This document shows positions 1 through 64,000 of a stretch of DNA of 64,000 nucleotides, piece after piece (position 1 is the stretch's first letter; each line of letters starts with the position of its first letter). Made by a program: the position numbers and the translations under genes. The notes below the pieces were generated by a model. It was given only the letters and a program-made list of their open reading frames with translations, searched no databases and was not told the DNA's origin. This stretch comes from Amaricoccus sp. (GTDB lineage: Bacteria > Pseudomonadota > Alphaproteobacteria > Rhodobacterales > Rhodobacteraceae), in assembly GCF_017993425.1 (NCBI RefSeq), contig NZ_JAGOMQ010000021.1:1-64000 (forward strand). Direction: 5' to 3'.

Positions 1-333
1 GCCGATGGCGACGGCCTCCGTCTGCTCCGCCGTCGGCATCGGCTCCTTCTCGACACCGGGCTGCGTGGCGGGGATCGGCAGTCCCAGGAGCGCGGTGGCG
101 GCCGTGGCCAGCCTCGCCTCGAAGTCGTGCATCCGCACCTCGAGCGTCGACATGCGCTCGAGGGCTGTCTCGAGCTCGTGTGCCATCGGTGCGAGCGATA
201 TGGCGACCTCGTCGCGGATCGCATCGCCGAGATCGGCGAGGGGCGCAAGCACGCGGTCGAGCTGCGAGGCCGCGGCGCCGGCACGGTGGACACGCGGGCT
301 GCGGCGGGCGCCGGGATGGGTGGCGATGCTCAT
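1..333 (-). CDS. Partial hypothetical protein, possible coiled coil
   Basis: The reading frame is open from the ATG at 333 to the window edge (111 codons), so the C-terminus is missing. A strong Shine-Dalgarno (GGAAAGGAG) lies just upstream of the ATG. The product begins MSIATHPGARRSPRVHR and then has a helical stretch rich in Leu, Glu and Ala (LDRVLAPLADLGDAIRDE, then HELETALERMSTLEVRM) that could form a coiled coil. No domain, signal peptide or membrane segment is recognised. It lies on the island side of the tRNA-Gln/integrase junction, so it is probably island cargo. I do not recognise the family. Confidence 0.5.
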   Translation of the reverse strand, partial: MSIATHPGARRSPRVHRAGAAASQLDRVLAPLADLGDAIRDEVAISLAPMAHELETALERMSTLEVRMHDFEARLATAATALLGLPIPATQPGVEKEPMPTAEQTEAVAIG

Positions 334-570
334 GACGGTCTCCTTTCCTGGGGAGGAGATCGTCCCGTTGGATGCAGGGGATCCTGTTCGGGGGGATGGT
401 TCGCCCGGCCTTCGCTGCGCGGACAATCGTCAGGTTCTGGCGCTTCGGCGTGGCGACGCCTCGCTGCCAGCGGTCTCTACATTTCTATCTTTTCTTTCCT
501 CGCATCGGACTCCGGGCGTGTCGCCGGCGGCCAATCTCATTGGTGAGCCGCCCGCGGGGCATCCTTGACA
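334..570. other. Intergenic region between divergent small genes
   Basis: No convincing gene is seen here. The stretch near 478-505 is pyrimidine-rich and less GC-rich than its surroundings, which suits a promoter for the minus-strand gene at 333 or for the plus-strand reading at 571. No clear -35/-10 pair could be fixed. Confidence 0.3.
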
Positions 571-861
571 ATGGCATCAAGGACGCGGCTGCTCATGTTC
601 GACGATCTCCCCAACGCCACCCAGTCCCCCGCAATCCGATCCGCAACTGCTCGCCCTCCGGTTCCTCGCGACGGCCGGCGCGGCGCTGACGCACGCCCTG
701 GGCGCCATGATGATCGGCCCCACGGTCGATCCGATGCACTGGCTGCTCGACGAGACGCTCGCGCTGCTCCGACGCCCGGCGCGCAGCCGGACACCCGGGT
801 GGAGCGCCTGATTGCGGACCTCCGCGACCTCCGCAGCAGGATCGACGATGGTTCCGCCTGA
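571..861 (+). pseudogene. Small hypothetical gene, apparently frameshifted
   Basis: Protein-like sequence continues across this stretch only if the frame changes. Frame 1 begins at the ATG at 571 (MASRTRLLMFDDLPNATQSP). From about 629 the second frame is better (PQLLALRFLATAGAALTHAL, then MIGPTVDPMHWLLDETLALL). From about 795 frame 1 resumes with VERLIADLRDLRSRIDDGSA and a stop. The first switch coincides with a run of five C residues at 626-630. This is either a decayed island gene, sequence error in homopolymers, or two overlapping short genes. The family is not recognised. Confidence 0.35.
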
Positions 862-924
862 TCCGGCTCCCTGAGCCACCGGCGCAGGGCCTTGACGCCA
901 ATCCCGGCGACAAGGAGACCGCTC

Positions 925-1362
925 ATGCAGATCACCGTCGACTACGACGACTACGTGTCCATCCTCTCCTACGTGCGGATGCTCGGCCGCCGGCTTGCGC
1001 CCATCCTCGAAGGCGATCTGCCGGCATTGCTCGGTCACCGCGCGCCGAGCGGCATGCGACGGGTCGCCGACGCTGCCGCGCGCGGCCGGCTCCATGCTGG
1101 CTTCGCTCGCGACATGTTGCCCGTGCTCGCCGATGCCTGCGATCGCGCAATCGAGGACGGCGTCTCCGTTGAGGGCGACTGGATCGAGGTCGGCTGGAGC
1201 GACGGCGGGATGGACCAGGCCTGGCATGAATGGGAGGTGCTGTCCGAGACCGCCCGCGAGATCGTGCCGATCCGGCGCGAGATCCGGATGATCATCGAGC
1301 TCCTGGAGCGGATCGAGGATCTGGTCGCCGCGCAGCGAGATTTCGCCGAACTTCGCCTCTGA
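925..1362 (+). CDS. Hypothetical protein, island cargo
   Basis: This encodes about 145 residues. The ATG at 925 is preferred because AAGGAG lies at 912-917; an upstream in-frame ATG at 892 has no such signal. The product starts MQITVDYDDYVSILSYVRM and ends in a charged helix (IRREIRMIIELLERIEDLV). It is acidic, predicted soluble and mostly helical, with no signal peptide or membrane segment. I do not recognise the family. It sits between the island end and the integrase and is transcribed toward the integrase gene's 3' end. Confidence 0.5.
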   Translation: MQITVDYDDYVSILSYVRMLGRRLAPILEGDLPALLGHRAPSGMRRVADAAARGRLHAGFARDMLPVLADACDRAIEDGVSVEGDWIEVGWSDGGMDQAWHEWEVLSETAREIVPIRREIRMIIELLERIEDLVAAQRDFAELRL

Positions 1363-1430
1363 TCGAACCCGGGAACGGCCGAACAGCGCGAGGACGCCTC
1401 ATGCGTGACGCGGAGCGACGACGAGCGACT

Positions 1431-3890
1431 CTACGGGCTGGATGCTGATCGCTCGACGACGGTCGGCTGGGACAGGCGGCCCGTCCGCTCGGTGGCATTG
1501 GCCGCAAGACGACGAACCGGCGCAGACGAGACCGACTCGCGCTCCGTCGTCGTTGCGCCCTGCCTCACCCCCACGGTGGCATCGCTCATCGTAGAGTCCT
1601 GCTCGCCCGTGAACGCCAAAGCCAGCAGGACGCCGAACACGCGCTGGACCGTCTCGTCGACGAAGCCCTCGATCCGATAGCGCCGGCCCGCCAGTATTCC
1701 GGCGACACGACGCCCCATGCGATCGAGGATTTCGGAGCTGGCAGCAGGATCGCGTGGATCGATGATCCCCTCGGGCACGATGAGGTGTGTGACACCGGTC
1801 TCCGGCTCATGGATTTCGATGCACTTCGGACGGTCCGCGGCGTCGAGCGTCAGGCTGACGCGCACGGGCGCCTGCTTGAGCAGCGAGCAGCCCCGGATCA
1901 CGGGGAAGCCGAGCCGAGTGTCGAATTCCACGATCAGCCCGAGATCGATCCGATCGAGGAAGCTCTTGATAAGGAGCAGGTTCGCTTGCGTGTAGTGACG
2001 GTTGATCACCGAGCCGTGCTCGTGTCCAAGAATCGACTGGCGGACGTGGTCCGGCGCTCCGAGGGCGAGAAGCTCAGTCGCGACCGTCATGCGGCCGGCA
2101 TAGAAGTCCTCGTGAGGATCCCGGATTCCGATGTGCTGGAAGATGCGACGACGGCGCTTGCCGAAGATGTCGGAGACCTTGCCGTCGACCTCGCTGGCCG
2201 GGAGCTCCGGGAACAGCAGGTCGCCCGGCAAGGCCAGTTGCGCCCGCCACCATTCGGCGAACCCGAGGCGAAGCAGGATGTCCGGAATCGGCACCACCCG
2301 CTCGCTCGCCTTGTTCTTCTGCCGCGCATCCGGACGCATCTCGAAGACGAAGCAAAGGATGCCGTCGCGCACCTGCACCGAGTCCTTCCGCAGCGCTGCG
2401 GACTCTTCGGGGCGCGGTCCCACGGTCAACTGGATGAGCGGAAGCCAGTAGAGGCCATCGCGGAGGATCACCCGCCCCGGGCGCCAGCGCCGGTGCTGGC
2501 TCAAGCACCCACCATAGATCGGCGACGTGACGAGGCCGCTGATCCGCTCGAGGCTCCAGACCGTCCGCTTCTTGGAGTCGGTCACGCGCAAGGCGAAGGG
2601 ATCGGACGCACGATTGTCGGCGGACGCCGCCGGGCGGCGGAACTCCGGCAGGACCGAGACGAAGTCCAGGCCATTCCAGCCGAGGTCGACCTTCGCACTC
2701 CGGGCGATCGCCGAGACGCGCGCATGATGATGCTCGACGGCGGCATCGCTCACGCGGACCTGCAGGCGCTTGGCGAGCTCCGCGCGCTTGGCGCGCAGGT
2801 CCATATCAGCTCGGCCGCGGACCTCCACGATGATCTTGCGGTCGTATTCGTCTGCCTCGGCAATGGTCGCATGCTTGTCGGGCTCGATGCCGGTCTTGCT
2901 GTACTTGTTTCGCCCGTGGTTCTTGCCGTGCGGCTTGGGCAGGCGCCGGAGCCAGAGCAGGAAGGCGAGCAGGTTCTCCTTCTCCAGGAACAGATCGAGC
3001 GGCATGTCGCCGCGGAACGCGAGCATGCACTTCCCGGTGCCCTCGACCTTTCGCGCCATGTCGATAGAGACCGCGCTCCGGTGCGCCGCATCGATTGCGG
3101 CGCTTAGCATGACCGGAGCGGCGATCTCGGCGACCGCCTTTTCCGTGAAGAGCCGACCGCGAATGTCGCGGGTCGCCTGCTCGAGGGTCATTCCGTCCTC
3201 GTAGGCAAGCTCCGCCACCTTGACGTCGAGCAGTGTCCCGAGCACTTCCCGCTCGACGGCGGCCGGGGCGTTTCCCTCTCCCGGAATCCGGAGCGCCTCC
3301 ATCGCCTGCTGCGTCGCCTCGCGCGCGACGTTCCCATCGCGAAGCCGCATGGCGGTCTTGAGGCGCTCGATCTCCTGCTCAAGACCGGCGCGGGCGGCGT
3401 CGGCCTCGGCCACGGTCCGCTTCGTCGCGATGGCATCCCGCTGCACGATCTCGTCGAGCGCCGCGCGCGCCGCTTCGCGAACGATCAGCGTCACCGCCGA
3501 CGGGGTAATCATCCGCACCAGGTTCGTCGTCACGTCAGCCTCAACCCGCTCGAGAGCGGCGACGATCGCGGCAGCGCGCTTCATCGCCTCGAGCAGCACC
3601 TCGGTCTGCAACGAGAGGCACAAGAACGGCGGCGCCCCCAGTTCGGTCAGCTTTTTCGGGAGGCGGCGGCGGAACTGGTAGGTCCGCCCCCGACGCCAGA
3701 CGAAGGGCATCGGTCCGGCCGGCGCCGACCGCGGCCGACGCCGAGTCGCGGTGCCGCGCGAGGAGGGCGGCGCCGGGTCGTGTGCTACACCCTGTGCGAC
3801 ACCGTGTGCCACACCCTCGCCGGGAGGCTGGGACGAGCGGCTCCAGGGGCTGGTCGATCTCTTGGATTCATTGACATTTTCTGAAAACAT
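1431..3890 (-). CDS. Tyrosine site-specific recombinase (integrase) at tRNA-Gln
   Basis: A phage or island integrase of about 819 residues if it starts at the ATG at 3890, or about 759 from the ATG at 3710 (MPFVWRRGRTYQFRRRLP). The upstream ATG uses the A of the tRNA CCA end. The N-terminus has a VAHGVAQGVAH repeat, then a basic DUF6538-like segment, a long helical middle, and a C-terminal catalytic domain. The first Arg is in GPRPEESAALRKDS (about residue 490). The usual HxxR box reads YAGR within FYAGRMTVATELL. The last box is GHEHGSVINRHYT, with the Tyr nucleophile near residue 630. About 190 residues follow the nucleophile, which is long for the family. The open frame continues upstream through the tRNA, but that part cannot be coding. 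Integration specificity for tRNA-Gln is inferred from position. Confidence 0.85.
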   Translation of the reverse strand: MFSENVNESKRSTSPWSRSSQPPGEGVAHGVAQGVAHDPAPPSSRGTATRRRPRSAPAGPMPFVWRRGRTYQFRRRLPKKLTELGAPPFLCLSLQTEVLLEAMKRAAAIVAALERVEADVTTNLVRMITPSAVTLIVREAARAALDEIVQRDAIATKRTVAEADAARAGLEQEIERLKTAMRLRDGNVAREATQQAMEALRIPGEGNAPAAVEREVLGTLLDVKVAELAYEDGMTLEQATRDIRGRLFTEKAVAEIAAPVMLSAAIDAAHRSAVSIDMARKVEGTGKCMLAFRGDMPLDLFLEKENLLAFLLWLRRLPKPHGKNHGRNKYSKTGIEPDKHATIAEADEYDRKIIVEVRGRADMDLRAKRAELAKRLQVRVSDAAVEHHHARVSAIARSAKVDLGWNGLDFVSVLPEFRRPAASADNRASDPFALRVTDSKKRTVWSLERISGLVTSPIYGGCLSQHRRWRPGRVILRDGLYWLPLIQLTVGPRPEESAALRKDSVQVRDGILCFVFEMRPDARQKNKASERVVPIPDILLRLGFAEWWRAQLALPGDLLFPELPASEVDGKVSDIFGKRRRRIFQHIGIRDPHEDFYAGRMTVATELLALGAPDHVRQSILGHEHGSVINRHYTQANLLLIKSFLDRIDLGLIVEFDTRLGFPVIRGCSLLKQAPVRVSLTLDAADRPKCIEIHEPETGVTHLIVPEGIIDPRDPAASSEILDRMGRRVAGILAGRRYRIEGFVDETVQRVFGVLLALAFTGEQDSTMSDATVGVRQGATTTERESVSSAPVRRLAANATERTGRLSQPTVVERSASSP

Positions 3891-3964
3891 GGCTGGGGCG
3901 GGAGGATTCGAACCTCCGAATGACGGTACCAAAAACCGTTGCCTTACCGCTTGGCGACGCCCCA
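3890..3964 (-). tRNA. tRNA-Gln (anticodon TTG)
   Basis: A complete 75-nt cloverleaf can be folded by eye on the minus strand. The acceptor TGGGGCG pairs with CGCCCCA, the anticodon stem ACGGT/ACCGT encloses the loop TTTTGGT with anticodon TTG, and the T arm is GGAGG-TTCGAAT-CCTCC. The 3' GCCA is genome encoded. The gene is intact although an integrase gene begins at its last base, so the element rebuilt the tRNA 3' end at integration, as is usual for tRNA-targeting elements. Confidence 0.95.
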
Positions 3965-4190
3965 AAACTCCAGTCGCATCCGCCTGGCGCTGTCGCGCCG
4001 TTCGGAGCCCGCCCGCAGGCAGGCCGCCGATGCCGGCGGTTATGAAGGACATGGGCCCGGCAGCGCAAGGGGGCGTCGACATCGTCGAGCCCGCCTCGCG
4101 AAGGAAGGGTCCGGCGCCCGTTTCAGTCGTTTGACAGCCGTGGGCCGTCGTGCCTGAGGCGCGCGAGCGCTGGTAGAACAGGCGGACCAG

Positions 4191-4728
4191 ATGCCAAACC
4201 TCGTGCGGACGCGGCGGCTCTCTAAGGACAGGGCGGATCGCCTCGAGCGGATGATCCCGCGAGGGCGCCTTAGCCGACGGCCGGCTGCCTTCGGAGCTCG
4301 AGCTGATACGGACCTTCGGCGTCGGGCGGCCCTCGGTGCGCGAGGCGTTCCTGCACCTGAGCAGGATGGGCTCGTCGAGGTCGGCTCCGGCGAGCGCGCC
4401 CGAGGGACCAGTCCGACGCCCCAGTTCGTCATCGACGCCCTCTCCGGCCCGGCACATGATCGCGGCGCCGGGAGGGTGTTCTTCGAGGCCGGCCTTGCCC
4501 GGCGCGCGGCGCGGCACGCGACGGCGGAGGATCTCGACGCGCTCGCCGAGGCGCTGGAGGTCAACCGGCGCTCGATCGGCGATCTCGACGCCCTCCGGCA
4601 GACCGACGTCGACTTCCGCCACACGCTGGCGGCGATCGCGCGGAACCCGATCTTCGAGGCGGTCCACGCGGCGCTCGCCGGGTGGCTGCTCGAGCAGAGG
4701 CGGCGGACGCTGGCGGCCCGGCCGGCCG
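4191..4728 (+). pseudogene. Decayed GntR/FadR-family transcriptional regulator
   Basis: Remains of a GntR regulator are spread over different frames. The winged-helix part reads GRLPSELELIRTFGVGRPSV and then REAFLHLSRMGLVEVGSGER in other frames near 4270-4400. The FadR-type (FCD) effector domain follows (ARHATAEDLDALAEALEVNR, DVDFRHTLAAIARNPIFEAV) up to about 4700. Several indels break the frame and the C-terminus is lost at the junction with an ABC-ATPase remnant. Such regulators normally control sugar or organic-acid genes, which agrees with the neighbouring remnant. No functional product is expected. Confidence 0.75.
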
Positions 4729-5133
4729 GTCTCGACCTTCGTCGCCGGGTTCCTCGGTTCGCCGCGGATGAGCTTCCTGCCCGCGACCCTCGCCCTCGGG
4801 GCGGAGCGGGCCGTCGTTCTCGGCGACGCCCGGCCGGCGCGCGGGCCGGAGCGCGGGCTCGCCATGGGGCGGACGGCCAGCCGGTGCTGCTCGGCCTGCG
4901 GCCGGAGCACCTGGGCGGGGCGGAGGGGCCGTCGCCGCGGCCCGGCCGGGCCCGCCATGCCGCGACCGTCGAGATGGTCCAGCCGACCGGCTCGCGCAGC
5001 TACGCCACCGTCCGCCCCGGTCGTCGCCGAGTTGCCCGCCCACGACGCCAGCGTCCCCAGGCGAGTCGATCGAGATCGACATCAGCACCGCCCGGGCCTC
5101 GCTCTTCGACCGCCAGACCGAACGCGCCCTGTG
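4729..5133 (+). pseudogene. C-terminal remnant of an UgpC/MalK-type sugar ABC transporter ATPase
   Basis: Only the last third of the ATPase survives, in three frames. VSTFVAGFLGSPRMSFLPAT (4729 on) is the classic start of the regulatory part after the ABC domain. It is followed by DGQPVLLGLRPEHLG (TOBE region), VEMVQPTGSRSYATV, and finally ESIEIDISTARASLFDRQTE ending at the stop at 5131-5133. The nucleotide-binding domain, with its Walker motifs, is absent. The GntR remnant runs directly into it, so one deletion probably joined the regulator to the transporter tail, with later frameshifts. Confidence 0.75.
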
Positions 5134-5160
5134 AGGCCAACGGCGTGAATCTCGCAGGTG

Positions 5161-5172
5161 TTCACGCGTGAA
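5161..5172. promoter_or_regulatory. Perfect 12-bp palindrome, possible orphan operator
   Basis: TTCACGCGTGAA is a perfect palindrome directly downstream of the decayed sugar-transport remnants. The sequence after it is unusually AT-rich for the window and contains TATACT at 5206-5211, a possible -10 box. No supported gene follows on the plus strand before the convergent protease end at 5387. It may be an operator left from the lost locus. Confidence 0.25.
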
Positions 5173-5386
5173 TATTACGCAAGGCATTGATTTCATTTGA
5201 TGCGTTATACTATAGCGATACTCCGGCACGCTGCACGACGGAGGCGGCAAGGGTCGACCGGATCGGCGACGGTAGCGGTCGCAACGGCCGGCTGGCGCGC
5301 GTTCGTGGCGCCGGCGGCCGCGATTGTCCTCGGTGGTGGCCCGCCGCCTCCGCAGAGCCGGAAGGGCACGGGCGCCGACGGCGGCG
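5173..5386. other. Intergenic stretch with no supported gene
   Basis: This region separates the decayed ABC gene from the 3' end of the protease gene. Short open frames occur on both strands but have low-complexity Arg/Ala-rich translations typical of noncoding GC-rich DNA. No terminator hairpin with a T-run was found for the protease. Confidence 0.3.
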
Positions 5387-6910
5387 CTAGAGGTAGAAGT
5401 CCTCGCCGTCGCGTCCGGAGTAGCTCGCCGCGGTGATCGTCGCGCCGTCATTGATCCAGATGGTCGCGTCGTGGCCAGCGCGGGCGTCCACGTAGAGCCT
5501 GACCTCGGTATAGGAACCGTTGTTGAACGTCGCCATGCCGCCGGCGCCCGTGGAGCCGGGCCGGAATGCCTGGTCCCCGGCCAGGGTCAGGTTCGCGTCG
5601 ATCTCGCGCAAATCGATGATGTCGCCGCCGAGCGTCCCGACGCGCGACATGTCGTTGATCGTGTCCGGAGCCGTCGTGGTCGAATCGGACAGGAACCTGA
5701 ACTTGAACAGGTCGTCCCCGTCCCCCCCGACCAGCAGGTCCTGGCCCCCGCCGCCGTCGAGCGTGTCGTTCCCGGCGAGCCCGTAGAGCTGGTCATTGCC
5801 GTTGTTGCCCCACAGCGTGTTGCGGGCGGTGTTCCCGATCAGCCTGTCGGGGCCGACGCCTCCCCATGCATTCTCGATAAGCGACCGGCTGTCGCCATAG
5901 AACTGGAGCGCGTTGTAGACGTTGCCGCGGGCGTAGCCCTGATTCTGCGATCCGCCCAGATAGGCGACCGTATCAGACGAGAAGTAGCTGTACTGCCCGG
6001 GCCGGAGATCCACCGTCATCCCGGCCGAGAAGTTGCGCAGGTCGTAGGTGTCGTTGCCGTTTCCGTCCCAGATCGTCTGGAATATCTTACCATACGGCGA
6101 AGTGATCGGTACGACTGCCCCGTTCAGATACGAGTTCCCCGCCGCGTCCCACGAGTAGCGCGTGTTTCCGGCGTTCGTCGAGAAATCCGCCCCGTAAAGG
6201 TATTGCAAGGCCGCGATATCGAGCATCATAAAGGTTTGCGGGAAATGCGAGTTCTGATAATTGTCGATCTCGTCTCGATAATGTTCCCTGTATGACATGA
6301 TAGTGTACTCAAGATAATCATAATTAACACTTAGAACGTCGCGGAAGCTGTCGTTAAACCCGTAGTCGTGCGGATGCTTCAGACCAAGTGCGTGTCCGGT
6401 CTCGTGCATCAACGTCGCATAATGGAACGTGCCCGCATACGGGACGCCCGATTGATTGTTCTGCCGCCCGATCCAAACATCCCCCTGATACATCGAATAG
6501 CCATAGACGTCCGATTTACCGCTTAGGCCCGAGTTCCAGTAGGACCCGGGAAAGTCGCCGACCCGGGCCGTGTCCACGGACGACGTATTCGCGTACCGCA
6601 GCGTCGCGTTCCCAGCGCCGTACCCGGCGAAGGCAATGCCGAGGCCGGTCAGGCCGGCCACCGAATACGCCCCGCCAGTCTCCAGAATCCACCGCGTCGA
6701 GCTCTGCTGCGCGGCGGAAAACTGATAGTACGTCTGCTGCGACACGAAAAAGCCGTGCGTGCCGTATCCGGCCTGATAGTCGAAAAAGGAATCAGTAAAG
6801 CTGTAGGTGATGAGGGGCGACGTCCACTTCGTGCCGTGTATGATCCCGTTAAGGTCGCCACCGGGCTTGGATGTCAGCCATCCCCAACTCGTATATGGAC
6901 CAGCTCCCAT
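5387..6910 (-). CDS. Serralysin-family secreted zinc metalloprotease with RTX repeats
   Basis: A protein of 507 residues beginning MGAGPYTSWGWLTSK after the ribosome site GGGAGAGAAGG. The metzincin zinc motif HETGHALGLKH is at residues 169-179 and the Met-turn YTIMSY at 202-207. Calcium-binding RTX nonapeptides (GNNGNDQLYGLAGNDTLDG, VGGDGDDLF) lie at about 368-402. The C-terminus ends in DFYL, as in proteins exported by type I secretion. There is no N-terminal signal peptide, as expected for the family. The likely role is extracellular protein degradation. No type I secretion genes or inhibitor gene are adjacent, so export would need genes elsewhere. The gene is visibly AT-richer than its neighbours (notably 6100-6400), which suggests horizontal transfer. 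Confidence 0.93.
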   Translation of the reverse strand: MGAGPYTSWGWLTSKPGGDLNGIIHGTKWTSPLITYSFTDSFFDYQAGYGTHGFFVSQQTYYQFSAAQQSSTRWILETGGAYSVAGLTGLGIAFAGYGAGNATLRYANTSSVDTARVGDFPGSYWNSGLSGKSDVYGYSMYQGDVWIGRQNNQSGVPYAGTFHYATLMHETGHALGLKHPHDYGFNDSFRDVLSVNYDYLEYTIMSYREHYRDEIDNYQNSHFPQTFMMLDIAALQYLYGADFSTNAGNTRYSWDAAGNSYLNGAVVPITSPYGKIFQTIWDGNGNDTYDLRNFSAGMTVDLRPGQYSYFSSDTVAYLGGSQNQGYARGNVYNALQFYGDSRSLIENAWGGVGPDRLIGNTARNTLWGNNGNDQLYGLAGNDTLDGGGGQDLLVGGDGDDLFKFRFLSDSTTTAPDTINDMSRVGTLGGDIIDLREIDANLTLAGDQAFRPGSTGAGGMATFNNGSYTEVRLYVDARAGHDATIWINDGATITAASYSGRDGEDFYL

Positions 6911-7032
6911 GACCTTCTCTCCCTATGACAGAAAAACAATCTGGGGTAGCGAGGCATTGCTGTTGTCGAACAGTAGCTCCGGGTCGCTGGTTTGGTCAAC
7001 AACCTCATCTCGCTCAAGTTACGTCGCCGTCA

Positions 7033-7068
7033 AAAAAGGAAAACGCCGGAACCGCATCGATTCCGGCG
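7033..7068 (-). terminator. Rho-independent terminator of the lytic transglycosylase gene
   Basis: Read on the minus strand, CGCCGGAA and TTCCGGCG form a perfect 8-bp stem around a 9-nt loop (7044-7068). The stem is followed at once by TTTTCCTTTTTT (7033-7043). It begins 32 nt past the stop of the transglycosylase gene and would insulate the protease gene downstream. Confidence 0.85.
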
Positions 7069-7099
7069 ATAGCTCGCATTAGTCCCCAAAGGCGACGCC

Positions 7100-7684
7100 T
7101 CAGCGTCCGAGGATCTTCTTCACGTATTGCTGGGTTTCCTGGTAGGGCGGCACGCCGCCGTGCTTCTCCACCGCGGCGGGACCGGCGTTGTAGGCGGCGA
7201 GCGCAAGGCGCCAGTCGCCGAACTTGCGGTACTGCATGGAGAGATAGCGCGCCCCGCCCTCGAGGTTCTGCTTGGGATCGTGCGGGTTCACCTGCAGGAG
7301 CCGCGCCGTGCCCGGCATCAGCTGCGCGAGCCCGATCGCTCCCTTCGACGACTTCGCCGTCGGGTGGAAGTTCGATTCCGTCCGCACCAGCCGCAGGAAC
7401 AGGTCCTCGGGGATGTTGTGCTTGCGCGCGGCGGCCCGGGCCATCTCCTGGAACTGGCCGTTGCTGCCGTAATAGGCCGGGATCGCCCAGTCGTCGGTCT
7501 CGGCGATCCGGGACGGCCGGCGCGGCTGGCCCTTCAGCGCCCCGGGCACCGGGGTGCGGATCAGCGCGCGGTACTCCGGCGAGAGGCTGGAGCTGCCCGA
7601 CAGGACGCGGCTCAGCTGAACCTCCGCCGCCGCCGGGCCGGACAACGCGAGGCCCACGCCCAGCGCGATCGCAATCCGTCTCAT
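7100..7684 (-). CDS. Lytic transglycosylase (SLT domain)
   Basis: A 194-residue protein starting at the ATG at 7684 behind GAGGGA. The first 20 residues ([20 protein letters not shown]) are a Sec signal peptide, so it acts in the periplasm. The goose-lysozyme-like SLT domain covers about residues 75-190. The catalytic Glu is E103 in RTESNFHP, followed by the signature [16 protein letters not shown] and the AAYNAGP motif. It should cleave peptidoglycan to 1,6-anhydro-muropeptides. It is divergent from ssb, with about 190 bp between the two starts, and has its own terminator. Nothing suggests a secretion-system-specific role. Confidence 0.92.
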
Positions 7685-7876
7685 GGTCCCTCGTCCTGCT
7701 GTCGGCGCCTGCCTCGGGCCGCCGCCCGGCCTCTGCCGGAATTGCGGCGGACTATGGCAAAAAGAATCCGGCCTGTCAGCCCCGACGTGTTGTCCTTCAC
7801 CCGGGCTTAATCCAAAAGAAGGCGGACTTCGGCCGACCGCCCGCACGGTCGGCGCGAGATGGAGGAGGAAAGCGGC

Positions 7877-8332
7877 ATGGCCGGCAGCGTCAACAAGGTC
7901 ATCCTGATCGGCAATCTCGGCCGCGACCCCGAGGTCCGCAGCTTCCCGAACGGCGGCAAGGTGGTGAACCTGCGCATCGCCACGTCGGAGACCTGGCGCG
8001 ACCGCAACACCGGCGAGCGCAAGGAGCGCACCGAGTGGCATTCGGTGGCGATCTTCTCCGAGCCCTTGGCGCGTGTCGCCGAGCAGTACCTGCGCAAGGG
8101 CTCCAAGGTCTATCTCGAGGGCCAGCTCGAGACCCGCAAGTGGCAGGACCAGTCCGGCCAGGACCGCTACTCCACCGAGGTCGTGCTGCGACCCTACCGC
8201 TCGGAGCTGACCATGCTCGACGGGCGCGGCGAGGGCGGCATGGGCGGCGGCGCCGACTACGGCGAGGACCGCGGCATGCCGGAGAGCCGCGGCGGCGCGT
8301 CGAGCCAGATCGACGACGAGATCCCGTTCTGA
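7877..8332 (+). CDS. ssb: Single-stranded DNA-binding protein
   Basis: A 151-residue SSB. The OB-fold begins [20 protein letters not shown] and includes the [10 protein letters not shown] and EWHSVAIF strands. A Gly-rich linker ([19 protein letters not shown]) leads to the acidic tip DDEIPF that recruits replication and repair partners. The ATG at 7877 is chosen because GGAGGAGG precedes it and family members start at this Met; an upstream ATG at 7859 would add six residues. The protein binds ssDNA as a tetramer in replication, repair and recombination. This is a core gene and marks host chromosome. Confidence 0.95.
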
Positions 8333-8499
8333 CGCCAGGGGCGCGGCGACATGCTCGGCGAGCCGATGGAGGCCATCGGCCGCACCGGCGCCATCCGGCT
8401 TCCGTTCCGGCCAACGACGCCGGCCGGGTCGAGTGCGTTCCGGTCCTCGCGCTCAAGAAGCCGCGCCGGGCCATAGAGGCGACATGCGCGAACCCAGGC

Positions 8500-8540
8500 G
8501 AGCGCCCTGCCGCATGGCGACAGGGCGCTCCTTTCGGTTC
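8500..8540. terminator. Bidirectional hairpin between convergent ssb and permease genes
   Basis: GAGCGCCCTG (8500-8509) and CAGGGCGCTC (8521-8530) form a perfect 10-bp stem with an 11-nt loop. On the plus strand CTTTCGGTT follows. The U-tract is short, but the hairpin lies exactly between two converging transcription units. The rest of 8333-8548 holds no supported gene. Confidence 0.6.
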
Positions 8541-8548
8541 CGTGCCGG

Positions 8549-9904
8549 TCAGTCGGAAAGGACGAAGCGGTTCCGCGACGCGCCGCGCAGCGACAGGCGG
8601 TAGACGACCACCGCGACCACGAAGGTGGCAGGCGCCGACCACGAGGCGAGGCTGCCGCCCGCCTCATGCAGGATGAGGCCGACCGCGGCCGCGCCGAACC
8701 AGGACAACAGGCCGCCCGGGTTGATCGAGGGCACGCGGTCGCGATCGACGACCATGTCGCCCCCGAGGACGCGCTCATAGACGCCGCTGAGGATGTGGGT
8801 AAGCGCGATCGCGACCCACGCGACGACGAAGATGCCCTGGTAGGCGAGCGCCTGGAGGATGTAGGCGAAGACGTCGGCCAGCATCAGCAGGTAGACTGCA
8901 AGGCCGACGACACAGGCCCAGACCGCCTTCGGGAGCTTCAGGCCGAAGGCGGTTTCGGCGAAGGATTCCATGTTCACCGCAGCGAGGTAGTAGTTCGCGG
9001 TGTTGATGCGGGTCTGGCTGATCCAGACGAAGGCGAGTCCGGCGAGACCCATCAGCTTGACGATGGCGAGCACGACCGACACTTCGGTCACCCCGCCCTC
9101 GGTCGGCAGGGACGCCGCGAGGAAGATCCCGACAAGGCCGTTGAGCAGGAAGGCGACGAGGTAGAAGGGCGCTCCGAAGTTGAAGAAGGCGTGGTAGTCG
9201 CTGTCCTTCCGGGCGCCGAAGCGAGCGTAGTCGAAGGTGTACATCATCAGGACCCAGACGCCCATGAAGGCGACGAAGCAGTCCCACCAGCCGCCGGCCG
9301 GGGCGCCGCCCTCTGGCCCGAGCGTCAGCCAGGCGTTCGAGTAGCCGTATTCGGTGATCGCGAGCACCACGGCGGCGATGAGCCCGAGCAGGTACAGCGG
9401 CAGGAGCACGCCGTTGAACTTGTCGAGCCAGTTCTGGATCGAGCCGAAGATCAGGGCCACGGAATAAACGACGACGATCAGGCCGGCGACGGGATAGGCG
9501 AGGCCCGCAAAGGTCTGCGACAGGGCGACGGCAATGACCGAGCCTTCGAAGACGGCGTAGTAGATCGCCGTAGCGAAGAAGATCAGCGTCGCGATCGCTG
9601 CGCCGCTGCGGCCGAGCAGCACCCGCGACAGGAGCGAGACGCTGAGGCCGGTGCGGATCGCGTAGCGGGCGAGGACGGCATTGACGGCGGCGTAGGCGAC
9701 GACGGACAGCGCGATGCCGGTGATGGCGTTGACCGAGCCGTAGGCGAGCGCCAGCGAGGCGGCGACCACGAGATAGAACATCGCCGAGCAGACCGACCAC
9801 CAGGCCATCGTGAGCGGCAGGCGGCCCATGCGGGCATCGACGGGAACCGGACGGTCGGAGAATTCGAGCTCCGCCCCCTCCTGTTGTTGCAGCTTTCCAG
9901 CCAT
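8549..9904 (-). CDS. NCS1-family cytosine/purine/hydantoin-type permease
   Basis: A 451-residue membrane protein starting at the ATG at 9904 behind AAAGGAG. About 12 hydrophobic segments can be seen from residue 30 on (MAWWSVCSAMFYLVVAAS, IALSVVAYAAVNAVLARYAI and so on). Its layout matches the CodB/PucI branch of nucleobase:cation symporters: a polar N-terminus, an early GS-rich helix, and a loop with ISQTRINTANYYLAAVNMES in the second half. Its position as third gene after hyuB and hyuA suggests that it imports the hydantoin, allantoin-like or other cyclic amide substrate of that enzyme. The exact substrate cannot be read from the sequence. It is 87 nt downstream of hyuA. Confidence 0.85.
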   Translation of the reverse strand: MAGKLQQQEGAELEFSDRPVPVDARMGRLPLTMAWWSVCSAMFYLVVAASLALAYGSVNAITGIALSVVAYAAVNAVLARYAIRTGLSVSLLSRVLLGRSGAAIATLIFFATAIYYAVFEGSVIAVALSQTFAGLAYPVAGLIVVVYSVALIFGSIQNWLDKFNGVLLPLYLLGLIAAVVLAITEYGYSNAWLTLGPEGGAPAGGWWDCFVAFMGVWVLMMYTFDYARFGARKDSDYHAFFNFGAPFYLVAFLLNGLVGIFLAASLPTEGGVTEVSVVLAIVKLMGLAGLAFVWISQTRINTANYYLAAVNMESFAETAFGLKLPKAVWACVVGLAVYLLMLADVFAYILQALAYQGIFVVAWVAIALTHILSGVYERVLGGDMVVDRDRVPSINPGGLLSWFGAAAVGLILHEAGGSLASWSAPATFVVAVVVYRLSLRGASRNRFVLSD

Positions 9905-9916
9905 GACTTCTCCTTT

Positions 9917-9978
9917 CGCCGGTCAGACCGGCGGCGGCATGCGTTTCGGAAAGGAGGCCCGGCCGTCGGGCGGCCGGG
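9917..9978 (-). promoter_or_regulatory. Two tandem intercistronic hairpins between hyuA and the permease gene
   Basis: Within the 87-nt gap are two perfect hairpins: CCCGGCCG/CGGCCGGG (9958-9978, 8-bp stem, 5-nt loop) and CGCCGGT/ACCGGCG (9917-9933, 7-bp stem, 3-nt loop). Neither has a T-run, so they are less likely to be full terminators. They may stabilise the upstream mRNA segment or lower permease expression. Confidence 0.5.
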
Positions 9979-9991
9979 CGGAGGGGAGGGG

Positions 9992-12115
9992 TCAGGCCCC
10001 GAGGAGCGCCGCCTCGGCGGTGGGCGCCGCGGCGGCCGGGGCATCGGCGACAATGACGTAGACGCCGGTCTCGTCGAGCCGCGCGGTCCAGCCGGGCTCG
10101 ATCACGATGGTCGTCGTGACCTCCTCGATGACCGCAGGGCCCGCGAGCTCGTCGCCGGCGCCGAGCTTGGCGCCGTCATAGACCGGCGTCGGCGTCGTGG
10201 CGCCATCGGCCGAAAAGACCATGTCGCGCTTGCCCTTGACGGCGCTGTCGGCGCCCCTGCCGGCGGCGATCGTCATCCGGCCCGGCTTCTCGACGTGACC
10301 CGTGACGACGCTCTCGACGTTGACGACCTCGACGGCGCTGTGCGGCTCGGCATAGGTGTAGAGCTGCCGGTGCCGTTCGTGGAACGCCGCCTTGATCGTT
10401 TCGAGCGTCTCCTCGGTGACGTCGAAGATGTCGATCTCGACCGTGCATTCATGCACCTGCCCGACGTAGCGCATGTCGAGGCTGCGCCGGATCGAGATCT
10501 TGTCGCCGCTGAAGCCGTCCTCGGCGAGATCGGCCCGGCCGCGGGTTTCGAGCTCGTCGAACAGCCGCGCGAGACGCGCCGCGGCTTCCGCTCCTTCGAG
10601 GCGCATCGGGGCGGGGGCCATGTAGTTGTACTTCACGTCCGACAGGATCTGCCCGTAGGCGCAGAGGCCCGAGGCGAGCTTCGAGAACAGCACCTTGCCG
10701 ATGCCCATCTCGCGGGCGAGCGCGGTGATGTGGGCGCCGGTGGCGCCGCCGGCGCCCATCAACACGAAGTCGCGCGGATCATAGCCCCGCTCCACAGAGA
10801 CGCGACGGATGGCGTTCACCATGTTGTTGTTGACCACGGTGAACATGCCGTAGGCGGCCTTGCGGATGTCGAGCCCGAGCGGGTTCGCGAGCCGCGAGGA
10901 GATCGCCTTCTCCGCCTTGGACTTGTCGAGCGGCAGCCGGCCGCCGACGAGGCCCTCGGGGCTGAGATAGCCAAGGACGACGTTGGCGTCCGTCGTCGTC
11001 GGGTTCTCGCCGCCCCGGCCGTAGCAGGCCGGTCCCGGCTCGGAACCCGCCGACTGCGGACCCATCTGCATCAGCCCCATCGAGTCGATCCAGCCGATCG
11101 AGCCGCCGCCGGCGCCGAGCGTCTCGACCTGAACCATGGGGATACCGATCCGGTAGCGCAGGAAGTCGATGTTCTTGCTGACGTTGGCCTGGCCGTCGCG
11201 AGTCAGGGTGATGTCGAAGGACGTGCCCCCCATGTCGACGGTGATGATGTTCTTCTCGCCCCAGGGCTCGCCGACGTGGAGCGCCGCCTGCGGCGCCGAG
11301 GCAGGGCCGGAGTTGATCGCATAGACCGATTGGTCCGTCACCGTGTTGCCGAGGGCGAGGCCGCCGTTCGACATGAAGTAGCGCACCGGGTGTCGCGAGC
11401 CGAGCTCGCGGAACTTGGCGTCGACGGCCGTGACGTAGCGATGGAGGATGGGCGCGAGATAGGCGTTCACGATCGCCGTCGAGGTGCGGGTATATTCGCG
11501 CACCTGCGGATAGAGGATGGAGCCGACCGTCAGGCGCACGTCCGGCATCATCTCCCGGACGATCTCGGCGGCACGCAGCTCGTGGTCGGTATGCAGCACC
11601 GACCAGACGAAGGAGATGGCGACGGATTCGACGCCTTCCTTCAGAAAGTATCGGCAGGCCGCGCGCACGTCCTCCTCGTCGAGCGGCGTGCGCACCGAGC
11701 CGTTCGACAGAACGCGCTCCTGGACGCCGCGCCGAAGGTGGCGCGGGACCAGCATGGTCGCCGGCGGATAGCTCGGGTCGTAGCGGTAGCCGTCCTCCTT
11801 GTGGCCGAGGCGGATTTCGATCGAATCCTCATGGCCACGGGTGGCGATGAGGCCGGTCCTGGCGCCGGTGTGCGTGATGAGCGCGTTGAGCCCGACCGTC
11901 GTGCCGTTGATGCAGAGATCGGCGTTCGAGACGATGTCTCTTGCGCTGATGCCGGTCTCCTCGGTGATGAGGGCCAGGCCGTTCTCGATGGCCTGCGTCG
12001 GGTCCTTGGGCGTCGACAGCGTCTTGAAGATGCGGACCTGACCGTTCGTGTCAGCGAGGATGAAGTCCGTGAAGGTGCCGCCGGCGTCGATACCCACGCG
12101 ATACTGATTGCGCAT
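9992..12115 (-). CDS. hyuA: Hydantoinase/oxoprolinase subunit A (HyuA family), first copy
   Basis: A 707-residue ATP-dependent cyclic-amide hydrolase subunit with an actin/Hsp70-type fold. It starts at the ATG at 12115 after AAAGGAC. The N-terminal phosphate-binding motif is GIDAGGTFTDFILAD, followed by INGTTVGLNALITHTG. The central domain carries NIITVDMGGTSFDITLTRDG and the VETLGAGGGSIGWID motif. With HyuB it would open hydantoins or 5-oxoproline with ATP hydrolysis; related pairs also act as N-methylhydantoinases or carboxylases such as acetophenone carboxylase. It lies 27 nt downstream of hyuB and upstream of an NCS1 permease. Confidence 0.9.
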   Translation of the reverse strand: MRNQYRVGIDAGGTFTDFILADTNGQVRIFKTLSTPKDPTQAIENGLALITEETGISARDIVSNADLCINGTTVGLNALITHTGARTGLIATRGHEDSIEIRLGHKEDGYRYDPSYPPATMLVPRHLRRGVQERVLSNGSVRTPLDEEDVRAACRYFLKEGVESVAISFVWSVLHTDHELRAAEIVREMMPDVRLTVGSILYPQVREYTRTSTAIVNAYLAPILHRYVTAVDAKFRELGSRHPVRYFMSNGGLALGNTVTDQSVYAINSGPASAPQAALHVGEPWGEKNIITVDMGGTSFDITLTRDGQANVSKNIDFLRYRIGIPMVQVETLGAGGGSIGWIDSMGLMQMGPQSAGSEPGPACYGRGGENPTTTDANVVLGYLSPEGLVGGRLPLDKSKAEKAISSRLANPLGLDIRKAAYGMFTVVNNNMVNAIRRVSVERGYDPRDFVLMGAGGATGAHITALAREMGIGKVLFSKLASGLCAYGQILSDVKYNYMAPAPMRLEGAEAAARLARLFDELETRGRADLAEDGFSGDKISIRRSLDMRYVGQVHECTVEIDIFDVTEETLETIKAAFHERHRQLYTYAEPHSAVEVVNVESVVTGHVEKPGRMTIAAGRGADSAVKGKRDMVFSADGATTPTPVYDGAKLGAGDELAGPAVIEEVTTTIVIEPGWTARLDETGVYVIVADAPAAAAPTAEAALLGA

Positions 12116-12142
12116 ATCTTGTGTGTCCTTTCGTGTCCGGAT

Positions 12143-13891
12143 TCAGTGGGCGCGGGCGGCGGCGGTGGCCGGCTCGTCCACGATCAGAGTCTCGCGGTCG
12201 GTGATGATGACGCCGTAGTCGCGGCGGGCGCCTTCGAGCGACACGAGTCCGTTCCTCACATCCTCCACTACCAGGGCGACGTCGCGTTCGAACGGATTGC
12301 CGAAACCGCCGCCGCCGGGGTTGACGTTGGCCGCGACCTGGCCGGGCTGGATGATCTCGATCGCGTTGTCGGTCAGGATGTCGGTCCTGCCGTTCCGGGT
12401 GATCTCCATCCGGCCGACCTTGGGCGCGAGCATCTCCGACTTCGCCCCGGCCGCGCCCATGGCGGGAATGCGCCGGCCTTCGCCGAACATGACGAGCGTC
12501 ATCGGCGAGTCGAGCGGCTCGACCTCCCAGCGCGCGCCGGAGCCGCCGCGGAATTTGCCCGCGCCGCCCGAGTCCTCCATCATCGAATAGCGGTGGATGA
12601 TGATCGGATAGGAGTGCTCGAGCATCTCGATGTCGCCCGAGGTCAGCGCGCCGAAGCAGCAGAGCGGCCCGCGCACGTGCCAGCCGTCCTGGCCGTTGGT
12701 GGCGCCGGCGCCCGAGATGATCGAGGCCAGCACCATCGTGACGTATTCCTCGTCGTGCCGGGTGTCATGGCCGGCGATGTTGCAGCCGTTGGCATGACCC
12801 CAGCTCGCCGAGACCTTGTCCGGGGCCGCCTGCTCGAAGGCGAGCCGCACCGCGTCGGTCAGCGTCTCCATCGGCGTCGTCGTGCAGTTCATGTGCGGCG
12901 CAGGCTCACGCGCGTTGCAGAGCGTGCCCTTCGGCCCCATGTCGGTGGTGACGCAGCGATAGAGGCCCTCGTTGTAGGGCGGCGGCAGCTGGGCGAACAT
13001 CATCAGCCCGAGATAGACGCCCGAGTGCGAGTTCCCCTCGTAGGAATTGATGAAATAGGGGATCTGCGGCGGGCTTGAGATGGCGATATGACAGGTGTCG
13101 CCCTTGATGGTGACCCGCGCGGTGATCTCGAAATCGCCGAAGCCGTGGCCCGCGTCCTCAAGGATTGCCGTGCCGCTGTAGGTTCCGTCCGGGACGGCGG
13201 CGATCAGCTTGCGCATGTGCTTGTCGGCCATGTCGAGCAGCACGTCGATGCAGTCCCGCACCGTTTGCAGGCCGTATTTCTCGATGAGGCCGATCAGGTT
13301 GCGCGCGCCGACCTGGCAGGCGCCGATCAGCGCGTTGAAGTCGCCTTCCTGGTCGCGCCGCGCCCGTACGTTGGTGAGGATCAGGTTCATCACGTCGCGG
13401 CGCGGCGTGCCCTTGTCCCAGAGCTTGACCGGCGGGATGCGCAGCCCCTCGGCGTAGATTTCCTTGGCCTCCGGATTGTAGCCGGCCGGAACCGGGCCGC
13501 CGATATCGGTCAGATGGCCCTTGCAGACCGTCCAGAACACCAGCTCGCCCTTGTAGAACACCGGATAGTACATGCAGGTGTCGATGATATGGCTGCCGGC
13601 GTAGTCCGGGTCGTTGTGCAGGATCAGGTCGCCCTCGTGGATGTCGCCTTCGAAGAACCGCGCCACCGCCTTCATCGCCGGGATCAGCGAGCCGAGGTGG
13701 ATCGGGATGTCCTGGCCCTGCAGGATCATCTCCGGCACATGGTTGAAGAGCGCGGTGGAATAGTCGTGAGCGAGGTTGAACACGCTTGAGCGCGCAGTCT
13801 TTTCCAGTGTCAGGGTCATTTCGCGCTGGGTCGTCTCCAGCACACCTCGCACTACCGTCAGGGTGATGGGATCAACTTGCTTGACAGGCAC
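12143..13891 (-). CDS. hyuB: Hydantoinase/oxoprolinase subunit B (HyuB family), first copy
   Basis: A 582-residue HyuB subunit. The GTG at 13891 (MPVKQVDPITLTVVRG) is preferred because GGAAGGAG lies upstream and family members begin here; the longer open frame upstream is regulatory DNA. Family landmarks are QREMTLTLEKTARSSVF, HNDPDYAGSHIIDTCMYYPV, GHLTDIGGPVPAGYNPEAKE, the C-terminal DSGGAGKFRGGSGARWEVEP and VNPGGGGFGNPFERDV. It acts with HyuA on a cyclic amide or a related substrate. It is the first gene of the operon hyuB-hyuA-permease and divergent from the AraC gene. Confidence 0.9.
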   Translation of the reverse strand: MPVKQVDPITLTVVRGVLETTQREMTLTLEKTARSSVFNLAHDYSTALFNHVPEMILQGQDIPIHLGSLIPAMKAVARFFEGDIHEGDLILHNDPDYAGSHIIDTCMYYPVFYKGELVFWTVCKGHLTDIGGPVPAGYNPEAKEIYAEGLRIPPVKLWDKGTPRRDVMNLILTNVRARRDQEGDFNALIGACQVGARNLIGLIEKYGLQTVRDCIDVLLDMADKHMRKLIAAVPDGTYSGTAILEDAGHGFGDFEITARVTIKGDTCHIAISSPPQIPYFINSYEGNSHSGVYLGLMMFAQLPPPYNEGLYRCVTTDMGPKGTLCNAREPAPHMNCTTTPMETLTDAVRLAFEQAAPDKVSASWGHANGCNIAGHDTRHDEEYVTMVLASIISGAGATNGQDGWHVRGPLCCFGALTSGDIEMLEHSYPIIIHRYSMMEDSGGAGKFRGGSGARWEVEPLDSPMTLVMFGEGRRIPAMGAAGAKSEMLAPKVGRMEITRNGRTDILTDNAIEIIQPGQVAANVNPGGGGFGNPFERDVALVVEDVRNGLVSLEGARRDYGVIITDRETLIVDEPATAAARAH

Positions 13892-14129
13892 CTGAGTTCT
13901 CCTTCCTGTTGGGAGCAAAATGCGCAGACGATTTGGTTGCGGGACCGGGGATCGCGCTCCATTTGGTTCGTCGTCGGCGGCATTCGCTGGAAGGATGACA
14001 GTCTTCACCCGACCTGTCTTGTCAGTGGGTGAACGATCCTTTTCCAAACCGCGCACTCGCACACCAGCGCGTTGCCCGTGCTGGTGTGCGGTGCTATCTT
14101 CTTTTTGCCCAGACGGGAGGGGAGGGCGC
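13892..14129. promoter_or_regulatory. Divergent promoter/operator region between hyuB and the araC-type gene
   Basis: Three symmetric elements are packed into 160 bp. ATTTGGTT occurs twice as a direct repeat 30 bp apart (13931-13938 and 13961-13968). TTCACCC (14004-14010) and GGGTGAA (14027-14033) form an inverted repeat. GCACACCAGC (14059-14068) and GCTGGTGTGC (14080-14089) form a perfect 10-bp inverted repeat 21 bp apart, just ahead of the AraC gene's ribosome site. Direct repeats are typical AraC-family sites, so the neighbouring regulator probably acts here, and the last element could serve autoregulation. Confidence 0.6.
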
Positions 14130-15173
14130 TTGCCCGATCGGACGCCGAGCGAGGAGCATCTAGAGCACACTGAGCTGTGGCGCCGCACGGTCTCGGATGC
14201 CTACTTTCCCCTCAACGTCTCCCTTCTCGTTCCGTCGGGCTTCACCGCGAACCTGACGCGTGCGAGCTTTGGCGAAGTGTCGCTGTCGCGCCTTCGCTCG
14301 GCGCCGGTGCGCTACGAGCGCGAGGCGCAGCATGTCGCTGCGATGACCGACGAGGTATTTCTCGTGACCTTGCCCGTCGTCGGCGCCTTCGAGTTCAGCC
14401 AGAGGGGCTACGAGGTCAGTTGCGCCCCGGGTGGGCTCGTGCTCGAACGCGGTCACGAGCCCTACCGCTTCCAGTATGTCGTGCCGAGCGATCTGCTGGT
14501 GATGAAGGTCGGCGCCCGGGCGCTCGGCGAGCGTATCGGCAACTCCAAACGCTTCGGGCAATGGGTGTTCGACGCGCGCACCGGCCTCGGAAGCCTGTTT
14601 TCGACGCTGCTGGCCGAAGCCCACCGCTGCGGCCGCGGGATCGAGGGCGTGCCGCGAACCGTCGTCGGTCGCCAGCTTCTCGAATTGCTGGCGCTAGTGC
14701 TCGCCGAAGACCAGCGGGTGCTGGGCAGCTCGCTCTCGGTGGTTCGGGCTGCGCATCTCCAGCGCGCTGAGCGCTATATTCGCGCCAACTTCACCGATGC
14801 CGACATGTCGCCGGAAAAGGTGGCCACAGCCTGCGGCATCTCGACCCGATACCTGCACGGACTTTTCCGCGATCTCGAGACCACCGTCGCGCAACGCATC
14901 CGCGACGTCCGGCTCGTCGCCGCTCGGGATGCGTTGCGTACGCCGGGGACATCCTCCCTGTCCGACGTCGCCTACCGGTTCGGGTTCACCGACCAGGCGC
15001 AGTTCTCCCGCCTTTTCAAGCAGTCGTTCGGCGAGACGCCCTCGGCGTATCGTAGCCAGAGCCTGGGCGCCGCCTCAGGCCCCCGCCCACCTGCGGCGGC
15101 GGTCGCCCCACCCGTTGCCGTTGCTGCGGAAGACTATGATTGCAGCCACTTCGGGTCGCCTCGATCGGGATAA
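14130..15173 (+). CDS. AraC-family transcriptional regulator with a foreign C-terminal tail
   Basis: The TTG at 14130 is chosen because GGGAGGGGAGGGCGC lies directly before it; this gives 347 residues. The N-terminal half resembles the AraC-binding-like domain (TRASFGEVSLSRLRSAPVRY, GAFEFSQRGYEV). The C-terminal two-HTH domain runs from AERYIRANFTDADMSPEKV to SDVAYRFGFTDQAQFSRLFK. It is divergent from the hyuB-hyuA-permease operon and is its likely regulator. After the normal family end (about SAYRSQS), a Pro/Ala-rich linker and AEDYDCSHF follow. That is the start of an Excalibur calcium-binding motif which continues out of frame as RLDRDNDGIACPD (15157 on). A deletion or frameshift seems to have joined two genes. 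Confidence 0.82.
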   Translation: MPDRTPSEEHLEHTELWRRTVSDAYFPLNVSLLVPSGFTANLTRASFGEVSLSRLRSAPVRYEREAQHVAAMTDEVFLVTLPVVGAFEFSQRGYEVSCAPGGLVLERGHEPYRFQYVVPSDLLVMKVGARALGERIGNSKRFGQWVFDARTGLGSLFSTLLAEAHRCGRGIEGVPRTVVGRQLLELLALVLAEDQRVLGSSLSVVRAAHLQRAERYIRANFTDADMSPEKVATACGISTRYLHGLFRDLETTVAQRIRDVRLVAARDALRTPGTSSLSDVAYRFGFTDQAQFSRLFKQSFGETPSAYRSQSLGAASGPRPPAAAVAPPVAVAAEDYDCSHFGSPRSG

Positions 15174-15202
15174 TGACGGGATAGCCTGCCCTGATCATGC
15201 CG

Positions 15203-15344
15203 CCCCGTGCTGAGCTTCGGGATGCGCAGGTTCAGCTGCCCGAGCCCGGGTGTCGAGCGTCCGGTCGCGGTAGACGTTGCGCCAGGTCGACCGCTCGCCG
15301 GTTCGTTCGTACCGCCCCGCGCCGATCATGCCCTCCAGAGCCCG
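15203..15344 (-). pseudogene. Fragment of an IS256/Mutator-family transposase
   Basis: On the minus strand the frame reads RALEGMIGAGRYERTGERST and then WRNVYRDRTLDTR. After a frame change it continues LGQLNLRIPKLSTG. This is the conserved N-terminal region of IS256-type transposases (RxERTxxRxxYRNGYRxRxLDTRxGxLxLxIPKLR). Only about 45 codons remain and no DDE catalytic region is present. It directly abuts the broken tail of the AraC gene and may mark the event that truncated its neighbour. Confidence 0.7.
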
Positions 15345-15357
15345 CCCTCAGCGGCGC

Positions 15358-16320
15358 TCAAACGGACCGCGCCGTATCGGCCAGCGTTTCGAGCAGCCAT
15401 TGCAGCCCGGCGTCGCGATCCGAGCGCTGGTGCCAGATCGCGTCGAAGCTCACCTCCAGAGGCTCGTAGGGGAGATCGAGGATCGCCAGAACGCCCTGGT
15501 CGACGGCGCGCCGGGCGAGCCGCTCCGGCAGGGTCGCCACCATGTCGGTGCCGGCGAGGATGTCGGGAACCGCCGCGAAATGCGGGAGCGAGACCGCGAC
15601 ATGGCCGACCATGTCCTTGTCCTTCGCGCTCGTCTCGATCACCAGCCGGTCGATCCAGACGCGGCGCCAGACGCCCCGCTCGTCCATGAACCCGTCAGAT
15701 CCCTGGTCCTCGCTCCCGGTCAGCTCGACGACGAGGAAGGGAAACCCGAGCAGCCGGGCGAGGGTCACGGGGCCCTCGGTCAGCGGATGCTCGCGGCGCA
15801 CCACGACCGCCTCCTTCTCGAGGAAAAGCGGCGTCCGGCGCATGCGCGGCGGCAGGTCGGCGAACCAGCTCACCACGAGGTCGATGCGCCCCTCGTCGAG
15901 ATGGCGGATGACGTCGGTCCGGTTGCACGGGAAGACCCGGAGCTCGACCTGCGGCGCGACCTCGCTCAGCCGGCGGATCAGGCCCGGCAGCAGCGCGACG
16001 GCGCCGAAATCCGTGAGGGAGATCCGGAAGGCCCGGGTCGCGTCCGCGGGCACGAAGGGCCGCGCGCCGATGGCCTCGTCGATGCGGCCGAGGCCGTCGC
16101 GGATGCTCGGCGCCAGGTCGAGGGCGCGCCGCGTCGGCTCCATCCCGTGGTCGCCGTGGACGAAGAGCTCGTCGTCGAGCGCCCGGCGCAGCCGCGAGAG
16201 CGCATGGCTCACCGCCGAAGGCGTCACGCCGAGCGTCTTGGCGGCGCCGCTGACGCTGCCCTGCTCCAGGATCGCCTCGAAGGCGCGGAACAGGTTCAGG
16301 TCGATCCGCTGCAGGGACAC
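15358..16320 (-). CDS. LysR-family transcriptional regulator (NodD/SyrM-like)
   Basis: A 320-residue LysR protein from the GTG at 16320, preceded by AGGAG. The winged HTH is at about residues 8-65 (LNLFRAFEAILEQGSVSGAA, VTPSAVSHALSRLRRAL). The effector domain has FRISLTDFGAVALLPGLIRR and the acidic-rich second half. The 'RIDLNLFRAFEAIL' start is typical of the NodD-like branch. It lies 75 nt downstream of the last V-ATPase gene in the same direction, so it may be co-transcribed with that operon. Its target is unknown. Confidence 0.88.
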   Translation of the reverse strand: MSLQRIDLNLFRAFEAILEQGSVSGAAKTLGVTPSAVSHALSRLRRALDDELFVHGDHGMEPTRRALDLAPSIRDGLGRIDEAIGARPFVPADATRAFRISLTDFGAVALLPGLIRRLSEVAPQVELRVFPCNRTDVIRHLDEGRIDLVVSWFADLPPRMRRTPLFLEKEAVVVRREHPLTEGPVTLARLLGFPFLVVELTGSEDQGSDGFMDERGVWRRVWIDRLVIETSAKDKDMVGHVAVSLPHFAAVPDILAGTDMVATLPERLARRAVDQGVLAILDLPYEPLEVSFDAIWHQRSDRDAGLQWLLETLADTARSV

Positions 16321-16395
16321 CGCCTCAGTCTCCTGATTTCCGCCCGGCGCCCGGGCCTAACTCCGCCGCCATCCGCCGCCGCGGGGCGGCGGCCT

Positions 16396-18270
16396 CTATG
16401 CGTTGGCGGCCACCATCGGCGCGGCGGCGTCGGCCTCGTCGATCTCCCCGAGCAGCCGCTCGGCCTCCGGCGAGCCGGGGGCGGCGTAGTTCAGGTTCCG
16501 GAAGAGGCCGGCGAGCCGGGTGAAGTGGCGCCGGACCTCCTCCTTGTCGGTGAAGCCGTAGTCGCGCCGCGCGATCGAATAGACCCGGTCGAAGAGCGCC
16601 TTCTGCCGCTCCAGCGAGACCGAGCTGTCGATCTCGTCGAAGGCGTCCTGCTGCAGGTAGACCATGTCGACGAACTTCGCCGCCTCGGAGATGACGAAGT
16701 CCTCGACGCTGATGCCCTCCTCGCCGGTCACCTGCTCCATGCGCGCGATCTCGTCGCCGCGCTTCAGCAGCGCCATCATCGCCTCGACCCGGTCGGTCCA
16801 GTCGGCGGCGATGTTCTCCGAGGCCCAGCCCTCGAGCTGGCGCAGGTAGCGCGACCAGGAGATCAGCGGGTCGATCGCCGGGTAGAACCGCTTGTAGGCA
16901 CGGTCGTAGGAGAGGCCGAGGAAGCATTTCACCGCCGCCAGGGTGGACTGGGTGACGGGCTCCTCGAAGTTGCCGCCCGCCGGCGAGACCGAGCCGATCA
17001 GCGTCAGCGCGCCCTCGGAGCCGTCGTTGGTGCGGATGCGGCCGGCGCGCTCGTAGACGCCCTTGATGGCGCTGTCGAGATAGGCGGGGAAGGCCTCCTC
17101 GCCCGGGATCTCCTCGAGCCGCCCGGAGGTCTCGCGCATCGCCTGCGCCCAGCGGGAGGTGCTGTCGGCGATGATCAGCGTGCGCAGGCCCATCTGGCGG
17201 TAGTATTCGCCGATGGCGATGCCGGTGTAGATCGACGCCTCGCGGGCGGCGACCGGCATCGAGGAGGTGTTGCAGACGATCACCGTGCGGTCCATCAGCG
17301 AGCCGCCGGTCTTGGGATCCTTCAGGTGCGGGAACTCGGTGATGGTCTCCACCACCTCGCCCGCCCGCTCGCCGCAGGCGACGAGCACCACCACGTCCAC
17401 GTCGGCGTGCCGCGCGATGAGGTTGAGGAGCACCGTCTTGCCGGCGCCGAAGGGTCCGGGGATGCAGGCCGCGCCCCCCTGAACGACGGGGAAGAAGGTG
17501 TCGATGATCCGCTGGGTGGTGATCATCGGCTGGTCGGGGAAGAGGCGGGTGGACCAGCCCTTGGCGAGCAGCTTGCGCGGCAGCGGCTGGCGCACCGGCC
17601 AGTCCTGGGCCAGCGTCACCGTGCGCTCGGCGCCCGAGGCCGCCTTGATGCGGGCGATCGGCTCGTCGACCGTCACCGACCCGTCGCGCAGCCAGGTCAC
17701 CTCGAACTCCTCGTCGAGGTCGAAGGGGACCATGATCTTGTGGGTGATCGGGCCCTCGGGCACCGTGCCCACCGTGTCGCCGCCGCGCAGCCGGTCGCCG
17801 ATGCGCACGCTGGCGGCGAAGGACCATTTGGCGTTGGGGTCGAGCCCCGGCGCCTCGACGCCGCGCGGCAGGAAGGTGCCGTGGCCGACGGCCAGCGCCT
17901 CCAGCGGGTTCTGGAGCCCGTCATAGACCTGGCCGAGCAGGCCGGGGCCGAGGCGGACGGAGAGGAGCAGGCCGGTCTGCTCGACGGCGTCGCCGAGGCC
18001 GACGCCCTCGGTGCTCTCGTAGACCTGGGCGTCGGCGCTGTCGCCGATCACCCGCAGCACCTCGGCCTTCAGCCGCTCGTGGGGCGTGCGGGCGGGGCGG
18101 ATGTAGACGACCTCGTTCTTCACCAGCCGGCCCTCGCCGGAATCGGCGAGCCGCAGGCGGACGATGTCCTCCTGCACGGCGGAGATGTAGGCGACGGGCT
18201 CGGGGGCGGCCGCCCCGGGCTCCTGCCGGCGGTCCTTGCCGCGGCCCTTCCGGCCTTCTGGCGTCTTCAT
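16396..18270 (-). CDS. V-type ATPase catalytic subunit A
   Basis: A 624-residue catalytic subunit starting at the ATG at 18270. After a short basic tail (MKTPEGRKGRGKDRRQ) come the beta-barrel domain and the non-homologous insert (THKIMVPFDLDEEFEVTW, with PEGPITHKIMVP). The P-loop GPFGAGKT is at about residue 270, followed by VVVLVACGERAGEVVETITE and TLIIADSTSRWAQAMRETSG. These are A-type signatures, distinct from F-type beta. It hydrolyses or makes ATP in the V1 head together with subunit B. It is the last gene of the operon; its ATG overlaps the stop of the previous gene (ATGA). Usually A precedes B, so this position is odd. Confidence 0.95.
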   Translation of the reverse strand: MKTPEGRKGRGKDRRQEPGAAAPEPVAYISAVQEDIVRLRLADSGEGRLVKNEVVYIRPARTPHERLKAEVLRVIGDSADAQVYESTEGVGLGDAVEQTGLLLSVRLGPGLLGQVYDGLQNPLEALAVGHGTFLPRGVEAPGLDPNAKWSFAASVRIGDRLRGGDTVGTVPEGPITHKIMVPFDLDEEFEVTWLRDGSVTVDEPIARIKAASGAERTVTLAQDWPVRQPLPRKLLAKGWSTRLFPDQPMITTQRIIDTFFPVVQGGAACIPGPFGAGKTVLLNLIARHADVDVVVLVACGERAGEVVETITEFPHLKDPKTGGSLMDRTVIVCNTSSMPVAAREASIYTGIAIGEYYRQMGLRTLIIADSTSRWAQAMRETSGRLEEIPGEEAFPAYLDSAIKGVYERAGRIRTNDGSEGALTLIGSVSPAGGNFEEPVTQSTLAAVKCFLGLSYDRAYKRFYPAIDPLISWSRYLRQLEGWASENIAADWTDRVEAMMALLKRGDEIARMEQVTGEEGISVEDFVISEAAKFVDMVYLQQDAFDEIDSSVSLERQKALFDRVYSIARRDYGFTDKEEVRRHFTRLAGLFRNLNYAAPGSPEAERLLGEIDEADAAAPMVAANA

Positions 18271-18956
18271 GCGGCGTCCTCCAGCCCGGGGTCGCCGGCC
18301 ATGGCGGCGTCGAGCATCTCGGCGAAGCGGGCGGCGGCCGCGTCGGAATCGTAGCGCGCCCATCGTTCGGCGAGCGACCAGCGCATCAGGTAGAGCCCCA
18401 CCGCCTCGAGATCGAACTCGTGGCCGAAGGCGCGCCGCTCCGCCGCCTCCCAGGCGGCTTCCAGCACGACGCGCTCCATCCCGGCGGCGTCGCCCTTCTC
18501 GAGCATGTCCCGGGCGGCGGGCAGCCAGGGGAAGCTGCGCCCGAGGCCGAAATCCGGGAGGCTCCAGCCGGCGCGGATCCGCTCGACGTGGCGGCCGAAG
18601 CCCCAGGGCGCGCCCGGGGGCGGCGCCTCCTCGCCGGCATGGCGCCGGCGGAGCGCGGCGACCAGCGTACGGATCTCCAGCCGCTCCTCGATGGCGGCGC
18701 GCAGGTCGCCGTCGGGGACGCCGGCGAGGACCTTCGCCGCGCGGTCGAGGAAGGCCGCGTCGTCGTCGCCCACGTCGATCCGGTCCCAGGAGAGGATCGA
18801 GCGCGCCAGCTCCACCCCCGCCATGTCCTCCGGCGAGAGCGCCTTCAGCCGCTCGTTGAGCCGGGCGCGGTTGATCGGCGGCTCCTTCTCGGAGAGGAGC
18901 CCGATGGCGGGCAGGCTCGCCATCAGCGTCACGTAGGGGTCGCCCTGGTAGATCAC
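18267..18956 (-). CDS. V-ATPase operon protein, DUF2764-like (possible subunit C analogue)
   Basis: A 229-residue soluble protein. The start is a GTG at 18956 that overlaps the stop of subunit E (GTGA). It begins MIYQGDPYVTLMASLPAIGL, as DUF2764 proteins of V-ATPase operons do, and is rich in Trp, Leu and Glu in helical segments (LNERLKALSPEDMAGVELAR, EFDLEAVGLYLMRWSLAERW). No membrane segment or catalytic motif is seen. In the V-ATPase operons I know from Bacteroidetes a DUF2764 gene sits between E and A, just as here, in the place of subunit C. A role as a stalk or collar subunit is therefore inferred. Confidence 0.75.
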   Translation of the reverse strand: MIYQGDPYVTLMASLPAIGLLSEKEPPINRARLNERLKALSPEDMAGVELARSILSWDRIDVGDDDAAFLDRAAKVLAGVPDGDLRAAIEERLEIRTLVAALRRRHAGEEAPPPGAPWGFGRHVERIRAGWSLPDFGLGRSFPWLPAARDMLEKGDAAGMERVVLEAAWEAAERRAFGHEFDLEAVGLYLMRWSLAERWARYDSDAAAARFAEMLDAAMAGDPGLEDAA

Positions 18957-19648
18957 TTCACCACCCCTTCGAGGAGCGCCCGGAAGCGCGGCTGGAGATG
19001 GGCGAGGATCGCCTCGGCCACCGCCCGGTCGGAGAGGTCGATGCTGACCCCACGGTCGCCGAGCTCGAGGCGGATGCCGCCCGCGTCGTCCCCGGCGCGG
19101 CCGAAGGTCACGCCCTTGCGCAGCATCTCGGCCGCGGAGGCGGCGGCGAAATGGGTGAGCGAGCCCTCGCGGAGCTGCTCGGGCTTGCGCCGGAGCTCGT
19201 CGAGGCCGACGGCGGCGCGGGGCAGGATCACCTCGACCTCCGCCGCCTGGTCGACGGCGCCCTCGTCGCGGGCGCGGGAGGCGACGGCGAGGATCATGCG
19301 CTTGAGCAGCTCCTCGTCGCGCATCGCCTCGGAGACGGTCTTGCCCACGTCCTCGGCGAAGCGGCGGGCGAGCTGCTCCTTCAGCTCCAGCACCGCGTCG
19401 CGGGCGGCGACGCGCAGCGCGTCCTCGCCGGCGCGCCGCTGCGCCTCGGCCTCGCGGTAGGCGGCCTCGCGGCGGGCCTTGGCGTCGGCCTCGGCGGCGT
19501 CGACGAGCTTGCGCGCGCGGGCCTCGGCCTCGGCGACGATGCGCTCGGCCTCGGCGCGGCCGGCGGCCACGCCGTCGTCGCGCAGCCGGGCGATCAGGGC
19601 CTCCACGCCGGAGGCTGCGCCGGCGGCGCTGGGGACGGTCTCGGCCAT
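18953..19648 (-). CDS. V-type ATPase subunit E (peripheral stalk)
   Basis: A 231-residue protein from the ATG at 19648. The N-terminal half is a long Ala/Glu/Arg-rich helix (AEAERIVAEAEARARKLVDA, AYREAEAQRRAGEDALRVAA) that would form the right-handed coiled coil of the peripheral stalk. The globular C-terminal half ends LEGVVK and contains GIRLELGDRGVSIDLSDRAV. It should link the V1 head to subunit I. It begins 4 nt after the stop of subunit K, and its stop overlaps the next start. No separate subunit G/H gene is seen, so the partner helix of the stalk is not identified. Confidence 0.85.
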   Translation of the reverse strand: MAETVPSAAGAASGVEALIARLRDDGVAAGRAEAERIVAEAEARARKLVDAAEADAKARREAAYREAEAQRRAGEDALRVAARDAVLELKEQLARRFAEDVGKTVSEAMRDEELLKRMILAVASRARDEGAVDQAAEVEVILPRAAVGLDELRRKPEQLREGSLTHFAAASAAEMLRKGVTFGRAGDDAGGIRLELGDRGVSIDLSDRAVAEAILAHLQPRFRALLEGVVK

Positions 19649-19652
19649 GTCG

Positions 19653-20099
19653 CTACCCCTCGATGCCGCCCGCGAGCACCAGCGCGAAGACGAAGGAGAA
19701 GACCGCGAAGCCCTCGACGATGGCCGCGGGCGCGAGCGCCAGGCCGAAGATCTCGGGCTTGTTCTTCGACGCCGCCACCGCGCTCGCCAGCGCGCGTCCC
19801 TGCCAGATGCCGATGTAGAGGAGCGCGAGCCCGAGCACGAAGCCGATGCCGAAGAGCGCGCCGCCGTTCTCCGGCGTCACCGCCCGCTGGAGCGCGAACA
19901 TCACCACGATGCCGTAGATCACGTTCGAGGACGGGATCGCCGCGGCGCCGATGAAGCGGCCATAGCCGCTGTCGGTCTCCTGCATCGCGCCGATCGCCGC
20001 CTGGCCGGCGATCGCCACCCCGATCGCGCTGCCGAGCGCGCCGCCGCCCACGGGCGCGAACACCCCCAGCCAGCCGAGCAGGACGATGAGTTCATTCAT
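19653..20099 (-). CDS. V-type ATPase subunit K (membrane rotor proteolipid)
   Basis: A 148-residue protein with four membrane helices in two hairpins. The ion-binding carboxylate is the Glu in the last helix (ALAPAAIVEGFAVFSFVF). The first hairpin has GSAIGVAIAGQAAIGAMQE and IPSSNVIYGIVVMF. By eye, the region matching the sodium-ligand motif of the Enterococcus hirae rotor (LPGTQ) reads IPSSN, and the helix-3 Gln position appears to be Ala. Proton coupling is therefore perhaps more likely than sodium, but this needs an alignment. The ATG at 20099 overlaps the stop of subunit I. Confidence 0.92.
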   Translation of the reverse strand: MNELIVLLGWLGVFAPVGGGALGSAIGVAIAGQAAIGAMQETDSGYGRFIGAAAIPSSNVIYGIVVMFALQRAVTPENGGALFGIGFVLGLALLYIGIWQGRALASAVAASKNKPEIFGLALAPAAIVEGFAVFSFVFALVLAGGIEG

Positions 20100-21889
20100 G
20101 CGGGCGCCTCCCTTTTTGCGAACGCGCGGAACGGATAGCCTTCCTCGGACAGGCCCCAGCCGAAGAACTCGACGTAGTTGAGCCGGAGCCCGTGGACCAC
20201 GCCGCTCATGATGCCGATGACGACGTTGATCGCGTGGCCGAAGACGAGCACGACGATCGCCAGGAGCACGCCGATGCCCGGATGCAGCTCGCGCACCTGC
20301 CCGGCGAGGTCGTTGAAGGTCGCCGCCAGCGAGGCGCTGGCGAGGCCGAGGGCGAAGAGCCGGAGATAGCTCAGGATGTCGCCGAAGAGCTTGGTGACGC
20401 CGGTAAGCCCGAGGAGCCCGTCGCTGATCCGGAAGAGCCAGTCGGAGGGCCTGTTCACCGGCCTGCCGGCGGCGCTGCCCCAGAAGACGGCGCCGAGCCC
20501 CGCGGCCAGCGCCACCATCCCGGCCGCCCGCAGGATGTCGCCGCCGAGCCAGATCAGCAGCCCGGCGGCGATGACCCCGATCCAGCCGAGCGCCGCGAGC
20601 GCGCGCGGCGTGCCGCGGTTGAGCCAGGCGACGGTCCCGAGCGCGATGGCGATGTGCAGGCAGCCGATGGCCACCGAGACCACCATCATCTTCTGGAAGT
20701 CGCCCACGTCGATGATCCGCAGGCGGCCGAGCAGGCTGCCCTCCGGCGGATGCGCGCCGAAATAGGAGCCCGCCAGCACGCCGTAGACGAGCGAGGCTCC
20801 CGAGAGGGCGGCGAGCAGCATCCGCGCCCGGCGCCCGGCGGCGCTGGCGCCGAGCCGGCGCCAGAAGAAGGCGGTGCCGAGGGCGAAGAGCGCCGCATAC
20901 CCCGCGTCCGCCACGATCATCGCGAAGAAGACCGCGAAGGAGGCGAAGACGATCAGGCTCGGGTCCCAGCTCCGGTAGGCGGGGCTGGTGTAGAAGCTCG
21001 TCAGGTCGCCGCCGATGGCGAGGCGGTCGTCGTCGGCGCGCAGGAGGGTCGGGGGGCTGTCCTCCGGCCCCGGCGCCTCGGTCACCAGCGCGAGGCCGCG
21101 CGCCTCGGCGAAGTCCCGGAGCGCGGGGGCGGCCTCCTTCGGCGCCCAGCCCTGGATCGCGAAGACCTCGCCCTCGTCGAGCGTCTGGCCGGAGACCTCG
21201 CGCAGCTCGTCCTGGTCCCGGGCGGCGGCGAGGTCGATGCCGAGCAGCACCCGCCAGCGGCTGAGCTCCGCCCGCTCGCGCTCGGCCTTCTCCAGCTCGA
21301 TCTCCAGGTCCTCGAGCTCCACGCGGAGCGCCCCGAGCGGCTTCTCCCCCACTTGCGTGCGCAGAACCGGCAGGAGGTTGACCGGCGGCTCCTCCGGCGC
21401 GATCACCGCGACCAGAAGCTCCGTGGGCGTGCGCCCGACCGCCGCCCAGGGCAGGTCCAGCCGGTCGAGCGCCGCCCGCTCCTTCAGCGGCAGGGCGTAG
21501 AGCCAGAGCCGCTCGCCGCCGATCTCCTCCGGCGCGGGCAGGGCGAAGTCGCCCCAGGGCTCCAGCCCCTCGACCAGCGCCTCCACCTCGTCGCGGCGGT
21601 CGGCGAGCTCGCGCAGCCGCAGGCGGTTGGCCATGATCGCGCCGATCACCGCCCCGGGGTCGAACGCCATGCCGTCGCGATAGGGCCGCAGCCGCTCCGG
21701 CGCCTCCATGACGTGGCGGAAGGCGGTCTCGGCCCGCCGCCGCGTCGCCGGATCGTCCGGCGTCAGCGGGCCGGGCTCGCTGAGAGGCACGACATGCAGC
21801 ACACCGAGCGCCTGCAGCCCGTCGAGCACCTCCGCCTTGTCCCCGGCGACGCCGCAAAGCGTCACCCGATGCATGGGAACGATGCTCAT
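20096..21889 (-). CDS. V-type ATPase subunit I (membrane stator)
   Basis: A 597-residue subunit from the ATG at 21889, which overlaps the stop of subunit D. The soluble N-terminal half begins MSIVPMHRVTLCGVAGDKAE and holds coiled coils (LRVELEDLEIELEKAERERA). The C-terminal half has about seven membrane helices with the family core SWDPSLIVFASFAVFFAMIV, FGDILSYLRLFALGLASASL and VLVFGHAINVVIGIMSGVVH. The last contains the usual short HAxN-type motif, and the half-channel Arg is expected in SYLRLFALGLA. It forms the stator channel facing the K ring. Confidence 0.92.
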   Translation of the reverse strand: MSIVPMHRVTLCGVAGDKAEVLDGLQALGVLHVVPLSEPGPLTPDDPATRRRAETAFRHVMEAPERLRPYRDGMAFDPGAVIGAIMANRLRLRELADRRDEVEALVEGLEPWGDFALPAPEEIGGERLWLYALPLKERAALDRLDLPWAAVGRTPTELLVAVIAPEEPPVNLLPVLRTQVGEKPLGALRVELEDLEIELEKAERERAELSRWRVLLGIDLAAARDQDELREVSGQTLDEGEVFAIQGWAPKEAAPALRDFAEARGLALVTEAPGPEDSPPTLLRADDDRLAIGGDLTSFYTSPAYRSWDPSLIVFASFAVFFAMIVADAGYAALFALGTAFFWRRLGASAAGRRARMLLAALSGASLVYGVLAGSYFGAHPPEGSLLGRLRIIDVGDFQKMMVVSVAIGCLHIAIALGTVAWLNRGTPRALAALGWIGVIAAGLLIWLGGDILRAAGMVALAAGLGAVFWGSAAGRPVNRPSDWLFRISDGLLGLTGVTKLFGDILSYLRLFALGLASASLAATFNDLAGQVRELHPGIGVLLAIVVLVFGHAINVVIGIMSGVVHGLRLNYVEFFGWGLSEEGYPFRAFAKREAPA

Positions 21890-22512
21890 GCCTCGCCCGC
21901 CCGCGAATTCGCCTGCGCTTCCGCCTCGCGCTTCTTCTTGGCGATCTTCGAGCGCACCACGGCCGCGCGCTCGGCGTCGCCGAGATAGACGTTGATCCGG
22001 CGGATGTTGTCGCGGGCCTGCGGGATCAGCACCTTGTCGAAGAGGTTCACCCGCTGGGTGATCCTGACCGCCGCGGCCTCGAGCAGCTCCAGCCGCTCGG
22101 CCGCCACCCGCGCCTCGACCCGGAGGCGGATCGCGGCGGCGAGCCGCTCGACCACCGCGTCGACCCAGTGCGGCCGCACCATCCGGCCGTAGGAGGCGCG
22201 GATCACCTCGACATGCTCGACCACCGGCAGCCGCACGCCGGCGACGTTCTGGGAGCCCATCCGCACCGCGCCGAGCCGCGCCAGCCCGTCGAGCGCCACC
22301 CGCCGGTCGGCGAGCATGGGGATCGCCTCGCCCGCCTCGGCGATGGCGGCGGCGATCCGCGCCTCGATCTCGGCGATCGCGCGTCGTGCCCGCTGCCGCT
22401 CGCCCATGACCTGCTGGCGCTTGAGATCGAGCGCCGGCAGATAGCGCCCGTAGGCGACGAGGTTCTCCTTCTCGCGCGAGAGCTGCGACTTCGACAGGGG
22501 CACGCGCGCCAT
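21886..22512 (-). CDS. V-type ATPase subunit D (central rotor stalk)
   Basis: A 208-residue protein from the ATG at 22512, 3 nt after the stop of subunit B. It is almost entirely helical with a long antiparallel coiled coil. The N-terminal helix is MARVPLSKSQLSREKENLVA (compare the PTKxxLxxLKxxL pattern of the family). The C-terminal helix is RVNLFDKVLIPQARDNIRRI, which matches the conserved (R)VNALExxxIPxxxxTIxxI block. It should turn inside the A3B3 head. Subunit F, its usual partner, was not found in the operon. Confidence 0.9.
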   Translation of the reverse strand: MARVPLSKSQLSREKENLVAYGRYLPALDLKRQQVMGERQRARRAIAEIEARIAAAIAEAGEAIPMLADRRVALDGLARLGAVRMGSQNVAGVRLPVVEHVEVIRASYGRMVRPHWVDAVVERLAAAIRLRVEARVAAERLELLEAAAVRITQRVNLFDKVLIPQARDNIRRINVYLGDAERAAVVRSKIAKKKREAEAQANSRAGEA

Positions 22513-22515
22513 GGC

Positions 22516-23862
22516 TCAGGCGGCCTTGCGCGGGTAGTACTTGTCGATGAGGTTCTGGCGCACCAGCAGCTCCTCGGGCGCGAAGCACTCCGCCATGGTC
22601 TCCCAGCCGAGATCGAGCGCCTTCTCGACCGGCAGCGCCACGGAGAGGTCCATGAACCGCTCCTCGAAGAGCGCGCCGTAGCGCACCAGCCGCTCGTCGA
22701 ACTCCGAGAGCTCGAAGGCCATCGCCTGCTTGCGCTGCGCGTCGCGGGCGCCGGAATAGAGGCGGATCATCGTGTTCATCACCGCCGAGTGATCCTCGCG
22801 GGTCTCCTTGCCGATGACGTGCTGCTTCAGGCGGGAGAGCGACCCGAACGGGTCGATCCGCCCGTCGCGCAGGTAGAATTGCCCCTCGGTGATGTAGCCG
22901 GTGTTGTCGGGCACCGGATGGGTGACGTCGCCGCCGGGCATGGTGGTGACGGTGAGGATCGTCACCGACCCCGCGCCGGGGAAGACCGCGGCCTTCTCGT
23001 AGCGCCGGGCGAGCTGCGAGTAGAGATCGCCGAGATAGCCGCGGTTGGAGGGCACCCGCTCCATGGCGATGCCCACCTCCTTCATCGCATCCGCATAGGC
23101 GGTCATGTCGGTGAGGAGCACCAGCACCCGCTTCTTCTCCTCGACGGCGAACTTCTCGGCCACGGCCAGCGCCATGTCGGGGACGAGCAGCCGCTCCAGC
23201 GCCGGGTCGGAGGCCTGGTTGACGAACATCACCGTGCGCGCGAAGACGCCGGCGTCCTCGAAGGTCGAGCGGAACCGCCAGTAGCTGTCGAAGGTGAGGC
23301 CGAGCCCGCCGAAGACCACCACGTCGGCGTCGGCCTGCACGCCGATGCGGGCCAGGAGCGCGTCGTGCGGCTCGCCGGCGGTGGAGAAGATCGGGATCTT
23401 CTGGCTCTCCGCCAGGCAGTTGAAGACGTCGATCATCGGCACGTCGGTGCGGATCATCCGCGACGCCAGCGCGCGGCGCGCCGGGTTAGGCGAGGGGCCT
23501 CCGATCGACGCCTGCGGGTCGTGGGCGAGCGAGGGCCCGCCGTCCGCCACCCGCCCGTCGCCGGCGAAGACCCGGCCGAGGATGTTGGGCGAGAACGCCA
23601 CCCGCGGCGCATGGCCGAGGAAGCGCGCCTGCGTCCGCGTCGAGAGGCCGGCGGTGCCGGAGAAGACCTGCAGCGAGGCCTCGCCCTCGTCGAGCCGCAC
23701 CACCTGGGCGAGGCGGGGGGCGGCGTCGCGCTCGCCGACGAGCGCGAGGTCGCCGAGGCGCGGCCCCTCCGGGCCGTCGCGCGTCTGCGGGGGCAGGGCG
23801 ATGCGCACCACATCGCCGACGATGGAGAGCACCCTGTCGTAGTTGATGGAAACGCCAGACAA
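22516..23862 (-). CDS. V-type ATPase subunit B (non-catalytic head subunit)
   Basis: About 448 residues from a TTG at 23862. GGGAGG lies 8 nt upstream and the family start (SGVSINYDRVLSIVGDVVRI) follows, so the longer upstream reading is rejected. Typical B-subunit blocks are SPNILGRVFAGDGRVADGGP, SQKIPIFSTAGEPHDALLAR (no Walker A, as normal for B), ERLLVPDMALAVAEKFAVEE, RVLVLLTDMTAYADAMKEVG and SIPARRGYLG-like NRGYLGDLYSQLARRYEKA. It is the first V-ATPase gene, 148 nt downstream of the SLC13 transporter stop, and could share its transcript. Confidence 0.93.
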   Translation of the reverse strand: MSGVSINYDRVLSIVGDVVRIALPPQTRDGPEGPRLGDLALVGERDAAPRLAQVVRLDEGEASLQVFSGTAGLSTRTQARFLGHAPRVAFSPNILGRVFAGDGRVADGGPSLAHDPQASIGGPSPNPARRALASRMIRTDVPMIDVFNCLAESQKIPIFSTAGEPHDALLARIGVQADADVVVFGGLGLTFDSYWRFRSTFEDAGVFARTVMFVNQASDPALERLLVPDMALAVAEKFAVEEKKRVLVLLTDMTAYADAMKEVGIAMERVPSNRGYLGDLYSQLARRYEKAAVFPGAGSVTILTVTTMPGGDVTHPVPDNTGYITEGQFYLRDGRIDPFGSLSRLKQHVIGKETREDHSAVMNTMIRLYSGARDAQRKQAMAFELSEFDERLVRYGALFEERFMDLSVALPVEKALDLGWETMAECFAPEELLVRQNLIDKYYPRKAA

Positions 23863-24010
23863 AACGACCGCCTCCCAGTTCCCGTTGCTTTGCCCTAGAG
23901 GCCCGCACGCATTCCTTGCCGGTATCGAGACCTGCCCCGCCGCATCATCGGAGCGCAAAGACATCGCCCCGATTCCTCTGGCGGCCGGGGCCTCGCGCGC
24001 CGCGGGGACG

Positions 24011-25837
24011 TCACCCCGCGACGCTCCCGAAGCGCCAGTAGAGCGGCACGATGAAGAGAGCGACGACGAACCACCAGACGAGGACCGGCAGGCCGAACTT
24101 CCAGTACTCGCTGAACTTGTAGCCGCCGGGGCCCATCACCATCAGGTTGACCGGCGTCGCCACCGGCGTCAGCAGCGCCGCATGGGCGCCCATGGCCACC
24201 GCGATGATCAGCGGCATCGCCGAGATGCCGGCCTCCGGCCCCGCGGCCACCGCGATCGGCAGCATGACCAGCGCCGCGGCGGTGTTCGACATCAGTTGGG
24301 TGATCCCCGCCGTCACCAGGAACAGGCCGCCGAGCACCCCGAGCGGGCCGAAGCCGCCGAGCAGCCCGATCATCCCGTCGGCGATCATCACCGCGAGGCC
24401 GCTCTGGGTCATCGCGGCGGCCAGCGGGATCATGCCGCCGACCAGGATGCAGGTGTTCCAGTCGATGCCGCGCCACATCTGCGGCACGTTCAGCACGCCG
24501 AGCAGCACCATCAGCCCCGCGCAGATCACCGCGGTGATCGCCGCCGGCCAGGGGTTGATCACGAGCAGCGCCACCAGCAGCAGGAGCACGCCGATCGCCT
24601 GCTTCGCCTTGTGGCCGAGGGGCACCGCCTGCCGGCGCACGAGGTCGGGGCTGTCGACCACCAGCACCTGCGGCGAGGCGAGGCGCTTGTCGAGCGCCGC
24701 CCACGTGCCCTGCAGGAGCAGGGTGTCGCCGGCCTGGAGCACCTGCGGCCCCGGCCCGAGATCCTGGCCGGCGCGCTGGATGGCGAGCACCAGCAGATCC
24801 CCCGAGGGGGTCGCCATGCCCGCGAAGGCGGGCTTGCCGATGTACTCGGAGCGCGGCGGGATCACCACCTCGGCGAGGCCGGAGCCGGGGTTGAAGAGCG
24901 TATCGGCGACCTGCGCATCCTTGGGATCGGCGCAGAAGGCGAGGTGCTGGTCCATGGCGAGCCGCCCCGCCGCGGCGGCGTCGCCGCGGACGAGCAGCAC
25001 GTCGTTCTCGGCCAGCGCCGCGCGGGCGAGCGGCCGCTCGCTGCCGCCCTCCAGCATCGAGACCAGCGACAGGTCGGGATAGCCGGTGAGGTCCAGCGCC
25101 TCGCTCGGCTGGCCGACCAGCCCCGAATCCGCGCGCAGCCGCAGCCGGTGCAGCCCGTCCTCGATCCGGTACTGCTCGACCAGGGTATGGGCATGGGCGC
25201 TGAAGTCGGGCGGCATCGAGTCGCCGTTGCGGTGGGGCAGGAGGAGCCGCTGCGTAAAGAACATGATGACCATGGAGCCCAGGATCATCGGAATGCCGGC
25301 CACCGCGAACTCGAGAAAGCCGATGCCCCCGTAGCCCGCATCCTCGGCGCTGGCCGAGGCGATCACGTTGAGCGGCGCGCCGATCAGCGTCAGCATGGTG
25401 GCGCTGTGGGAGGCGAAGCAGAGCGGCAGCAGGAGCTGCGAGGTCGGGATGTTGAGCCGGAGCGCCACCACGATCGTCACCGGCAGCAGCGCCGCCACCG
25501 TGGCGTTGACGCTGATGATCGCCGTGAAGACCGCCGCCATCAGCATGAGCAGCAGCAGGGCGAGGCTCTGGCTGCCGCCGGCCCGCTCGATCAGCTTCTG
25601 CCCCGCCCAGGTGGTGAAGCCAGAGGCCTCGAGCCCGGCGGCGACCACGAACAGGCCCGCGATCAGCACCACCGTCGGGTCGCCGAGGCCGGATATCGCC
25701 TGGTTGCCGCTCAGGATGCCGGTGAAGAACAGCGCCAGCGACACGCCGACGGCGACGATGACCGGGTGGATCTTGTTCCAGATGAAGAAGCCGAGCGCGG
25801 CCAGCATAGTCAGCAAGACGACCATTGCGTCGCTCAT
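24011..25837 (-). CDS. SLC13/DASS-type anion symporter with two TrkA-C (RCK_C) domains
   Basis: A 608-residue membrane protein from the ATG at 25837 (GAGGAG upstream). The N-terminal half has about five helices (SDAMVVLLTMLAALGFFIWN, VIVAVGVSLALFFTGILSG). A soluble stretch of about 200 residues in the middle carries two RCK_C-like domains (VGQPSEALDLTGYPDLSLVS, IGKPAFAGMATPSGDLLVLA, then LQAGDTLLLQGTWAAL). The C-terminal half has more helices with the family motif MTQSGLAVMIADGMIGLLGG and SNTAAALVMLPIAVAAGP. Relatives move sulfate, dicarboxylates or other anions with sodium. It heads the minus-strand block of V-ATPase genes. The substrate is not readable from the sequence. Confidence 0.88.
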   Translation of the reverse strand: MSDAMVVLLTMLAALGFFIWNKIHPVIVAVGVSLALFFTGILSGNQAISGLGDPTVVLIAGLFVVAAGLEASGFTTWAGQKLIERAGGSQSLALLLLMLMAAVFTAIISVNATVAALLPVTIVVALRLNIPTSQLLLPLCFASHSATMLTLIGAPLNVIASASAEDAGYGGIGFLEFAVAGIPMILGSMVIMFFTQRLLLPHRNGDSMPPDFSAHAHTLVEQYRIEDGLHRLRLRADSGLVGQPSEALDLTGYPDLSLVSMLEGGSERPLARAALAENDVLLVRGDAAAAGRLAMDQHLAFCADPKDAQVADTLFNPGSGLAEVVIPPRSEYIGKPAFAGMATPSGDLLVLAIQRAGQDLGPGPQVLQAGDTLLLQGTWAALDKRLASPQVLVVDSPDLVRRQAVPLGHKAKQAIGVLLLLVALLVINPWPAAITAVICAGLMVLLGVLNVPQMWRGIDWNTCILVGGMIPLAAAMTQSGLAVMIADGMIGLLGGFGPLGVLGGLFLVTAGITQLMSNTAAALVMLPIAVAAGPEAGISAMPLIIAVAMGAHAALLTPVATPVNLMVMGPGGYKFSEYWKFGLPVLVWWFVVALFIVPLYWRFGSVAG

Positions 25838-26224
25838 GTGCGCTCCTCGTGTGGAAACCGCGTCGATGCTCCGCCGCCGGCCCGGGACCTGCAGGCCGCG
25901 AGCAACAGATGCAGCCTTGCGCGGAGTTCCGCTTCCAGTTTCGTTCCGGCCGACGCTAGGGGCTGGTCCGAATCGCGTCAAGGGCGGGACCGGCAAGATC
26001 CCGGACAAAACGATTTGGCCGCACGACAAGACTCATGTTCACGCGACTTGTGAAGCATATTCAATCCGTATCGGTCATACGCGCCCCATGTGGATGGCGG
26101 GCGATTTTCAGATCGTTCCAAACTAAAGGATCAGGGCGGGCGGCGGAACCGTGCGTTCCGGTACTGCGAGATTGACCGCTTTGGCGGTTCTGCCATTGTG
26201 GCGCCGCAATCCAGGGAACCTCAC
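25838..26224. promoter_or_regulatory. Divergent intergenic region between the SLC13/V-ATPase and pta-ackA units
   Basis: This 387-bp gap must hold promoters in both directions. Its right half is AT-richer than the window average. TGTGA-N6-TTCAA at 26050-26065 resembles a one-sided CRP/FNR-superfamily site, and ACCGC-TTTG-GCGGT near 26175-26190 can form a short hairpin in the pta leader. No gene is supported here, and no -35/-10 pair could be assigned with confidence. Confidence 0.35.
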
Positions 26225-27172
26225 ATGACCGATTCACCTTCGCCGCGCCGCAAGTACGAGCGGCTGATCGCCGCCGTGGCCGAGCTGCCCCCTGTCCCGA
26301 CCGCCGTGGCGCATCCCTGCTCGGACGCCGCCCTCGAAGGGGCGGTCGATGCGGCCAGGATGGGGATCATCGCGCCGATCCTGGTGGGTCCGCGCGCCAA
26401 GATCGTCGCCGTGGCCGAGGCGGCGGGGCTCGACATCTCGCCCTACGAGATCGTCGACGCCCTGCACAGCCACGACGCGGCCGAGAAGGCGGTGGCGCTT
26501 GTGCGCGAGGGCCGGGCCGAGATGCTGATGAAGGGCTCGCTGCATACCGACGAGCTGCTCGGCGCCGTGGTGCGCCGCGACACCGGGCTGCGCACGGAGC
26601 GGCGGCTCAGCCACTGCTTCCTGCTCGACGTGCCGAGCCACGACCGGGTGCTCATCGTCACCGACGCCGCGATCAACATCTTCCCCACGCTGGAGGAGAA
26701 GGTGGACATCGTGCAGAACGCCATCGACCTGGCCCATGCCATGGGCGTCGCCGAGCCGCGGGTGGCGATCCTCTCGGCGATGGAGACGGTCAACCCCAAG
26801 TTGCAGAGCACGGTGGAAGCGGCGGCCTTGTGCAAGATGGCCGACCGCGGGCAGATCACCGGCGGGCTGCTCGACGGGCCGCTGGCGCTCGACAACGCGA
26901 TCAGCGCCGAGGCCGCGCGGATCAAGGGGATCGGCGGGCCGGTGGCCGGCCAGGCCGACATCCTGGTGGTGCCGGATCTTGAGGCGGGCAACATGCTGGC
27001 CAAGAGCCTCGGCTTCCTCGCCTCGGCCGATTCCGCCGGCATCGTGCTCGGCGCGCGGGTGCCGATCACGCTGACCAGCCGGGCGGATTCGGTGCAGAGC
27101 CGCCTCGCCTCCTGCGCGGTGGCGGCGCTGGTGGCCAGCTACCGCCAGCGGACGGCGCCGGTGGCGTCCTGA
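26225..27172 (+). CDS. Phosphate acetyl/butyryltransferase
   Basis: A 315-residue enzyme of the short PTA/PTB family, starting at the ATG at 26225. The family blocks are AALEGAVDAARMGIIAPILV, LMKGSLHTDELLGAVVRRDT, DRVLIVTDAAINIFPTLEEK, and the C-terminal GQADILVVPDLEAGNMLAKS and VPITLTSRADSVQSRLASCA. It converts acyl-CoA and phosphate to acyl phosphate and CoA. Acetyl-CoA and propionyl-CoA are both plausible substrates given the downstream genes. The acetate kinase gene starts 1 nt after its stop, so the two are co-translated. It is divergent from the SLC13 and V-ATPase genes. Confidence 0.92.
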   Translation: MTDSPSPRRKYERLIAAVAELPPVPTAVAHPCSDAALEGAVDAARMGIIAPILVGPRAKIVAVAEAAGLDISPYEIVDALHSHDAAEKAVALVREGRAEMLMKGSLHTDELLGAVVRRDTGLRTERRLSHCFLLDVPSHDRVLIVTDAAINIFPTLEEKVDIVQNAIDLAHAMGVAEPRVAILSAMETVNPKLQSTVEAAALCKMADRGQITGGLLDGPLALDNAISAEAARIKGIGGPVAGQADILVVPDLEAGNMLAKSLGFLASADSAGIVLGARVPITLTSRADSVQSRLASCAVAALVASYRQRTAPVAS

Positions 27173-27173
27173 G

Positions 27174-28355
27174 ATGGCCGATGCGATCCTCGTCGTCAAC
27201 GCCGGCTCGTCGAGCCTGAAGTTCACCGAATACTACCTGCGGGCCGGCGGGGCGCTGGAGGTGGCGGTTCGCGGCAGTATCGAGGAGCTCTACGGCGCCG
27301 CGCGCTTCCGGGCGCGGGACGCGGCCGGCGGCACGCTGGCCGAGCATGCTTGGGAGGGCGAGGCGCCGGGCCATGCCGGGGCGCTCGACCATCTCTTCGG
27401 CTGGTTGCAGGGTCAGGCCGGCGGCGACGACCGGCTGATCGGCGTCGGCCACCGGGTCGTGCACGGGGGGGCCGACCATGCCGCGCCGGTGCGGGTCGAC
27501 GCGGGCGTGCTGGCGGCGCTGGAGCGGCTGGCGCCGCTGGCGCCGCTGCACCAGCCGCACAACCTGCTGCCGATCCGGCTGATCGCCGAGCGGCGGGGCG
27601 ACCTGCCGCAGGTGGCCTGCTTCGACACCGCCTTCCACGCTAGCGCCCCGGCGCTGTCGCAGGCCTTCGCGCTGCCGGCGCGGATCACCGATCTCGGCGT
27701 GCGGCGCTACGGGTTCCACGGCCTCTCCTACGAATACATCGCCTCGGCGCTGCCGGAGCACGACCCCAAGGCCGCGGCCGGCAGGACGGTGGTGCTGCAT
27801 CTCGGCAATGGTGCCAGCATGTGCGCGGTGGGCGCGGGGCGCAGCGTGGCGAGCACCATGGGCTTCACGGCGCTCGACGGGCTGCCGATGGGCACCCGCT
27901 CGGGGGCGCTGGATCCGGGGGTGGTGCTCTATCTGATGCAGGAGCTCGGCATGGACGCGGCCGGGATCGAGGCGCTGCTCTACAAGGAGTCGGGCCTGCT
28001 CGGCGTGTCGGGCGTCTCCAGCGACATGCGGGCGCTCCTGGAGAGCGACGCACCCTCGGCGCGACTGGCCGTCGAGCTCTTCGCCTATCGCATCGGCCGC
28101 GAGCTCGGCTCGCTGGCGGCGGCGCTGGGCGGCCTCGACGCGGTGGTCTTCACGGCAGGCATCGGCGAGAATTCCGCGGCGATCCGCGCCATGGCCGCGG
28201 AGCGCGCGGGCTGGCTCGGGCTGCGGCTCGACGCCGAGGCGAACGCCGCCGGCGGGCCGCGCATCAGCACGGCGGACAGCGCGGTGGCGGCATGGGTCAT
28301 TCCGACTAACGAGGAATTGATGATCGCCCGACACACGCTCAATCTCGTCAATTGA
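27174..28355 (+). CDS. ackA: Acetate/propionate kinase
   Basis: A 393-residue acetokinase. It opens with MADAILVVNAGSSSLKF (phosphate-binding loop) and has GHRVVHGG, RYGFHGLSYEYIA, VLHLGNGASMCAVGAGRSV and GLPMGTRSGALDPGVVLYLM, all family signatures. It makes ATP from acyl phosphate and ADP and so completes substrate-level phosphorylation after the phosphotransacylase. In the present context propionate may be as likely a product as acetate, since threonine dehydratase and a formate-lyase follow. The stop is followed by an inverted repeat (28355-28393). Confidence 0.93.
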   Translation: MADAILVVNAGSSSLKFTEYYLRAGGALEVAVRGSIEELYGAARFRARDAAGGTLAEHAWEGEAPGHAGALDHLFGWLQGQAGGDDRLIGVGHRVVHGGADHAAPVRVDAGVLAALERLAPLAPLHQPHNLLPIRLIAERRGDLPQVACFDTAFHASAPALSQAFALPARITDLGVRRYGFHGLSYEYIASALPEHDPKAAAGRTVVLHLGNGASMCAVGAGRSVASTMGFTALDGLPMGTRSGALDPGVVLYLMQELGMDAAGIEALLYKESGLLGVSGVSSDMRALLESDAPSARLAVELFAYRIGRELGSLAAALGGLDAVVFTAGIGENSAAIRAMAAERAGWLGLRLDAEANAAGGPRISTADSAVAAWVIPTNEELMIARHTLNLVN

Positions 28356-28487
28356 TCTGGGTCATGGCCAATCCCTGGATGGAAAACCCAGATTGGTGAT
28401 CGTCATATCGTGATCATGGAGACATATATACTTCTGACATAGAAGGGACGAGGCGCGAGACAAGCGCCCGGTATCGGGAAGAAACGC
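28355..28487 (+). promoter_or_regulatory. Promoter/operator region of the threonine dehydratase-formate lyase operon
   Basis: Three elements overlap here. ATCTGGGT (28355-28362) and ACCCAGAT (28386-28393) form a perfect 8-bp inverted repeat with a 23-nt loop and no T-run. TTGGT-N4-GTCAT (28393-28406) matches the FNR consensus TTGAT-N4-ATCAA at 7 of 10 positions. TGATCGTCATATCGTGATCA (28397-28416) is a partial palindrome. A possible -10 box TATACT lies at 28427-28432, which would put the FNR-like centre close to -40. A role in oxygen control is plausible because a glycyl-radical enzyme follows, but it is not shown. Confidence 0.45.
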
Positions 28488-29999
28488 ATGGCGATCGACT
28501 ATCTTGAGAAAATTCTCAACGCGCGGGTCTATGGGGCGGCGGTCGAGACACCGCTCGATCGGGCGGCGATCCTGTCGGAGCGACTGGGCAACACGCTTCT
28601 GTTCAAGCGCGAGGATCTGCAGCGCACGAACTCCTTCAAGATGCGCGGCGCCTTCAACAAGATCGCCAGCCTCTCGCCCGAGGCGCTGGCGATCGGCGTG
28701 ATCACCGCCTCCTCGGGCAACCATGCCCAGGGCGTGGCCTATGGCGCCAAGGTCAAGGGCTGCCGGGCGGTCATCGTGATGCCGGTGTCCACGCCGGCGA
28801 TCAAGGTCGACGCGGTGCGCGCGCTCGGCGGCGAGGTGGTCCAGTACGGCGACAGCTTCACCGACTCGCTCGGCCATGCGCTGGAGCTGGAGAAGACCGA
28901 GGGCCTCAGCTTCGTGCATCCCTACGACGATCCCGAGGTGATCGCCGGCCAGGGGACGATCGGGATGGAGATCCTGCGCCAGTGCCAGGAGCCGATCCAT
29001 GCGGTCTTCATCGCCATCGGCGGCGGCGGGATGATCGCCGGCATCGGCGCCTATCTCAAGCGCCTGCGGCCCGAGACACGGATCATCGGCGTGCAGCCGG
29101 TGGACTCGGACGCGATGAAGCGGTCGCTGGAGACGGGCGAGCGGGTGCTCTTGCCGCATGTCGGCCTCTTCGCCGACGGCGTGGCGGTGCGGCAGGTGGG
29201 CGAGGAGACCTTCCGCGTCGCGCGAGAGGTGATCGACGAGATCATGCTCATCGACACCGACGCGATGTGCACCGCGATGCGCGAGGTCTTCGCCGAGAAC
29301 CGCGCCATCCTGGAGCCCTCGGCCGCGCTGACCGTGGCGGCGGCCAAGGACTATGTGGCGCGCGAAGGCATCCGCGATCAGGTGCTGGTCTCGGTGCTCT
29401 GCGGCGCCAACATGAACTTCGACCGGCTCGGCTTCGTGGTGGAGCGGTCCTATGCGGGCGAGCATCGCGAGGCGCTGCTCGGGATCACGGTGCCGCGGAC
29501 GCCCGGCTCGGTGCGCCGGCTGATCGACACGATCGGCGAGCACCGGTTCAGCGAGTTCGGCTACCGCCTCGGCGATGCGGAGGCGGCGCAGGTGTTCGCG
29601 GGCATCTACGTCTCCGGGCGCGAGGACACGGCCGCGACGATCGGCGCGCTGGAGGCGGCGGGCTTCGCGACCACCGACCTCTCCGACAACGAGCTCGCCA
29701 AGACCCATCTGCGCCACCTCGCCGGCGGCCGCAGCCCGGCGGCGGGGCAGGAGCAGCTCTACAGCTTCGAGTTCCCCGAGACGCCCGGCGCCTTCGGCGC
29801 CTTCCTCAGCCGGATGCGCTCGGACTGGACGGTGAGCCTGTTCCACTACCGCAACCACGGGGCGGACCACGGGAGCGTCCTGATGGGCGTGCAGGTGCCG
29901 CCCGGCGACGAGCCGGCGTTCCGTGCCTTCATCGAGGAGCGCGGCTATCCCTTCGTCGAGGAAACCGACAACCCCGCATACCGGATGTTCCTGCGCTGA
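28488..29999 (+). CDS. ilvA: Threonine ammonia-lyase, biosynthetic-type with ACT-like C-terminus
   Basis: A 503-residue PLP enzyme. The lysine of [10 protein letters not shown] (K51) binds [17 protein letters not shown] and the phosphate loop [14 protein letters not shown] follow, and [11 protein letters not shown] closes the catalytic part near residue 320. The C-terminal 170 residues contain two ACT-like regulatory repeats ([20 protein letters not shown] and [20 protein letters not shown]). This is the architecture of feedback-controlled IlvA, not of the short catabolic TdcB. It makes 2-oxobutyrate and ammonia from threonine. The formate-lyase gene follows 40 nt later, suggesting that 2-oxobutyrate is cleaved. 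The ATG at 28488 follows GGGAAG. Confidence 0.92.
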
Positions 30000-30039
30000 G
30001 CGCGGGCGTCCCGCAGCACATCTCCCAGGAGGACACGCA

Positions 30040-32295
30040 ATGGCCGCCAAGATGGACGTGATCGACAGGCCCGAAACCGACGCCTGGCGCGGCTTCCGGC
30101 CCGGGCCGTGGCAGGCGCGCATCAACGTGCGCGACTTCATCCAGCGCAACTACACCCCCTACGAGGGCGACGCGGGCTTCCTGGCCGGGGCGACCGAGCG
30201 CACGCGCAAGGTCTGGGACAAGCTCATGCCGATGATCATCGAGGAGCGCGAGAAGGGCGTGCTGGCGGTCAGCCAGGAGCCTTCCAGCATCATCGCCCAT
30301 GCGCCGGGCTACATCGACAAGGATCTGGAGCTGATCGTCGGGCTGCAGACCGACGCGCCGCTGAAGCGCGCGATCATGCCCAAGGGCGGCTGGCGGGTGG
30401 TGGAGGCGAGCCTCAAGGCCTACGGCTTCGAGCCCGACCCCGAGATCGCCAAGATCTTCACCAAGTATACCCGGACCCACAACGACGGCGTGTTCGACGC
30501 CTACACCCCCGAGATCCGCAAGTGCCGCAGCTCGGGCATCGTCACCGGCCTGCCCGACGCCTACGGCCGCGGCCGCATCATCGGCGACTATCGCCGCGTC
30601 GCCCTCTATGGCATGGACCGGCTGATCGCGGACAAGCACCGCGAGAAGGCCGAGCTCGACGACCGCCATTCGACCGAGGAGGTCATCCGCCTGCGCGAGG
30701 AGCTCTCCGAGCAGATCCGCTCGCTGAAGCAGCTCAAGGAGATGGCGGCCCTCTACGGCTACGACATCTCCGGCCCGGCCACGACGGGGCGCGAGGCGGT
30801 GCAGTGGACCTATTTCGCCTATCTCGCCGCCACCAAGGAGCAGAACGGCGCGGCGATGTCGGTGGGCCGCATCTCGAGCTTCCTCGACATCTTCCTCGAT
30901 CGCGACATCCGCGACGGCCGGCTGACCGAGAGCGAGGCGCAGGAGCTGATCGACGATCTGGTCATCAAGTTCCGCATCATCCGCTTCCTGCGCACGCCCG
31001 ACTACAACAACCTCTTCTCCGGCGATCCGACCTGGGTGACCGAGTATATCGGCGGCATGGGCCAGGACGGCCGCACGCTGGTCACCAAGACCAGCTTCCG
31101 CATCCTCAACACGCTCTTCACCCTGGGCCCGGCCCCCGAGCCCAACCTCACCGTCGGCTGGTCGCCGCGGCTGCCGAGGGGGTTCAAGGAGTTCGCGATC
31201 CGCTGCTCGATCGAGACCAGCTCGATCCAGTACATGTGCGACGACCAGATGCGGCCGAAATGGGGCGACGACGCCGCCATCGCCTGCTGCGTCTCGGGCA
31301 TGGCGGTCGGCAAGCAGATGCAGTTCTTCGGCGCCCGGGTGAACCTCTTGAAGTCGCTGCTCTACGCGATCAACGGCGGCCGCGACGAGATGTCGGGCGA
31401 GCAGGTCGGCCCGCCGCTGGCGCCGGTCACCGGCGACGTGCTCGACTACGATGAGGTGATGGCGCGCTTCGAGATCGTGAGCGAGTGGCTAGCGCGGACC
31501 TATGTCAACGCGCTCAACATCATCCACTACATGCACGACAAGTACTGCTACGAGTCGGTCCTGATGGCGCTGCACGACCGCGACATCCTGCGGACGCTCG
31601 CCTGCGGCATCGCCGGCCTGTCGCATACCGCCGACAGCCTTTCCGCGATCAAATACGCCACGGTCCGGCCGGTGCGCGACGAGACCGGCCTGATCGTCGA
31701 CTACACGATCGAGGGCGACTTCCCGAAATACGGCAACAACGACGAGCGGGCGGATGCGATCGCGGTGGATCTGGTCCGCTCGTTCATGGCCAAGATCCGC
31801 CACTACGAGACCTACCGCGACGCGCGGCACACCCAGTCGATCCTGACCATCACCTCGAACGTGGTCTACGGCAAGCAGACCGGCAACTCGCCGGACGGCC
31901 GCAAGGCCGGCGTGCCCTTCGCTCCGGGCGCCAACCCGTCGAACGGCGCGGACACCCACGGCGCGCTCGCGGCGATGATGTCGGTGGCGAAGCTCCCCTA
32001 CGACGAGGCCGAGGACGGGATCTCGCTGACGATCTCGGTGGTGCCGACCTCGCTCGGCAGCGACCAGGACCGGATCGACCGCGGCGTCGGCGGGCTCGAC
32101 GCCTATTTCTCGTCGAACGGCTTCCACGCCAACCTCAACGTGCTCAACCGCGAGACGCTGCTCGACGCCGTGGAGCATCCCGAGAACTACCCGCAGCTGA
32201 CGATCCGCGTCTCGGGCTATGCGGTGAACTTCGTCAAGCTCACCCGCGAGCAGCAGCTCGACGTGCTGAACCGCACCTTCCACGGGTCCATGTAG
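30040..32295 (+). CDS. pflB: Formate C-acetyltransferase / 2-oxobutyrate formate-lyase (glycyl radical enzyme)
   Basis: A 751-residue enzyme starting at the ATG at 30040 behind AGGAGG. The paired active-site cysteines C416-C417 lie in [13 protein letters not shown], and the radical glycine G726 in [13 protein letters not shown] near the C-terminus. Length and layout match PFL and TdcE. It cleaves pyruvate or 2-oxobutyrate with CoA to formate and acetyl-CoA or propionyl-CoA, and oxygen destroys its active form. It lies between threonine dehydratase and its activase, so TdcE-like use of 2-oxobutyrate is likely. Such an enzyme in an alphaproteobacterium points to an anaerobic or microaerobic phase of life. 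Confidence 0.95.
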
Positions 32296-32298
32296 CCC

Positions 32299-33153
32299 AT
32301 GTCCAGCAACCTCGTCGGCAGCCGGTACGAGTTCCATCTCACGCACGAGGGGGCCGCCGAGCGCAAGCGGGCGGCATCCTATCACGCGGTCTATGCCGAG
32401 GATCTGGCCGAGGCGCCCGCGGACGAGCTCGTCGGCTACGTCCATTCCATCGAGGTCGGCAGCACCGTGGACGGGCCGGGCATCCGTTTCGTGCTGTTCC
32501 TCACCGGCTGCCCGATGCGCTGCCAGTACTGTCACAACCCCGACACCTGGCACAAGCACAACGGCGCCAAGTACCCGCTGTCGCGGATCATGTACCAGAT
32601 CGGCAAGTACACCGAGGTGCTGCGGATCTCCGGCGGCGGGCTGACCATCTCGGGCGGCGAGCCGGCGATGCAGCCGAAGCTCGTCTCCGCCATCATGCGC
32701 GAGGCCAAGGCGCTCGGCATGCACACCTGCCTCGACACCTCGGGGCGGCTCGGCACCAATCTCTCGGATGCCGATCTCGCCAACATCGACCTGCACCTGC
32801 TCGACATCAAGTCGGGCGATCCCGAGACCTACGAGCGCGTCACCGGCCATCCCCTGCAGCCGACGCTCGACTACGCCCGGCGCCTCACCGACCTCGGCCG
32901 CCCGCTCTGGGTGCGCTTCGTGCTGGCGCCGGGCCTGACCGACGCCGAGGAGAACGTCGCGCGCGTCGCCGAGATCTGCGCCGGCCTGCCGACGCTGGAG
33001 CGGGTGGAGGTGCTGCGCTTCCACCAGATGGGCAAGGAGAAGTACCGCAAGCTCGGCATCCCCTACCCCCTCGCCGAGACCGAGCCGCCCAGCCCCGAGC
33101 TCGCCGAGCGGGTGCGCGGGCAGTTCCGCGCCCGCGGCCTCACCGTCTACTGA
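32299..33153 (+). CDS. pflA: Pyruvate formate-lyase activating enzyme (radical SAM)
   Basis: A 284-residue radical SAM protein starting 3 nt after the stop of the formate-lyase. The 4Fe-4S motif is C71-x3-C75-x2-C78 in TGCPMRCQYCHNPDTW. GGGLTISGGEPAMQPKL is the SAM-binding GGE block, and HLLDIKSGDPETYERVTGHP is typical for PFL activases. It abstracts hydrogen from the glycine of PFL to install the radical. About 40 extra residues precede the core (MSSNLVGSRYEFHLTHEGAA), longer than in the E. coli enzyme. Their role is unknown. Confidence 0.95.
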   Translation: MSSNLVGSRYEFHLTHEGAAERKRAASYHAVYAEDLAEAPADELVGYVHSIEVGSTVDGPGIRFVLFLTGCPMRCQYCHNPDTWHKHNGAKYPLSRIMYQIGKYTEVLRISGGGLTISGGEPAMQPKLVSAIMREAKALGMHTCLDTSGRLGTNLSDADLANIDLHLLDIKSGDPETYERVTGHPLQPTLDYARRLTDLGRPLWVRFVLAPGLTDAEENVARVAEICAGLPTLERVEVLRFHQMGKEKYRKLGIPYPLAETEPPSPELAERVRGQFRARGLTVY

Positions 33154-33194
33154 CCAAGCCAGGGCGCCGGCAGCGCGCCGCCAGGGAGGACACC

Positions 33195-34574
33195 ATGGCA
33201 ATCAGCGTCTTCGACATCTACAAGATCGGCGTCGGCCCCTCCAGCTCGCATACGTTCGGACCGATGGTGGCCGCCGAGCGCTTCCTGAAGGAGCTGGACG
33301 CCGAGGGGCTGTTCGAGCGCGCCGCGAAGGCCGAGATCGAGCTCTACGGATCGATGGCGCTGACCGGCAAGGGCCATTTCACCGACCTCGCCAGCATGCT
33401 CGGCCTGGAGGGCAACGCGCCCGCGACCCTCGACAGCGCCACCATCCCCGCCAAGCAGGCGCGCATCGAGGCGGAGAAGACCCTGCATTTCGGCGGCCGC
33501 AAGTTCGTCCCCTTCGATCCGGCCCGCGACATCCACTGGCACGGCGAGAAGACCTACGACACCCATCCGAACGGCCTCGCCTTCCGGGCGCTCGACGCCG
33601 GCGGCGCCGAGCTCAAGCGCGGTCTCTACTTCTCGATCGGCGGCGGCTTCGTGATCTGCGAGCACGACTCGCTGAACCCGAAGGACGCGGTGGGCGACAA
33701 GAAGCCCCTGCCCTACACCACCGGCGCCGAGCTCGCCGCGATCTGCGAGCGCGAGGGCAAGACCATAGCCCAGGTGGTGATGACGAACGAGCTCGCCTGG
33801 CGCTCCGAGAAGGAGGTGCGCGACGGCCTACTGGAAATCGCGGCCGTCATGGAGAAGTCGGTGCTGGACGGCATCGCCGCCGAGCCCGGCGAGATCCCCG
33901 GTGGTCTCGGCGTCAAGCGCCACGCCGGCCAGATCCACGCCCAGCTCGAGGCGGGCAACACCCCGGGCGCCGACCTCTTCCAGCTCTCGGACTACGTGAA
34001 CGCCTATGCGCTGGCGGTGATGGAGGTGAACGCCTGCCTCGGCCAGGTGGTGACCGCCCCCACCATGGGCGCCTCGGGCATCGTGCCGGCGGTGCTTCAG
34101 GCCTACAAGAAGTTCGCGCCTTCGGCGAACGACGACAAGGTGATCGACTTCCTGCTGGTCTCCGCCGGCTGCTCGATCCCGGTGAAGATCAACGCCTCCT
34201 TCTCCGGCGCCGAGGTCGGCTGCCAGGGCGAGGTGGGCTCGGCCAGCCTCATGGCCGCCACCGGCCTCGCGCATGTGCTAGGCGCCAACACCACGGTGGT
34301 GCTCAACGCCGGCGCCATGGCGCTGGAGCACAACCTCGGGCTGACCTGCGACCCGGTGAAGGGGCTGGTGCAGATCCCCTGCATCGCCCGCAACGCGCTC
34401 GCAGCCAACAAGGCGATCAACGCGGTGCGCCTCTCCATGCTCAAGGGCGACGAGCCCAAGCGCCCCACCTTCGACCAGGTGGTCGAGGTGCTCTACCTCA
34501 CCGGCAAGGACATGTCCGACAAGTACAAGGAGACCTCCCAGGGCGGCCTCGCCGTCGTCTGGGTGGACTGCTGA
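33195..34574 (+). CDS. sdaA: L-serine ammonia-lyase, single-chain iron-sulfur type
   Basis: A 459-residue enzyme from the ATG at 33195 behind GGGAGG. It opens with SVFDIYKIGVGPSSSHTFGP, the type II serine dehydratase signature. Cluster-binding cysteines are expected in SAGCSIPVK, EVGCQGEVGSA and LGLTCDPVKG. The C-terminus reads SDKYKETSQGGLAVVWVDC, with the usual terminal Cys tail. It makes pyruvate and ammonia from serine, and the cluster is oxygen-labile. As the last gene of ilvA-pflB-pflA-sdaA it feeds pyruvate to the formate-lyase. The set parallels the enterobacterial tdc operon (TdcB, TdcD, TdcE, TdcG). Confidence 0.95.
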   Translation: MAISVFDIYKIGVGPSSSHTFGPMVAAERFLKELDAEGLFERAAKAEIELYGSMALTGKGHFTDLASMLGLEGNAPATLDSATIPAKQARIEAEKTLHFGGRKFVPFDPARDIHWHGEKTYDTHPNGLAFRALDAGGAELKRGLYFSIGGGFVICEHDSLNPKDAVGDKKPLPYTTGAELAAICEREGKTIAQVVMTNELAWRSEKEVRDGLLEIAAVMEKSVLDGIAAEPGEIPGGLGVKRHAGQIHAQLEAGNTPGADLFQLSDYVNAYALAVMEVNACLGQVVTAPTMGASGIVPAVLQAYKKFAPSANDDKVIDFLLVSAGCSIPVKINASFSGAEVGCQGEVGSASLMAATGLAHVLGANTTVVLNAGAMALEHNLGLTCDPVKGLVQIPCIARNALAANKAINAVRLSMLKGDEPKRPTFDQVVEVLYLTGKDMSDKYKETSQGGLAVVWVDC

Positions 34575-34611
34575 ACCACGCCGGCCCGCTACCACCCCGT
34601 GCGCGAGATCT

Positions 34612-34700
34612 GACCGGAGAAGGCCTCCCTCGTCGCCATCGACGGCAAGACCTCGCGGCGGAGCGGCAATCGCGGGCGCCGGGACGGCGCGGGCAAGCCC
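34612..34700 (+). pseudogene. Tiny fragment of an ISAs1-family transposase
   Basis: The plus-strand frame reads EKASLVAIDGKTSRRSGNRG. This matches the conserved (V)AIDGKTxRRSxDR block of ISAs1/H-repeat transposases. The flanking sequence does not continue the domain, so only a relic of about 30 codons remains, just past the serine dehydratase gene. It marks the boundary between the fermentative cluster and the next region. The assignment rests on one motif. Confidence 0.5.
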
Positions 34701-34809
34701 GGCGACGCGGCGGGCGGACGGCCGGCGTGGGCGCGGGGCTGACGCAAGACGTGCGCGCTGCATCGGGGGCGATTGCGTGCAAGCCTGCTGCCCCCGCATG
34801 ACACGGCGC

Positions 34810-34945
34810 GACGGCGCTCGGGACCGGCCGCGGCCGCGGCGAGCTTGCCCTCGTCGCGGCCGTTGAGGACGACCGTCGCCCCGTGCGCGGCGAGGCCGGC
34901 CGCGAGCGCGAGGCGGCCGGAGAGGTCGAAGAGCGGGAAGGCCAT
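34810..34945 (-). pseudogene. Decayed short-chain dehydrogenase with the NAD(P) loop deleted
   Basis: From the ATG at 34945 the frame reads MAFPLFDLSGRLAL, then AAGLAAHGATVVLNGRDEGK and LAAAAAG. This is the N-terminus of a gluconate-5-dehydrogenase-like SDR, except that the glycine-rich TGxxxGIG segment is missing between GRLAL and AAGLAAHG, and the rest of the protein is lost after about 45 codons. It starts 8 nt past the stop of the HpcH/HpaI gene, so it was once the fifth gene of that operon. Confidence 0.65.
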
Positions 34946-34952
34946 GGCAGCT

Positions 34953-35672
34953 CTACTCTGCCGCGACGGCAACGCTTCGCAGAATGCCCTTCATCCGGTC
35001 CATGCCGAGGCGAAGGAACGGGTCGGAGTGCACGTAGAAATACTGCACGCCGCGCTCCTGCCAGTAGGGCATCTCGTCGAGGGTGACGAGGGTGCCGGCG
35101 ACGCGACCGGCGGCGCAGATCTTCGCGACGGCCTCGCCGACCTTGGCGATCACTGGCGCCGGGCGCGGCTCGCCGAAAGGCGGCGCCGGCGGGTGGCCCA
35201 TGTCCTGGGAGAGATCGCCGGGCCCGATGAAGAAGACGTCGACGCCGTCGACCGCGAGCATCGCTTCGAGGTCGTCGATCGCGCCGACCGTCTCGATCAT
35301 CGCGACCACGAGCCGATCCTCGTGGTTCGTGGGCAGGGCGTAGCGCACTGCGTCGACGATGGCGCGCGCCTGAGCGGCGGTGTCGACCATCGGCACCATC
35401 AGCCCGTCGGCGCCGGCGTTGAGGTAGCGGATGAGGAGCGGACGCTCGTGCGACTGCGGGCGGACGATGCCGGCGCCGCCGGCGCCGCGGATCGCCTGGG
35501 CGGTGACGCGGATGTCCTCGAAGCCCCAGGTGCCGTGCTCGCAGTCGAGGAAGATCGCGTCGGCGCCGAGCTCGACGAGGCGCACGGCGAGGCCGGAGGA
35601 GAGGTGGTGGGTGTTGAACATGGTAACCGCCTCGCCGGCGGCGAGGCGGTTACGGAGCTTCGCTCCCATCAT
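34953..35672 (-). CDS. HpcH/HpaI-family aldolase
   Basis: A 239-residue class II pyruvate aldolase-type TIM barrel. Family blocks are DAIFLDCEHGTWGFEDI, LNAGADGLMVPMVDTAAQAR, the metal ligand Glu in AMIETVGAIDDLEAM, and DVFFIGPGDLSQDMGHP, whose Asp is the likely second ligand. It would cleave or form a 2-oxo-4-hydroxy acid, releasing pyruvate or glyoxylate; the substrate is not known. The start is one of two adjacent ATGs (35672 or 35669) overlapping the stop of the SDR gene, so it is translationally coupled. It is the fourth gene of hyuA-hyuB-SDR-aldolase. Confidence 0.88.
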   Translation of the reverse strand: MMGAKLRNRLAAGEAVTMFNTHHLSSGLAVRLVELGADAIFLDCEHGTWGFEDIRVTAQAIRGAGGAGIVRPQSHERPLLIRYLNAGADGLMVPMVDTAAQARAIVDAVRYALPTNHEDRLVVAMIETVGAIDDLEAMLAVDGVDVFFIGPGDLSQDMGHPPAPPFGEPRPAPVIAKVGEAVAKICAAGRVAGTLVTLDEMPYWQERGVQYFYVHSDPFLRLGMDRMKGILRSVAVAAE

Positions 35673-36487
35673 CGGGTGGCTTCCTTCTTCGGCAGATCGG
35701 GCGTGTCGGCGGGGGCGCCGACCCGGCGGGCGACGTCGAGGTCGGCGGAGGTGTCGCGCATGAAGGTCGGGCAGATCGAGAGCTCGGGGACGACGGCGCC
35801 GGGCGGCAAGCTGGCGCAGAGGTGCACGGCGCGGGCGACGTCGGCGGGGCGCATCATCACCGCGCGCTCGCTGGCGAGCGGCGGCCGGGCGCGGTTGTCC
35901 ATGATCGGCGTGTCGGTCTCGCCGGGCAGGATGGTGGTGGCGCGGATGCCCTGGTTGCGGAAGGTGTTGTGCAGGAAGGTCATGAAGTTCTTCACCCCCG
36001 CCTTCGCCGCGCCGTAGGCGGCGCCGCCGAGCAGGTTCGGGTTGACGACGGCAAGCGAGGAGATGGTGATGATCGTGCCCTCACCCTTGGCGAGCATCGC
36101 CGGCAGCACGGCCTGGGTGAGGTTGAAGACGGCGGTCAGGTTGACGTCGACCGTCGCGTTCCACTCCTCCTCGGAGAGGAACAACGGGTTCAGCACCTTC
36201 GAGGCGCTGCCGGCGTTGTTGACGAGGATGTCGACCGGGCCAACGCTGGTTGCCACCTCGGCGGCGAGGGCGACGATCTCCTCACGGCTGGCGATGTCGA
36301 GCGCGCGGGCGACGGTGCGGCCGCCGGCGGCCTCGATCGCCGCGGCGGCCTCGGCGAGGGGCGCGAGGCGGCGGCCGGCGAGGACGACGGTGGCGCCGTC
36401 CTCGGCGAGGAGCGCCGCGGTCTCGCGGCCGATGCCGGAGCCGGCGCCGGTGACGAGCGCGACCTTGCCGGCGAGGCGGCCGGTCAT
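35669..36487 (-). CDS. Short-chain dehydrogenase/reductase
   Basis: A 272-residue classical SDR. The cofactor loop is TGAGSGIGRETA, NNAGSASK follows, the catalytic Ser is in ITISSLAVVNP, and YGAAKAG supplies the YxxxK pair. ATTILPGETDTPIMDNRARP lies in the substrate-side loop. It oxidises or reduces an alcohol or ketone with NAD(P)H. Its ATG overlaps the stop of hyuB (ATGA) and its stop overlaps the aldolase start, so it belongs firmly to this operon. The substrate would be an intermediate between ring opening and the aldol cleavage. Confidence 0.92.
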   Translation of the reverse strand: MTGRLAGKVALVTGAGSGIGRETAALLAEDGATVVLAGRRLAPLAEAAAAIEAAGGRTVARALDIASREEIVALAAEVATSVGPVDILVNNAGSASKVLNPLFLSEEEWNATVDVNLTAVFNLTQAVLPAMLAKGEGTIITISSLAVVNPNLLGGAAYGAAKAGVKNFMTFLHNTFRNQGIRATTILPGETDTPIMDNRARPPLASERAVMMRPADVARAVHLCASLPPGAVVPELSICPTFMRDTSADLDVARRVGAPADTPDLPKKEATR

Positions 36488-38151
36488 TCCGCCGCCTCCT
36501 TCCAGCCGTAGACCTCGCGCGCGGCGCGCTCGGTGATGAGGCCATCGGCGAGGTCAGCGGCGATGAGCTCGGCCGGGCGCTCGGCGGCGCGGCCCCAGCC
36601 GCCGCCGCCGGGGGTCTCGACCTTGAGCCGGTCGCCGGTGCGCAGCACGATCTTGCCCTTGGGGAACTGCGGCGCGCCGTTCTTCTCGACCCGGCCCGGG
36701 GCGCCGGAGCCGCCCTCGACGACGCCGAAGCAGGGATGGCGCACCCGCTCGGAGGCGAGATAGACGCTCATCGGCGCCTTGCCGCGGTTGCGCAGCACGG
36801 CGCGCTGGCCGAGGCCGCCGCGGTGCTTGCCGGGGCCGCCGGAGTCGGGGATCAGCTCCTTGCGCTCGGTGAGGACCGGGACGGCGATCTCGAACATCTC
36901 GATCGCCGTCACCTTGCAGTTCGAGGGGAAGCTCAGGGTGTCGAGGCCGTCGAGCTCGGCGCGGGCGCCCTGGCCGCCGTGGAAGTTCTGCACCGAGCCG
37001 TACTGGCTGCCGTCGTCGCGCTGGCCGACGCAGTTCGCCGCCCAGATCGGCGCGCCGCCGGAGTCGCCCATCACCTTGTCGGGGACGACGCCCTCGAGGG
37101 CGCGGAAGATCAGCGAGGGGATGACGTGGCCGATCAGGTTGCGCGAGTTGCCCGCCGTCCAGGGCTCCGGGTTCAGGATCGAGCCGAGCGGCGCGTCGTC
37201 GGTGAAGGGGACGATGCAGCCCTCGTTGTTCGGCGTGTCCGGGTCGAGCAGGCACTTCAGCGCGTAGACGGTGTGGGCGTAGCGGTAGTTGGTGCGGCAG
37301 TTGATCGAGTGCAGCACCTGCGGCGAGGAGCCGGCGTAGTCGACATGGATCGAGTCGTCGCGGACCTCGACGGTCGCCTTCAGCTTCACGTCCTCGTGGT
37401 AGCCGTCGAGCAGGACTTCGGCGGAATAGCTGCCGTTCGGCCAGCTGCCGATCGCCCTGCGGGTCTGCGCCTCGGAGCGGGAGTGGATCGCCCGGGCGAG
37501 GCCGTCGACGTCGTCGAGGCCGTACTCGTCGAGGAACTTCAGGAGCTCGCGGGACATGACGGCGTTGGCGGCGACCATCGAGTCGAGGTCGCCCTGCACC
37601 TCGGTCGGCAGGCGCACGGAGGCGGCGATGATATCGAGCACGTCCTGGTTGGGGACGCCGGCCTTGTGCAGCTTGACGATCGGGAAGCGGATGCCCTCCT
37701 CGAAGATGTCGCTGGCCTCGGAGTGCAGCGGCGCGCCGCCGATGTCGGGCAGGTGGGCGATCGAGCCGGCATAGGCGACGACGCGGCCCTTCTTGAAGAT
37801 CGGCGTGATCATGGTGACGTCCGGCAGGTGGCCGGTGCCGATCTCCGGGTCGTTGGTGGCGAGGACGTCGCCCTCCGCGAGCGTCTCGGGCGGGAACTTC
37901 GGCAGGAAGTGCTGCTGCGCCGCGGCGGGCAGCGAGCTGATGAAGACGGGGATCGACCAGGTGCATTGGGCGAGCGCCCGGCCGCGGCTGTCGAGGAGCA
38001 CGGTGACGTAGTCGTGGTTCTCGCGTACGATCGGCGAGAAGGCGGTGCGGCCGAGCACGGTGTCCGCCTGGTCGGCGATGAAGATCAGCCGGTTCCACAT
38101 CACCTGGAGGTTGATGGGATCGTCGAAGTCCGGCGCGTTCGTGGTCGACAT
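36484..38151 (-). CDS. hyuB: Hydantoinase/oxoprolinase subunit B (HyuB family), second copy
   Basis: A 555-residue HyuB protein from the ATG at 38151. Landmarks are DPINLQVMWNRLIFIADQAD, TNDPEIGTGHLPDVTMITPI, AHLPDIGGAPLHSEASDIFE, PDSGGPGKHRGGLGQRAVLR and VETPGGGGWGRAAERPAELI. It differs clearly from the copy at 12143-13891 (MSTTNAPDFDDPINLQVMWN against MPVKQVDPITLTVVRG), so the two loci are not a recent duplication. It acts with the HyuA encoded 13 nt upstream. Related pairs hydrolyse hydantoins, N-methylhydantoins or 5-oxoproline, or carboxylate ketones. Confidence 0.9.
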   Translation of the reverse strand: MSTTNAPDFDDPINLQVMWNRLIFIADQADTVLGRTAFSPIVRENHDYVTVLLDSRGRALAQCTWSIPVFISSLPAAAQQHFLPKFPPETLAEGDVLATNDPEIGTGHLPDVTMITPIFKKGRVVAYAGSIAHLPDIGGAPLHSEASDIFEEGIRFPIVKLHKAGVPNQDVLDIIAASVRLPTEVQGDLDSMVAANAVMSRELLKFLDEYGLDDVDGLARAIHSRSEAQTRRAIGSWPNGSYSAEVLLDGYHEDVKLKATVEVRDDSIHVDYAGSSPQVLHSINCRTNYRYAHTVYALKCLLDPDTPNNEGCIVPFTDDAPLGSILNPEPWTAGNSRNLIGHVIPSLIFRALEGVVPDKVMGDSGGAPIWAANCVGQRDDGSQYGSVQNFHGGQGARAELDGLDTLSFPSNCKVTAIEMFEIAVPVLTERKELIPDSGGPGKHRGGLGQRAVLRNRGKAPMSVYLASERVRHPCFGVVEGGSGAPGRVEKNGAPQFPKGKIVLRTGDRLKVETPGGGGWGRAAERPAELIAADLADGLITERAAREVYGWKEAAE

Positions 38152-38164
38152 GGGCTCGGGTCCC

Positions 38165-40231
38165 TCAGCGGATGTTGATGACGAGGTTGCCGCGGGCGTC
38201 GACGTGCGCCGTGCCGTGCGGCCCGACGACGGCCGTCGACTCGCGCTGCTCGACGATGGCCGGCCCTTCCAGGGGCGCGTCGACGGGCAGGCGGTAGTGG
38301 TCGTAGATCGGGGTCTCGACCGCCTGGCCGAGCTCGTGGAAGTAGACCTGGCGGTGGCCCTTCAGCGCCTCGCCGGTGGTGGTGGCGTGGGGGCGGGTGA
38401 CCTGGTCCTTCTCGCCGCCGGCGCGCAGGCGCCAGGTGATGACCTCGACGCCCGAGTTCTGCACGGTGCGGCCGAAGAGCTCGCGGTAGAGGGTGTAGAA
38501 GTTGTCGAGGAGCTGCTTCAGGAACGTCTCGTGGTCGAGGCCGCGGTCGGGAAGCGCGACGGTGATCTCGTGGCCCTGGCCGATGTGGCGCATGTCGACG
38601 GTGAAGCGGTTGGCGATCGTCGCCTCGGCGACGCCGGCGGCCTTCACCACCTCGGCGCCCTGGACCGCGAGGCCGTCGAGCAGCCGGTCCATGGCGTCGA
38701 AGTCCCAGGCGTCCACCGCCATGACGTGGCTCGCCGAGAGATCGACGGCAACGGGCGCGATCAGGAGGCCGATCGCCGAGGTGACGCCGGCGCCGGTCGG
38801 GCAGATGATGCGCTTGATGCCGAGCTTGCGGGCGATGCCGTAGGCATGCACCGGGCCGGCGCCGCCGAAGGCGACCATCGGCAGGCTGCGCGGGTCGACC
38901 CCGAGGTCGGTGGCGTGCACGGCCGCGGCCTTGGCCATCGACTCGTTGACGAGGTCGTGGATGCCCCAGGCGCAGCGCTCGACGCTGACGCCGAGAGCGG
39001 CGGCGAGCCTTTCCACCGCAGCCTCGGCCGCCGCTTTCGACACCTTGAAGGCGCCGCCGACGAAGTTGTCGGTGCCCATGTAGCCGAGCAGGATGTCGGC
39101 GTCGGTCACGGTCGGCTCCGTGCCGCCGCGCCCGTAGGCGGCGGGCCCGGGCAACGCGCCCGCCGAGCGCGGGCCGACGTCGAGCAGGCCGAGCGGGTTC
39201 TTGGCGGCGATCGAGCCGCCGCCGGCGCCGATCTCGATCATGCGGATCGACTGGATCTTCAGCGGGAAGCCCGAGCCCCGACGGAAGCGCTGGTAGTGGG
39301 CGACCTCGAGGTCGGTGCCGACCGTGGGCTCGCCGTGCGGGATCAGGCAGAGCTTGGCGGTGGTGCCGCCCATGTCGAAGGAGAGGACGCTCTCCTCGCC
39401 GGCGATGCGGCCGAACTCGGCGGCGGCGACGGCGCCGGCGGCGGGGCCGGATTCGATCAGGCGGACCGGCAGCTCGGCGGCGCGGCGGCTGGGGACGAGG
39501 CCGCCGGCCGAGGTCATCCAGAGGACCTGGCGGCGGATGCCCTTGTTCGCGAACTCGCTTTCGAGATGTGCGACGTGTCCCGCCATCTGCGGGCGGGTAT
39601 AGGCATTGATGACGGTGGTCGAGGCGCGATCGAACTCGCGGACCTCGGGGCAGACGTCGGAGGAGAGCGAGACGAAGATGTCGGGCGCTTCCTCGCGGAG
39701 CAGCGCGGCGATGCGCTTTTCATGGCTCGGGTACTTGTAGGCGTGGAGCAGGCAGACGGCGACGGAGCGGATGCCGCGGTCGCGGAGCTCGCCGGCGATC
39801 TCGCGCACGGCGTCCTCGTTCAGCTCGGTGACGATCTCGCCGTCCGCCGCCACCCGCTCCTCGGCGCCGAAGCTGTTGGCGCGGGTGACGAGCGGGTCGG
39901 GGTACTTGATGTTGAGGTCGTAGAGGTCGTAGCGGCCCTCGTTGCGGATCCTCAGCATGTCCTGGAAGCCGGCGGTGGTGACGAAGCCGGTCTCGACGCC
40001 CTTGCGCTCCAGCACCGCGTTGGTGACGACCGTGGTCGCGCCGAGCACCTGGAGCGCGTCGAGGTCGATGTCGGCGCCATGCGCGTCGAGCAGCTCGCCG
40101 ACGCCCTGGACGACGGCCTCGGCGGGGTTCAGGGGCGTGCTCAGCACCTTGTGCAGGTGCAGCTCGCCGCGGTCGTCGAGGAGCGCGAAGTCGGTGAAGG
40201 TTCCGCCGGTGTCGAATGCGAGCTTGGCCAT
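38165..40231 (-). CDS. hyuA: Hydantoinase/oxoprolinase subunit A (HyuA family), second copy
   Basis: A 688-residue HyuA protein from the ATG at 40231. Motifs are AFDTGGTFTDFALLD at the N-terminus, LGATTVVTNAVLERKGVETG, SVLSFDMGGTTAKLCLIPHG and IEIGAGGGSIAAKNPLGLLD. The C-terminal domain includes DMRHIGQGHEITVALPD. With HyuB it forms an ATP-using enzyme on a cyclic amide or similar compound. It is the first gene of its operon. The region 90-105 nt upstream carries the sequence shared with the Liv operon promoter, so it is probably co-regulated with that transporter. Confidence 0.9.
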   Translation of the reverse strand: MAKLAFDTGGTFTDFALLDDRGELHLHKVLSTPLNPAEAVVQGVGELLDAHGADIDLDALQVLGATTVVTNAVLERKGVETGFVTTAGFQDMLRIRNEGRYDLYDLNIKYPDPLVTRANSFGAEERVAADGEIVTELNEDAVREIAGELRDRGIRSVAVCLLHAYKYPSHEKRIAALLREEAPDIFVSLSSDVCPEVREFDRASTTVINAYTRPQMAGHVAHLESEFANKGIRRQVLWMTSAGGLVPSRRAAELPVRLIESGPAAGAVAAAEFGRIAGEESVLSFDMGGTTAKLCLIPHGEPTVGTDLEVAHYQRFRRGSGFPLKIQSIRMIEIGAGGGSIAAKNPLGLLDVGPRSAGALPGPAAYGRGGTEPTVTDADILLGYMGTDNFVGGAFKVSKAAAEAAVERLAAALGVSVERCAWGIHDLVNESMAKAAAVHATDLGVDPRSLPMVAFGGAGPVHAYGIARKLGIKRIICPTGAGVTSAIGLLIAPVAVDLSASHVMAVDAWDFDAMDRLLDGLAVQGAEVVKAAGVAEATIANRFTVDMRHIGQGHEITVALPDRGLDHETFLKQLLDNFYTLYRELFGRTVQNSGVEVITWRLRAGGEKDQVTRPHATTTGEALKGHRQVYFHELGQAVETPIYDHYRLPVDAPLEGPAIVEQRESTAVVGPHGTAHVDARGNLVINIR

Positions 40232-40283
40232 CTCGTCCTCTGGCTGAAGTGCGGGGACGGCTCGCGCCCCCGCCTTGCCCGGA

Positions 40284-40336
40284 AGCTACGGCTCCGCCTC
40301 TGCTCTGGCCAAAACAACCCCGGTCTGCCGCCATAG
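40284..40336 (-). promoter_or_regulatory. Shared promoter motif upstream of hyuA, copy 1
   Basis: The plus strand has GGTCTGCCGCCATAG at 40322-40336, identical to 47340-47354. The similarity extends leftward with gaps: GCTC-CCAA-ACAAC just before it, and CTACG with GCC blocks from about 40284. It lies between the LysR stop (40365) and the hyuA start (40231). It is a likely operator or promoter element, perhaps for the LysR protein encoded next to it. Confidence 0.6.
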
Positions 40337-40364
40337 GGTTTGCGTATGGGGTCGCGCTCCAGCG

Positions 40365-41312
40365 TCAGGCGGTGCGAAGGCCCGGGGTCTCGACGCGCAC
40401 GGCGGTATGGACCGTGTCGAGGAGAACCGCGCGTGCGGCGAGGGCCGGTTCGGACAGGGGCAGGTGGTCGGAGACGCACAGCGACACCGTCGCCTCGATG
40501 GCCGGGCGGACGAGCCGGCGCAGGACGAAGGCGCCGCCCGCGGCCGGGACCCCGGCCACGGAGGCGGGGAGGATGGTGGAGCCGAGGCCGCCGGAGACCG
40601 CGGCGGTGAGCGCGGAGACCGACTCGATCTCGGCCGCGACCTTCGGCGTCACCCGGGCGCGGGCGAAAGAGGCCTCGATCAGCTGCCGCAGGAAGTGCCC
40701 GCGGCCGGGCAGCAGCAGGTCGACGCCGCCGAGCGAGGCGAGCGGCAGCGCCGCCTCGTCCGGTGCGTCGAACCGCAGGCCGGCGGGCGAGACGAGGAAC
40801 ATCTCCTCGCGGAAGAGCGGCTGCAGGGTGACGCCCTTGATCGGCCCCTCGCCATAGATCAGCGCCATGTCCATCTTGCCGGTCATGATCAGCTCGCTCA
40901 GCACATGGCCGAAGCTGTCGTTGACGTGGACGACGATGTCGGGGTGCCGGCGGCGCATCTCCTTGAGGAAGGGGATCGAGAGGGCGCTGGTCGTCGAGTA
41001 GGTGGCGAGGCCGATCGACACCCGCCCGGCGATCGAGCCGGCGGCGAGGTTCATGTCGATCTGCGCCTGATCGATCTGGCGCAGCATCAGCTGGGCGTGG
41101 CGGTAGAGGATCAGCCCGGCCTCGGTCGGCGTGATGCCGGTGTTCGAGCGGAGCAGCAGCTTGTGGCCGAAATGCGCCTCCAGCCCGGCGATCTGCTGCG
41201 ACAGCGCCGGCTGGGCGATGTTGAGGATGGCGGAGGCCCGCGAGACGCTGCCCGCGTCCACGATCTTCACGAAGCTCTTCAACTTGCGGAAATCTACGCT
41301 CACGCCGCCCAC
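40365..41312 (-). CDS. LysR-family transcriptional regulator
   Basis: About 315 residues from a GTG at 41312; a GTG at 41303 is also possible. The HTH is typical (LKSFVKIVDAGSVSRASAIL, IAQPALSQQIAGLEAHFGHK, LLLRSNTGITPTEAG). The effector domain holds VSIGLATYSTTSALSIPFLK and is of the Nac/Cbl-like group by eye. It lies 46 nt after the aminotransferase stop in the same direction and directly upstream of hyuA. It is the best candidate for binding the motif found at both the hyuA and the Liv promoters. Confidence 0.88.
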   Translation of the reverse strand: MGGVSVDFRKLKSFVKIVDAGSVSRASAILNIAQPALSQQIAGLEAHFGHKLLLRSNTGITPTEAGLILYRHAQLMLRQIDQAQIDMNLAAGSIAGRVSIGLATYSTTSALSIPFLKEMRRRHPDIVVHVNDSFGHVLSELIMTGKMDMALIYGEGPIKGVTLQPLFREEMFLVSPAGLRFDAPDEAALPLASLGGVDLLLPGRGHFLRQLIEASFARARVTPKVAAEIESVSALTAAVSGGLGSTILPASVAGVPAAGGAFVLRRLVRPAIEATVSLCVSDHLPLSEPALAARAVLLDTVHTAVRVETPGLRTA

Positions 41313-41358
41313 CCGGATCCCGGGCAGGCTCCCGCTTTTTCAGGCGCGGCGCAAGCGT

Positions 41359-42567
41359 TCAGACGAGCGCGGCCACCGCGCGCTCGATGCGGTCGCAGCC
41401 CTCGCGGATGGTGTCGAGCGACGAGGCGGTGGAGAGCCGGAAGTAGGGCGAGAGGCCGTAGGCCGAGCCCTGGACCCCGGCGACGCCGACCGAGTCGAGC
41501 AGGTAGAGCACGAAGTCCTGGTCGGTCTCGATCGGCTTGCCCGCCGGGGTGCGCTTGCCGATCACCCCGACGCAGCTCGGGAAGAGGTAGAAGGCGCCGT
41601 CCGGGGTGATGCAATGCAGGCCCGGGATGGCGTTCAGCCGCTTGACGGCATAGTCGCGGCGCTCGCGGTAGACCGCGACGCTCTCGGCGACGAAGCCCTG
41701 GTTGCCGGAGAGGGCGTCCGCCGCGGCCGCCTGGCTGACCGAGGAGGGGCAGGAGGAGATCTGCGACTGGAGCTTGTTGATCGCCGCGATCAGCGCCGCC
41801 GGGCCGCCGGCGTAGCCTATCCGCCAGCCGGTCATCGCGTGCGCCTTGGAGACGCCGTTGACGACGAGGGTGCGGTCCCTGAGCGCCGGGACGGCGGCGG
41901 CGAGCGTCGTGGCGGGCTCATCGCGGAACCAGATCTGGTCGTAGATGTCGTCGGAAAGCACCCAGACCTGCGGGTGGCGCAGCAGCACGGCGCCGAGCGC
42001 CTCCAGCTCCTTGCGGCCGTAGGCGACGCCGGTCGGGTTCGACGGGCTGTTGAGCACCAGCCAGCGGGTGCGCTCGGTGATCGCCGCCTCCAGCCGCTCG
42101 GGGGTGAGCTTGAAGCCGCCGGCCTCCGGGCATTCGACGATCACCGGCGTGCCGTCGTTGGCGAGCACCATGTCGGGGTAGCTGACCCAGTAGGGCGCGG
42201 GGATGACGACCTCGTCGCCGGTGTCGACGCCGGCCATCAGCGCCAGGAACAGCACCTGCTTGCCGCCGCCGCCGACCGCGATCTCGTTGTCGGCATAGTC
42301 GAGGCCGAGCCGCCGCCGGAAGTCGCCGATGATCGCCTTGCGCAGCGCCGGCGTGCCGTTGACCGCGGTATACTTGGTCTCGCCCCGGCCGATCGCCGCA
42401 TGAGCCGCCGCCTTGACGCTGTCCGGCGTGTCGAAGTCCGGCTCGCCGACGGTCATGTCGACGATGTCGTGGCCCGCCGCCTTCAGATCGCGGGCGCGGG
42501 CGGCCGCGGCGGTGGTCGGCGAGACCTTGATGCGGTTGACGCGGGCGGAAGGCTGGAAGGCGGTCAT
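41359..42567 (-). CDS. Aspartate-family aminotransferase (PLP class I)
   Basis: A 402-residue aminotransferase from the ATG at 42567. It starts VNRIKVSPTTAAAARARDLK as AspC/AatA-type enzymes do. The PLP lysine is in VVNGVSKAHAMTGWRIGY. NSPSNPTGVAYGRKELEALG, YDQIWF and the carboxylate-binding Arg region SPYFRLSTAS are present. It moves an amino group between an amino acid and a 2-oxo acid. It is the last gene of the Liv operon, 17 nt after livF, so it probably processes the imported amino acid or a ring-opening product such as a carbamoyl amino acid derivative. Confidence 0.9.
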   Translation of the reverse strand: MTAFQPSARVNRIKVSPTTAAAARARDLKAAGHDIVDMTVGEPDFDTPDSVKAAAHAAIGRGETKYTAVNGTPALRKAIIGDFRRRLGLDYADNEIAVGGGGKQVLFLALMAGVDTGDEVVIPAPYWVSYPDMVLANDGTPVIVECPEAGGFKLTPERLEAAITERTRWLVLNSPSNPTGVAYGRKELEALGAVLLRHPQVWVLSDDIYDQIWFRDEPATTLAAAVPALRDRTLVVNGVSKAHAMTGWRIGYAGGPAALIAAINKLQSQISSCPSSVSQAAAADALSGNQGFVAESVAVYRERRDYAVKRLNAIPGLHCITPDGAFYLFPSCVGVIGKRTPAGKPIETDQDFVLYLLDSVGVAGVQGSAYGLSPYFRLSTASSLDTIREGCDRIERAVAALV

Positions 42568-42584
42568 CTCTTTCTCCGAAGCGT

Positions 42585-43325
42585 TCAATGGGCGGCCTCG
42601 GCCTCGCCGCGCATCTTGCCGGTCAGGAACAGCTCGCCGAGCTCGTCGTGGGTGATGTCGGCCGGCTTGCCGTCCCAGATCACCTTGCCGAGGCGGAGGA
42701 TGACGGCGCGCTCGGCCACCTCCATCGCCTTCTTGGTGTTCTGCTCGACGAGGAGGATCGTCAGGCCGCTGGCGTGCAGCCGCAGCAGCTCCTCGAAGAC
42801 GGTATGGATCGCCGTCGGCGACAGGCCGACCGAGGGCTCGTCCACCAGCAGCACCTTCGGCCGCTGCAGCACCGCCATCGCCACCTCGAGGAGCTGCTGC
42901 TCTCCGCCCGACATGTTGCCGGCCAGCGTCGAGCGGCGCTTCTTCAGGATCGGGAAGAGGTCGTAGACATATTCCCGCTCGCTCGCGACCTTGTCGTCGC
43001 GCAGCGTGTAGGCGGCCATCTGCAGGTTCTCGTCCACGGTCATCACCGGGAAGTTGCAGCGCCCCTGCGGCACGAAGGAGATGCCGCGCCCCAGCATCGC
43101 CCGCGACCTCATGCCGGCGATGTTCTCGCCCTGCCACTCGATCGTGCCGCCCTTGACGGTCGTCATGCCGTAGAGGGTCTTCAGCAGCGTCGACTTGCCG
43201 GCGCCGTTCGGGCCCATCAGCGCCACGAACTGGCCGGGCGGGATCGCGAGGTCGACGCCGTTCAGGATGTCGAGCTGGCCGTAGCCGGCGCGCAGCTCCT
43301 TGATCGCGAGCGTGCTCTTATCCAC
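42585..43325 (-). CDS. livF: Branched-chain amino acid ABC transporter ATP-binding protein LivF
   Basis: A 246-residue ABC ATPase. The GTG at 43325 is used because it overlaps the livG stop and gives the family start (STLAIKELRAGYGQLDILNG). Walker A is GPNGAGKST, the signature MSGGEQQLLEVAMAV, Walker B VLLVDEPSVGLSP, and the switch His is close to the expected place (LVEQNTKKA has Gln-Asn). It powers uptake with LivG, LivH and LivM. The real substrate may be an amide or aromatic compound, as Liv-type systems are versatile. Confidence 0.93.
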   Translation of the reverse strand: MDKSTLAIKELRAGYGQLDILNGVDLAIPPGQFVALMGPNGAGKSTLLKTLYGMTTVKGGTIEWQGENIAGMRSRAMLGRGISFVPQGRCNFPVMTVDENLQMAAYTLRDDKVASEREYVYDLFPILKKRRSTLAGNMSGGEQQLLEVAMAVLQRPKVLLVDEPSVGLSPTAIHTVFEELLRLHASGLTILLVEQNTKKAMEVAERAVILRLGKVIWDGKPADITHDELGELFLTGKMRGEAEAAH

Positions 43326-44085
43326 CGAGATAGGCCTCCCTGACGGCCGGGTTGGCGATGATCTCCTGCGCCGTGCCCTCGGCGAGCTTGCGGCCCTGGT
43401 CGAGGACGACGACACGTTCGCAGAGGCTGGTCACCACGTCGATATTGTGCTCGATGACGACGAAGCTGACGCCGAGCTCGGTGTTGGCGTAGCGGATGGT
43501 GTCGATCACCCGCTCGATGATCTTCGGGTTGATCCCGGCCATCGGCTCGTCGAGCAGGATGATCTTCGGCTCGGGCATCAGCATCGAGGCGAACTGGATG
43601 AGCTTCTGCTGGCCGCCCGAGAGGTTGCCGGCCGGCATGTGCTTCACGTCCCAGAGCCCGGCCATGCGGATCAGCTCGCGGGCGCGGACCCGCAGCGCCT
43701 CGATCCGGTCGTGCGAGCGCTTGCCGACGCCGAAGGTCGAGAGGATGTCGGGGAAGGTGAACATCTGCCCGGCGATCACCAGGTTCTCCTCGACGTCGAG
43801 CGCCTTGAAGACCACGGTCTTCTGGAAGCTGCGCAGCATCCGCCCCTCGCGGGCGATGCGGCTGAGCGACCAGCCGGTGATGTCCTGGCCGTCGAGCGTC
43901 ACCTTGCCGGCGTTCGGCTGGTTGAGGCCGGTGGTGCAGTCGAAGAAGGTGGACTTGCCCGAGCCGTTCGGCCCGATCAGCCCGAGGATCTCGCCGCGCC
44001 GCACATGCAGGCTGACGTCGTTGACCGCGACCACCGCGCCGTAGGACTTGGTGAGCCCGCTGATCTCGAGGATGGGGAGGGTCAT
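43318..44085 (-). CDS. livG: Branched-chain amino acid ABC transporter ATP-binding protein LivG
   Basis: A 255-residue ABC ATPase from the ATG at 44085, which overlaps the livM stop. Walker A is GPNGSGKST, the signature LSGGQQKLIQFASML, Walker B IILLDEPMAGINP, and SFVVIEHNIDVV supplies the switch His. The FFDCTTGLNQPNAGKVTLDG block and the MLRSFQKTVVFKALDVEENL Q-loop region are typical of LivG. It pairs with LivF under the LivHM membrane pair. Confidence 0.94.
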   Translation of the reverse strand: MTLPILEISGLTKSYGAVVAVNDVSLHVRRGEILGLIGPNGSGKSTFFDCTTGLNQPNAGKVTLDGQDITGWSLSRIAREGRMLRSFQKTVVFKALDVEENLVIAGQMFTFPDILSTFGVGKRSHDRIEALRVRARELIRMAGLWDVKHMPAGNLSGGQQKLIQFASMLMPEPKIILLDEPMAGINPKIIERVIDTIRYANTELGVSFVVIEHNIDVVTSLCERVVVLDQGRKLAEGTAQEIIANPAVREAYLGG

Positions 44086-45065
44086 CGCCGGCCTCCGATC
44101 AGCGCCCAGGCGCGGGTGAGGAAGGGGGCGAAGCCCTGGCGGAACCAGAAGACCAGCGCCAGGAGGCAGAAGCCGTAGGCGATCATCCTGAGCTCCGGCG
44201 CGACCCGCAGCGCCTCGGTCAGGCCGACGAAGAGCAGGCTGCCGAAGACGACGCCGGAGATGGTGCCGGCGCCGCCGCCGAGCACGATGATGAGCATGGT
44301 CGTGGAGTAGTACATCTGGAAGGTGAGCGGGCTCACCACGGTCAGGTAGTGGGCGTAGAGGCAGCCGCCGAGGCCGGCGAAGACCGCGCCGAGCATGAAG
44401 ACCACGAGCTTGTAGCGCCAGGTGGGCACGCCGACCGCTTCCGCCAGCGTCTCGTTCTCGCGGATCGCCACCATGTTGCGGCCGGCGGGCGAGCGGACGA
44501 TGAGCCAGAGGGCGAGCGTGCCGATCAGGCCGCAGGCGAGCGCCAGGTAGTAGAAGCCGACGGTGCCCTGCACGGTGAAGGAGGCGGGGCCGAGGGCGAA
44601 CCAGGCCTTGGGGATGTTCGAGAGCCCCATGTCGCCGCGGGTGACGCTGATCCAGTTCTTCGAGATCGCCTGGCCGATGATGACGAAGCCGAGGGTGCAC
44701 ATCACGAAGGAGGTGGCGCGCAGGCGCAGCGCCGGGACGCCGAGCGGCAGGGCGATGGCGCCGGAGACCAGGCCGGCGGCGAGGAAGTTGAGGTAGAAGG
44801 GGGTGTTCCAGTGCACCGCCATCAGGCCGGCGGTGTAGGCGCCGATGCCGAAGAAGGCGGCCTGGGCGAGCGAGAGCAGCCCGGTATAGCCGACGAGCAG
44901 GTTCAGGCCCTGGGCCGGCAGCAGGAAGATCAGCGCCACGATGCAGGCGTGCAGCACGTAGTTGCCGACGAGGAGCGGGGCGGCGAGGGCGACGGCGCAG
45001 GCGAGGATCGCGAGCGGCAGGCGCAGGTCGGGACCGGACCTCGCGAGGACGGTGTCGGTGGTCAA
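44082..45065 (-). CDS. livM: Branched-chain amino acid ABC transporter permease LivM
   Basis: A 327-residue membrane protein with about eight or nine helices. The start is a TTG at 45065 with CGGAGG 8-10 nt before it; no ATG is nearby. LivM landmarks are LPAQGLNLLVGYTGLLSLAQ, AAFFGIGAYTAGLM, and the EAA-like loop VRSPAGRNMVAIRENETLAE AVGV. The C-terminal MYYSTTMLIIVLGGGAGTIS region follows. It forms the translocation path with LivH. Confidence 0.93.
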   Translation of the reverse strand: MTTDTVLARSGPDLRLPLAILACAVALAAPLLVGNYVLHACIVALIFLLPAQGLNLLVGYTGLLSLAQAAFFGIGAYTAGLMAVHWNTPFYLNFLAAGLVSGAIALPLGVPALRLRATSFVMCTLGFVIIGQAISKNWISVTRGDMGLSNIPKAWFALGPASFTVQGTVGFYYLALACGLIGTLALWLIVRSPAGRNMVAIRENETLAEAVGVPTWRYKLVVFMLGAVFAGLGGCLYAHYLTVVSPLTFQMYYSTTMLIIVLGGGAGTISGVVFGSLLFVGLTEALRVAPELRMIAYGFCLLALVFWFRQGFAPFLTRAWALIGGRR

Positions 45066-45105
45066 GGGGAAACCTCCGGTGCGAGCGTGGGGAGGGGCGC
45101 GGGGG

Positions 45106-45978
45106 TCAGAACCGCGCCTGCGCCGAGAAGAGGCCGTGCGGGCGCCACATCAGCATGAGGATGAGGGTGGCGAAGCCGACGGTGTCGCGGAACTGCAGGC
45201 CGACGTAGGTGGCGACGAGGCTCTCGGCGATGCCGAGGATCATCGCGGCGATGAGGGTGCCGCGCACGTTGCCGAGGCCGCCCATGATGATGATCGGCAG
45301 GGTCTTGAAGGTGATGAGCTCGCCCATGCCGCCGTAGACGCTGACGTTGACCGGCGCGGTCAGGACGCCCGAGAGGGCGGCGAGGCCGGAGCCGAGCAGG
45401 AAGGTGGTGAGCACGACGCGCTTCACGTCGATGCCGACGACGTCGCAGCATTCGATGTTCTGCGACACCGCGCGCATCGCCTTGCCCCAGCGGCTGTAGG
45501 TGACGAGGAGCTCGAGCCCGACGAAGACCAGGATGCAGACGACGAGGATCAGGATCCGCTGCTGGGCGAGGGTGAAGCCGAGGATCGTCACCGGCTCGAT
45601 GTAGCCGCCGGCGAAGAACTTGTAGCCGCCGCCGAACACCAGGATCACGCCGTTCTGCAGGATGAGCGCCACGCCGAGGGTGGCGAGCACCCCGGCCTCC
45701 GCCGGGGCGCCCACCATCTTCTGCATGACCAGCCAGCCCACGACGAGCGCGATGGCGACCGTCACGATCACCCCCACCACGATCGAGGCGGGATAGCCGA
45801 AGCCGAGATAGTCGATCGCGAACCAGGCCCCGAAGGTGCCGAGCATGTAGTACTCGCCGTGGGCGAAGTTGATCGCCCGGAGCACCCCGAAGATCATCGT
45901 CATGCCCACGGCGACGATCGCGTAGACCGAGCCGGTGACCAGGCCGTTGACGACCTGTTCCGAAATCATCGACAGCAT
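45106..45978 (-). CDS. livH: Branched-chain amino acid ABC transporter permease LivH
   Basis: A 290-residue membrane protein from the ATG at 45978. It begins SEQVVNGLVTGSVYAIVAVG and continues GMTMIFGVLRAINFAHGEYY, the LivH signature. The EAA-like loop is YSRWGKAMRAVSQNIECCDV VGID. About eight helices are seen. It lies 28 nt after the substrate-binding gene and 40 nt before livM. It is the partner of LivM. Confidence 0.94.
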   Translation of the reverse strand: MLSMISEQVVNGLVTGSVYAIVAVGMTMIFGVLRAINFAHGEYYMLGTFGAWFAIDYLGFGYPASIVVGVIVTVAIALVVGWLVMQKMVGAPAEAGVLATLGVALILQNGVILVFGGGYKFFAGGYIEPVTILGFTLAQQRILILVVCILVFVGLELLVTYSRWGKAMRAVSQNIECCDVVGIDVKRVVLTTFLLGSGLAALSGVLTAPVNVSVYGGMGELITFKTLPIIIMGGLGNVRGTLIAAMILGIAESLVATYVGLQFRDTVGFATLILMLMWRPHGLFSAQARF

Positions 45979-46006
45979 TTTCGGCTACCCCCCTGCGGCG
46001 GCGACG

Positions 46007-47197
46007 TTACTGGGTCGGGTACTCGATCTCGGCGGTGTAGGCGCCCTTGATCGAGGGCTCGCCGTTCTCGACCCTGAGCAGGATCATCGGCAGCCGGGCC
46101 TGGTTGTGGTCGTCGAAGGTGACCTCGCCGACGGCGCTCTCGTACTTGATCTTCGCGAGCGCGTCGCGGACCGTCGCCTGATCGGTGCTGTCGGCCTCGT
46201 CGATCGCCTGGGCGAGGAGGTGGATGGTCTCCCAGTGCACGTAGGCGTGGTTGTTCGGCATCTCGCCGTATGCGTCCTGGAAGGCGGCGACGAAGGCCTT
46301 GCTGCGCTCGGAGTCCCAGGCCGGCAGCCAGGCCGCCGCCTCGATCGCGCCCTCCAGCGCCTGCGGCGCGGCCTTGATCGTCGACTCGGTGTTGAACTCG
46401 GCGTTGCCGACCAGCGGCAACTTGCCGGCGATGCCGGTCTCGATCATCTGCCGCGCGACGATCGGCGTGGTGTCGGCGAGGCCGTACATCATGATCGCCT
46501 GGGCGCCGGAGTCGCGGATCTTCGCCAGCACGCTGCGGAAGTCGACCTCGCCTTCCTTGTAATAGTCCTCGGAGACGATCTCGCCGTCGAACTCGGGCAG
46601 GTACTTCTTGGAGAACTCGATCGCCGCGCGGCCATAGTCGCTGTCGACCGACAGGACGGCGAACTTGGTCAGCCCCTGCTCGGCCGCGTACTTGGTGACG
46701 ACGTAGGCGCGGTTCTCGTCGGTCGGATAGTTGCGGAAGGTCCACTTGAAGCCGCCGACGCCGGCGCCGTAGGTGATCTTCGGGTTGGAGGAGGCGGCGT
46801 TGAGCAGGAGCACGCCCGCGTCCTCGGCGACCGGCTGCATGGCGAGCGTCACCGAGCTCGAGACGTCGCCGATCACGAAGCCGACGCCGTCCTGGTCGAC
46901 CAGCCGCCGCGTCGCCGAGACGCCCTCGACCGGCGTGCCCTGGCTGTCGGCGGCGTAGAGCTCGAGCTGATGGCCGTCGATGCCGCCCGCCGCGTTGATC
47001 TCCTTCACCGCCAGCTCGGCGCCGCGGTTCGAGAAGGCGCCGTAGCGCGCGTTCGGGCCGCTCATCGGGCTGACGATGCCGATCTTGACGGCGTCCTGCG
47101 CTAGGGCAGCGTGCGACGTGAACAGCCCGCCCGCCAACGCGGTGAGCATCGTCGTGCCCAGCATCAGGCCAGTGCGACGCGAGATGGGTGTAATCAT
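46007..47197 (-). CDS. ABC transporter periplasmic substrate-binding protein (Liv type)
   Basis: A 396-residue binding protein from the ATG at 47197 behind CAGGAG. The N-terminus (MITPISRRTGLMLGTTMLTA to AALA) is a signal peptide with a twin-arginine-like SRRTG, so Tat export is possible. The mature part begins QDAVKIGIVSPMSGPNARYG and has the two-lobed type I fold (VGFVIGDVSSSVTLAMQPVA, GDVDFRSVLAKIRDSGAQA-like). It closely resembles amide- or urea-type Liv binding proteins in length, but its ligand cannot be read by eye. It is the first gene of binding protein-livH-M-G-F-aminotransferase. Confidence 0.92.
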   Translation of the reverse strand: MITPISRRTGLMLGTTMLTALAGGLFTSHAALAQDAVKIGIVSPMSGPNARYGAFSNRGAELAVKEINAAGGIDGHQLELYAADSQGTPVEGVSATRRLVDQDGVGFVIGDVSSSVTLAMQPVAEDAGVLLLNAASSNPKITYGAGVGGFKWTFRNYPTDENRAYVVTKYAAEQGLTKFAVLSVDSDYGRAAIEFSKKYLPEFDGEIVSEDYYKEGEVDFRSVLAKIRDSGAQAIMMYGLADTTPIVARQMIETGIAGKLPLVGNAEFNTESTIKAAPQALEGAIEAAAWLPAWDSERSKAFVAAFQDAYGEMPNNHAYVHWETIHLLAQAIDEADSTDQATVRDALAKIKYESAVGEVTFDDHNQARLPMILLRVENGEPSIKGAYTAEIEYPTQ

Positions 47198-47284
47198 GGC
47201 GGCTCCTGTTGGGTCTGTCGTGACCTCGCTTGAGCGAGGCACCTGTTTGACGCTCAAGTGCGGGCTTCTCGATCCGCGACTATG

Positions 47285-47354
47285 GATCGCCCTCCGAAGA
47301 GCCTACGCTTGCCGTGGCGGCGCTCGCCAACACAACAGTGGTCTGCCGCCATAG
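47285..47354 (-). promoter_or_regulatory. Shared promoter motif upstream of the Liv operon, copy 2
   Basis: GGTCTGCCGCCATAG at 47340-47354 (plus strand) is identical to 40322-40336. GCTCGCCAACACAAC lies just to its left, matching GCTC-GCCAAAACAAC in copy 1, and CTACG with flanking GCC blocks repeats the pattern further left. It lies 143-157 nt upstream of the binding-protein start. The remaining 47198-47393 region holds no gene. Confidence 0.6.
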
Positions 47355-47393
47355 TCATTCTTTATAGCCGCTGCCAGCGCCTCCTAACTCTGC

Positions 47394-48149
47394 GTGGGCC
47401 GCGGTGGCCGAGACTATGACCGATTGGGCGTCTCGGAACCTGCTCCCGACGCAGAGCCCTTTCGGCAGCCGCAGCGCGAAGTCCCAATTGCGGCGAAGGT
47501 CGGCTCGGCCGCCGCCTTCGGCGCCTTCTTCCACCAGGGGCAGATCTGCTTCACCATCGGCCGCCATCTCGTCCACGAGAGCGTCGCCGGCGACTACGCC
47601 CGCATCCTTGGCGAGAAGGCGGCGGCCCTCCACGTCGGCAACCCGGCGACCGAGCAGGTCCACCTCGGCCCGATCGTCAACGAGACCCAGGCGGCGCGGG
47701 CGCAGGACATCTACGACCGCACCCTCGCGATGGGCGCCGAGGCGGTCGTCGCCGGCGGCCGCGACGGCACGATGTTCAAGCCGGCGGTCGTCAAGGGCGT
47801 GACCCGCGACATGCCGCTCTTCAAGGAGGAGATCTTCGGCCCGGTCGCGCCGATCACGACCTTCGCCACCGAGGACGAGGCGATCGAGCTCGCGAACGCG
47901 GTGGAATACGGCCTCGCCACCTCGATCTTCACCGCCGACCTCGCCCGCGCCGCGCGGATCGCCGACCGGGTCAGGACCGGCATCGTCCACGTCAACGACC
48001 AGACTTTGGTGCACGAGGTCTTCGGCCCGATCGGCGGCATGGGCGCCTCCGGCAACGGCGCCCGCTCCGGCGGGCCATCGATGGCCGACGAATACAGCCA
48101 GTGGCAGTGGGTGACGGTGAGTGCAGATATCCCCGGATATCCGTTCTGA
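47394..48149 (+). pseudogene. C-terminal half of an aldehyde dehydrogenase (vanillin/benzaldehyde type)
   Basis: From about 47490 the frame reads AAKVGSAAAFGAFFHQGQIC, where the catalytic Cys sits in GQICFTIGRHLVHESVAGDY. Then come LHVGNPATEQVHLGPIVNET, MPLFKEEIFGPVAPITTFAT and a normal C-terminus (QWQWVTVSADIPGYPF). The first half, with the NAD-binding motifs and general-base Glu, is missing. The first 30 codons are unrelated DNA from the Liv promoter side. Benzaldehyde-type enzymes fit the aromatic-pathway relics that follow. Not functional. Confidence 0.8.
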
Positions 48150-48160
48150 TACGGTTTCCG

Positions 48161-49300
48161 TGTGATTAGATCGGGTTGGTTCGTTTTGGCCACCAGTGGA
48201 ATCCGGCCTGACCTCGGATAAGGTGGCGGTCGTTGGCCAGAGCCACGCATCTGTCGGCGACGGCGGCGTCGAGGTCGGCAATCGTCGCGAAGTGCCGGTT
48301 GACGATGGACTCGTCGACATGGACCCAGAGGGTCTCGGCTGGCTGCAGCTCGGGGGTGTAGGGCGGCAGGAAGACGAGCCGGATGCCCTCGGGCACGGCG
48401 AGCGGCAGGGTGTGGTATCCGGCGCCGTCGAGGACGAGGACGATGATCCGGTCGCGCCCGGCGCCGGCCTCGCGCGCGAAGAGGGCGAGCGTGCTCTCGA
48501 AGAGCTCCTTGCTAACGCCGGTGGAGAGATACCAGAAGCTCTCGCCGGTGGCCGGGGAGACGAAGGCGGTGACGTAGAACCACTCGAAGCGGTGGTGGCC
48601 GCGGGCGATCGGGCGCTGGCCCTTCGGCGCCCAGACCCGGCGGAGGATCGGCTTCAGGCCGATCCGGTGCTCGTCGGTGGCGAAGGTCTCGACCGTTGCG
48701 CCGGGATGGCGCTCCGCTTCCTCCGCGACGACGTCGGCAAGCTTTTTTTGAACGCCGCCTGCTCCTCGGGCGTCGCGGCTTCCGCGTGCTGCGGCCGCGG
48801 GCTCTGGATCGTCCAGCCGATCGCGCGGAGCGCCTCCCAGCCGCGTTGCTCGGCGACCGGCGCCCGAGCTCGGCCGCCATGAACAGCGCCACCTTCTTCG
48901 CCGTCCAGACCCCGCCGTCATCGGGCGGGCGCCGCACCCGCTCCCGCACCGCTGCCAGCATCGCCGGCGTCAGCACCGTCGGCGCCGCGCCGTTTCCGCG
49001 CCGCCGGTCGCCGAGGCTCCCGGACCGAAGGCGTTGTAGCGCTCCAGCAACTGCTCGACCCAGCGCAGCGCGAAGCTCGTCAGACCAGCGACCTCGGCAC
49101 AGGTCCTCCCCTCCGCCAGAAGCCAGATAACCTGATAGTGCCGCGCCAGGGTCGCGTCGCCGCTCCCGCGATATCCCGCCTGCAACTCATCGAGGCCGAG
49201 GTGCCCCGCAACATGCGCCATGCCTGCCCCCTCTTCTTGGTTGCAGGCAGCATAACCTCTCGATTCCTCCCGGGAATCCCAGACACCCGAGTCAATCACG
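48161..49300 (-). mobile_element. Defective IS630-family insertion sequence
   Basis: The transposase is on the minus strand in four frame segments. The HTH part is MAHVAGHLGLDELQAGYRGS to VEQLLERYNAFGPG (about 49230-49010). TPAMLAAVRERVRRPPDDGG and WTAKKVALFMAAELG follow, then GWEALRAIGWTIQSPRPQHA. After the A7 run (48743-48749) the DDE part reads FATDEHRIGLKPILRRVWAP, VLDGAGYHTLPLAVPEGIRL and PPYTPELQPAETLWVHVDES. The A7 slip is the usual IS630 programmed shift, but two other frameshifts (near 48870 and 49010) are lesions. Ends resemble each other: GTGATT-N4-CGGGT at 48162 on and its inverse near 49284-49299. Confidence 0.75.
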
Positions 49301-49322
49301 CGGGGACCGTATGAGGACCGCG

Positions 49323-50464
49323 ATGACTTCCATCGACATCAAGGCCGCCGTCCTTCGCGAACGGGGCGGCGCCTTCGCGATCGAGGCCCTGCGCCTCAAC
49401 CCGCGCGAGGCGGGCGAGGTGCTGGTCGAGATCGAGGCGTGCGGCATCTGCCACACCGACCTGATGATCCGCGACGGCGGCTATCCGACGCCGCTGCCGG
49501 TCGTCCTCGGACACGAAGGCGCCGGGGTGGTCCGCGCCGTCGGCGATGGCGCAGCGTCGCCGTCGGCGACAAGGTGCTCATGTCCTACGCCGCCTGCGGC
49601 CAGTGCCCGAGCTGCGACGCGGGCGAGACCGCCTGTTGCTGGCGCCACATGGAGATGAACTTCTCCGGCTATCGCTACCGCGACGGCCAGTGGACCACCC
49701 CCTCGGCCCTCGACTGGCCCGAGGGCGCGCGCGAGCCCGAGCCGGTGCATGGCGCCTTCTTCCAGCAGTCAGCCTTCGCGACCCACGCAGTCGCGCTCGA
49801 GTCGAACGTCGTCCGCGTGCCGGCCGACACCGATCTCGCGCTCTTCGCCCCGCTCGGCTGCGGCTTCCAGACCGGGGCCGGCGCCATCCTCAACACGCTG
49901 CGCCCTCGTTTCGGCGCCGGTGTCATGGTCTTCGGCGTCGGCAACGTCGGCCTCGCCGCCATCGCCGCCGCCCGCTCCGACGGCGCCGGGCGCATCATCG
50001 CCGTCGATCCCAACGCGGGCCGCCATACGCTCGCGCTCGACTTCGGCGCCGACGAGGCCCTGACCCCGGCCGAGGCGAGCGCCGAGGCGCTGCGCGGCAA
50101 GCTCGGGGGCGGGGCCGACATCTGCCTCGACACCACCGACCGCCCGCAGGTGCTGCGCGCCGCCGTCGACATCCTCGCCCCCCGCGGCGTCGCCGGGCTG
50201 ATCGGCGGCTCGCCCCTCGGCACCGAGGTTCCCCTCGACATGACCCACCTGCTCTTCGGACGCACCGTCCGCGGCATCCTCCAGGGAGACAGCCGCCCCA
50301 AGGACTTCGTGCCGAAGCTCATCGAGCTGCACCGTCGCGGCGGCTTCCCCATCGATAAGCTCGTCCGCACCTACCCGCTCGCCGAGATCAACCGCGCCAT
50401 CGAGGACATGGAGGCGGGGCGCGTCGTGAAGCCCGTGATCGTGATGCAGGAGAGAGACGCATGA
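49323..50464 (+). pseudogene. Zinc-type alcohol dehydrogenase with one frameshift
   Basis: The gene starts at the ATG at 49323 behind GAGG. It carries zinc-site motifs EACGICHTDLMIRDGG and GHEGAGVVRAVGDG, then loses frame near 49550. In the next frame it resumes VAVGDKVLMSYAACGQCPSC, GVGNVGLAAIAAARSDGAGR (NAD loop, GxGxxG) and runs to the stop at 50464. One missing base would explain all, so a sequencing error or a recent lesion are both possible. The family includes aryl-alcohol dehydrogenases. It sits directly before the gentisate dioxygenase, and its stop overlaps that start (ATGA). Confidence 0.8.
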
Positions 50465-52621
50465 CCACCCTCGACCAGGCCGACAGCCACGACGCCATGC
50501 AGCCCGAGGACAGCCCCGCCTTGCGGGCGCTCTATGCGGGCTTCGAGGCCGAGCACCTGATGCCGCTCTGGACCCAGATCGGCGACCTGATGCCGGTGCA
50601 TCCCAAGCCGCAGGCGGTGCCGCACGTGTGGAAGTGGGCGAAGCTGCTGCCGCTCGCCGAGGAATCCGGCCGCCTCGTTCCGGTCGGGCGCGGCGGCGAG
50701 CGCCGGGCGATCGGCCTCGCCAATCCCGGCCTCGGCGGCAAGGCGTACATCACGCCGACGCTCTGGGCGGCGATCCAGTACCTCGGCCCGCGGGAGACCG
50801 CGCCGGAGCACCGCCACAGCCAGAACGCCTTCCGCTTCGTCGTCGAGGGCGAGGGCGTCTGGACGGTCGTGAACGGCGACCCGGTGCGGATGAGCCGCGG
50901 CGACTTCCTGCTGACCCCCGGCTGGAACTTCCACGGCCACCACAACGACACCGACGAGCCGATGGCCTGGATCGACGGGCTCGACATCCCGTTCTCCTGG
51001 CAGAACGACGTCGGCTTCTTCGAGTTCGGCGCCGAGCGCGTCACCGACTACGCCACCCCGAACTTCTCGCGGTCCGAGCGGCTCTGGTGCCACCCCGGCC
51101 TGCGCCCGCTCTCCGGCCTCCAGGACACGGGTGTCGTCCCCGATCGGCGCCTACCGCTGGGAGTACACGGACCGCGCGCTGACCGAGCAGCTGCTGCTCG
51201 AGGACGAGGGCCAGCCCGCGACCGTCGAGCAGGGCCACGCCGCGGTGCGCTACGTCAACCCGACCACCGGCGGCGACGTGATGCCGACGATTCGTGCCGA
51301 GTTCCACCGCCTGCGCGCCGGCGCGGCGACCCCGACGCGGTGCTAGAGCAGATTCCGATCATTCCGGTTCGTAGCCCGAGGCGGTGAAGTAGTTGGCGCA
51401 TTCGTCTGGGGCGAAGGCGTCGAGGGCAGCGGCGATGGCGGTTTCGAGAGCTTCGAGGGTTCGGGCGGCAGCCTTGCGGAGCAAGGCCTTGAGCTTGGCG
51501 AATGCCTGCTCGATCGGATTGAAGTCCGGAGAATAGGGCGGAAGGTAGAGGAGCCGTGCGCCCCTCGCCTCGATCGCCTCGCGGACGCCGCCGACCTTGT
51601 GCGCCGGCAGGTTGTCCATGACGACGATGTCCCCGGCGCCGAGGCTCGGGGCGAGCATGTGGCGGACCCAGGCGCGAAAGGCCTCGCCGTTCATCGCGCC
51701 GTCGATCACCATGGGGGCGGTCATGCCTTCGAGGCGCAGGGCGGCGACGAGCGTGGTGGTCTTCCAGTGGCCGTGCGGGATCGCCGCCTTGCAGCGCGCG
51801 CCGCGGGGCGCCCGCCCGCGCAGGCGCGCCATCCTGGCGCTGGCGCCGGTCTCGTCGATGAAGACGAGCCGCGCCGGATCGAGCTCGGGCTGCGCTTTGA
51901 GCCAGGCCAGCCGGCGCGCCTTCACGTCCGGGCGCTCCTGCTCGGCGGCATGCGCCGTCTTTTTTTCAGCGTGATGCGGCGGCGGTCGAAGAAGCGCCAG
52001 AGCGTGCTGACTGCGACCCGGAGACCCCGCTCGCGCCAGAGCGCCTCGCGCAGTTCCGCCAGCGTGATGTCCGGGGTCTCGGCGACCCGCGCCAGCAGGA
52101 AGGCGGCTTCGGCCTCCATGCGATCCGACCGGCGGTCTCCGCCCTGGGCCCGCGGCGCCGTGCGACCGCTCGCGCGCCAATCGGCCACCCAGCGGATCGC
52201 GCTCGACACGCTCACCCCGAACCGCGCCGCAGCCTCGCGCCGGCTCGCGCCGGTCCGAACCGCCTCAATCACGCGAACCCGCAGATCCTCGGACAGGTAT
52301 CTCGCCATGTGTGCTGGCCTCCCCGCCCAGCACACATCTTGAATCAGAGCCGGCGGCGATTGGGAATCCCCAACGATTCATGCAGCTCGGAAACTGCTCT
52401 AGGTCGGCCCGACGGTGTTCCAGGTCTTCGAGGGCAAGGGCGGCGTGACCATCGCCGGCGTCGAGCACCCGCTCGACAAGGGCGACATGTTCGTCGTCCC
52501 GTCCTGGGTGCCGTGGTCGCTCTGAACCGACAGCCAGTTCGACCTCTTCCGCTTCTCCGACGCGCCGATCATGGAGCGGCTGCACTTCGCCCGCGCCCAG
52601 GTCGAGGCCCGGGACCGGTGA
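50461..52621 (+). pseudogene. Gentisate 1,2-dioxygenase, multiply broken and split by an IS
   Basis: The intact N-terminal part (50461 to about 51120) has PLWTQIGDLMPVHPKPQAVP and the cupin metal site EHRHSQNAFRFVVEGEGVWT with HGHHNDTDEP. Near 51125 the frame shifts to SPIGAYRWEYTDRALTEQLL and EGQPATVEQGHAAVRYVNPT. An IS630 copy interrupts at 51344-52401. After it the same frame resumes VGPTVFQVFEGKGGVTIAGV, EHPLDKGDMFVVPSWVPWSL, then a TGA stop, then TDSQFDLFRFSDAPIMERLH to the end at 52619-52621. The enzyme would cleave gentisate to maleylpyruvate. At least four lesions make it inactive. Confidence 0.88.
51346..52399 (-). mobile_element. Intact IS630-family insertion sequence with TA target duplication
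   Basis: The element inserted at a TA that is duplicated (51344-51345 and 52400-52401). The termini are inverted repeats GAGCAG[A/T]TTCCGA. On the minus strand the first frame starts [20 protein letters not shown] (ATG at 52308) with a winged HTH and [14 protein letters not shown]. At the A7 run (51960-51966) a -1 shift leads to the DDE frame: [80 protein letters not shown], ending at 51359. All three acidic residues (D, D, E) are visible. The frameshift is the programmed type of this family, so the IS may be active. Confidence 0.9.
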
Positions 52622-52923
52622 GCAGCACCACCGAGGAGGCCGCGCGGGAGGCGCTCCGCGCGCGGCAGGGGGCGGGGGCGCGCTATGCCGCCGCCGCCGC
52701 CCCGGCCCGCGAGCTCGCCTGGGCGCGGCGGGGAACGGCCTACTTCGCGCGCAAGCTGCGCGAGCTCACCGAGGCGGAGTTGACCGGGCCGTCGCTGCTG
52801 CCCGGCTGGACGCGGGCGCACGTCATCGCGCACGTCGGCTACAACGCCCGAGCGCTGGCCCAGCGGGTGGAGATCAGGTCCGCGATCAGCGTCCACCGCT
52901 GCGCGCCTCGAAGGCGCCCATGA
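52618..52923 (+). pseudogene. N-terminal fragment of maleylpyruvate isomerase
   Basis: A GTG at 52618 overlaps the stop of the dioxygenase (GTGA). The frame reads AREALRARQGAGARYAAAAA, then ELTEAELTGPSLLPGWTRAH and VIAHVGYNARALAQRVEI, the N-terminus of the DinB-like, thiol-dependent maleylpyruvate isomerases. The last conserved stretch ends near 52880; the remaining codons are junction sequence. The missing C-terminal two-thirds and the abutting inverted fragment of an outer-membrane gene suggest a rearrangement breakpoint near 52885-52900. It would have been the next step of the gentisate pathway. Confidence 0.8.
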
Positions 52924-53100
52924 AGGCGAAGTCGAGATTGGCGAGCGCGTTGCCGCCGGTGCTCTCGACCTCGACGGGTCCGTGTGGTGGCCACGCCGGG
53001 CAGCCAAGCGTAGGGCGAGAGCGCGAAACTCCAAGCCGAAGCTCCCGGCCGCGGCCGGGGCGGCGGCGAGCGCGAGGCTGCAGGCGAGGGGCGTCTTCAT
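52895..53100 (-). pseudogene. N-terminal fragment of an outer-membrane beta-barrel-like protein
   Basis: From the ATG at 53100 comes a signal peptide (MKTPLACSLALAAAPAAAG). Then, after a frame change, WSFALSPYAWLPGVATT appears, and after another, VEVESTGGNALANLDFAFMG AFEA. These segments resemble the start of a family of conserved outer-membrane proteins with ALSPYLWLPG. Everything after about 65 codons is lost where the sequence meets the isomerase remnant. Its ATG overlaps the stop of the receiver gene (ATGA), so the two were once coupled. Confidence 0.55.
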
Positions 53101-53492
53101 GGCTGGGTCCCGATGAGGGCGGCGGTGAGGGCGGCGCCGTCCACGGGCTTGGCGATGTAGGCCGCCGCGCCGGCGGCGAGGCATCGCTCGCGCACGCCGG
53201 CCTGGTCGAACCCGGTCATCATGATCACCGGCACGCTGCGGTCGCGGTCGCGCAGGCGCTCGAGGGTCTCGATCCCGTTCAGCCCGGGCAGATGCAGGTT
53301 CATCACCACGCAGGCAGGTCTGCGGAAGGCGAGGCTCTCGAGGAACTCCTCGTCCGAGGCGAAGACGACCGACTCGAAGCGCAGCGCGCCCACGAGGCGG
53401 CGCAGCGCGCGGCGCACGCCCGCGTCATCGTCGACGATCGCGATCGGGAGGGCGGGCGGGCGGGCGGGCGAAGGAGGAGCAGCGGAGCGCAT
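53097..53492 (-). CDS. Single-domain receiver protein with Asp-to-Asn at the phosphorylation site
   Basis: A 131-residue receiver domain of FixJ type without an output domain. It has the acidic pocket AIVDDDAGVRRALRRLVGAL, the switch Thr in VPVIMMTGFD and the Lys in YIAKPVDGAAL. The residue that is normally the phospho-acceptor Asp reads Asn in ACVVMNLHLPGLNGIETLER (codon AAC). It is therefore probably not phosphorylated in the usual way, or it has decayed by one base change. It stands next to a broken FixJ-like regulator and no histidine kinase gene is present. Confidence 0.75.
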   Translation of the reverse strand: MRSAAPPSPARPPALPIAIVDDDAGVRRALRRLVGALRFESVVFASDEEFLESLAFRRPACVVMNLHLPGLNGIETLERLRDRDRSVPVIMMTGFDQAGVRERCLAAGAAAYIAKPVDGAALTAALIGTQP

Positions 53493-53547
53493 CTCCCGAG
53501 GCTATGGCGCGCTCGCCCGCCGCGCCAGTTGGCCCGAGGTCCCATCC

Positions 53548-54057
53548 CTCACGGACGATGGGCGGCGACGATCCGGATCAGCTCGGCGACGGTGCGGGCC
53601 TCCATCTTCCTCATCATCCGGCCGCGATGCACCTTGACGGTCTTCTCGGCGGTTCCGAGATCGCCCGCCATCTGCTTGTTCAGCCGGCCCGCCAGCACCC
53701 GTCGAGCACCTCCCGCTCGCGCGGCATCAGGCGCGCGAGACGCTCCCGCACCGCCACCCGCTCGGCGCGGGCCGCGCGGTTCGCGCGTCGCGCGCGAGCG
53801 CCTGGCCGACGGCGGCGACGAGCGCCGCGGCGTCGACCGGCTTGGTGAGGAAATCGACCGCGCCCGCCTTCATCGCCCGCACGCTCGCCGGGATGTCGCC
53901 TGCGCCGGTCAGGAAGATCACCGGCCGGTCGGCGCCGCCGGCGGCGAGGCTCTCCTGCACGCCGAAGCCGTCCATGCCCGGCAGGCCGAGGTCCCAGCCC
54001 GGCGCCTCACGGAACATCACCGTCTCGACGCCGGTCGCGATCTCGAGATTCGCGATG
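53548..54057 (-). pseudogene. Broken FixJ/LuxR-type response regulator
   Basis: On the minus strand the receiver part reads GWDLGLPGMDGFGVQESLAA and DRPVIFLTGAGDIPASVRAM KAGAVDFLTKPVD (54010-53800). After a frame loss come RLARLMPREREVLDG and, after another, LNKQMAGDLGTAEKTVKVHR GRMMRKMEARTVAELIRI, a LuxR-type HTH ending at about 53550. The first 50 or so residues of the receiver are missing where the region meets the headless arylsulfatase gene. Not functional. Confidence 0.8.
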
Positions 54058-54058
54058 A

Positions 54059-55307
54059 GTGTGCTATGATGCTACTGAAGCCGCTCGGCTACGCCACCGG
54101 CCAGTTCGGCAAGAACCATCTCGGCGACCGCGACGAATACCTGCCGACCGCGCACGGCTTCGACGAGTTCTTCGGCAACCTCTACCACCTCAATGCCGAG
54201 GAGGAGCCGGAGCGTCCCTACTGGCCGGGCGACAACCAGAACTTCCTGGACAACTACAACCCGCGCGGCGTCATCAAGTCCGCTGCCGACGGCGAGGTCG
54301 AGGACACCGGCCCGCTCACCTCGAAGCGCATGGAGACGATCGACGACGAGACGAGCGCCGCCGCGATCGACTTCATGAGGCGGCAGGTGGACGCCGGCAC
54401 GCCGTTCTTCACCTGGATGAACTTCACGCACATGCACGCCTTCACGTATGCCCCCCCCGACAAGGAGGGCATCAGCGGCATGCCGGGCAACATCTACGCG
54501 GACGCCATGGTGATCCACGACAGCCAGGTCGGCGAGATCCTTGACGCCCTCGATGACATGGGCATCGCCGACGACACCATCGTCATCTACCCCACCGACA
54601 ACGGCCCGAACTTCTTCTCCTGGCCCGATGCGGCGGTCTCGCCCTACCGGTCGGAGAAGGACACGAACTGGGAGGGCGCGTTCCGCGTGCCGGCGATGAT
54701 CCGCTGGCCGGGCCGGATCGAGGCCGGACAGGTCTCGAACGAAATCTTCTCGGGGCTCGACTGGTTCCCGACGCTGCTCGCCGCCGCGGGCGAGGACGCC
54801 ATCAAGGACGAGCTGCTTGCCGGCAGGGCGATCGGCGACACCACCTTCAAGGTCCATCTCGACGGCTACAACCAGCTTTCCTACCTCACCGGCCAGACCG
54901 ACGAGGGCGCGCGCGAGGAGTTCTTCTACTTCGACGACGACGCCAACCTGGTGGCGATGCGCTGGGGCGACTGGAAGGCGGTCTTCTGCGAGCAGCGGAC
55001 CGGCGGTGGCCTGCAGGTCTGGCAGGATCCCTTCACCTGCCTGCGCGTGCCCAGCATCCTCAACCTTCGCATGGACCCATACGAGCGGGCCAACCTCTAC
55101 TCCGATCAGAAACGACTGGCTGTTCAAGAACATGTACCTGATCGCGGATGCGACGATGCGGCCTCCGTCTTTCTCGAGACCTTCATCGAATGGCTGCCGA
55201 GCCAACTGCCGGCGAGCTTCTCGGTCGACCAGGTCGCCGAGAGGGTCAACGCCCATATCGAGCAACTGCTCGCTCCCACGGACGCGCCGGCCGCGCCCGC
55301 CCAGTAG
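54059..55307 (+). pseudogene. Arylsulfatase lacking its N-terminus and active-site cysteine
   Basis: The frame begins in mid-protein: MLLKPLGYATGQFGKNHLGD (with the conserved K and H), GFDEFFGNLYHLNAEEEPER, and the metal site PTDNGPNFFSWPDAAVSPYR ... RVPAMIRWPGRIEAGQ. The N-terminal 80-100 residues with the CxPxR formylglycine motif are missing. Near 55110-55170 two compensating shifts replace NDWLFKNMYLIADATM (another frame) with garbled sequence. It ends ERVNAHIEQLLAPTD. The upstream break coincides with the broken FixJ gene on the other strand. Confidence 0.85.
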
Positions 55308-55479
55308 TCGGGGTTTGAGACCGGCGCGGGGAGCGGTCCCTGGAGCGGTCCCCCCCGCCGGTCGGCCGAAGCCTGCGGCCATGCGAAGCCGCGGCGCTCG
55401 TGAATGGCCATGTACTTTCCATAGGCTTTCCACATATCCTCCATATCGGAAAAACGAGTGATCCCAGAGGTTTGATTCA
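55308..55479 (+). promoter_or_regulatory. Leader of the MoxR/Bat operon with inverted and direct repeats
   Basis: GACCGGCG (55319-55326) and CGCCGGTC (55356-55363) form an 8-bp inverted repeat, with GGAGCGGTCCC twice inside. It has no T-run and could end the sulfatase transcript weakly. From about 55424 to 55458 the sequence has three related words: TTTCCATA, TTTCCACATA and CTCCATA, spaced about one helical turn apart, in an AT-richer stretch. They may be binding sites at the operon promoter. Confidence 0.35.
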
Positions 55480-56463
<984 letters not shown>

Positions 56464-56474
56464 GGAAGGCACCC

Positions 56475-57422
56475 GTGGCCGACCCTTCGCCCGATCCCCG
56501 CATTCACGCCAGCCTCGCCCGGCTCACCGGGCTCGAGGGCCGCGCGCGCGGCTTCGACTTCCTGCCCCGCCAGCCGCCGGGCAGCGTCCTCTCCGGCCGC
56601 CGCGTCTCGCGCATGCGCGGCCGCGGCCTGGAGTTCGAGGAGATCCGCGCCTACCTGCCCGGCGACGACGTGCGCGCGATGGACTGGAAGGTCACCGCCC
56701 GCACCGGCAGCCCGCATGTTCGCGTCACCCGCGAGGAGCGCGACCGCCCGGCGCTGATCCTCGTCGACCAGCGCCAGTCGATGTTCTACGGCACGCGGCA
56801 CAACATGAAGTCCGTCACCGCCGCCGAGACGGCGGCCCTCGCCGCCTGGCGCATCCTCGCCGCCGGCGATCGCGTCGGCGGTCTCGTCCTCTCCGACGAA
56901 GCGATCGAGACCGTGCCCCCCGCCCGCAGCCGCGCCGCCGTCCAGCGCCTGCTGTCGCTCATAGCTGCCCGCAACGCCGCCCTCTCCGCCGCCGCCCCGG
57001 TGGTCGCGGACGCCCCCGCCCGCCTCAACGAGGCGCTGGAGAAGGCCGCCGCCATCCTCACCCACGACTGGCTGCTCGTCGTCGTCTCCGATTTCGACGG
57101 CGCCGACGACACCACGCTGCGCGCCCTCGCCCGCATCGCCCCCGGCAACGACATCGTGCTCGCCCTCGTCCACGACCCCAGCGTCCACGAGTTGCCGGAA
57201 ACCGGCCGCATCGTCGTCGGCGACGGCCGCATGCAGGTCGAGCTCGACCTCGCGGATACCCGCGTCCGCCGCAACCTCGCCGCCGTCGGCGGCGAGCGCA
57301 TCGCCCGCCTGCTCGCCTGGCAGGAACGCATCGACGCCGCCGTCCTGCCGCTCAGCGCCGGCGAGGAGACCGCCCCCCAGCTCCTGCGCCTGTTCGGCGC
57401 CCGCCCCCGCCGGAGGCGCTGA
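56475..57422 (+). CDS. DUF58 domain protein (MoxR partner)
   Basis: A 315-residue protein from a GTG at 56475. The DUF58 core is RMRGRGLEFEEIRAYLPGDD VRAMDWKVTARTG, followed by RPALILVDQRQSMFYGTRHN, a VWA-like strand. There is no membrane segment, so this is a soluble member. DUF58 proteins interact with MoxR ATPases. Its stop (TGA, 57420-57422) overlaps the next ATG. Confidence 0.9.
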   Translation: MADPSPDPRIHASLARLTGLEGRARGFDFLPRQPPGSVLSGRRVSRMRGRGLEFEEIRAYLPGDDVRAMDWKVTARTGSPHVRVTREERDRPALILVDQRQSMFYGTRHNMKSVTAAETAALAAWRILAAGDRVGGLVLSDEAIETVPPARSRAAVQRLLSLIAARNAALSAAAPVVADAPARLNEALEKAAAILTHDWLLVVVSDFDGADDTTLRALARIAPGNDIVLALVHDPSVHELPETGRIVVGDGRMQVELDLADTRVRRNLAAVGGERIARLLAWQERIDAAVLPLSAGEETAPQLLRLFGARPRRRR

Positions 57423-57901
57423 TGGAGCCGCAGCCCGAGACCCTCGTTGGCCTCATCGACCAGCTCGGCGCCATCGCCGAGCCCGCGCCGGTCTCCATGG
57501 CTCCCGCCACCCCCGCCTGGGCCGTCCTCGCCCTCGTCCTCGTGGCCGCCGCCGCCCTCGGGCTCCTCGCCTGGATCCGCCACCGCCGCGCCACCGCCTA
57601 CCGCCGCGCGGCGCTCAAAGAGCTCCGCGCCTTGGCCCCGGCGATAGGGCAGGGGGATCCGACGGCCCTCGCCAGCCTCGACATCCTCCTGCGCCGCACC
57701 GCGCTGGCCGCCTTCCCCCGCGCCGAGGTCGCGTCGCTCACCGGCCCCGCCTGGATCGCCTTCCTCGACCGGACGGGCGGCGCCCTCGCCCCGCACGGCC
57801 CGGCGCTCACCGCCGCGCCCTACGCCCGGACGCCACCGGCCTTCGACGGCCCCGCCGTCCTCGGAGCCGCCCGCCACTGGCTCCGCCACCACCATGCTTG
57901 A
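57422..57901 (+). CDS. DUF4381 domain membrane protein
   Basis: A 159-residue protein with one central membrane helix (PAWAVLALVLVAAAALGLLA) flanked by a short periplasmic part and a cytoplasmic tail (AYRRAALKELRALAPAIGQG, then LLRRTALAAFPRAEVASLTG). This is the DUF4381 layout usual in MoxR/Bat operons. It overlaps batA by 8 nt. Function is inferred from the neighbourhood only. Confidence 0.88.
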   Translation: MEPQPETLVGLIDQLGAIAEPAPVSMAPATPAWAVLALVLVAAAALGLLAWIRHRRATAYRRAALKELRALAPAIGQGDPTALASLDILLRRTALAAFPRAEVASLTGPAWIAFLDRTGGALAPHGPALTAAPYARTPPAFDGPAVLGAARHWLRHHHA

Positions 57902-58892
57902 CCTCGCCGCCCCCCTCGCCCTCGCGCTCCTGCCGCTCCCCCTCCTCGTCTGGTGGCTCGCGCCCCCGCGCCGCGAGACCGTCGAGGCCCTGCGCCTGCC
58001 CTTCTTCGAGGGCGCCACCGCCGGCCTCGACAAGGGCGAGGGCGCAGTGGTCCTGCCCCGCAGCCTCCCGCAGATGGCCTTCGCCTGGACCCTCTGGGCG
58101 CTCGTCGTCCTCACCCTCGCCCGCCCCGAATGGGTGGGCGAGCCGATCGAGCGCACCGAGCCCGCCCGCGACGTCATGCTCGCCGTCGACATCTCCGGCT
58201 CGATGGGCACCCGCGACTTCACGGGCGCGGACGGCGCGACCGGCACCCGCCTCGACGGCGTGCGCGCGGTGCTCGACGCCTTCATCGCCGCGCGCACCGA
58301 CGACCGCATCGGCCTCATCGTCTTCGGCTCGGCGCCCTATGTGCTCGTCCCCTTCACCCAGGACACCGAGGCAGCGCGCTACCTGCTCGGCACCCTCGCG
58401 CCGGGCATGGCCGGCCAGAACACCGTGCTCGGCGACGCCATGGGCCTCGCCATCCGCTCCTTCGCCGCCAGCGAGGTGGACGAGCGCGTGCTGATCCTCC
58501 TCTCCGACGGCGCCGATACCGCCAGCCGCATGGCGCCCGCCAAGGCGGCCGAGATCGCCGCGCAGAACGGCGTCACCGTCCACACCATCGCCGTCGGCGA
58601 CCCCGAGTCCGGCAGCGAGCAGGACCGCGTCGACATCGCCGCCCTCGAAGCCATTGCCGAGACGGCCGGCGGCACCTTCCACCGCGCCGAGGACGCCGCC
58701 ACCCTTTCCGCCATCTACGCCGAGATCGACGCCATCGGCGCCCGCGAGGGCCGCACCATCTCCTGGCGCCCGCGCATCCCGCTGACCGTCTGGACCGCCG
58801 GCGCCTTCACCGCCCTCACCTTCCTCGGTTATGCCGCGGCCATCGCCGGCACGCGCCGGCGCCGTCGCCGCCGCGCGGAGGCCCCAGCATGA
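57894..58892 (+). CDS. BatA-like VWA-domain membrane protein
   Basis: A 332-residue protein with two N-terminal helices (LALALLPLPLLVWWLAP, MAFAWTLWALVVLTLARP), a VWA domain and a C-terminal helix (TAGAFTALTFLGYAAAIAG). The metal-ion-dependent adhesion motif is MLAVDISGSMG, with the supporting Thr in MAGQNTVLGDAMG and Asp in LLSDGAD. It probably presents a metal-dependent binding face outside the cytoplasmic membrane. The BatB gene start overlaps its stop. Confidence 0.92.
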   Translation: MLDLAAPLALALLPLPLLVWWLAPPRRETVEALRLPFFEGATAGLDKGEGAVVLPRSLPQMAFAWTLWALVVLTLARPEWVGEPIERTEPARDVMLAVDISGSMGTRDFTGADGATGTRLDGVRAVLDAFIAARTDDRIGLIVFGSAPYVLVPFTQDTEAARYLLGTLAPGMAGQNTVLGDAMGLAIRSFAASEVDERVLILLSDGADTASRMAPAKAAEIAAQNGVTVHTIAVGDPESGSEQDRVDIAALEAIAETAGGTFHRAEDAATLSAIYAEIDAIGAREGRTISWRPRIPLTVWTAGAFTALTFLGYAAAIAGTRRRRRRRAEAPA

Positions 58893-60394
58893 CCGCGCTC
58901 GCCGCCTTCACCTTCCTGCGGCCCGGCTGGCTCCTCGCCCTGCCGGCGCTGGCGCTGCTCTGGTGGGGGCTGCGCCGCCGCCGCGCCCGCGCCGGGGGGC
59001 AGGGCCTGCCGCAGATCGCCCCCCACCTGCGCGCCGCGCTCACCATCGGCCGCAACGCCCAGAGCCGCCTGACCGCGCCCGACCTGATCCTCCCCGCCGC
59101 CATGCTGATGGCGCTCGCCGCCGCCGGCCCCGCCTGGCGCCCCGCGCCCTCGCCCTTCGTCATCGAGACCGCGCCGCTCGTCATCGCCCTCGACCTCAGC
59201 TCCACTATGGAACAGGCCGACATCGCCCCCACCCGGCTGGAACGGGCCAAGCAGAAGATCCGCGACCTGATCGCCGCCCGCGCCGGCGGCCGCGTCGGCC
59301 TCGTCGCCTATGCCGGCAGCGCGCACCTCGTCATGCCGCTGACCGACGACCCCACCGTGCTTCAGCCCTTCCTCGATGGCCTTGAGCCCGGGCTGATGCC
59401 GACCCCCGGCCGCAAGGCCTCCGCCGCCCTGACCCTCGCCGAGACCCTGCTCGCGCAGGAACCTGCCCCCGGCTCGATCCTCTTCGTCACCGACGGCATC
59501 GACCCCGCCGACATCGCCGCGTTCCCGGCGGGGGGCAGCGCCCGCGCCGCGCTGATCGTCGCCCCCGACGGCGGCGGCGCCGAGGTCCGCGACTGGTCCT
59601 CGCGCGCCAATGTCGCCGCCGTGTCGTCCACCGTCGAGCAATCCGACATCGCCGCCGTCCAGCGCGCGCTGGCCAGCAGCCTCGCCCGCGCCGGCGCAGC
59701 CGAGGGGGCGCTTGCCGACGACGGCTGGCTCCTCGCCATCCCCGCCGGCCTCATCCTGCTCCTCTGGTTCCGCCGCGGCACCACCCTGCGCTGGCTGGCC
59801 GTTGTCGCCGGCCTCGCCCTCACGCCCCAGGACGCCCGCGCCGAGGGCCTCGCCGACTGGTTCTGGACGCCCGACCAGCAGGGGGCGCGCGCCTATGCCG
59901 ACCACCGCTACGCCGAGGCCGCCGGGCTCTTCGCCGACCCGCTCTGGCGCGCCGCCGCCCTCTACCGCACCGGCCGCTACGAGGAGGCCGCGGCACTCTG
60001 GGAGCCCGTCCCCACCGCCGAGACCCAGATCAACCGCGGCCTCGCCCTGATCCACGCGCACCAATACGAGCCCGGCCGCGCCGCCTTCGAGGCGGCGCTG
60101 GCGCTCGAGCCCGGCAACGAGACCGCCCGCCGCAACCTTGAGATCGCCAAGCGCATCATCGCCTATCTCAATGAGGCCCGCGAGGCCGAGGACACCGAGG
60201 ACCAGAGCCCCGAATCCGCTCCCGACGACATGGTCGAGGACCTGACCGGCGAGGGCGGCCGCCAGATGCGCATCGACGGGGACACCGGCCTCTCCGAGGA
60301 CTCGGCCGAGCAGTGGATGCGGCAGGTGGAGACCAAGCCCGCCGATTTCCTCAAGACCCGTTTCGCGGTCGAGGCACAGGGGGCCGCGCCATGA
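58889..60394 (+). CDS. BatB-like VWA protein fused to a TPR region
   Basis: A 501-residue protein from the ATG at 58889. The N-terminal helix is RPGWLLALPALALLWWGL, a VWA domain follows with IALDLSSTMEQADIAPTRLE (Thr in the last MIDAS position), and helices lie at about 292-330 (WLLAIPAGLILLLWF, WLAVVAGLALTPQDA). The C-terminal part has TPR repeats (YAEAAGLFADPLWRAAALYR, INRGLALIHAHQYEPGRAAF) and an acidic linker. In many species the VWA and TPR (BatC) parts are separate genes; here they are one chain. Confidence 0.9.
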   Translation: MTALAAFTFLRPGWLLALPALALLWWGLRRRRARAGGQGLPQIAPHLRAALTIGRNAQSRLTAPDLILPAAMLMALAAAGPAWRPAPSPFVIETAPLVIALDLSSTMEQADIAPTRLERAKQKIRDLIAARAGGRVGLVAYAGSAHLVMPLTDDPTVLQPFLDGLEPGLMPTPGRKASAALTLAETLLAQEPAPGSILFVTDGIDPADIAAFPAGGSARAALIVAPDGGGAEVRDWSSRANVAAVSSTVEQSDIAAVQRALASSLARAGAAEGALADDGWLLAIPAGLILLLWFRRGTTLRWLAVVAGLALTPQDARAEGLADWFWTPDQQGARAYADHRYAEAAGLFADPLWRAAALYRTGRYEEAAALWEPVPTAETQINRGLALIHAHQYEPGRAAFEAALALEPGNETARRNLEIAKRIIAYLNEAREAEDTEDQSPESAPDDMVEDLTGEGGRQMRIDGDTGLSEDSAEQWMRQVETKPADFLKTRFAVEAQGAAP

Positions 60395-61701
60395 TCCCGG
60401 TTGCGAAGGCTTCCATCCGGCTGATGGCGGTCGCCGCCCTCCTCGTGCTGGCCGGCGCCGCCTCCGCTCAGGCCCCGACCCCGCGCGTCGAGATCGCGCT
60501 CACCCCCGAGGCGCCGGTGACGGTCGGCACCCCGCTCACCCTGGCGGTGACCGTCCTCGTCCCCACCTTCATGCCCGATCCCCCGGTCTGGCCCGACTTC
60601 CAGATCGCCGACGCGATTACCCGCCTGCCGCCGGACGCCAGCCGCTCTCTTTCCCAGCGCATCGACGGCCAGACCTGGGCCGGCGTGCGCCGCGCCTACG
60701 AGATCATCCCCCAGCGCGCCGCCGACTTCGCCCTGCCGCCCGCCGAGATCACCGTAACCTATGCCGACCCCGAGACGAACGCGCCCACGACCGTCCAGGT
60801 CCCCGTCCCCGAGATCGCCTTCTCCGCCACCGTCCCCGCCGGCGCAGAGGCGCTCGACCCTTTCGTCGCCGCGGCGAGCCTCACCCTGACCGCCACCGCC
60901 GAGGGCCTCCCCGAGGCCCCGCATCCCGGCGACGCGCTGACCCTCACGCTGACCGTCACCGCCACCGGCGCCGAGGCGATGCTCCTGCCCCCGCTCGCCG
61001 CCGGCATCCCGACGCCCGCGATCCTGCGCGCCTACCCCGGGGAGCCCGCCCTTGCCGATACCCCCGGCCAGCGCGGCGGCCCGGCGACCGCCACCCGCAC
61101 CGAGACCGTCACCTACGTCGTCGAAGCCCCCGGCGCCGCCACGCTCCCCGCCGTCACGCTCGCATGGTGGAACACCACTACCGGCAAGGTCGAGACCGCC
61201 ACCACCGACCCGGTGCAGATCACCGTCGCCGCCCCGCCCGGCTGGCAGCCGCCCGGCACCGTCGCCGCGCCCCCGCGTTGGCCGCTCGTCGCCGTCGCGC
61301 TCGTCCTCGTCCTCGCAGCCATCGGGCCCGGCCTCGCGCGCCGCGCCCGGCGCCTCCTCGCCGAGCACGCCCGCTCCGAGCCCGTCGCCTACCGCCGCCT
61401 GACCCGCGTCCTGCGTGCCGGCGACGCCGCCGCGCTCCGGCCCGCCCTCGCCGACTGGCGCGCGGCGGCCGGAAGCCACGGCCCCCTGCCGCCGGACCTC
61501 GAAGCCGCCCTGACGCGGATCGAGCGCCACCGCTACGGCCCGGCCCCATCGAGCCGACCGGACCCAGCCCCCGCGCTCCGGGCGCTCGCGGCGATGCGGC
61601 GCGACGCCCGCCCCGCCGGACGCCGCCACGACGACCTGCCACCGCTCAACCCGCCGCCGCTCTCGGAGCGCAACGGCCCTCGCGCGTCGCTGCCGGCATG
61701 A
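60391..61701 (+). CDS. BatD-like membrane protein
   Basis: A 436-residue protein from the ATG at 60391, which overlaps the batB stop. A signal peptide (MAVAALLVLAGAASAQA) is followed by beta-rich periplasmic domains (PRVEIALTPEAPVTVGTPLT, VTATGAEAMLLPPLAAGIPT), one membrane helix (RWPLVAVALVLVLAAIGPGL) and a cytoplasmic helical tail. This matches BatD/BamD-like partners of aerotolerance (Bat) operons. It is the last gene of the operon. No terminator with a T-run was found after it. Confidence 0.88.
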   Translation: MIPVAKASIRLMAVAALLVLAGAASAQAPTPRVEIALTPEAPVTVGTPLTLAVTVLVPTFMPDPPVWPDFQIADAITRLPPDASRSLSQRIDGQTWAGVRRAYEIIPQRAADFALPPAEITVTYADPETNAPTTVQVPVPEIAFSATVPAGAEALDPFVAAASLTLTATAEGLPEAPHPGDALTLTLTVTATGAEAMLLPPLAAGIPTPAILRAYPGEPALADTPGQRGGPATATRTETVTYVVEAPGAATLPAVTLAWWNTTTGKVETATTDPVQITVAAPPGWQPPGTVAAPPRWPLVAVALVLVLAAIGPGLARRARRLLAEHARSEPVAYRRLTRVLRAGDAAALRPALADWRAAAGSHGPLPPDLEAALTRIERHRYGPAPSSRPDPAPALRALAAMRRDARPAGRRHDDLPPLNPPPLSERNGPRASLPA

Positions 61702-61934
61702 GTTGCCACCGACTTCGCGGACTCTGGGGCATGAAACCTGTGGCATCCTGTGGGCGCCGTTGGCAGAGAGGTCGGGCCTGCCCTTGGTGTTTGGAAACCC
61801 GCGTATGAGTTGGACCCGGGCTCCCTTGAGCACCCCCGCTTGCGTCGGGGCCAGCCTGCTGGCCTGAGAGCGCGCCGTTCAGACTTCGATTTCCCGGGAG
61901 CCTGCGCCGCGGCGTGAGCTTCGAGGAGGTCGCG
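61702..61934 (+). other. Noncoding left flank of an IS110-type element, possible guide RNA region
   Basis: About 230 nt without a convincing gene precede the transposase fragment. GGCCAG-CCTG-CTGGCC (61849-61864) forms a perfect 6-bp hairpin, GTTTGGAAAC (about 61789-61798) a smaller one, and CCTGTGG is repeated near 61737 and 61748. In IS110-group elements the long noncoding end ahead of the transposase encodes the bridge RNA. Whether a functional one survives here is unknown. Confidence 0.35.
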
Positions 61935-62210
61935 ATGGAGGCCCTCTATCCCCGCTGTGCGGGTCTGGACGTGCATAAGGACACCGTTGCCGCCGCGGTG
62001 CGCCTGACGGAAAGCAATGGGTCGGTCCGGCGGGAGGTGGAGACCTTTGCGACCACCACGCCGGGACTCGTCACCCTGTCGGACTGGCTGGAGCGGCATG
62101 GCTGCCCCTGCGTCGCCATGGAGGCAACTGGCATCTACTGGCGGCCGGTCTGGCAAGTGCTGGCTGCGGAAGGTCGCACCTTGACCTGGCGCTTGAACGC
62201 GGTGCTGTGA
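61935..62210 (+). pseudogene. N-terminal fragment of an IS110-family transposase
   Basis: From the ATG at 61935, behind GAGGAGG, the frame reads MEALYPRCAGLDVHKDTVAA, the first catalytic Asp of the DEDD (RuvC-like) domain. The Glu follows in CVAMEATGIYWRPVWQVLAA. It stops after 91 codons (GRTLTWRLNAVL). The remaining catalytic Asp residues and the whole Tnp_2 (serine) domain of these transposases are missing. It is therefore a truncated, inactive copy. Confidence 0.85.
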
Positions 62211-62739
62211 CGGCGGTGTTGTCTCGGCATCGGCTTTCATACTCCGAAAGCCCGAGCGGGGGAAAATCAGGCAACCTCCGTGTCCAACCCCAAGGGCGCA
62301 CTCCACCGGGGGGTATAAGAATACCCCACGCCCTCCTTAGCGTAGATCATTGATATCGTTGTTAGATTTCGTTTCAGGGGCCTGCAGCCAACGATACCGA
62401 GACTCGCTTCAGACGGCTGTTTAGACGGAAGCGCCGGACGGACAGGGTCTGTGATTACCAACGACCTCAGTGATTGACCGTCGCCCAATGCCTCGAGGCG
62501 ATCGACGAGATGCGTTGCGGGTGGTCATGCCCTGCGGTAGGCGTCGACGATGATGTCGTAGTCGTCGAGAGCTGAAGACCGTGCCGGGGGTGGTCGCGGC
62601 GGCGAGGGCGCTCTGCCTCGGGCTCGGGGACGAGTCGGCATACGTCGCCGCATAGATTGCGGCACCGATTGTTGGGAAAGGGAGAAGGCGCAAGAGCGCA
62701 TCCGTGCTTTCCTCAGTTGAGAAGGACGGGAGGAAAACA
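62211..62739. other. Gene-poor stretch before the acyl-CoA synthetase
   Basis: No supported gene lies in these 529 bases. GGGGTA-TAAGAA-TACCCC (62310-62327) is a perfect 6-bp hairpin or operator-like palindrome. Part of the left side may be the right end of the IS110 remnant. Short frames near 62560-62640 (VPGVVAAARALCLGLGDESA) look slightly protein-like but are interrupted by stops. The segment 62338-62420 is AT-richer than the rest. Confidence 0.35.

Positions 62740-64000
<1,261 letters not shown>

Follow-up and report, generated by a model that had tools for sequence, protein, structure and literature searches.

In Amaricoccus sp., a seven-gene V-ATPase cluster and a predicted serine/threonine fermentation operon run divergently from one shared gap, and a respiration-independent ATP maker was found nearby in 22 of 93 distinct V-ATPase loci, including that of the window (here, the whole analysed stretch of 64,000 nucleotides; assembly GCF_017993425.1, contig NZ_JAGOMQ010000021.1). 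We lean towards the reading that the V-ATPase hydrolyses ATP which redox-neutral pathways supply during anoxia.

Two divergent arms

Both arms start from the divergent gap at 25838-26224. Six genes (pta, ackA, an ilvA-type gene, pflB, pflA and sdaA) occupy the plus strand at 26225-34574, and the minus strand carries an SLC13 gene and seven V-ATPase genes at 16396-25837. All genes named in the original prediction are present, the families being assigned with Pfam and NCBIfam, and the gap has the predicted length. The features are as follows:

15358-16317, minus strand: LysR-type regulator, 3' of the subunit A gene vA (PF00126, PF03466)
16396-18270, minus strand: V-ATPase subunit A (vA, catalytic), 624 aa if translated from 18270 (PF00006, PF16886; NF003220, 744.8 bits)
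18267-18956, minus strand: V-ATPase C-like subunit, DUF2764 (PF10962, 24.3 bits, cut-off 24.1; same place in homologous operons)
18953-19648, minus strand: V-ATPase subunit E (NF002424, 62.7 bits, E 3.2e-17, below the cut-off of 241; homologues at the same place)
19653-20099, minus strand: V-ATPase subunit K of the membrane rotor, with two hairpins and a single Glu (NF007200, 150.7 bits, above the cut-off of 108)
20096-21889, minus strand: V-ATPase subunit I (PF01496; NF004429, E 8.3e-54, below cut-off)
21886-22512, minus strand: V-ATPase subunit D (vD; PF01813; TIGR00309, above cut-off)
22516-23964, minus strand: V-ATPase subunit B (vB; NF002555 (PRK02118), 669.4 bits, above the cut-off of 431)
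24011-25837, minus strand: SLC13/DASS-type permease with a TrkA_C domain (PF03600, PF00939, PF02080)
25838-26224, no strand: divergent intergenic region, 387 bp by coordinates
26225-27172, plus strand: pta, short PRK11890-type phosphate acetyltransferase (NF008852, 515.8 bits, above 413)
27174-28355, plus strand: ackA, acetate/propionate kinase (TIGR00016, 351.9 bits, above 293.4)
28352-28365, plus strand: FNR/FixK-like site TTGATCTGGGTCAT, one mismatch, 5' of ilvA (consensus scan)
28488-29999, plus strand: threonine/serine deaminase of the ilvA type, carrying two regulatory domains (TIGR01124, 711.4 bits; PF00585 in two stretches)
30040-32295, plus strand: pflB, pyruvate formate-lyase (TIGR01255, 1146.8 bits, cut-off 994.2; Cys-Cys, RVSGY)
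32299-33153, plus strand: pflA, PFL-activating radical SAM enzyme (TIGR02493, 290.9 bits; CxxxCxxC)
33195-34574, plus strand: sdaA, Fe-S L-serine deaminase (TIGR00720, 540.5 bits)

As read from its sequence, the V-ATPase is of the seven-gene, Chlamydia/Bacteroidetes kind, with the NF002555-type B subunit, DUF2764 (barely) and A, D, E, I and K, of which E scored only below its cut-off. The family matches of E and C are weak, and both assignments draw on gene order and homologues as well. Subunit A carries the P-loop GPFGAGKT, and a search of the subunit B sequence returned no P-loop. When K was aligned to E. hirae NtpK (2bl2), I, S, N, Q and E were found at L61, T64, Q65, Q110 and E139. Viral contigs scanned with the window vB contained no relative. 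A 60% homologue of the LysR-type regulator lies at the same V-ATPase end in another locus, L042.

The right arm, judged by its protein families, encodes an electron-acceptor-free route from serine and threonine via PFL, Pta and AckA to ATP. Such a route produces no net NADH. PflB matches the equivalog TIGR01255, has the Cys-Cys pair and the glycyl radical motif, and is accompanied by its own activase. The TdcB/D/E/G-type pathway originally proposed stood as an electron-acceptor-free pathway but not in its TdcB step, the dehydratase being of the biosynthetic IlvA kind: it reached 264.9 bits with the TdcB model NF006389 (cut-off 453) and has two PF00585 stretches. This biosynthetic architecture speaks against our main reading. 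The genome encodes a second threonine deaminase (single-domain, 34% identical to the window IlvA), and the window ilvA is therefore an extra copy. No ADI was detected in this genome at E<=1e-60.

The SLC13 protein is a relative of E. coli YfbS (31%) and matches the DASS model TIGR00785 weakly (140.8 bits, cut-off 198.6). Since only 46 bp separate its gene from vB downstream, it is probably co-transcribed with the V-ATPase; a functional tie between the two would be a guess. Uptake by this protein energised by the V-ATPase, as first suggested, was not borne out, as the 88 other loci yielded only a 30% partial match, 10.7 kb off (L066). The E. coli yfbS-ackA-pta neighbourhood is a possible parallel to the SLC13, ackA and pta genes of the window.

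Site scans were done with the FNR/FixK consensus. Four sites like the one upstream of ilvA occur in the window, against 1.19 expected, and the 387-bp gap contains none with 0-1 mismatch. Perfect sites within 420 bp of vB were present in 5/84 upstreams (0.25 expected).

ATP makers beside other V-ATPase loci

The marker set comprised PPK2, arc genes, Pta/AckA and XFP, scored in the sequence that was read around vB, and was picked after the first loci had been inspected. One locus (L169, G909), from the same genome as L108, was counted once with it. Positive loci split into 20/89 in the main locus set and 2/4 among further distinct loci; around the remaining 71/93, several of them truncated, the markers were absent. 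The neighbours are an arginine deiminase operon, carbamate kinase, Pta/AckA, phosphoketolase (phosphoketolase-AckA) and polyphosphate kinase 2 (PPK2). Markers accompany 10 of the 11 loci in the window's own clade (window included; clade support 1.0), and none was seen in a 13-locus Roseibium/Labrenzia/Stappia tree group or in the Chromatiaceae and Oceanospirillales loci of the 89-locus set.

All three neighbour types counted within 10 kb of vB exceeded their genome-wide expectation: PPK2 in 13/55 genomes (0.81 expected), ADI in 3/55 (0.068) and AckA in 3/55 (0.30). With the discovery cases left out, two cases remained for AckA (0.29 expected, P 0.034) and two for ADI (0.063 expected, P 0.0019). 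Among loci found after the markers had been fixed, 3/8 distinct ones were positive against 0.17 expected (P 7e-4), namely G439 with arc genes, G706 with PPK2, and a Tateyamaria plasmid with arcC, ackA and pta, on which the carbamate kinase gene and vB share 11 bp. The neighbour seen most often is PPK2 (14/89 loci); in two cyanobacteria (L074, L102) it lies between vB and vD, inside the V-ATPase operon, and in the Kaistia group it starts 5.8-7.6 kb upstream of vB with unrelated transporters between. Arc genes lie upstream of a same-kind V-ATPase in Qingshengfaniella, L088, L089 and G439. Pta-AckA adjoins the V-ATPase in the window and in L042, and is 8 kb off on the Tateyamaria plasmid. Parsimony gave seven changes on the tree for PPK2, three for arc and four for Pta/Ack/XFP, related loci not being independent; the PPK2 enrichment persisted after lineage collapse, with P 2.2e-5 (7) and 0.0015 (5). 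In the available texts of the open-access literature, preprints being outside the scope, we found no description of a V-ATPase/arc/PPK2/AckA neighbourhood.

The exact pairing of the window is a different matter. Among 197 other family genomes, four further V-ATPase carriers were found; none (0/4; 20 to 34 kb read) had the SLC13 or PFL arm beside the V-ATPase, and none (0/4) had PFL. For three family carriers (G038, G130, G140) the markers were absent up to a distance of 10 kb; in G038 a PPK2 gene lies about 18 kb away. The six-gene order was not seen in 11 other alphaproteobacterial PFL loci, some of them cut by contig ends; in L146, pta-ackA lies about 5 kb from pfl. The conserved adjacency for which the original prediction proposed to look was therefore not recovered: among examined loci, the six-gene arm and SLC13 flank a V-ATPase only here. 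Adjacency confined to this strain, which that prediction had taken to count against itself, thus applies to the six-gene arm but not to Pta-AckA, in view of L042 and the Tateyamaria plasmid.

This uniqueness would fit a history in which a horizontally acquired V-ATPase had merely landed beside an unrelated fermentation operon, the other cases being coincidence or transfer hot spots. The V-ATPase is indeed patchy (5/385 class genomes and 2/11 genus genomes, window counted) and looks not vertically inherited, that of the congener G130 falling in a different tree clade from the window's, and two cases are on plasmids. Against chance stand the PPK2 and ADI counts above genome-wide expectation, for PPK2 also after lineage collapse; moreover, in the set compared, the V-ATPase-linked Pta and AckA of the window have their partners in those of L042 (81% and 72%), and the other AckA of the window genome is only 59% identical. 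We regard chance as an unlikely explanation. In the V-ATPase tree itself, window and L042 were not supported as sisters (0.024). PFL and this V-ATPase occur together in 4/385 alphaproteobacteria (P 2.7e-6), and in 3/384 with the window genome left out (P 6.9e-5).

Proposed role of the V-ATPase

In the reading we favour, SdaA would convert serine to pyruvate and IlvA threonine to 2-oxobutyrate; PFL and its activase would cleave these to acetyl- or propionyl-CoA and formate, and Pta and AckA would turn the acyl-CoA into ATP. The V-ATPase, running in the hydrolytic direction, would spend this fermentative ATP on pumping H+ or Na+, which would maintain an energised membrane once respiration stops. 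An F1 operon, which the original prediction had suggested looking for, was found elsewhere in the genome. ATP hydrolysis by the P. denitrificans F1Fo is reported to be far slower than synthesis (PMC8039183), and the F1Fo inhibitor is reported as conserved in free-living relatives of Paracoccus denitrificans. In alphaproteobacteria, hydrolysis by F1Fo can be under strong inhibition, for which reason the F-type ATP synthase may do the pumping badly; a V-ATPase pump would be useful because reverse operation of the F-type enzyme can be poor. The proposed flow of fermentative ATP to the V-ATPase has thus become likelier through neighbour recurrence, PFL co-occurrence and the F-type synthase elsewhere, while its SLC13 part has not.

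Two other functions can be considered. Given that PPK2 is the commonest neighbour, and that V-ATPases have been proposed to serve vacuoles or acidic bodies of polyphosphate in Thiomargarita, the enzyme might, instead of energising the cell membrane, acidify or load an internal store (for instance an acidocalcisome or a polyphosphate body). This appears improbable: no PPK2 lies near the window V-ATPase, the arc, Pta-AckA and carbamate kinase neighbours yield ATP and not polyphosphate, and PPK2 is described as acting preferentially in polyphosphate degradation. Slightly more improbable still is an alternative synthase that mainly uses a Na+ or H+ gradient to make ATP. In principle a rotary ATPase can run either way, and most NtpK Na+ ligand positions are kept in similar form in K, yet the genome already has an F1 operon, ATP-making neighbours point to consumption, and the enzyme of E. 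hirae works as a pump.

Beyond the ATP-fed pump, we tentatively raise, as a possibility that falls short of being probable, a transferable cassette for respiration-free energisation, in which the V-ATPase travels with interchangeable redox-neutral ATP makers and is acquired with them as one unit. If so, it would range over Alphaproteobacteria, also on plasmids, and cyanobacteria, its tightest forms being the carbamate kinase gene that overlaps with vB and the PPK2 gene lying within the V-ATPase operon. A weakly reversible F-type synthase raises the question of how cells hold their membrane potential through anoxia, to which a V-ATPase with electron-acceptor-free ATP makers would be a direct, testable answer. 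The pairing would also explain why a second rotary ATPase turns up sporadically in genomes already equipped with the F-type enzyme, and the predicted unit is small, so that gene-by-gene deletion is feasible.

Comparison with known systems

The E. coli tdc system is a threonine/serine pathway of TdcB, TdcD, TdcE and TdcG, which likewise combines deaminases, a PFL-type lyase and an acetate/propionate kinase to yield ATP without an electron acceptor. In the window, by contrast, an IlvA with two regulatory domains replaces TdcB, a plain PFL comes with its own activase, Pta is inside the operon, and the operon is divergent from a V-ATPase. The arginine deiminase (arc) pathway is, like the window arm, a redox-free ATP maker, but uses another substrate and other enzymes. 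V-ATPases of Chlamydiae, Spirochaetes and Bacteroidetes have the same seven subunits by family; their gene order is E, DUF2764, A, B, D, I, K, whereas in the window B comes first and A last, and the host, an alphaproteobacterium, has an F-type ATP synthase as well. The Na+-V-ATPase of E. hirae shares the two-hairpin K and the ion-site Gln and Glu with the window enzyme, but the similarity between NtpK and the window K amounts to only 28 bits, and Thr64 and Gln65 are replaced by Ser and Asn.

Gene content of the two arms and of the host genome

The original prediction described a fermentation arm diverging from a V-ATPase and an SLC13 transporter, and family searches recovered all of the genes it had named. 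The arms are separated by a divergent gap of 387 bp, and the left one starts with the transporter gene:

24011-25837, SLC13 transporter, first gene of the left arm

After 46 bp it is followed by the V-ATPase genes for subunits B, D, I, K, E, C-like (DUF2764) and A, which are tightly packed with 3-4-base gaps or overlaps. By motif inspection, subunit A carries a P-loop and none was found in subunit B. The right arm is ordered pta, ackA, ilvA, pflB, pflA and sdaA. Its pyruvate formate-lyase (PFL) bears Cys-Cys and RVSGY, and the activase CxxxCxxC. While pta and ackA are 1 bp apart, the ackA-ilvA spacing is 132 bp and holds an FNR/FixK-like site, TTGATCTGGGTCAT, at 28352. The GC content is 0.72 in the V-ATPase arm and pta-ackA and 0.68 from ilvA to sdaA.

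The host genome (4.24 Mb, 102 contigs) was also checked for an F-type ATP synthase, and the F1 genes delta, alpha, gamma, beta and epsilon are present on contig C12. C59 carries a second AckA gene, adjoining a DUF3141 gene, and C93 another threonine deaminase, this one with a single domain; the ackA and ilvA of the window are thus extra copies.

Hydantoinase A/B pairs occur on either side of the module (9992-14188 and 36484-40231); sharing only 33% and 30% identity, they do not stem from a recent duplication. At 5387-6910 lies a gene whose product combines RTX calcium-binding repeats with a C-terminal domain of the serralysin type. A predicted tRNA-Gln (3890-3964) lies on the same strand inside a 1175-aa open frame (1431-4958), and one of these predictions is probably wrong.

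Distribution of V-ATPase, PFL and the exact arrangement

The V-ATPase has a patchy distribution among relatives. With the window genome counted each time, subunit B exceeded the NF002555 cut-off in five genomes of the 198 in the family sample; at E<=1e-150 it was found in 2/11 genus, 5/385 class and 6/398 phylum genomes. PFL (TIGR01255, E<=1e-100) occurred in one of 198 family and one of 11 genus genomes, in both cases the window genome; of the 385 class genomes, 12 have it. Four class genomes (G000, which is the window genome, G284, G345 and G502) contain both, compared to 0.16 expected (hypergeometric P 2.7e-6). As the window genome was ascertained for having both, it was left out of a recount, which gave three genomes vs 0.11 expected (P 6.9e-5). 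However, PFL was found in none of the four other V-ATPase carriers of the family sample, nor in the stretches read around the V-ATPase of G284, G345 and G502, which counts against co-occurrence. The surroundings of the remaining 11 PFL genes in the class showed neither a V-ATPase operon of this kind nor the six-gene order, some of these stretches stopping at contig ends. Conserved adjacency of the exact arrangement was therefore not borne out: among the genomes examined, it was seen in the window genome only.

ATP-generating neighbors of related V-ATPases

A collection of genome contigs (84,980 species) was scanned with a five-sequence B alignment, and the best 80 of 539 relatives were taken. 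The complete B-D-I-K-E-C-A order is present in 72 of these 80 loci; six others run into the locus end, L069 has B only, and in L076 B lies about 8.7 kb from D-I-K. Together with the window, four family relatives and four class genomes, this set gave 89 loci, which were scanned by tblastn using the window genes, arc genes, PPK2, pyruvate kinase, phosphoketolase and an Na/Pi cotransporter as queries. Markers, i.e. respiration-independent ATP makers near the B gene (vB), occurred in 20 of the 89 loci (best 80 of 539 included) in overlapping categories: PPK2 in 14, an arc operon in four (L036, L088, L089, L153), Pta and/or AckA in four (window, L042, L082, L113) and phosphoketolase in two (L054, L082). 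Pfam identified arginine deiminase (ADI), OTC and an amino-acid kinase in L036, PPK2 in L042 and phosphoketolase in L082, and also a pyruvate kinase immediately before vB in L044, which was left out of the marker count.

The position of PPK2 varies. In two cyanobacteria (Crocosphaera sp. L074, 11371-12189; Hydrocoleum L102, 1568-2383) it is inserted into the operon, separating vB from vD. It directly follows vA in Pseudochelatococcus/Chelatococcus (L044, L046, L049), follows vA convergently in Synechococcus (L054, L063) and, in the Kaistia group (L045, L047, L048, L050), begins upstream of vB at a distance of 5.8-7.6 kb. The match is split in two pieces in L075 and 9.8 kb away in L089.

Five more stretches were read (L168-L171 and L174, the Tateyamaria omphalii plasmid pDOK1-4-1); since L169 is from the same genome as L108 and was counted once, four were new. 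Two of them carry markers: L168 (G706) has PPK2, and in L174 a carbamate kinase gene (11456-12430) overlaps vB by 11 bp, with Pta-AckA ~7-9 kb away; arcC, pta and ackA were recovered by the fixed query list used on the 89 loci. In total, 22 of 93 distinct loci (window and best 80 of 539 included) were positive. Markers were absent from 71, including the 13-locus Roseibium/Labrenzia/Stappia group and the listed Chromatiaceae and Oceanospirillales loci. The V-ATPase order in L168 is rearranged (D-I-K-E-C-A-B, 9478-16277); in L174 the C-like match is in two pieces, and the 84-kb plasmid also bears FabI and a PhaC-like gene.

Chance expectations were derived from genome-wide counts in 55 genomes: 173 PPK2 matches (55/55 genomes; two-domain proteins were counted twice, raising the expectation), 63 AckA (50/55) and 15 ADI (14/55). 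Within 10 kb of vB, PPK2 occurred in 13 genomes vs 0.81 expected (Poisson P 4.9e-12), AckA in three vs 0.30 (P 0.0035) and ADI in three vs 0.068 (P 5e-5), the markers having been chosen after the first loci were seen. Collapsing to seven or five lineages left PPK2 at P 2.2e-5 or 0.0015; AckA without the window gave 2 vs 0.29 (P 0.034), and ADI without G094 2 vs 0.063 (P 0.0019). Among eight distinct loci found once the list was fixed (G284, G345, G439, G502, G706, G757, G870 and Tateyamaria; the G757 and G502 contigs span only 3.8 and 9.8 kb), three were positive vs 0.17 expected (P 7e-4). In an A+B tree, the window falls into an 11-member clade (support 1.0) with 10 positive members, window included; the negative one, L043, is truncated at 3.5 kb upstream of vB. 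Parsimony required seven changes for PPK2, three for arc, four for Pta/Ack/XFP (phosphoketolase) and nine for any marker. Hence, interchangeable respiration-independent ATP makers recur beside a minority of these V-ATPases, a minority larger than chance, which is the new element of this analysis.

By sequence comparison, the portion of the right arm with a tie elsewhere is pta-ackA, not ilvA-pfl-sdaA. In the Hyphomicrobiaceae MAG UBA7697 (L042), the V-ATPase is preceded on its own strand by pta and ackA, 81% and 72% identical to the window copies, and, as in the window, is bordered at the other end by a LysR gene (60%). The L042 and window copies group together among 11 AckA and eight Pta compared (trees without support values), the other AckA of the window genome being 59% identical; in the V-ATPase tree, their pairing has a support of 0.024. 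DUF3141 adjoins fabI-pta-ackA in L042 and ackA on C59, and a match (65%) lies upstream of vB in L170 (G870, ~6941).

Transporter, ion specificity, regulation and energetics

The window SLC13 is a YfbS relative (31%); on plasmids, its best matches are permeases from Phyllobacterium and Sinorhizobium with 52% identity. In E. coli K-12 (L172, 2404000-2420000), yfbS is near ackA-pta, followed by yfcC; the transporter adjoining arcA in G094 is annotated as YfcC family. At the positions of L61, T64, Q65, Q110 and E139 of E. hirae NtpK, the window K subunit has I, S, N, Q and E. All 86 K subunits compared have Ser/Thr at position 64, Gln110 and Glu139; at position 65, 52 have Gln, eight Asn, four Thr and 22 Met, Gly or Phe. 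According to Mulkidjanian et al. (PMC2359735), a full ligand set predicts Na+; the window enzyme may pump either H+ or Na+.

Perfect FNR/FixK-like sites precede vB in 5 of 84 upstream regions vs 0.25 expected (L045, L047, L048, L050, L051), four of these five loci forming a single clade, and one-mismatch sites number 12 vs 4.3 expected; these sites hint at anaerobic control of V-ATPase loci. L072 has a further perfect site at -428, and the window contributes only the one-mismatch site before ilvA.

From serine or threonine, the right arm would produce ATP along with acetate or propionate, formate and ammonia, without an electron acceptor. Arginine deiminase, phosphoketolase-AckA and PPK2 likewise need none; PMC3091704 describes arginine deiminase as working 'without any redox reaction'. 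We infer that this is the common trait of the neighboring ATP makers. The proposal that fermentative ATP feeds the V-ATPase is probably right in kind, and its extension to a triad with SLC13 is unproven, position being the sole tie.

A possible reason for a separate pump is offered by the F1Fo enzyme of Paracoccus denitrificans. According to PMC8039183, it hydrolyzes ATP far more slowly than it synthesizes it, and hydrolysis was not substantially activated by deleting the zeta inhibitor, even together with the C-terminal domain of epsilon. Zeta function is reported to be retained in free-living alphaproteobacteria (PMC10469736).
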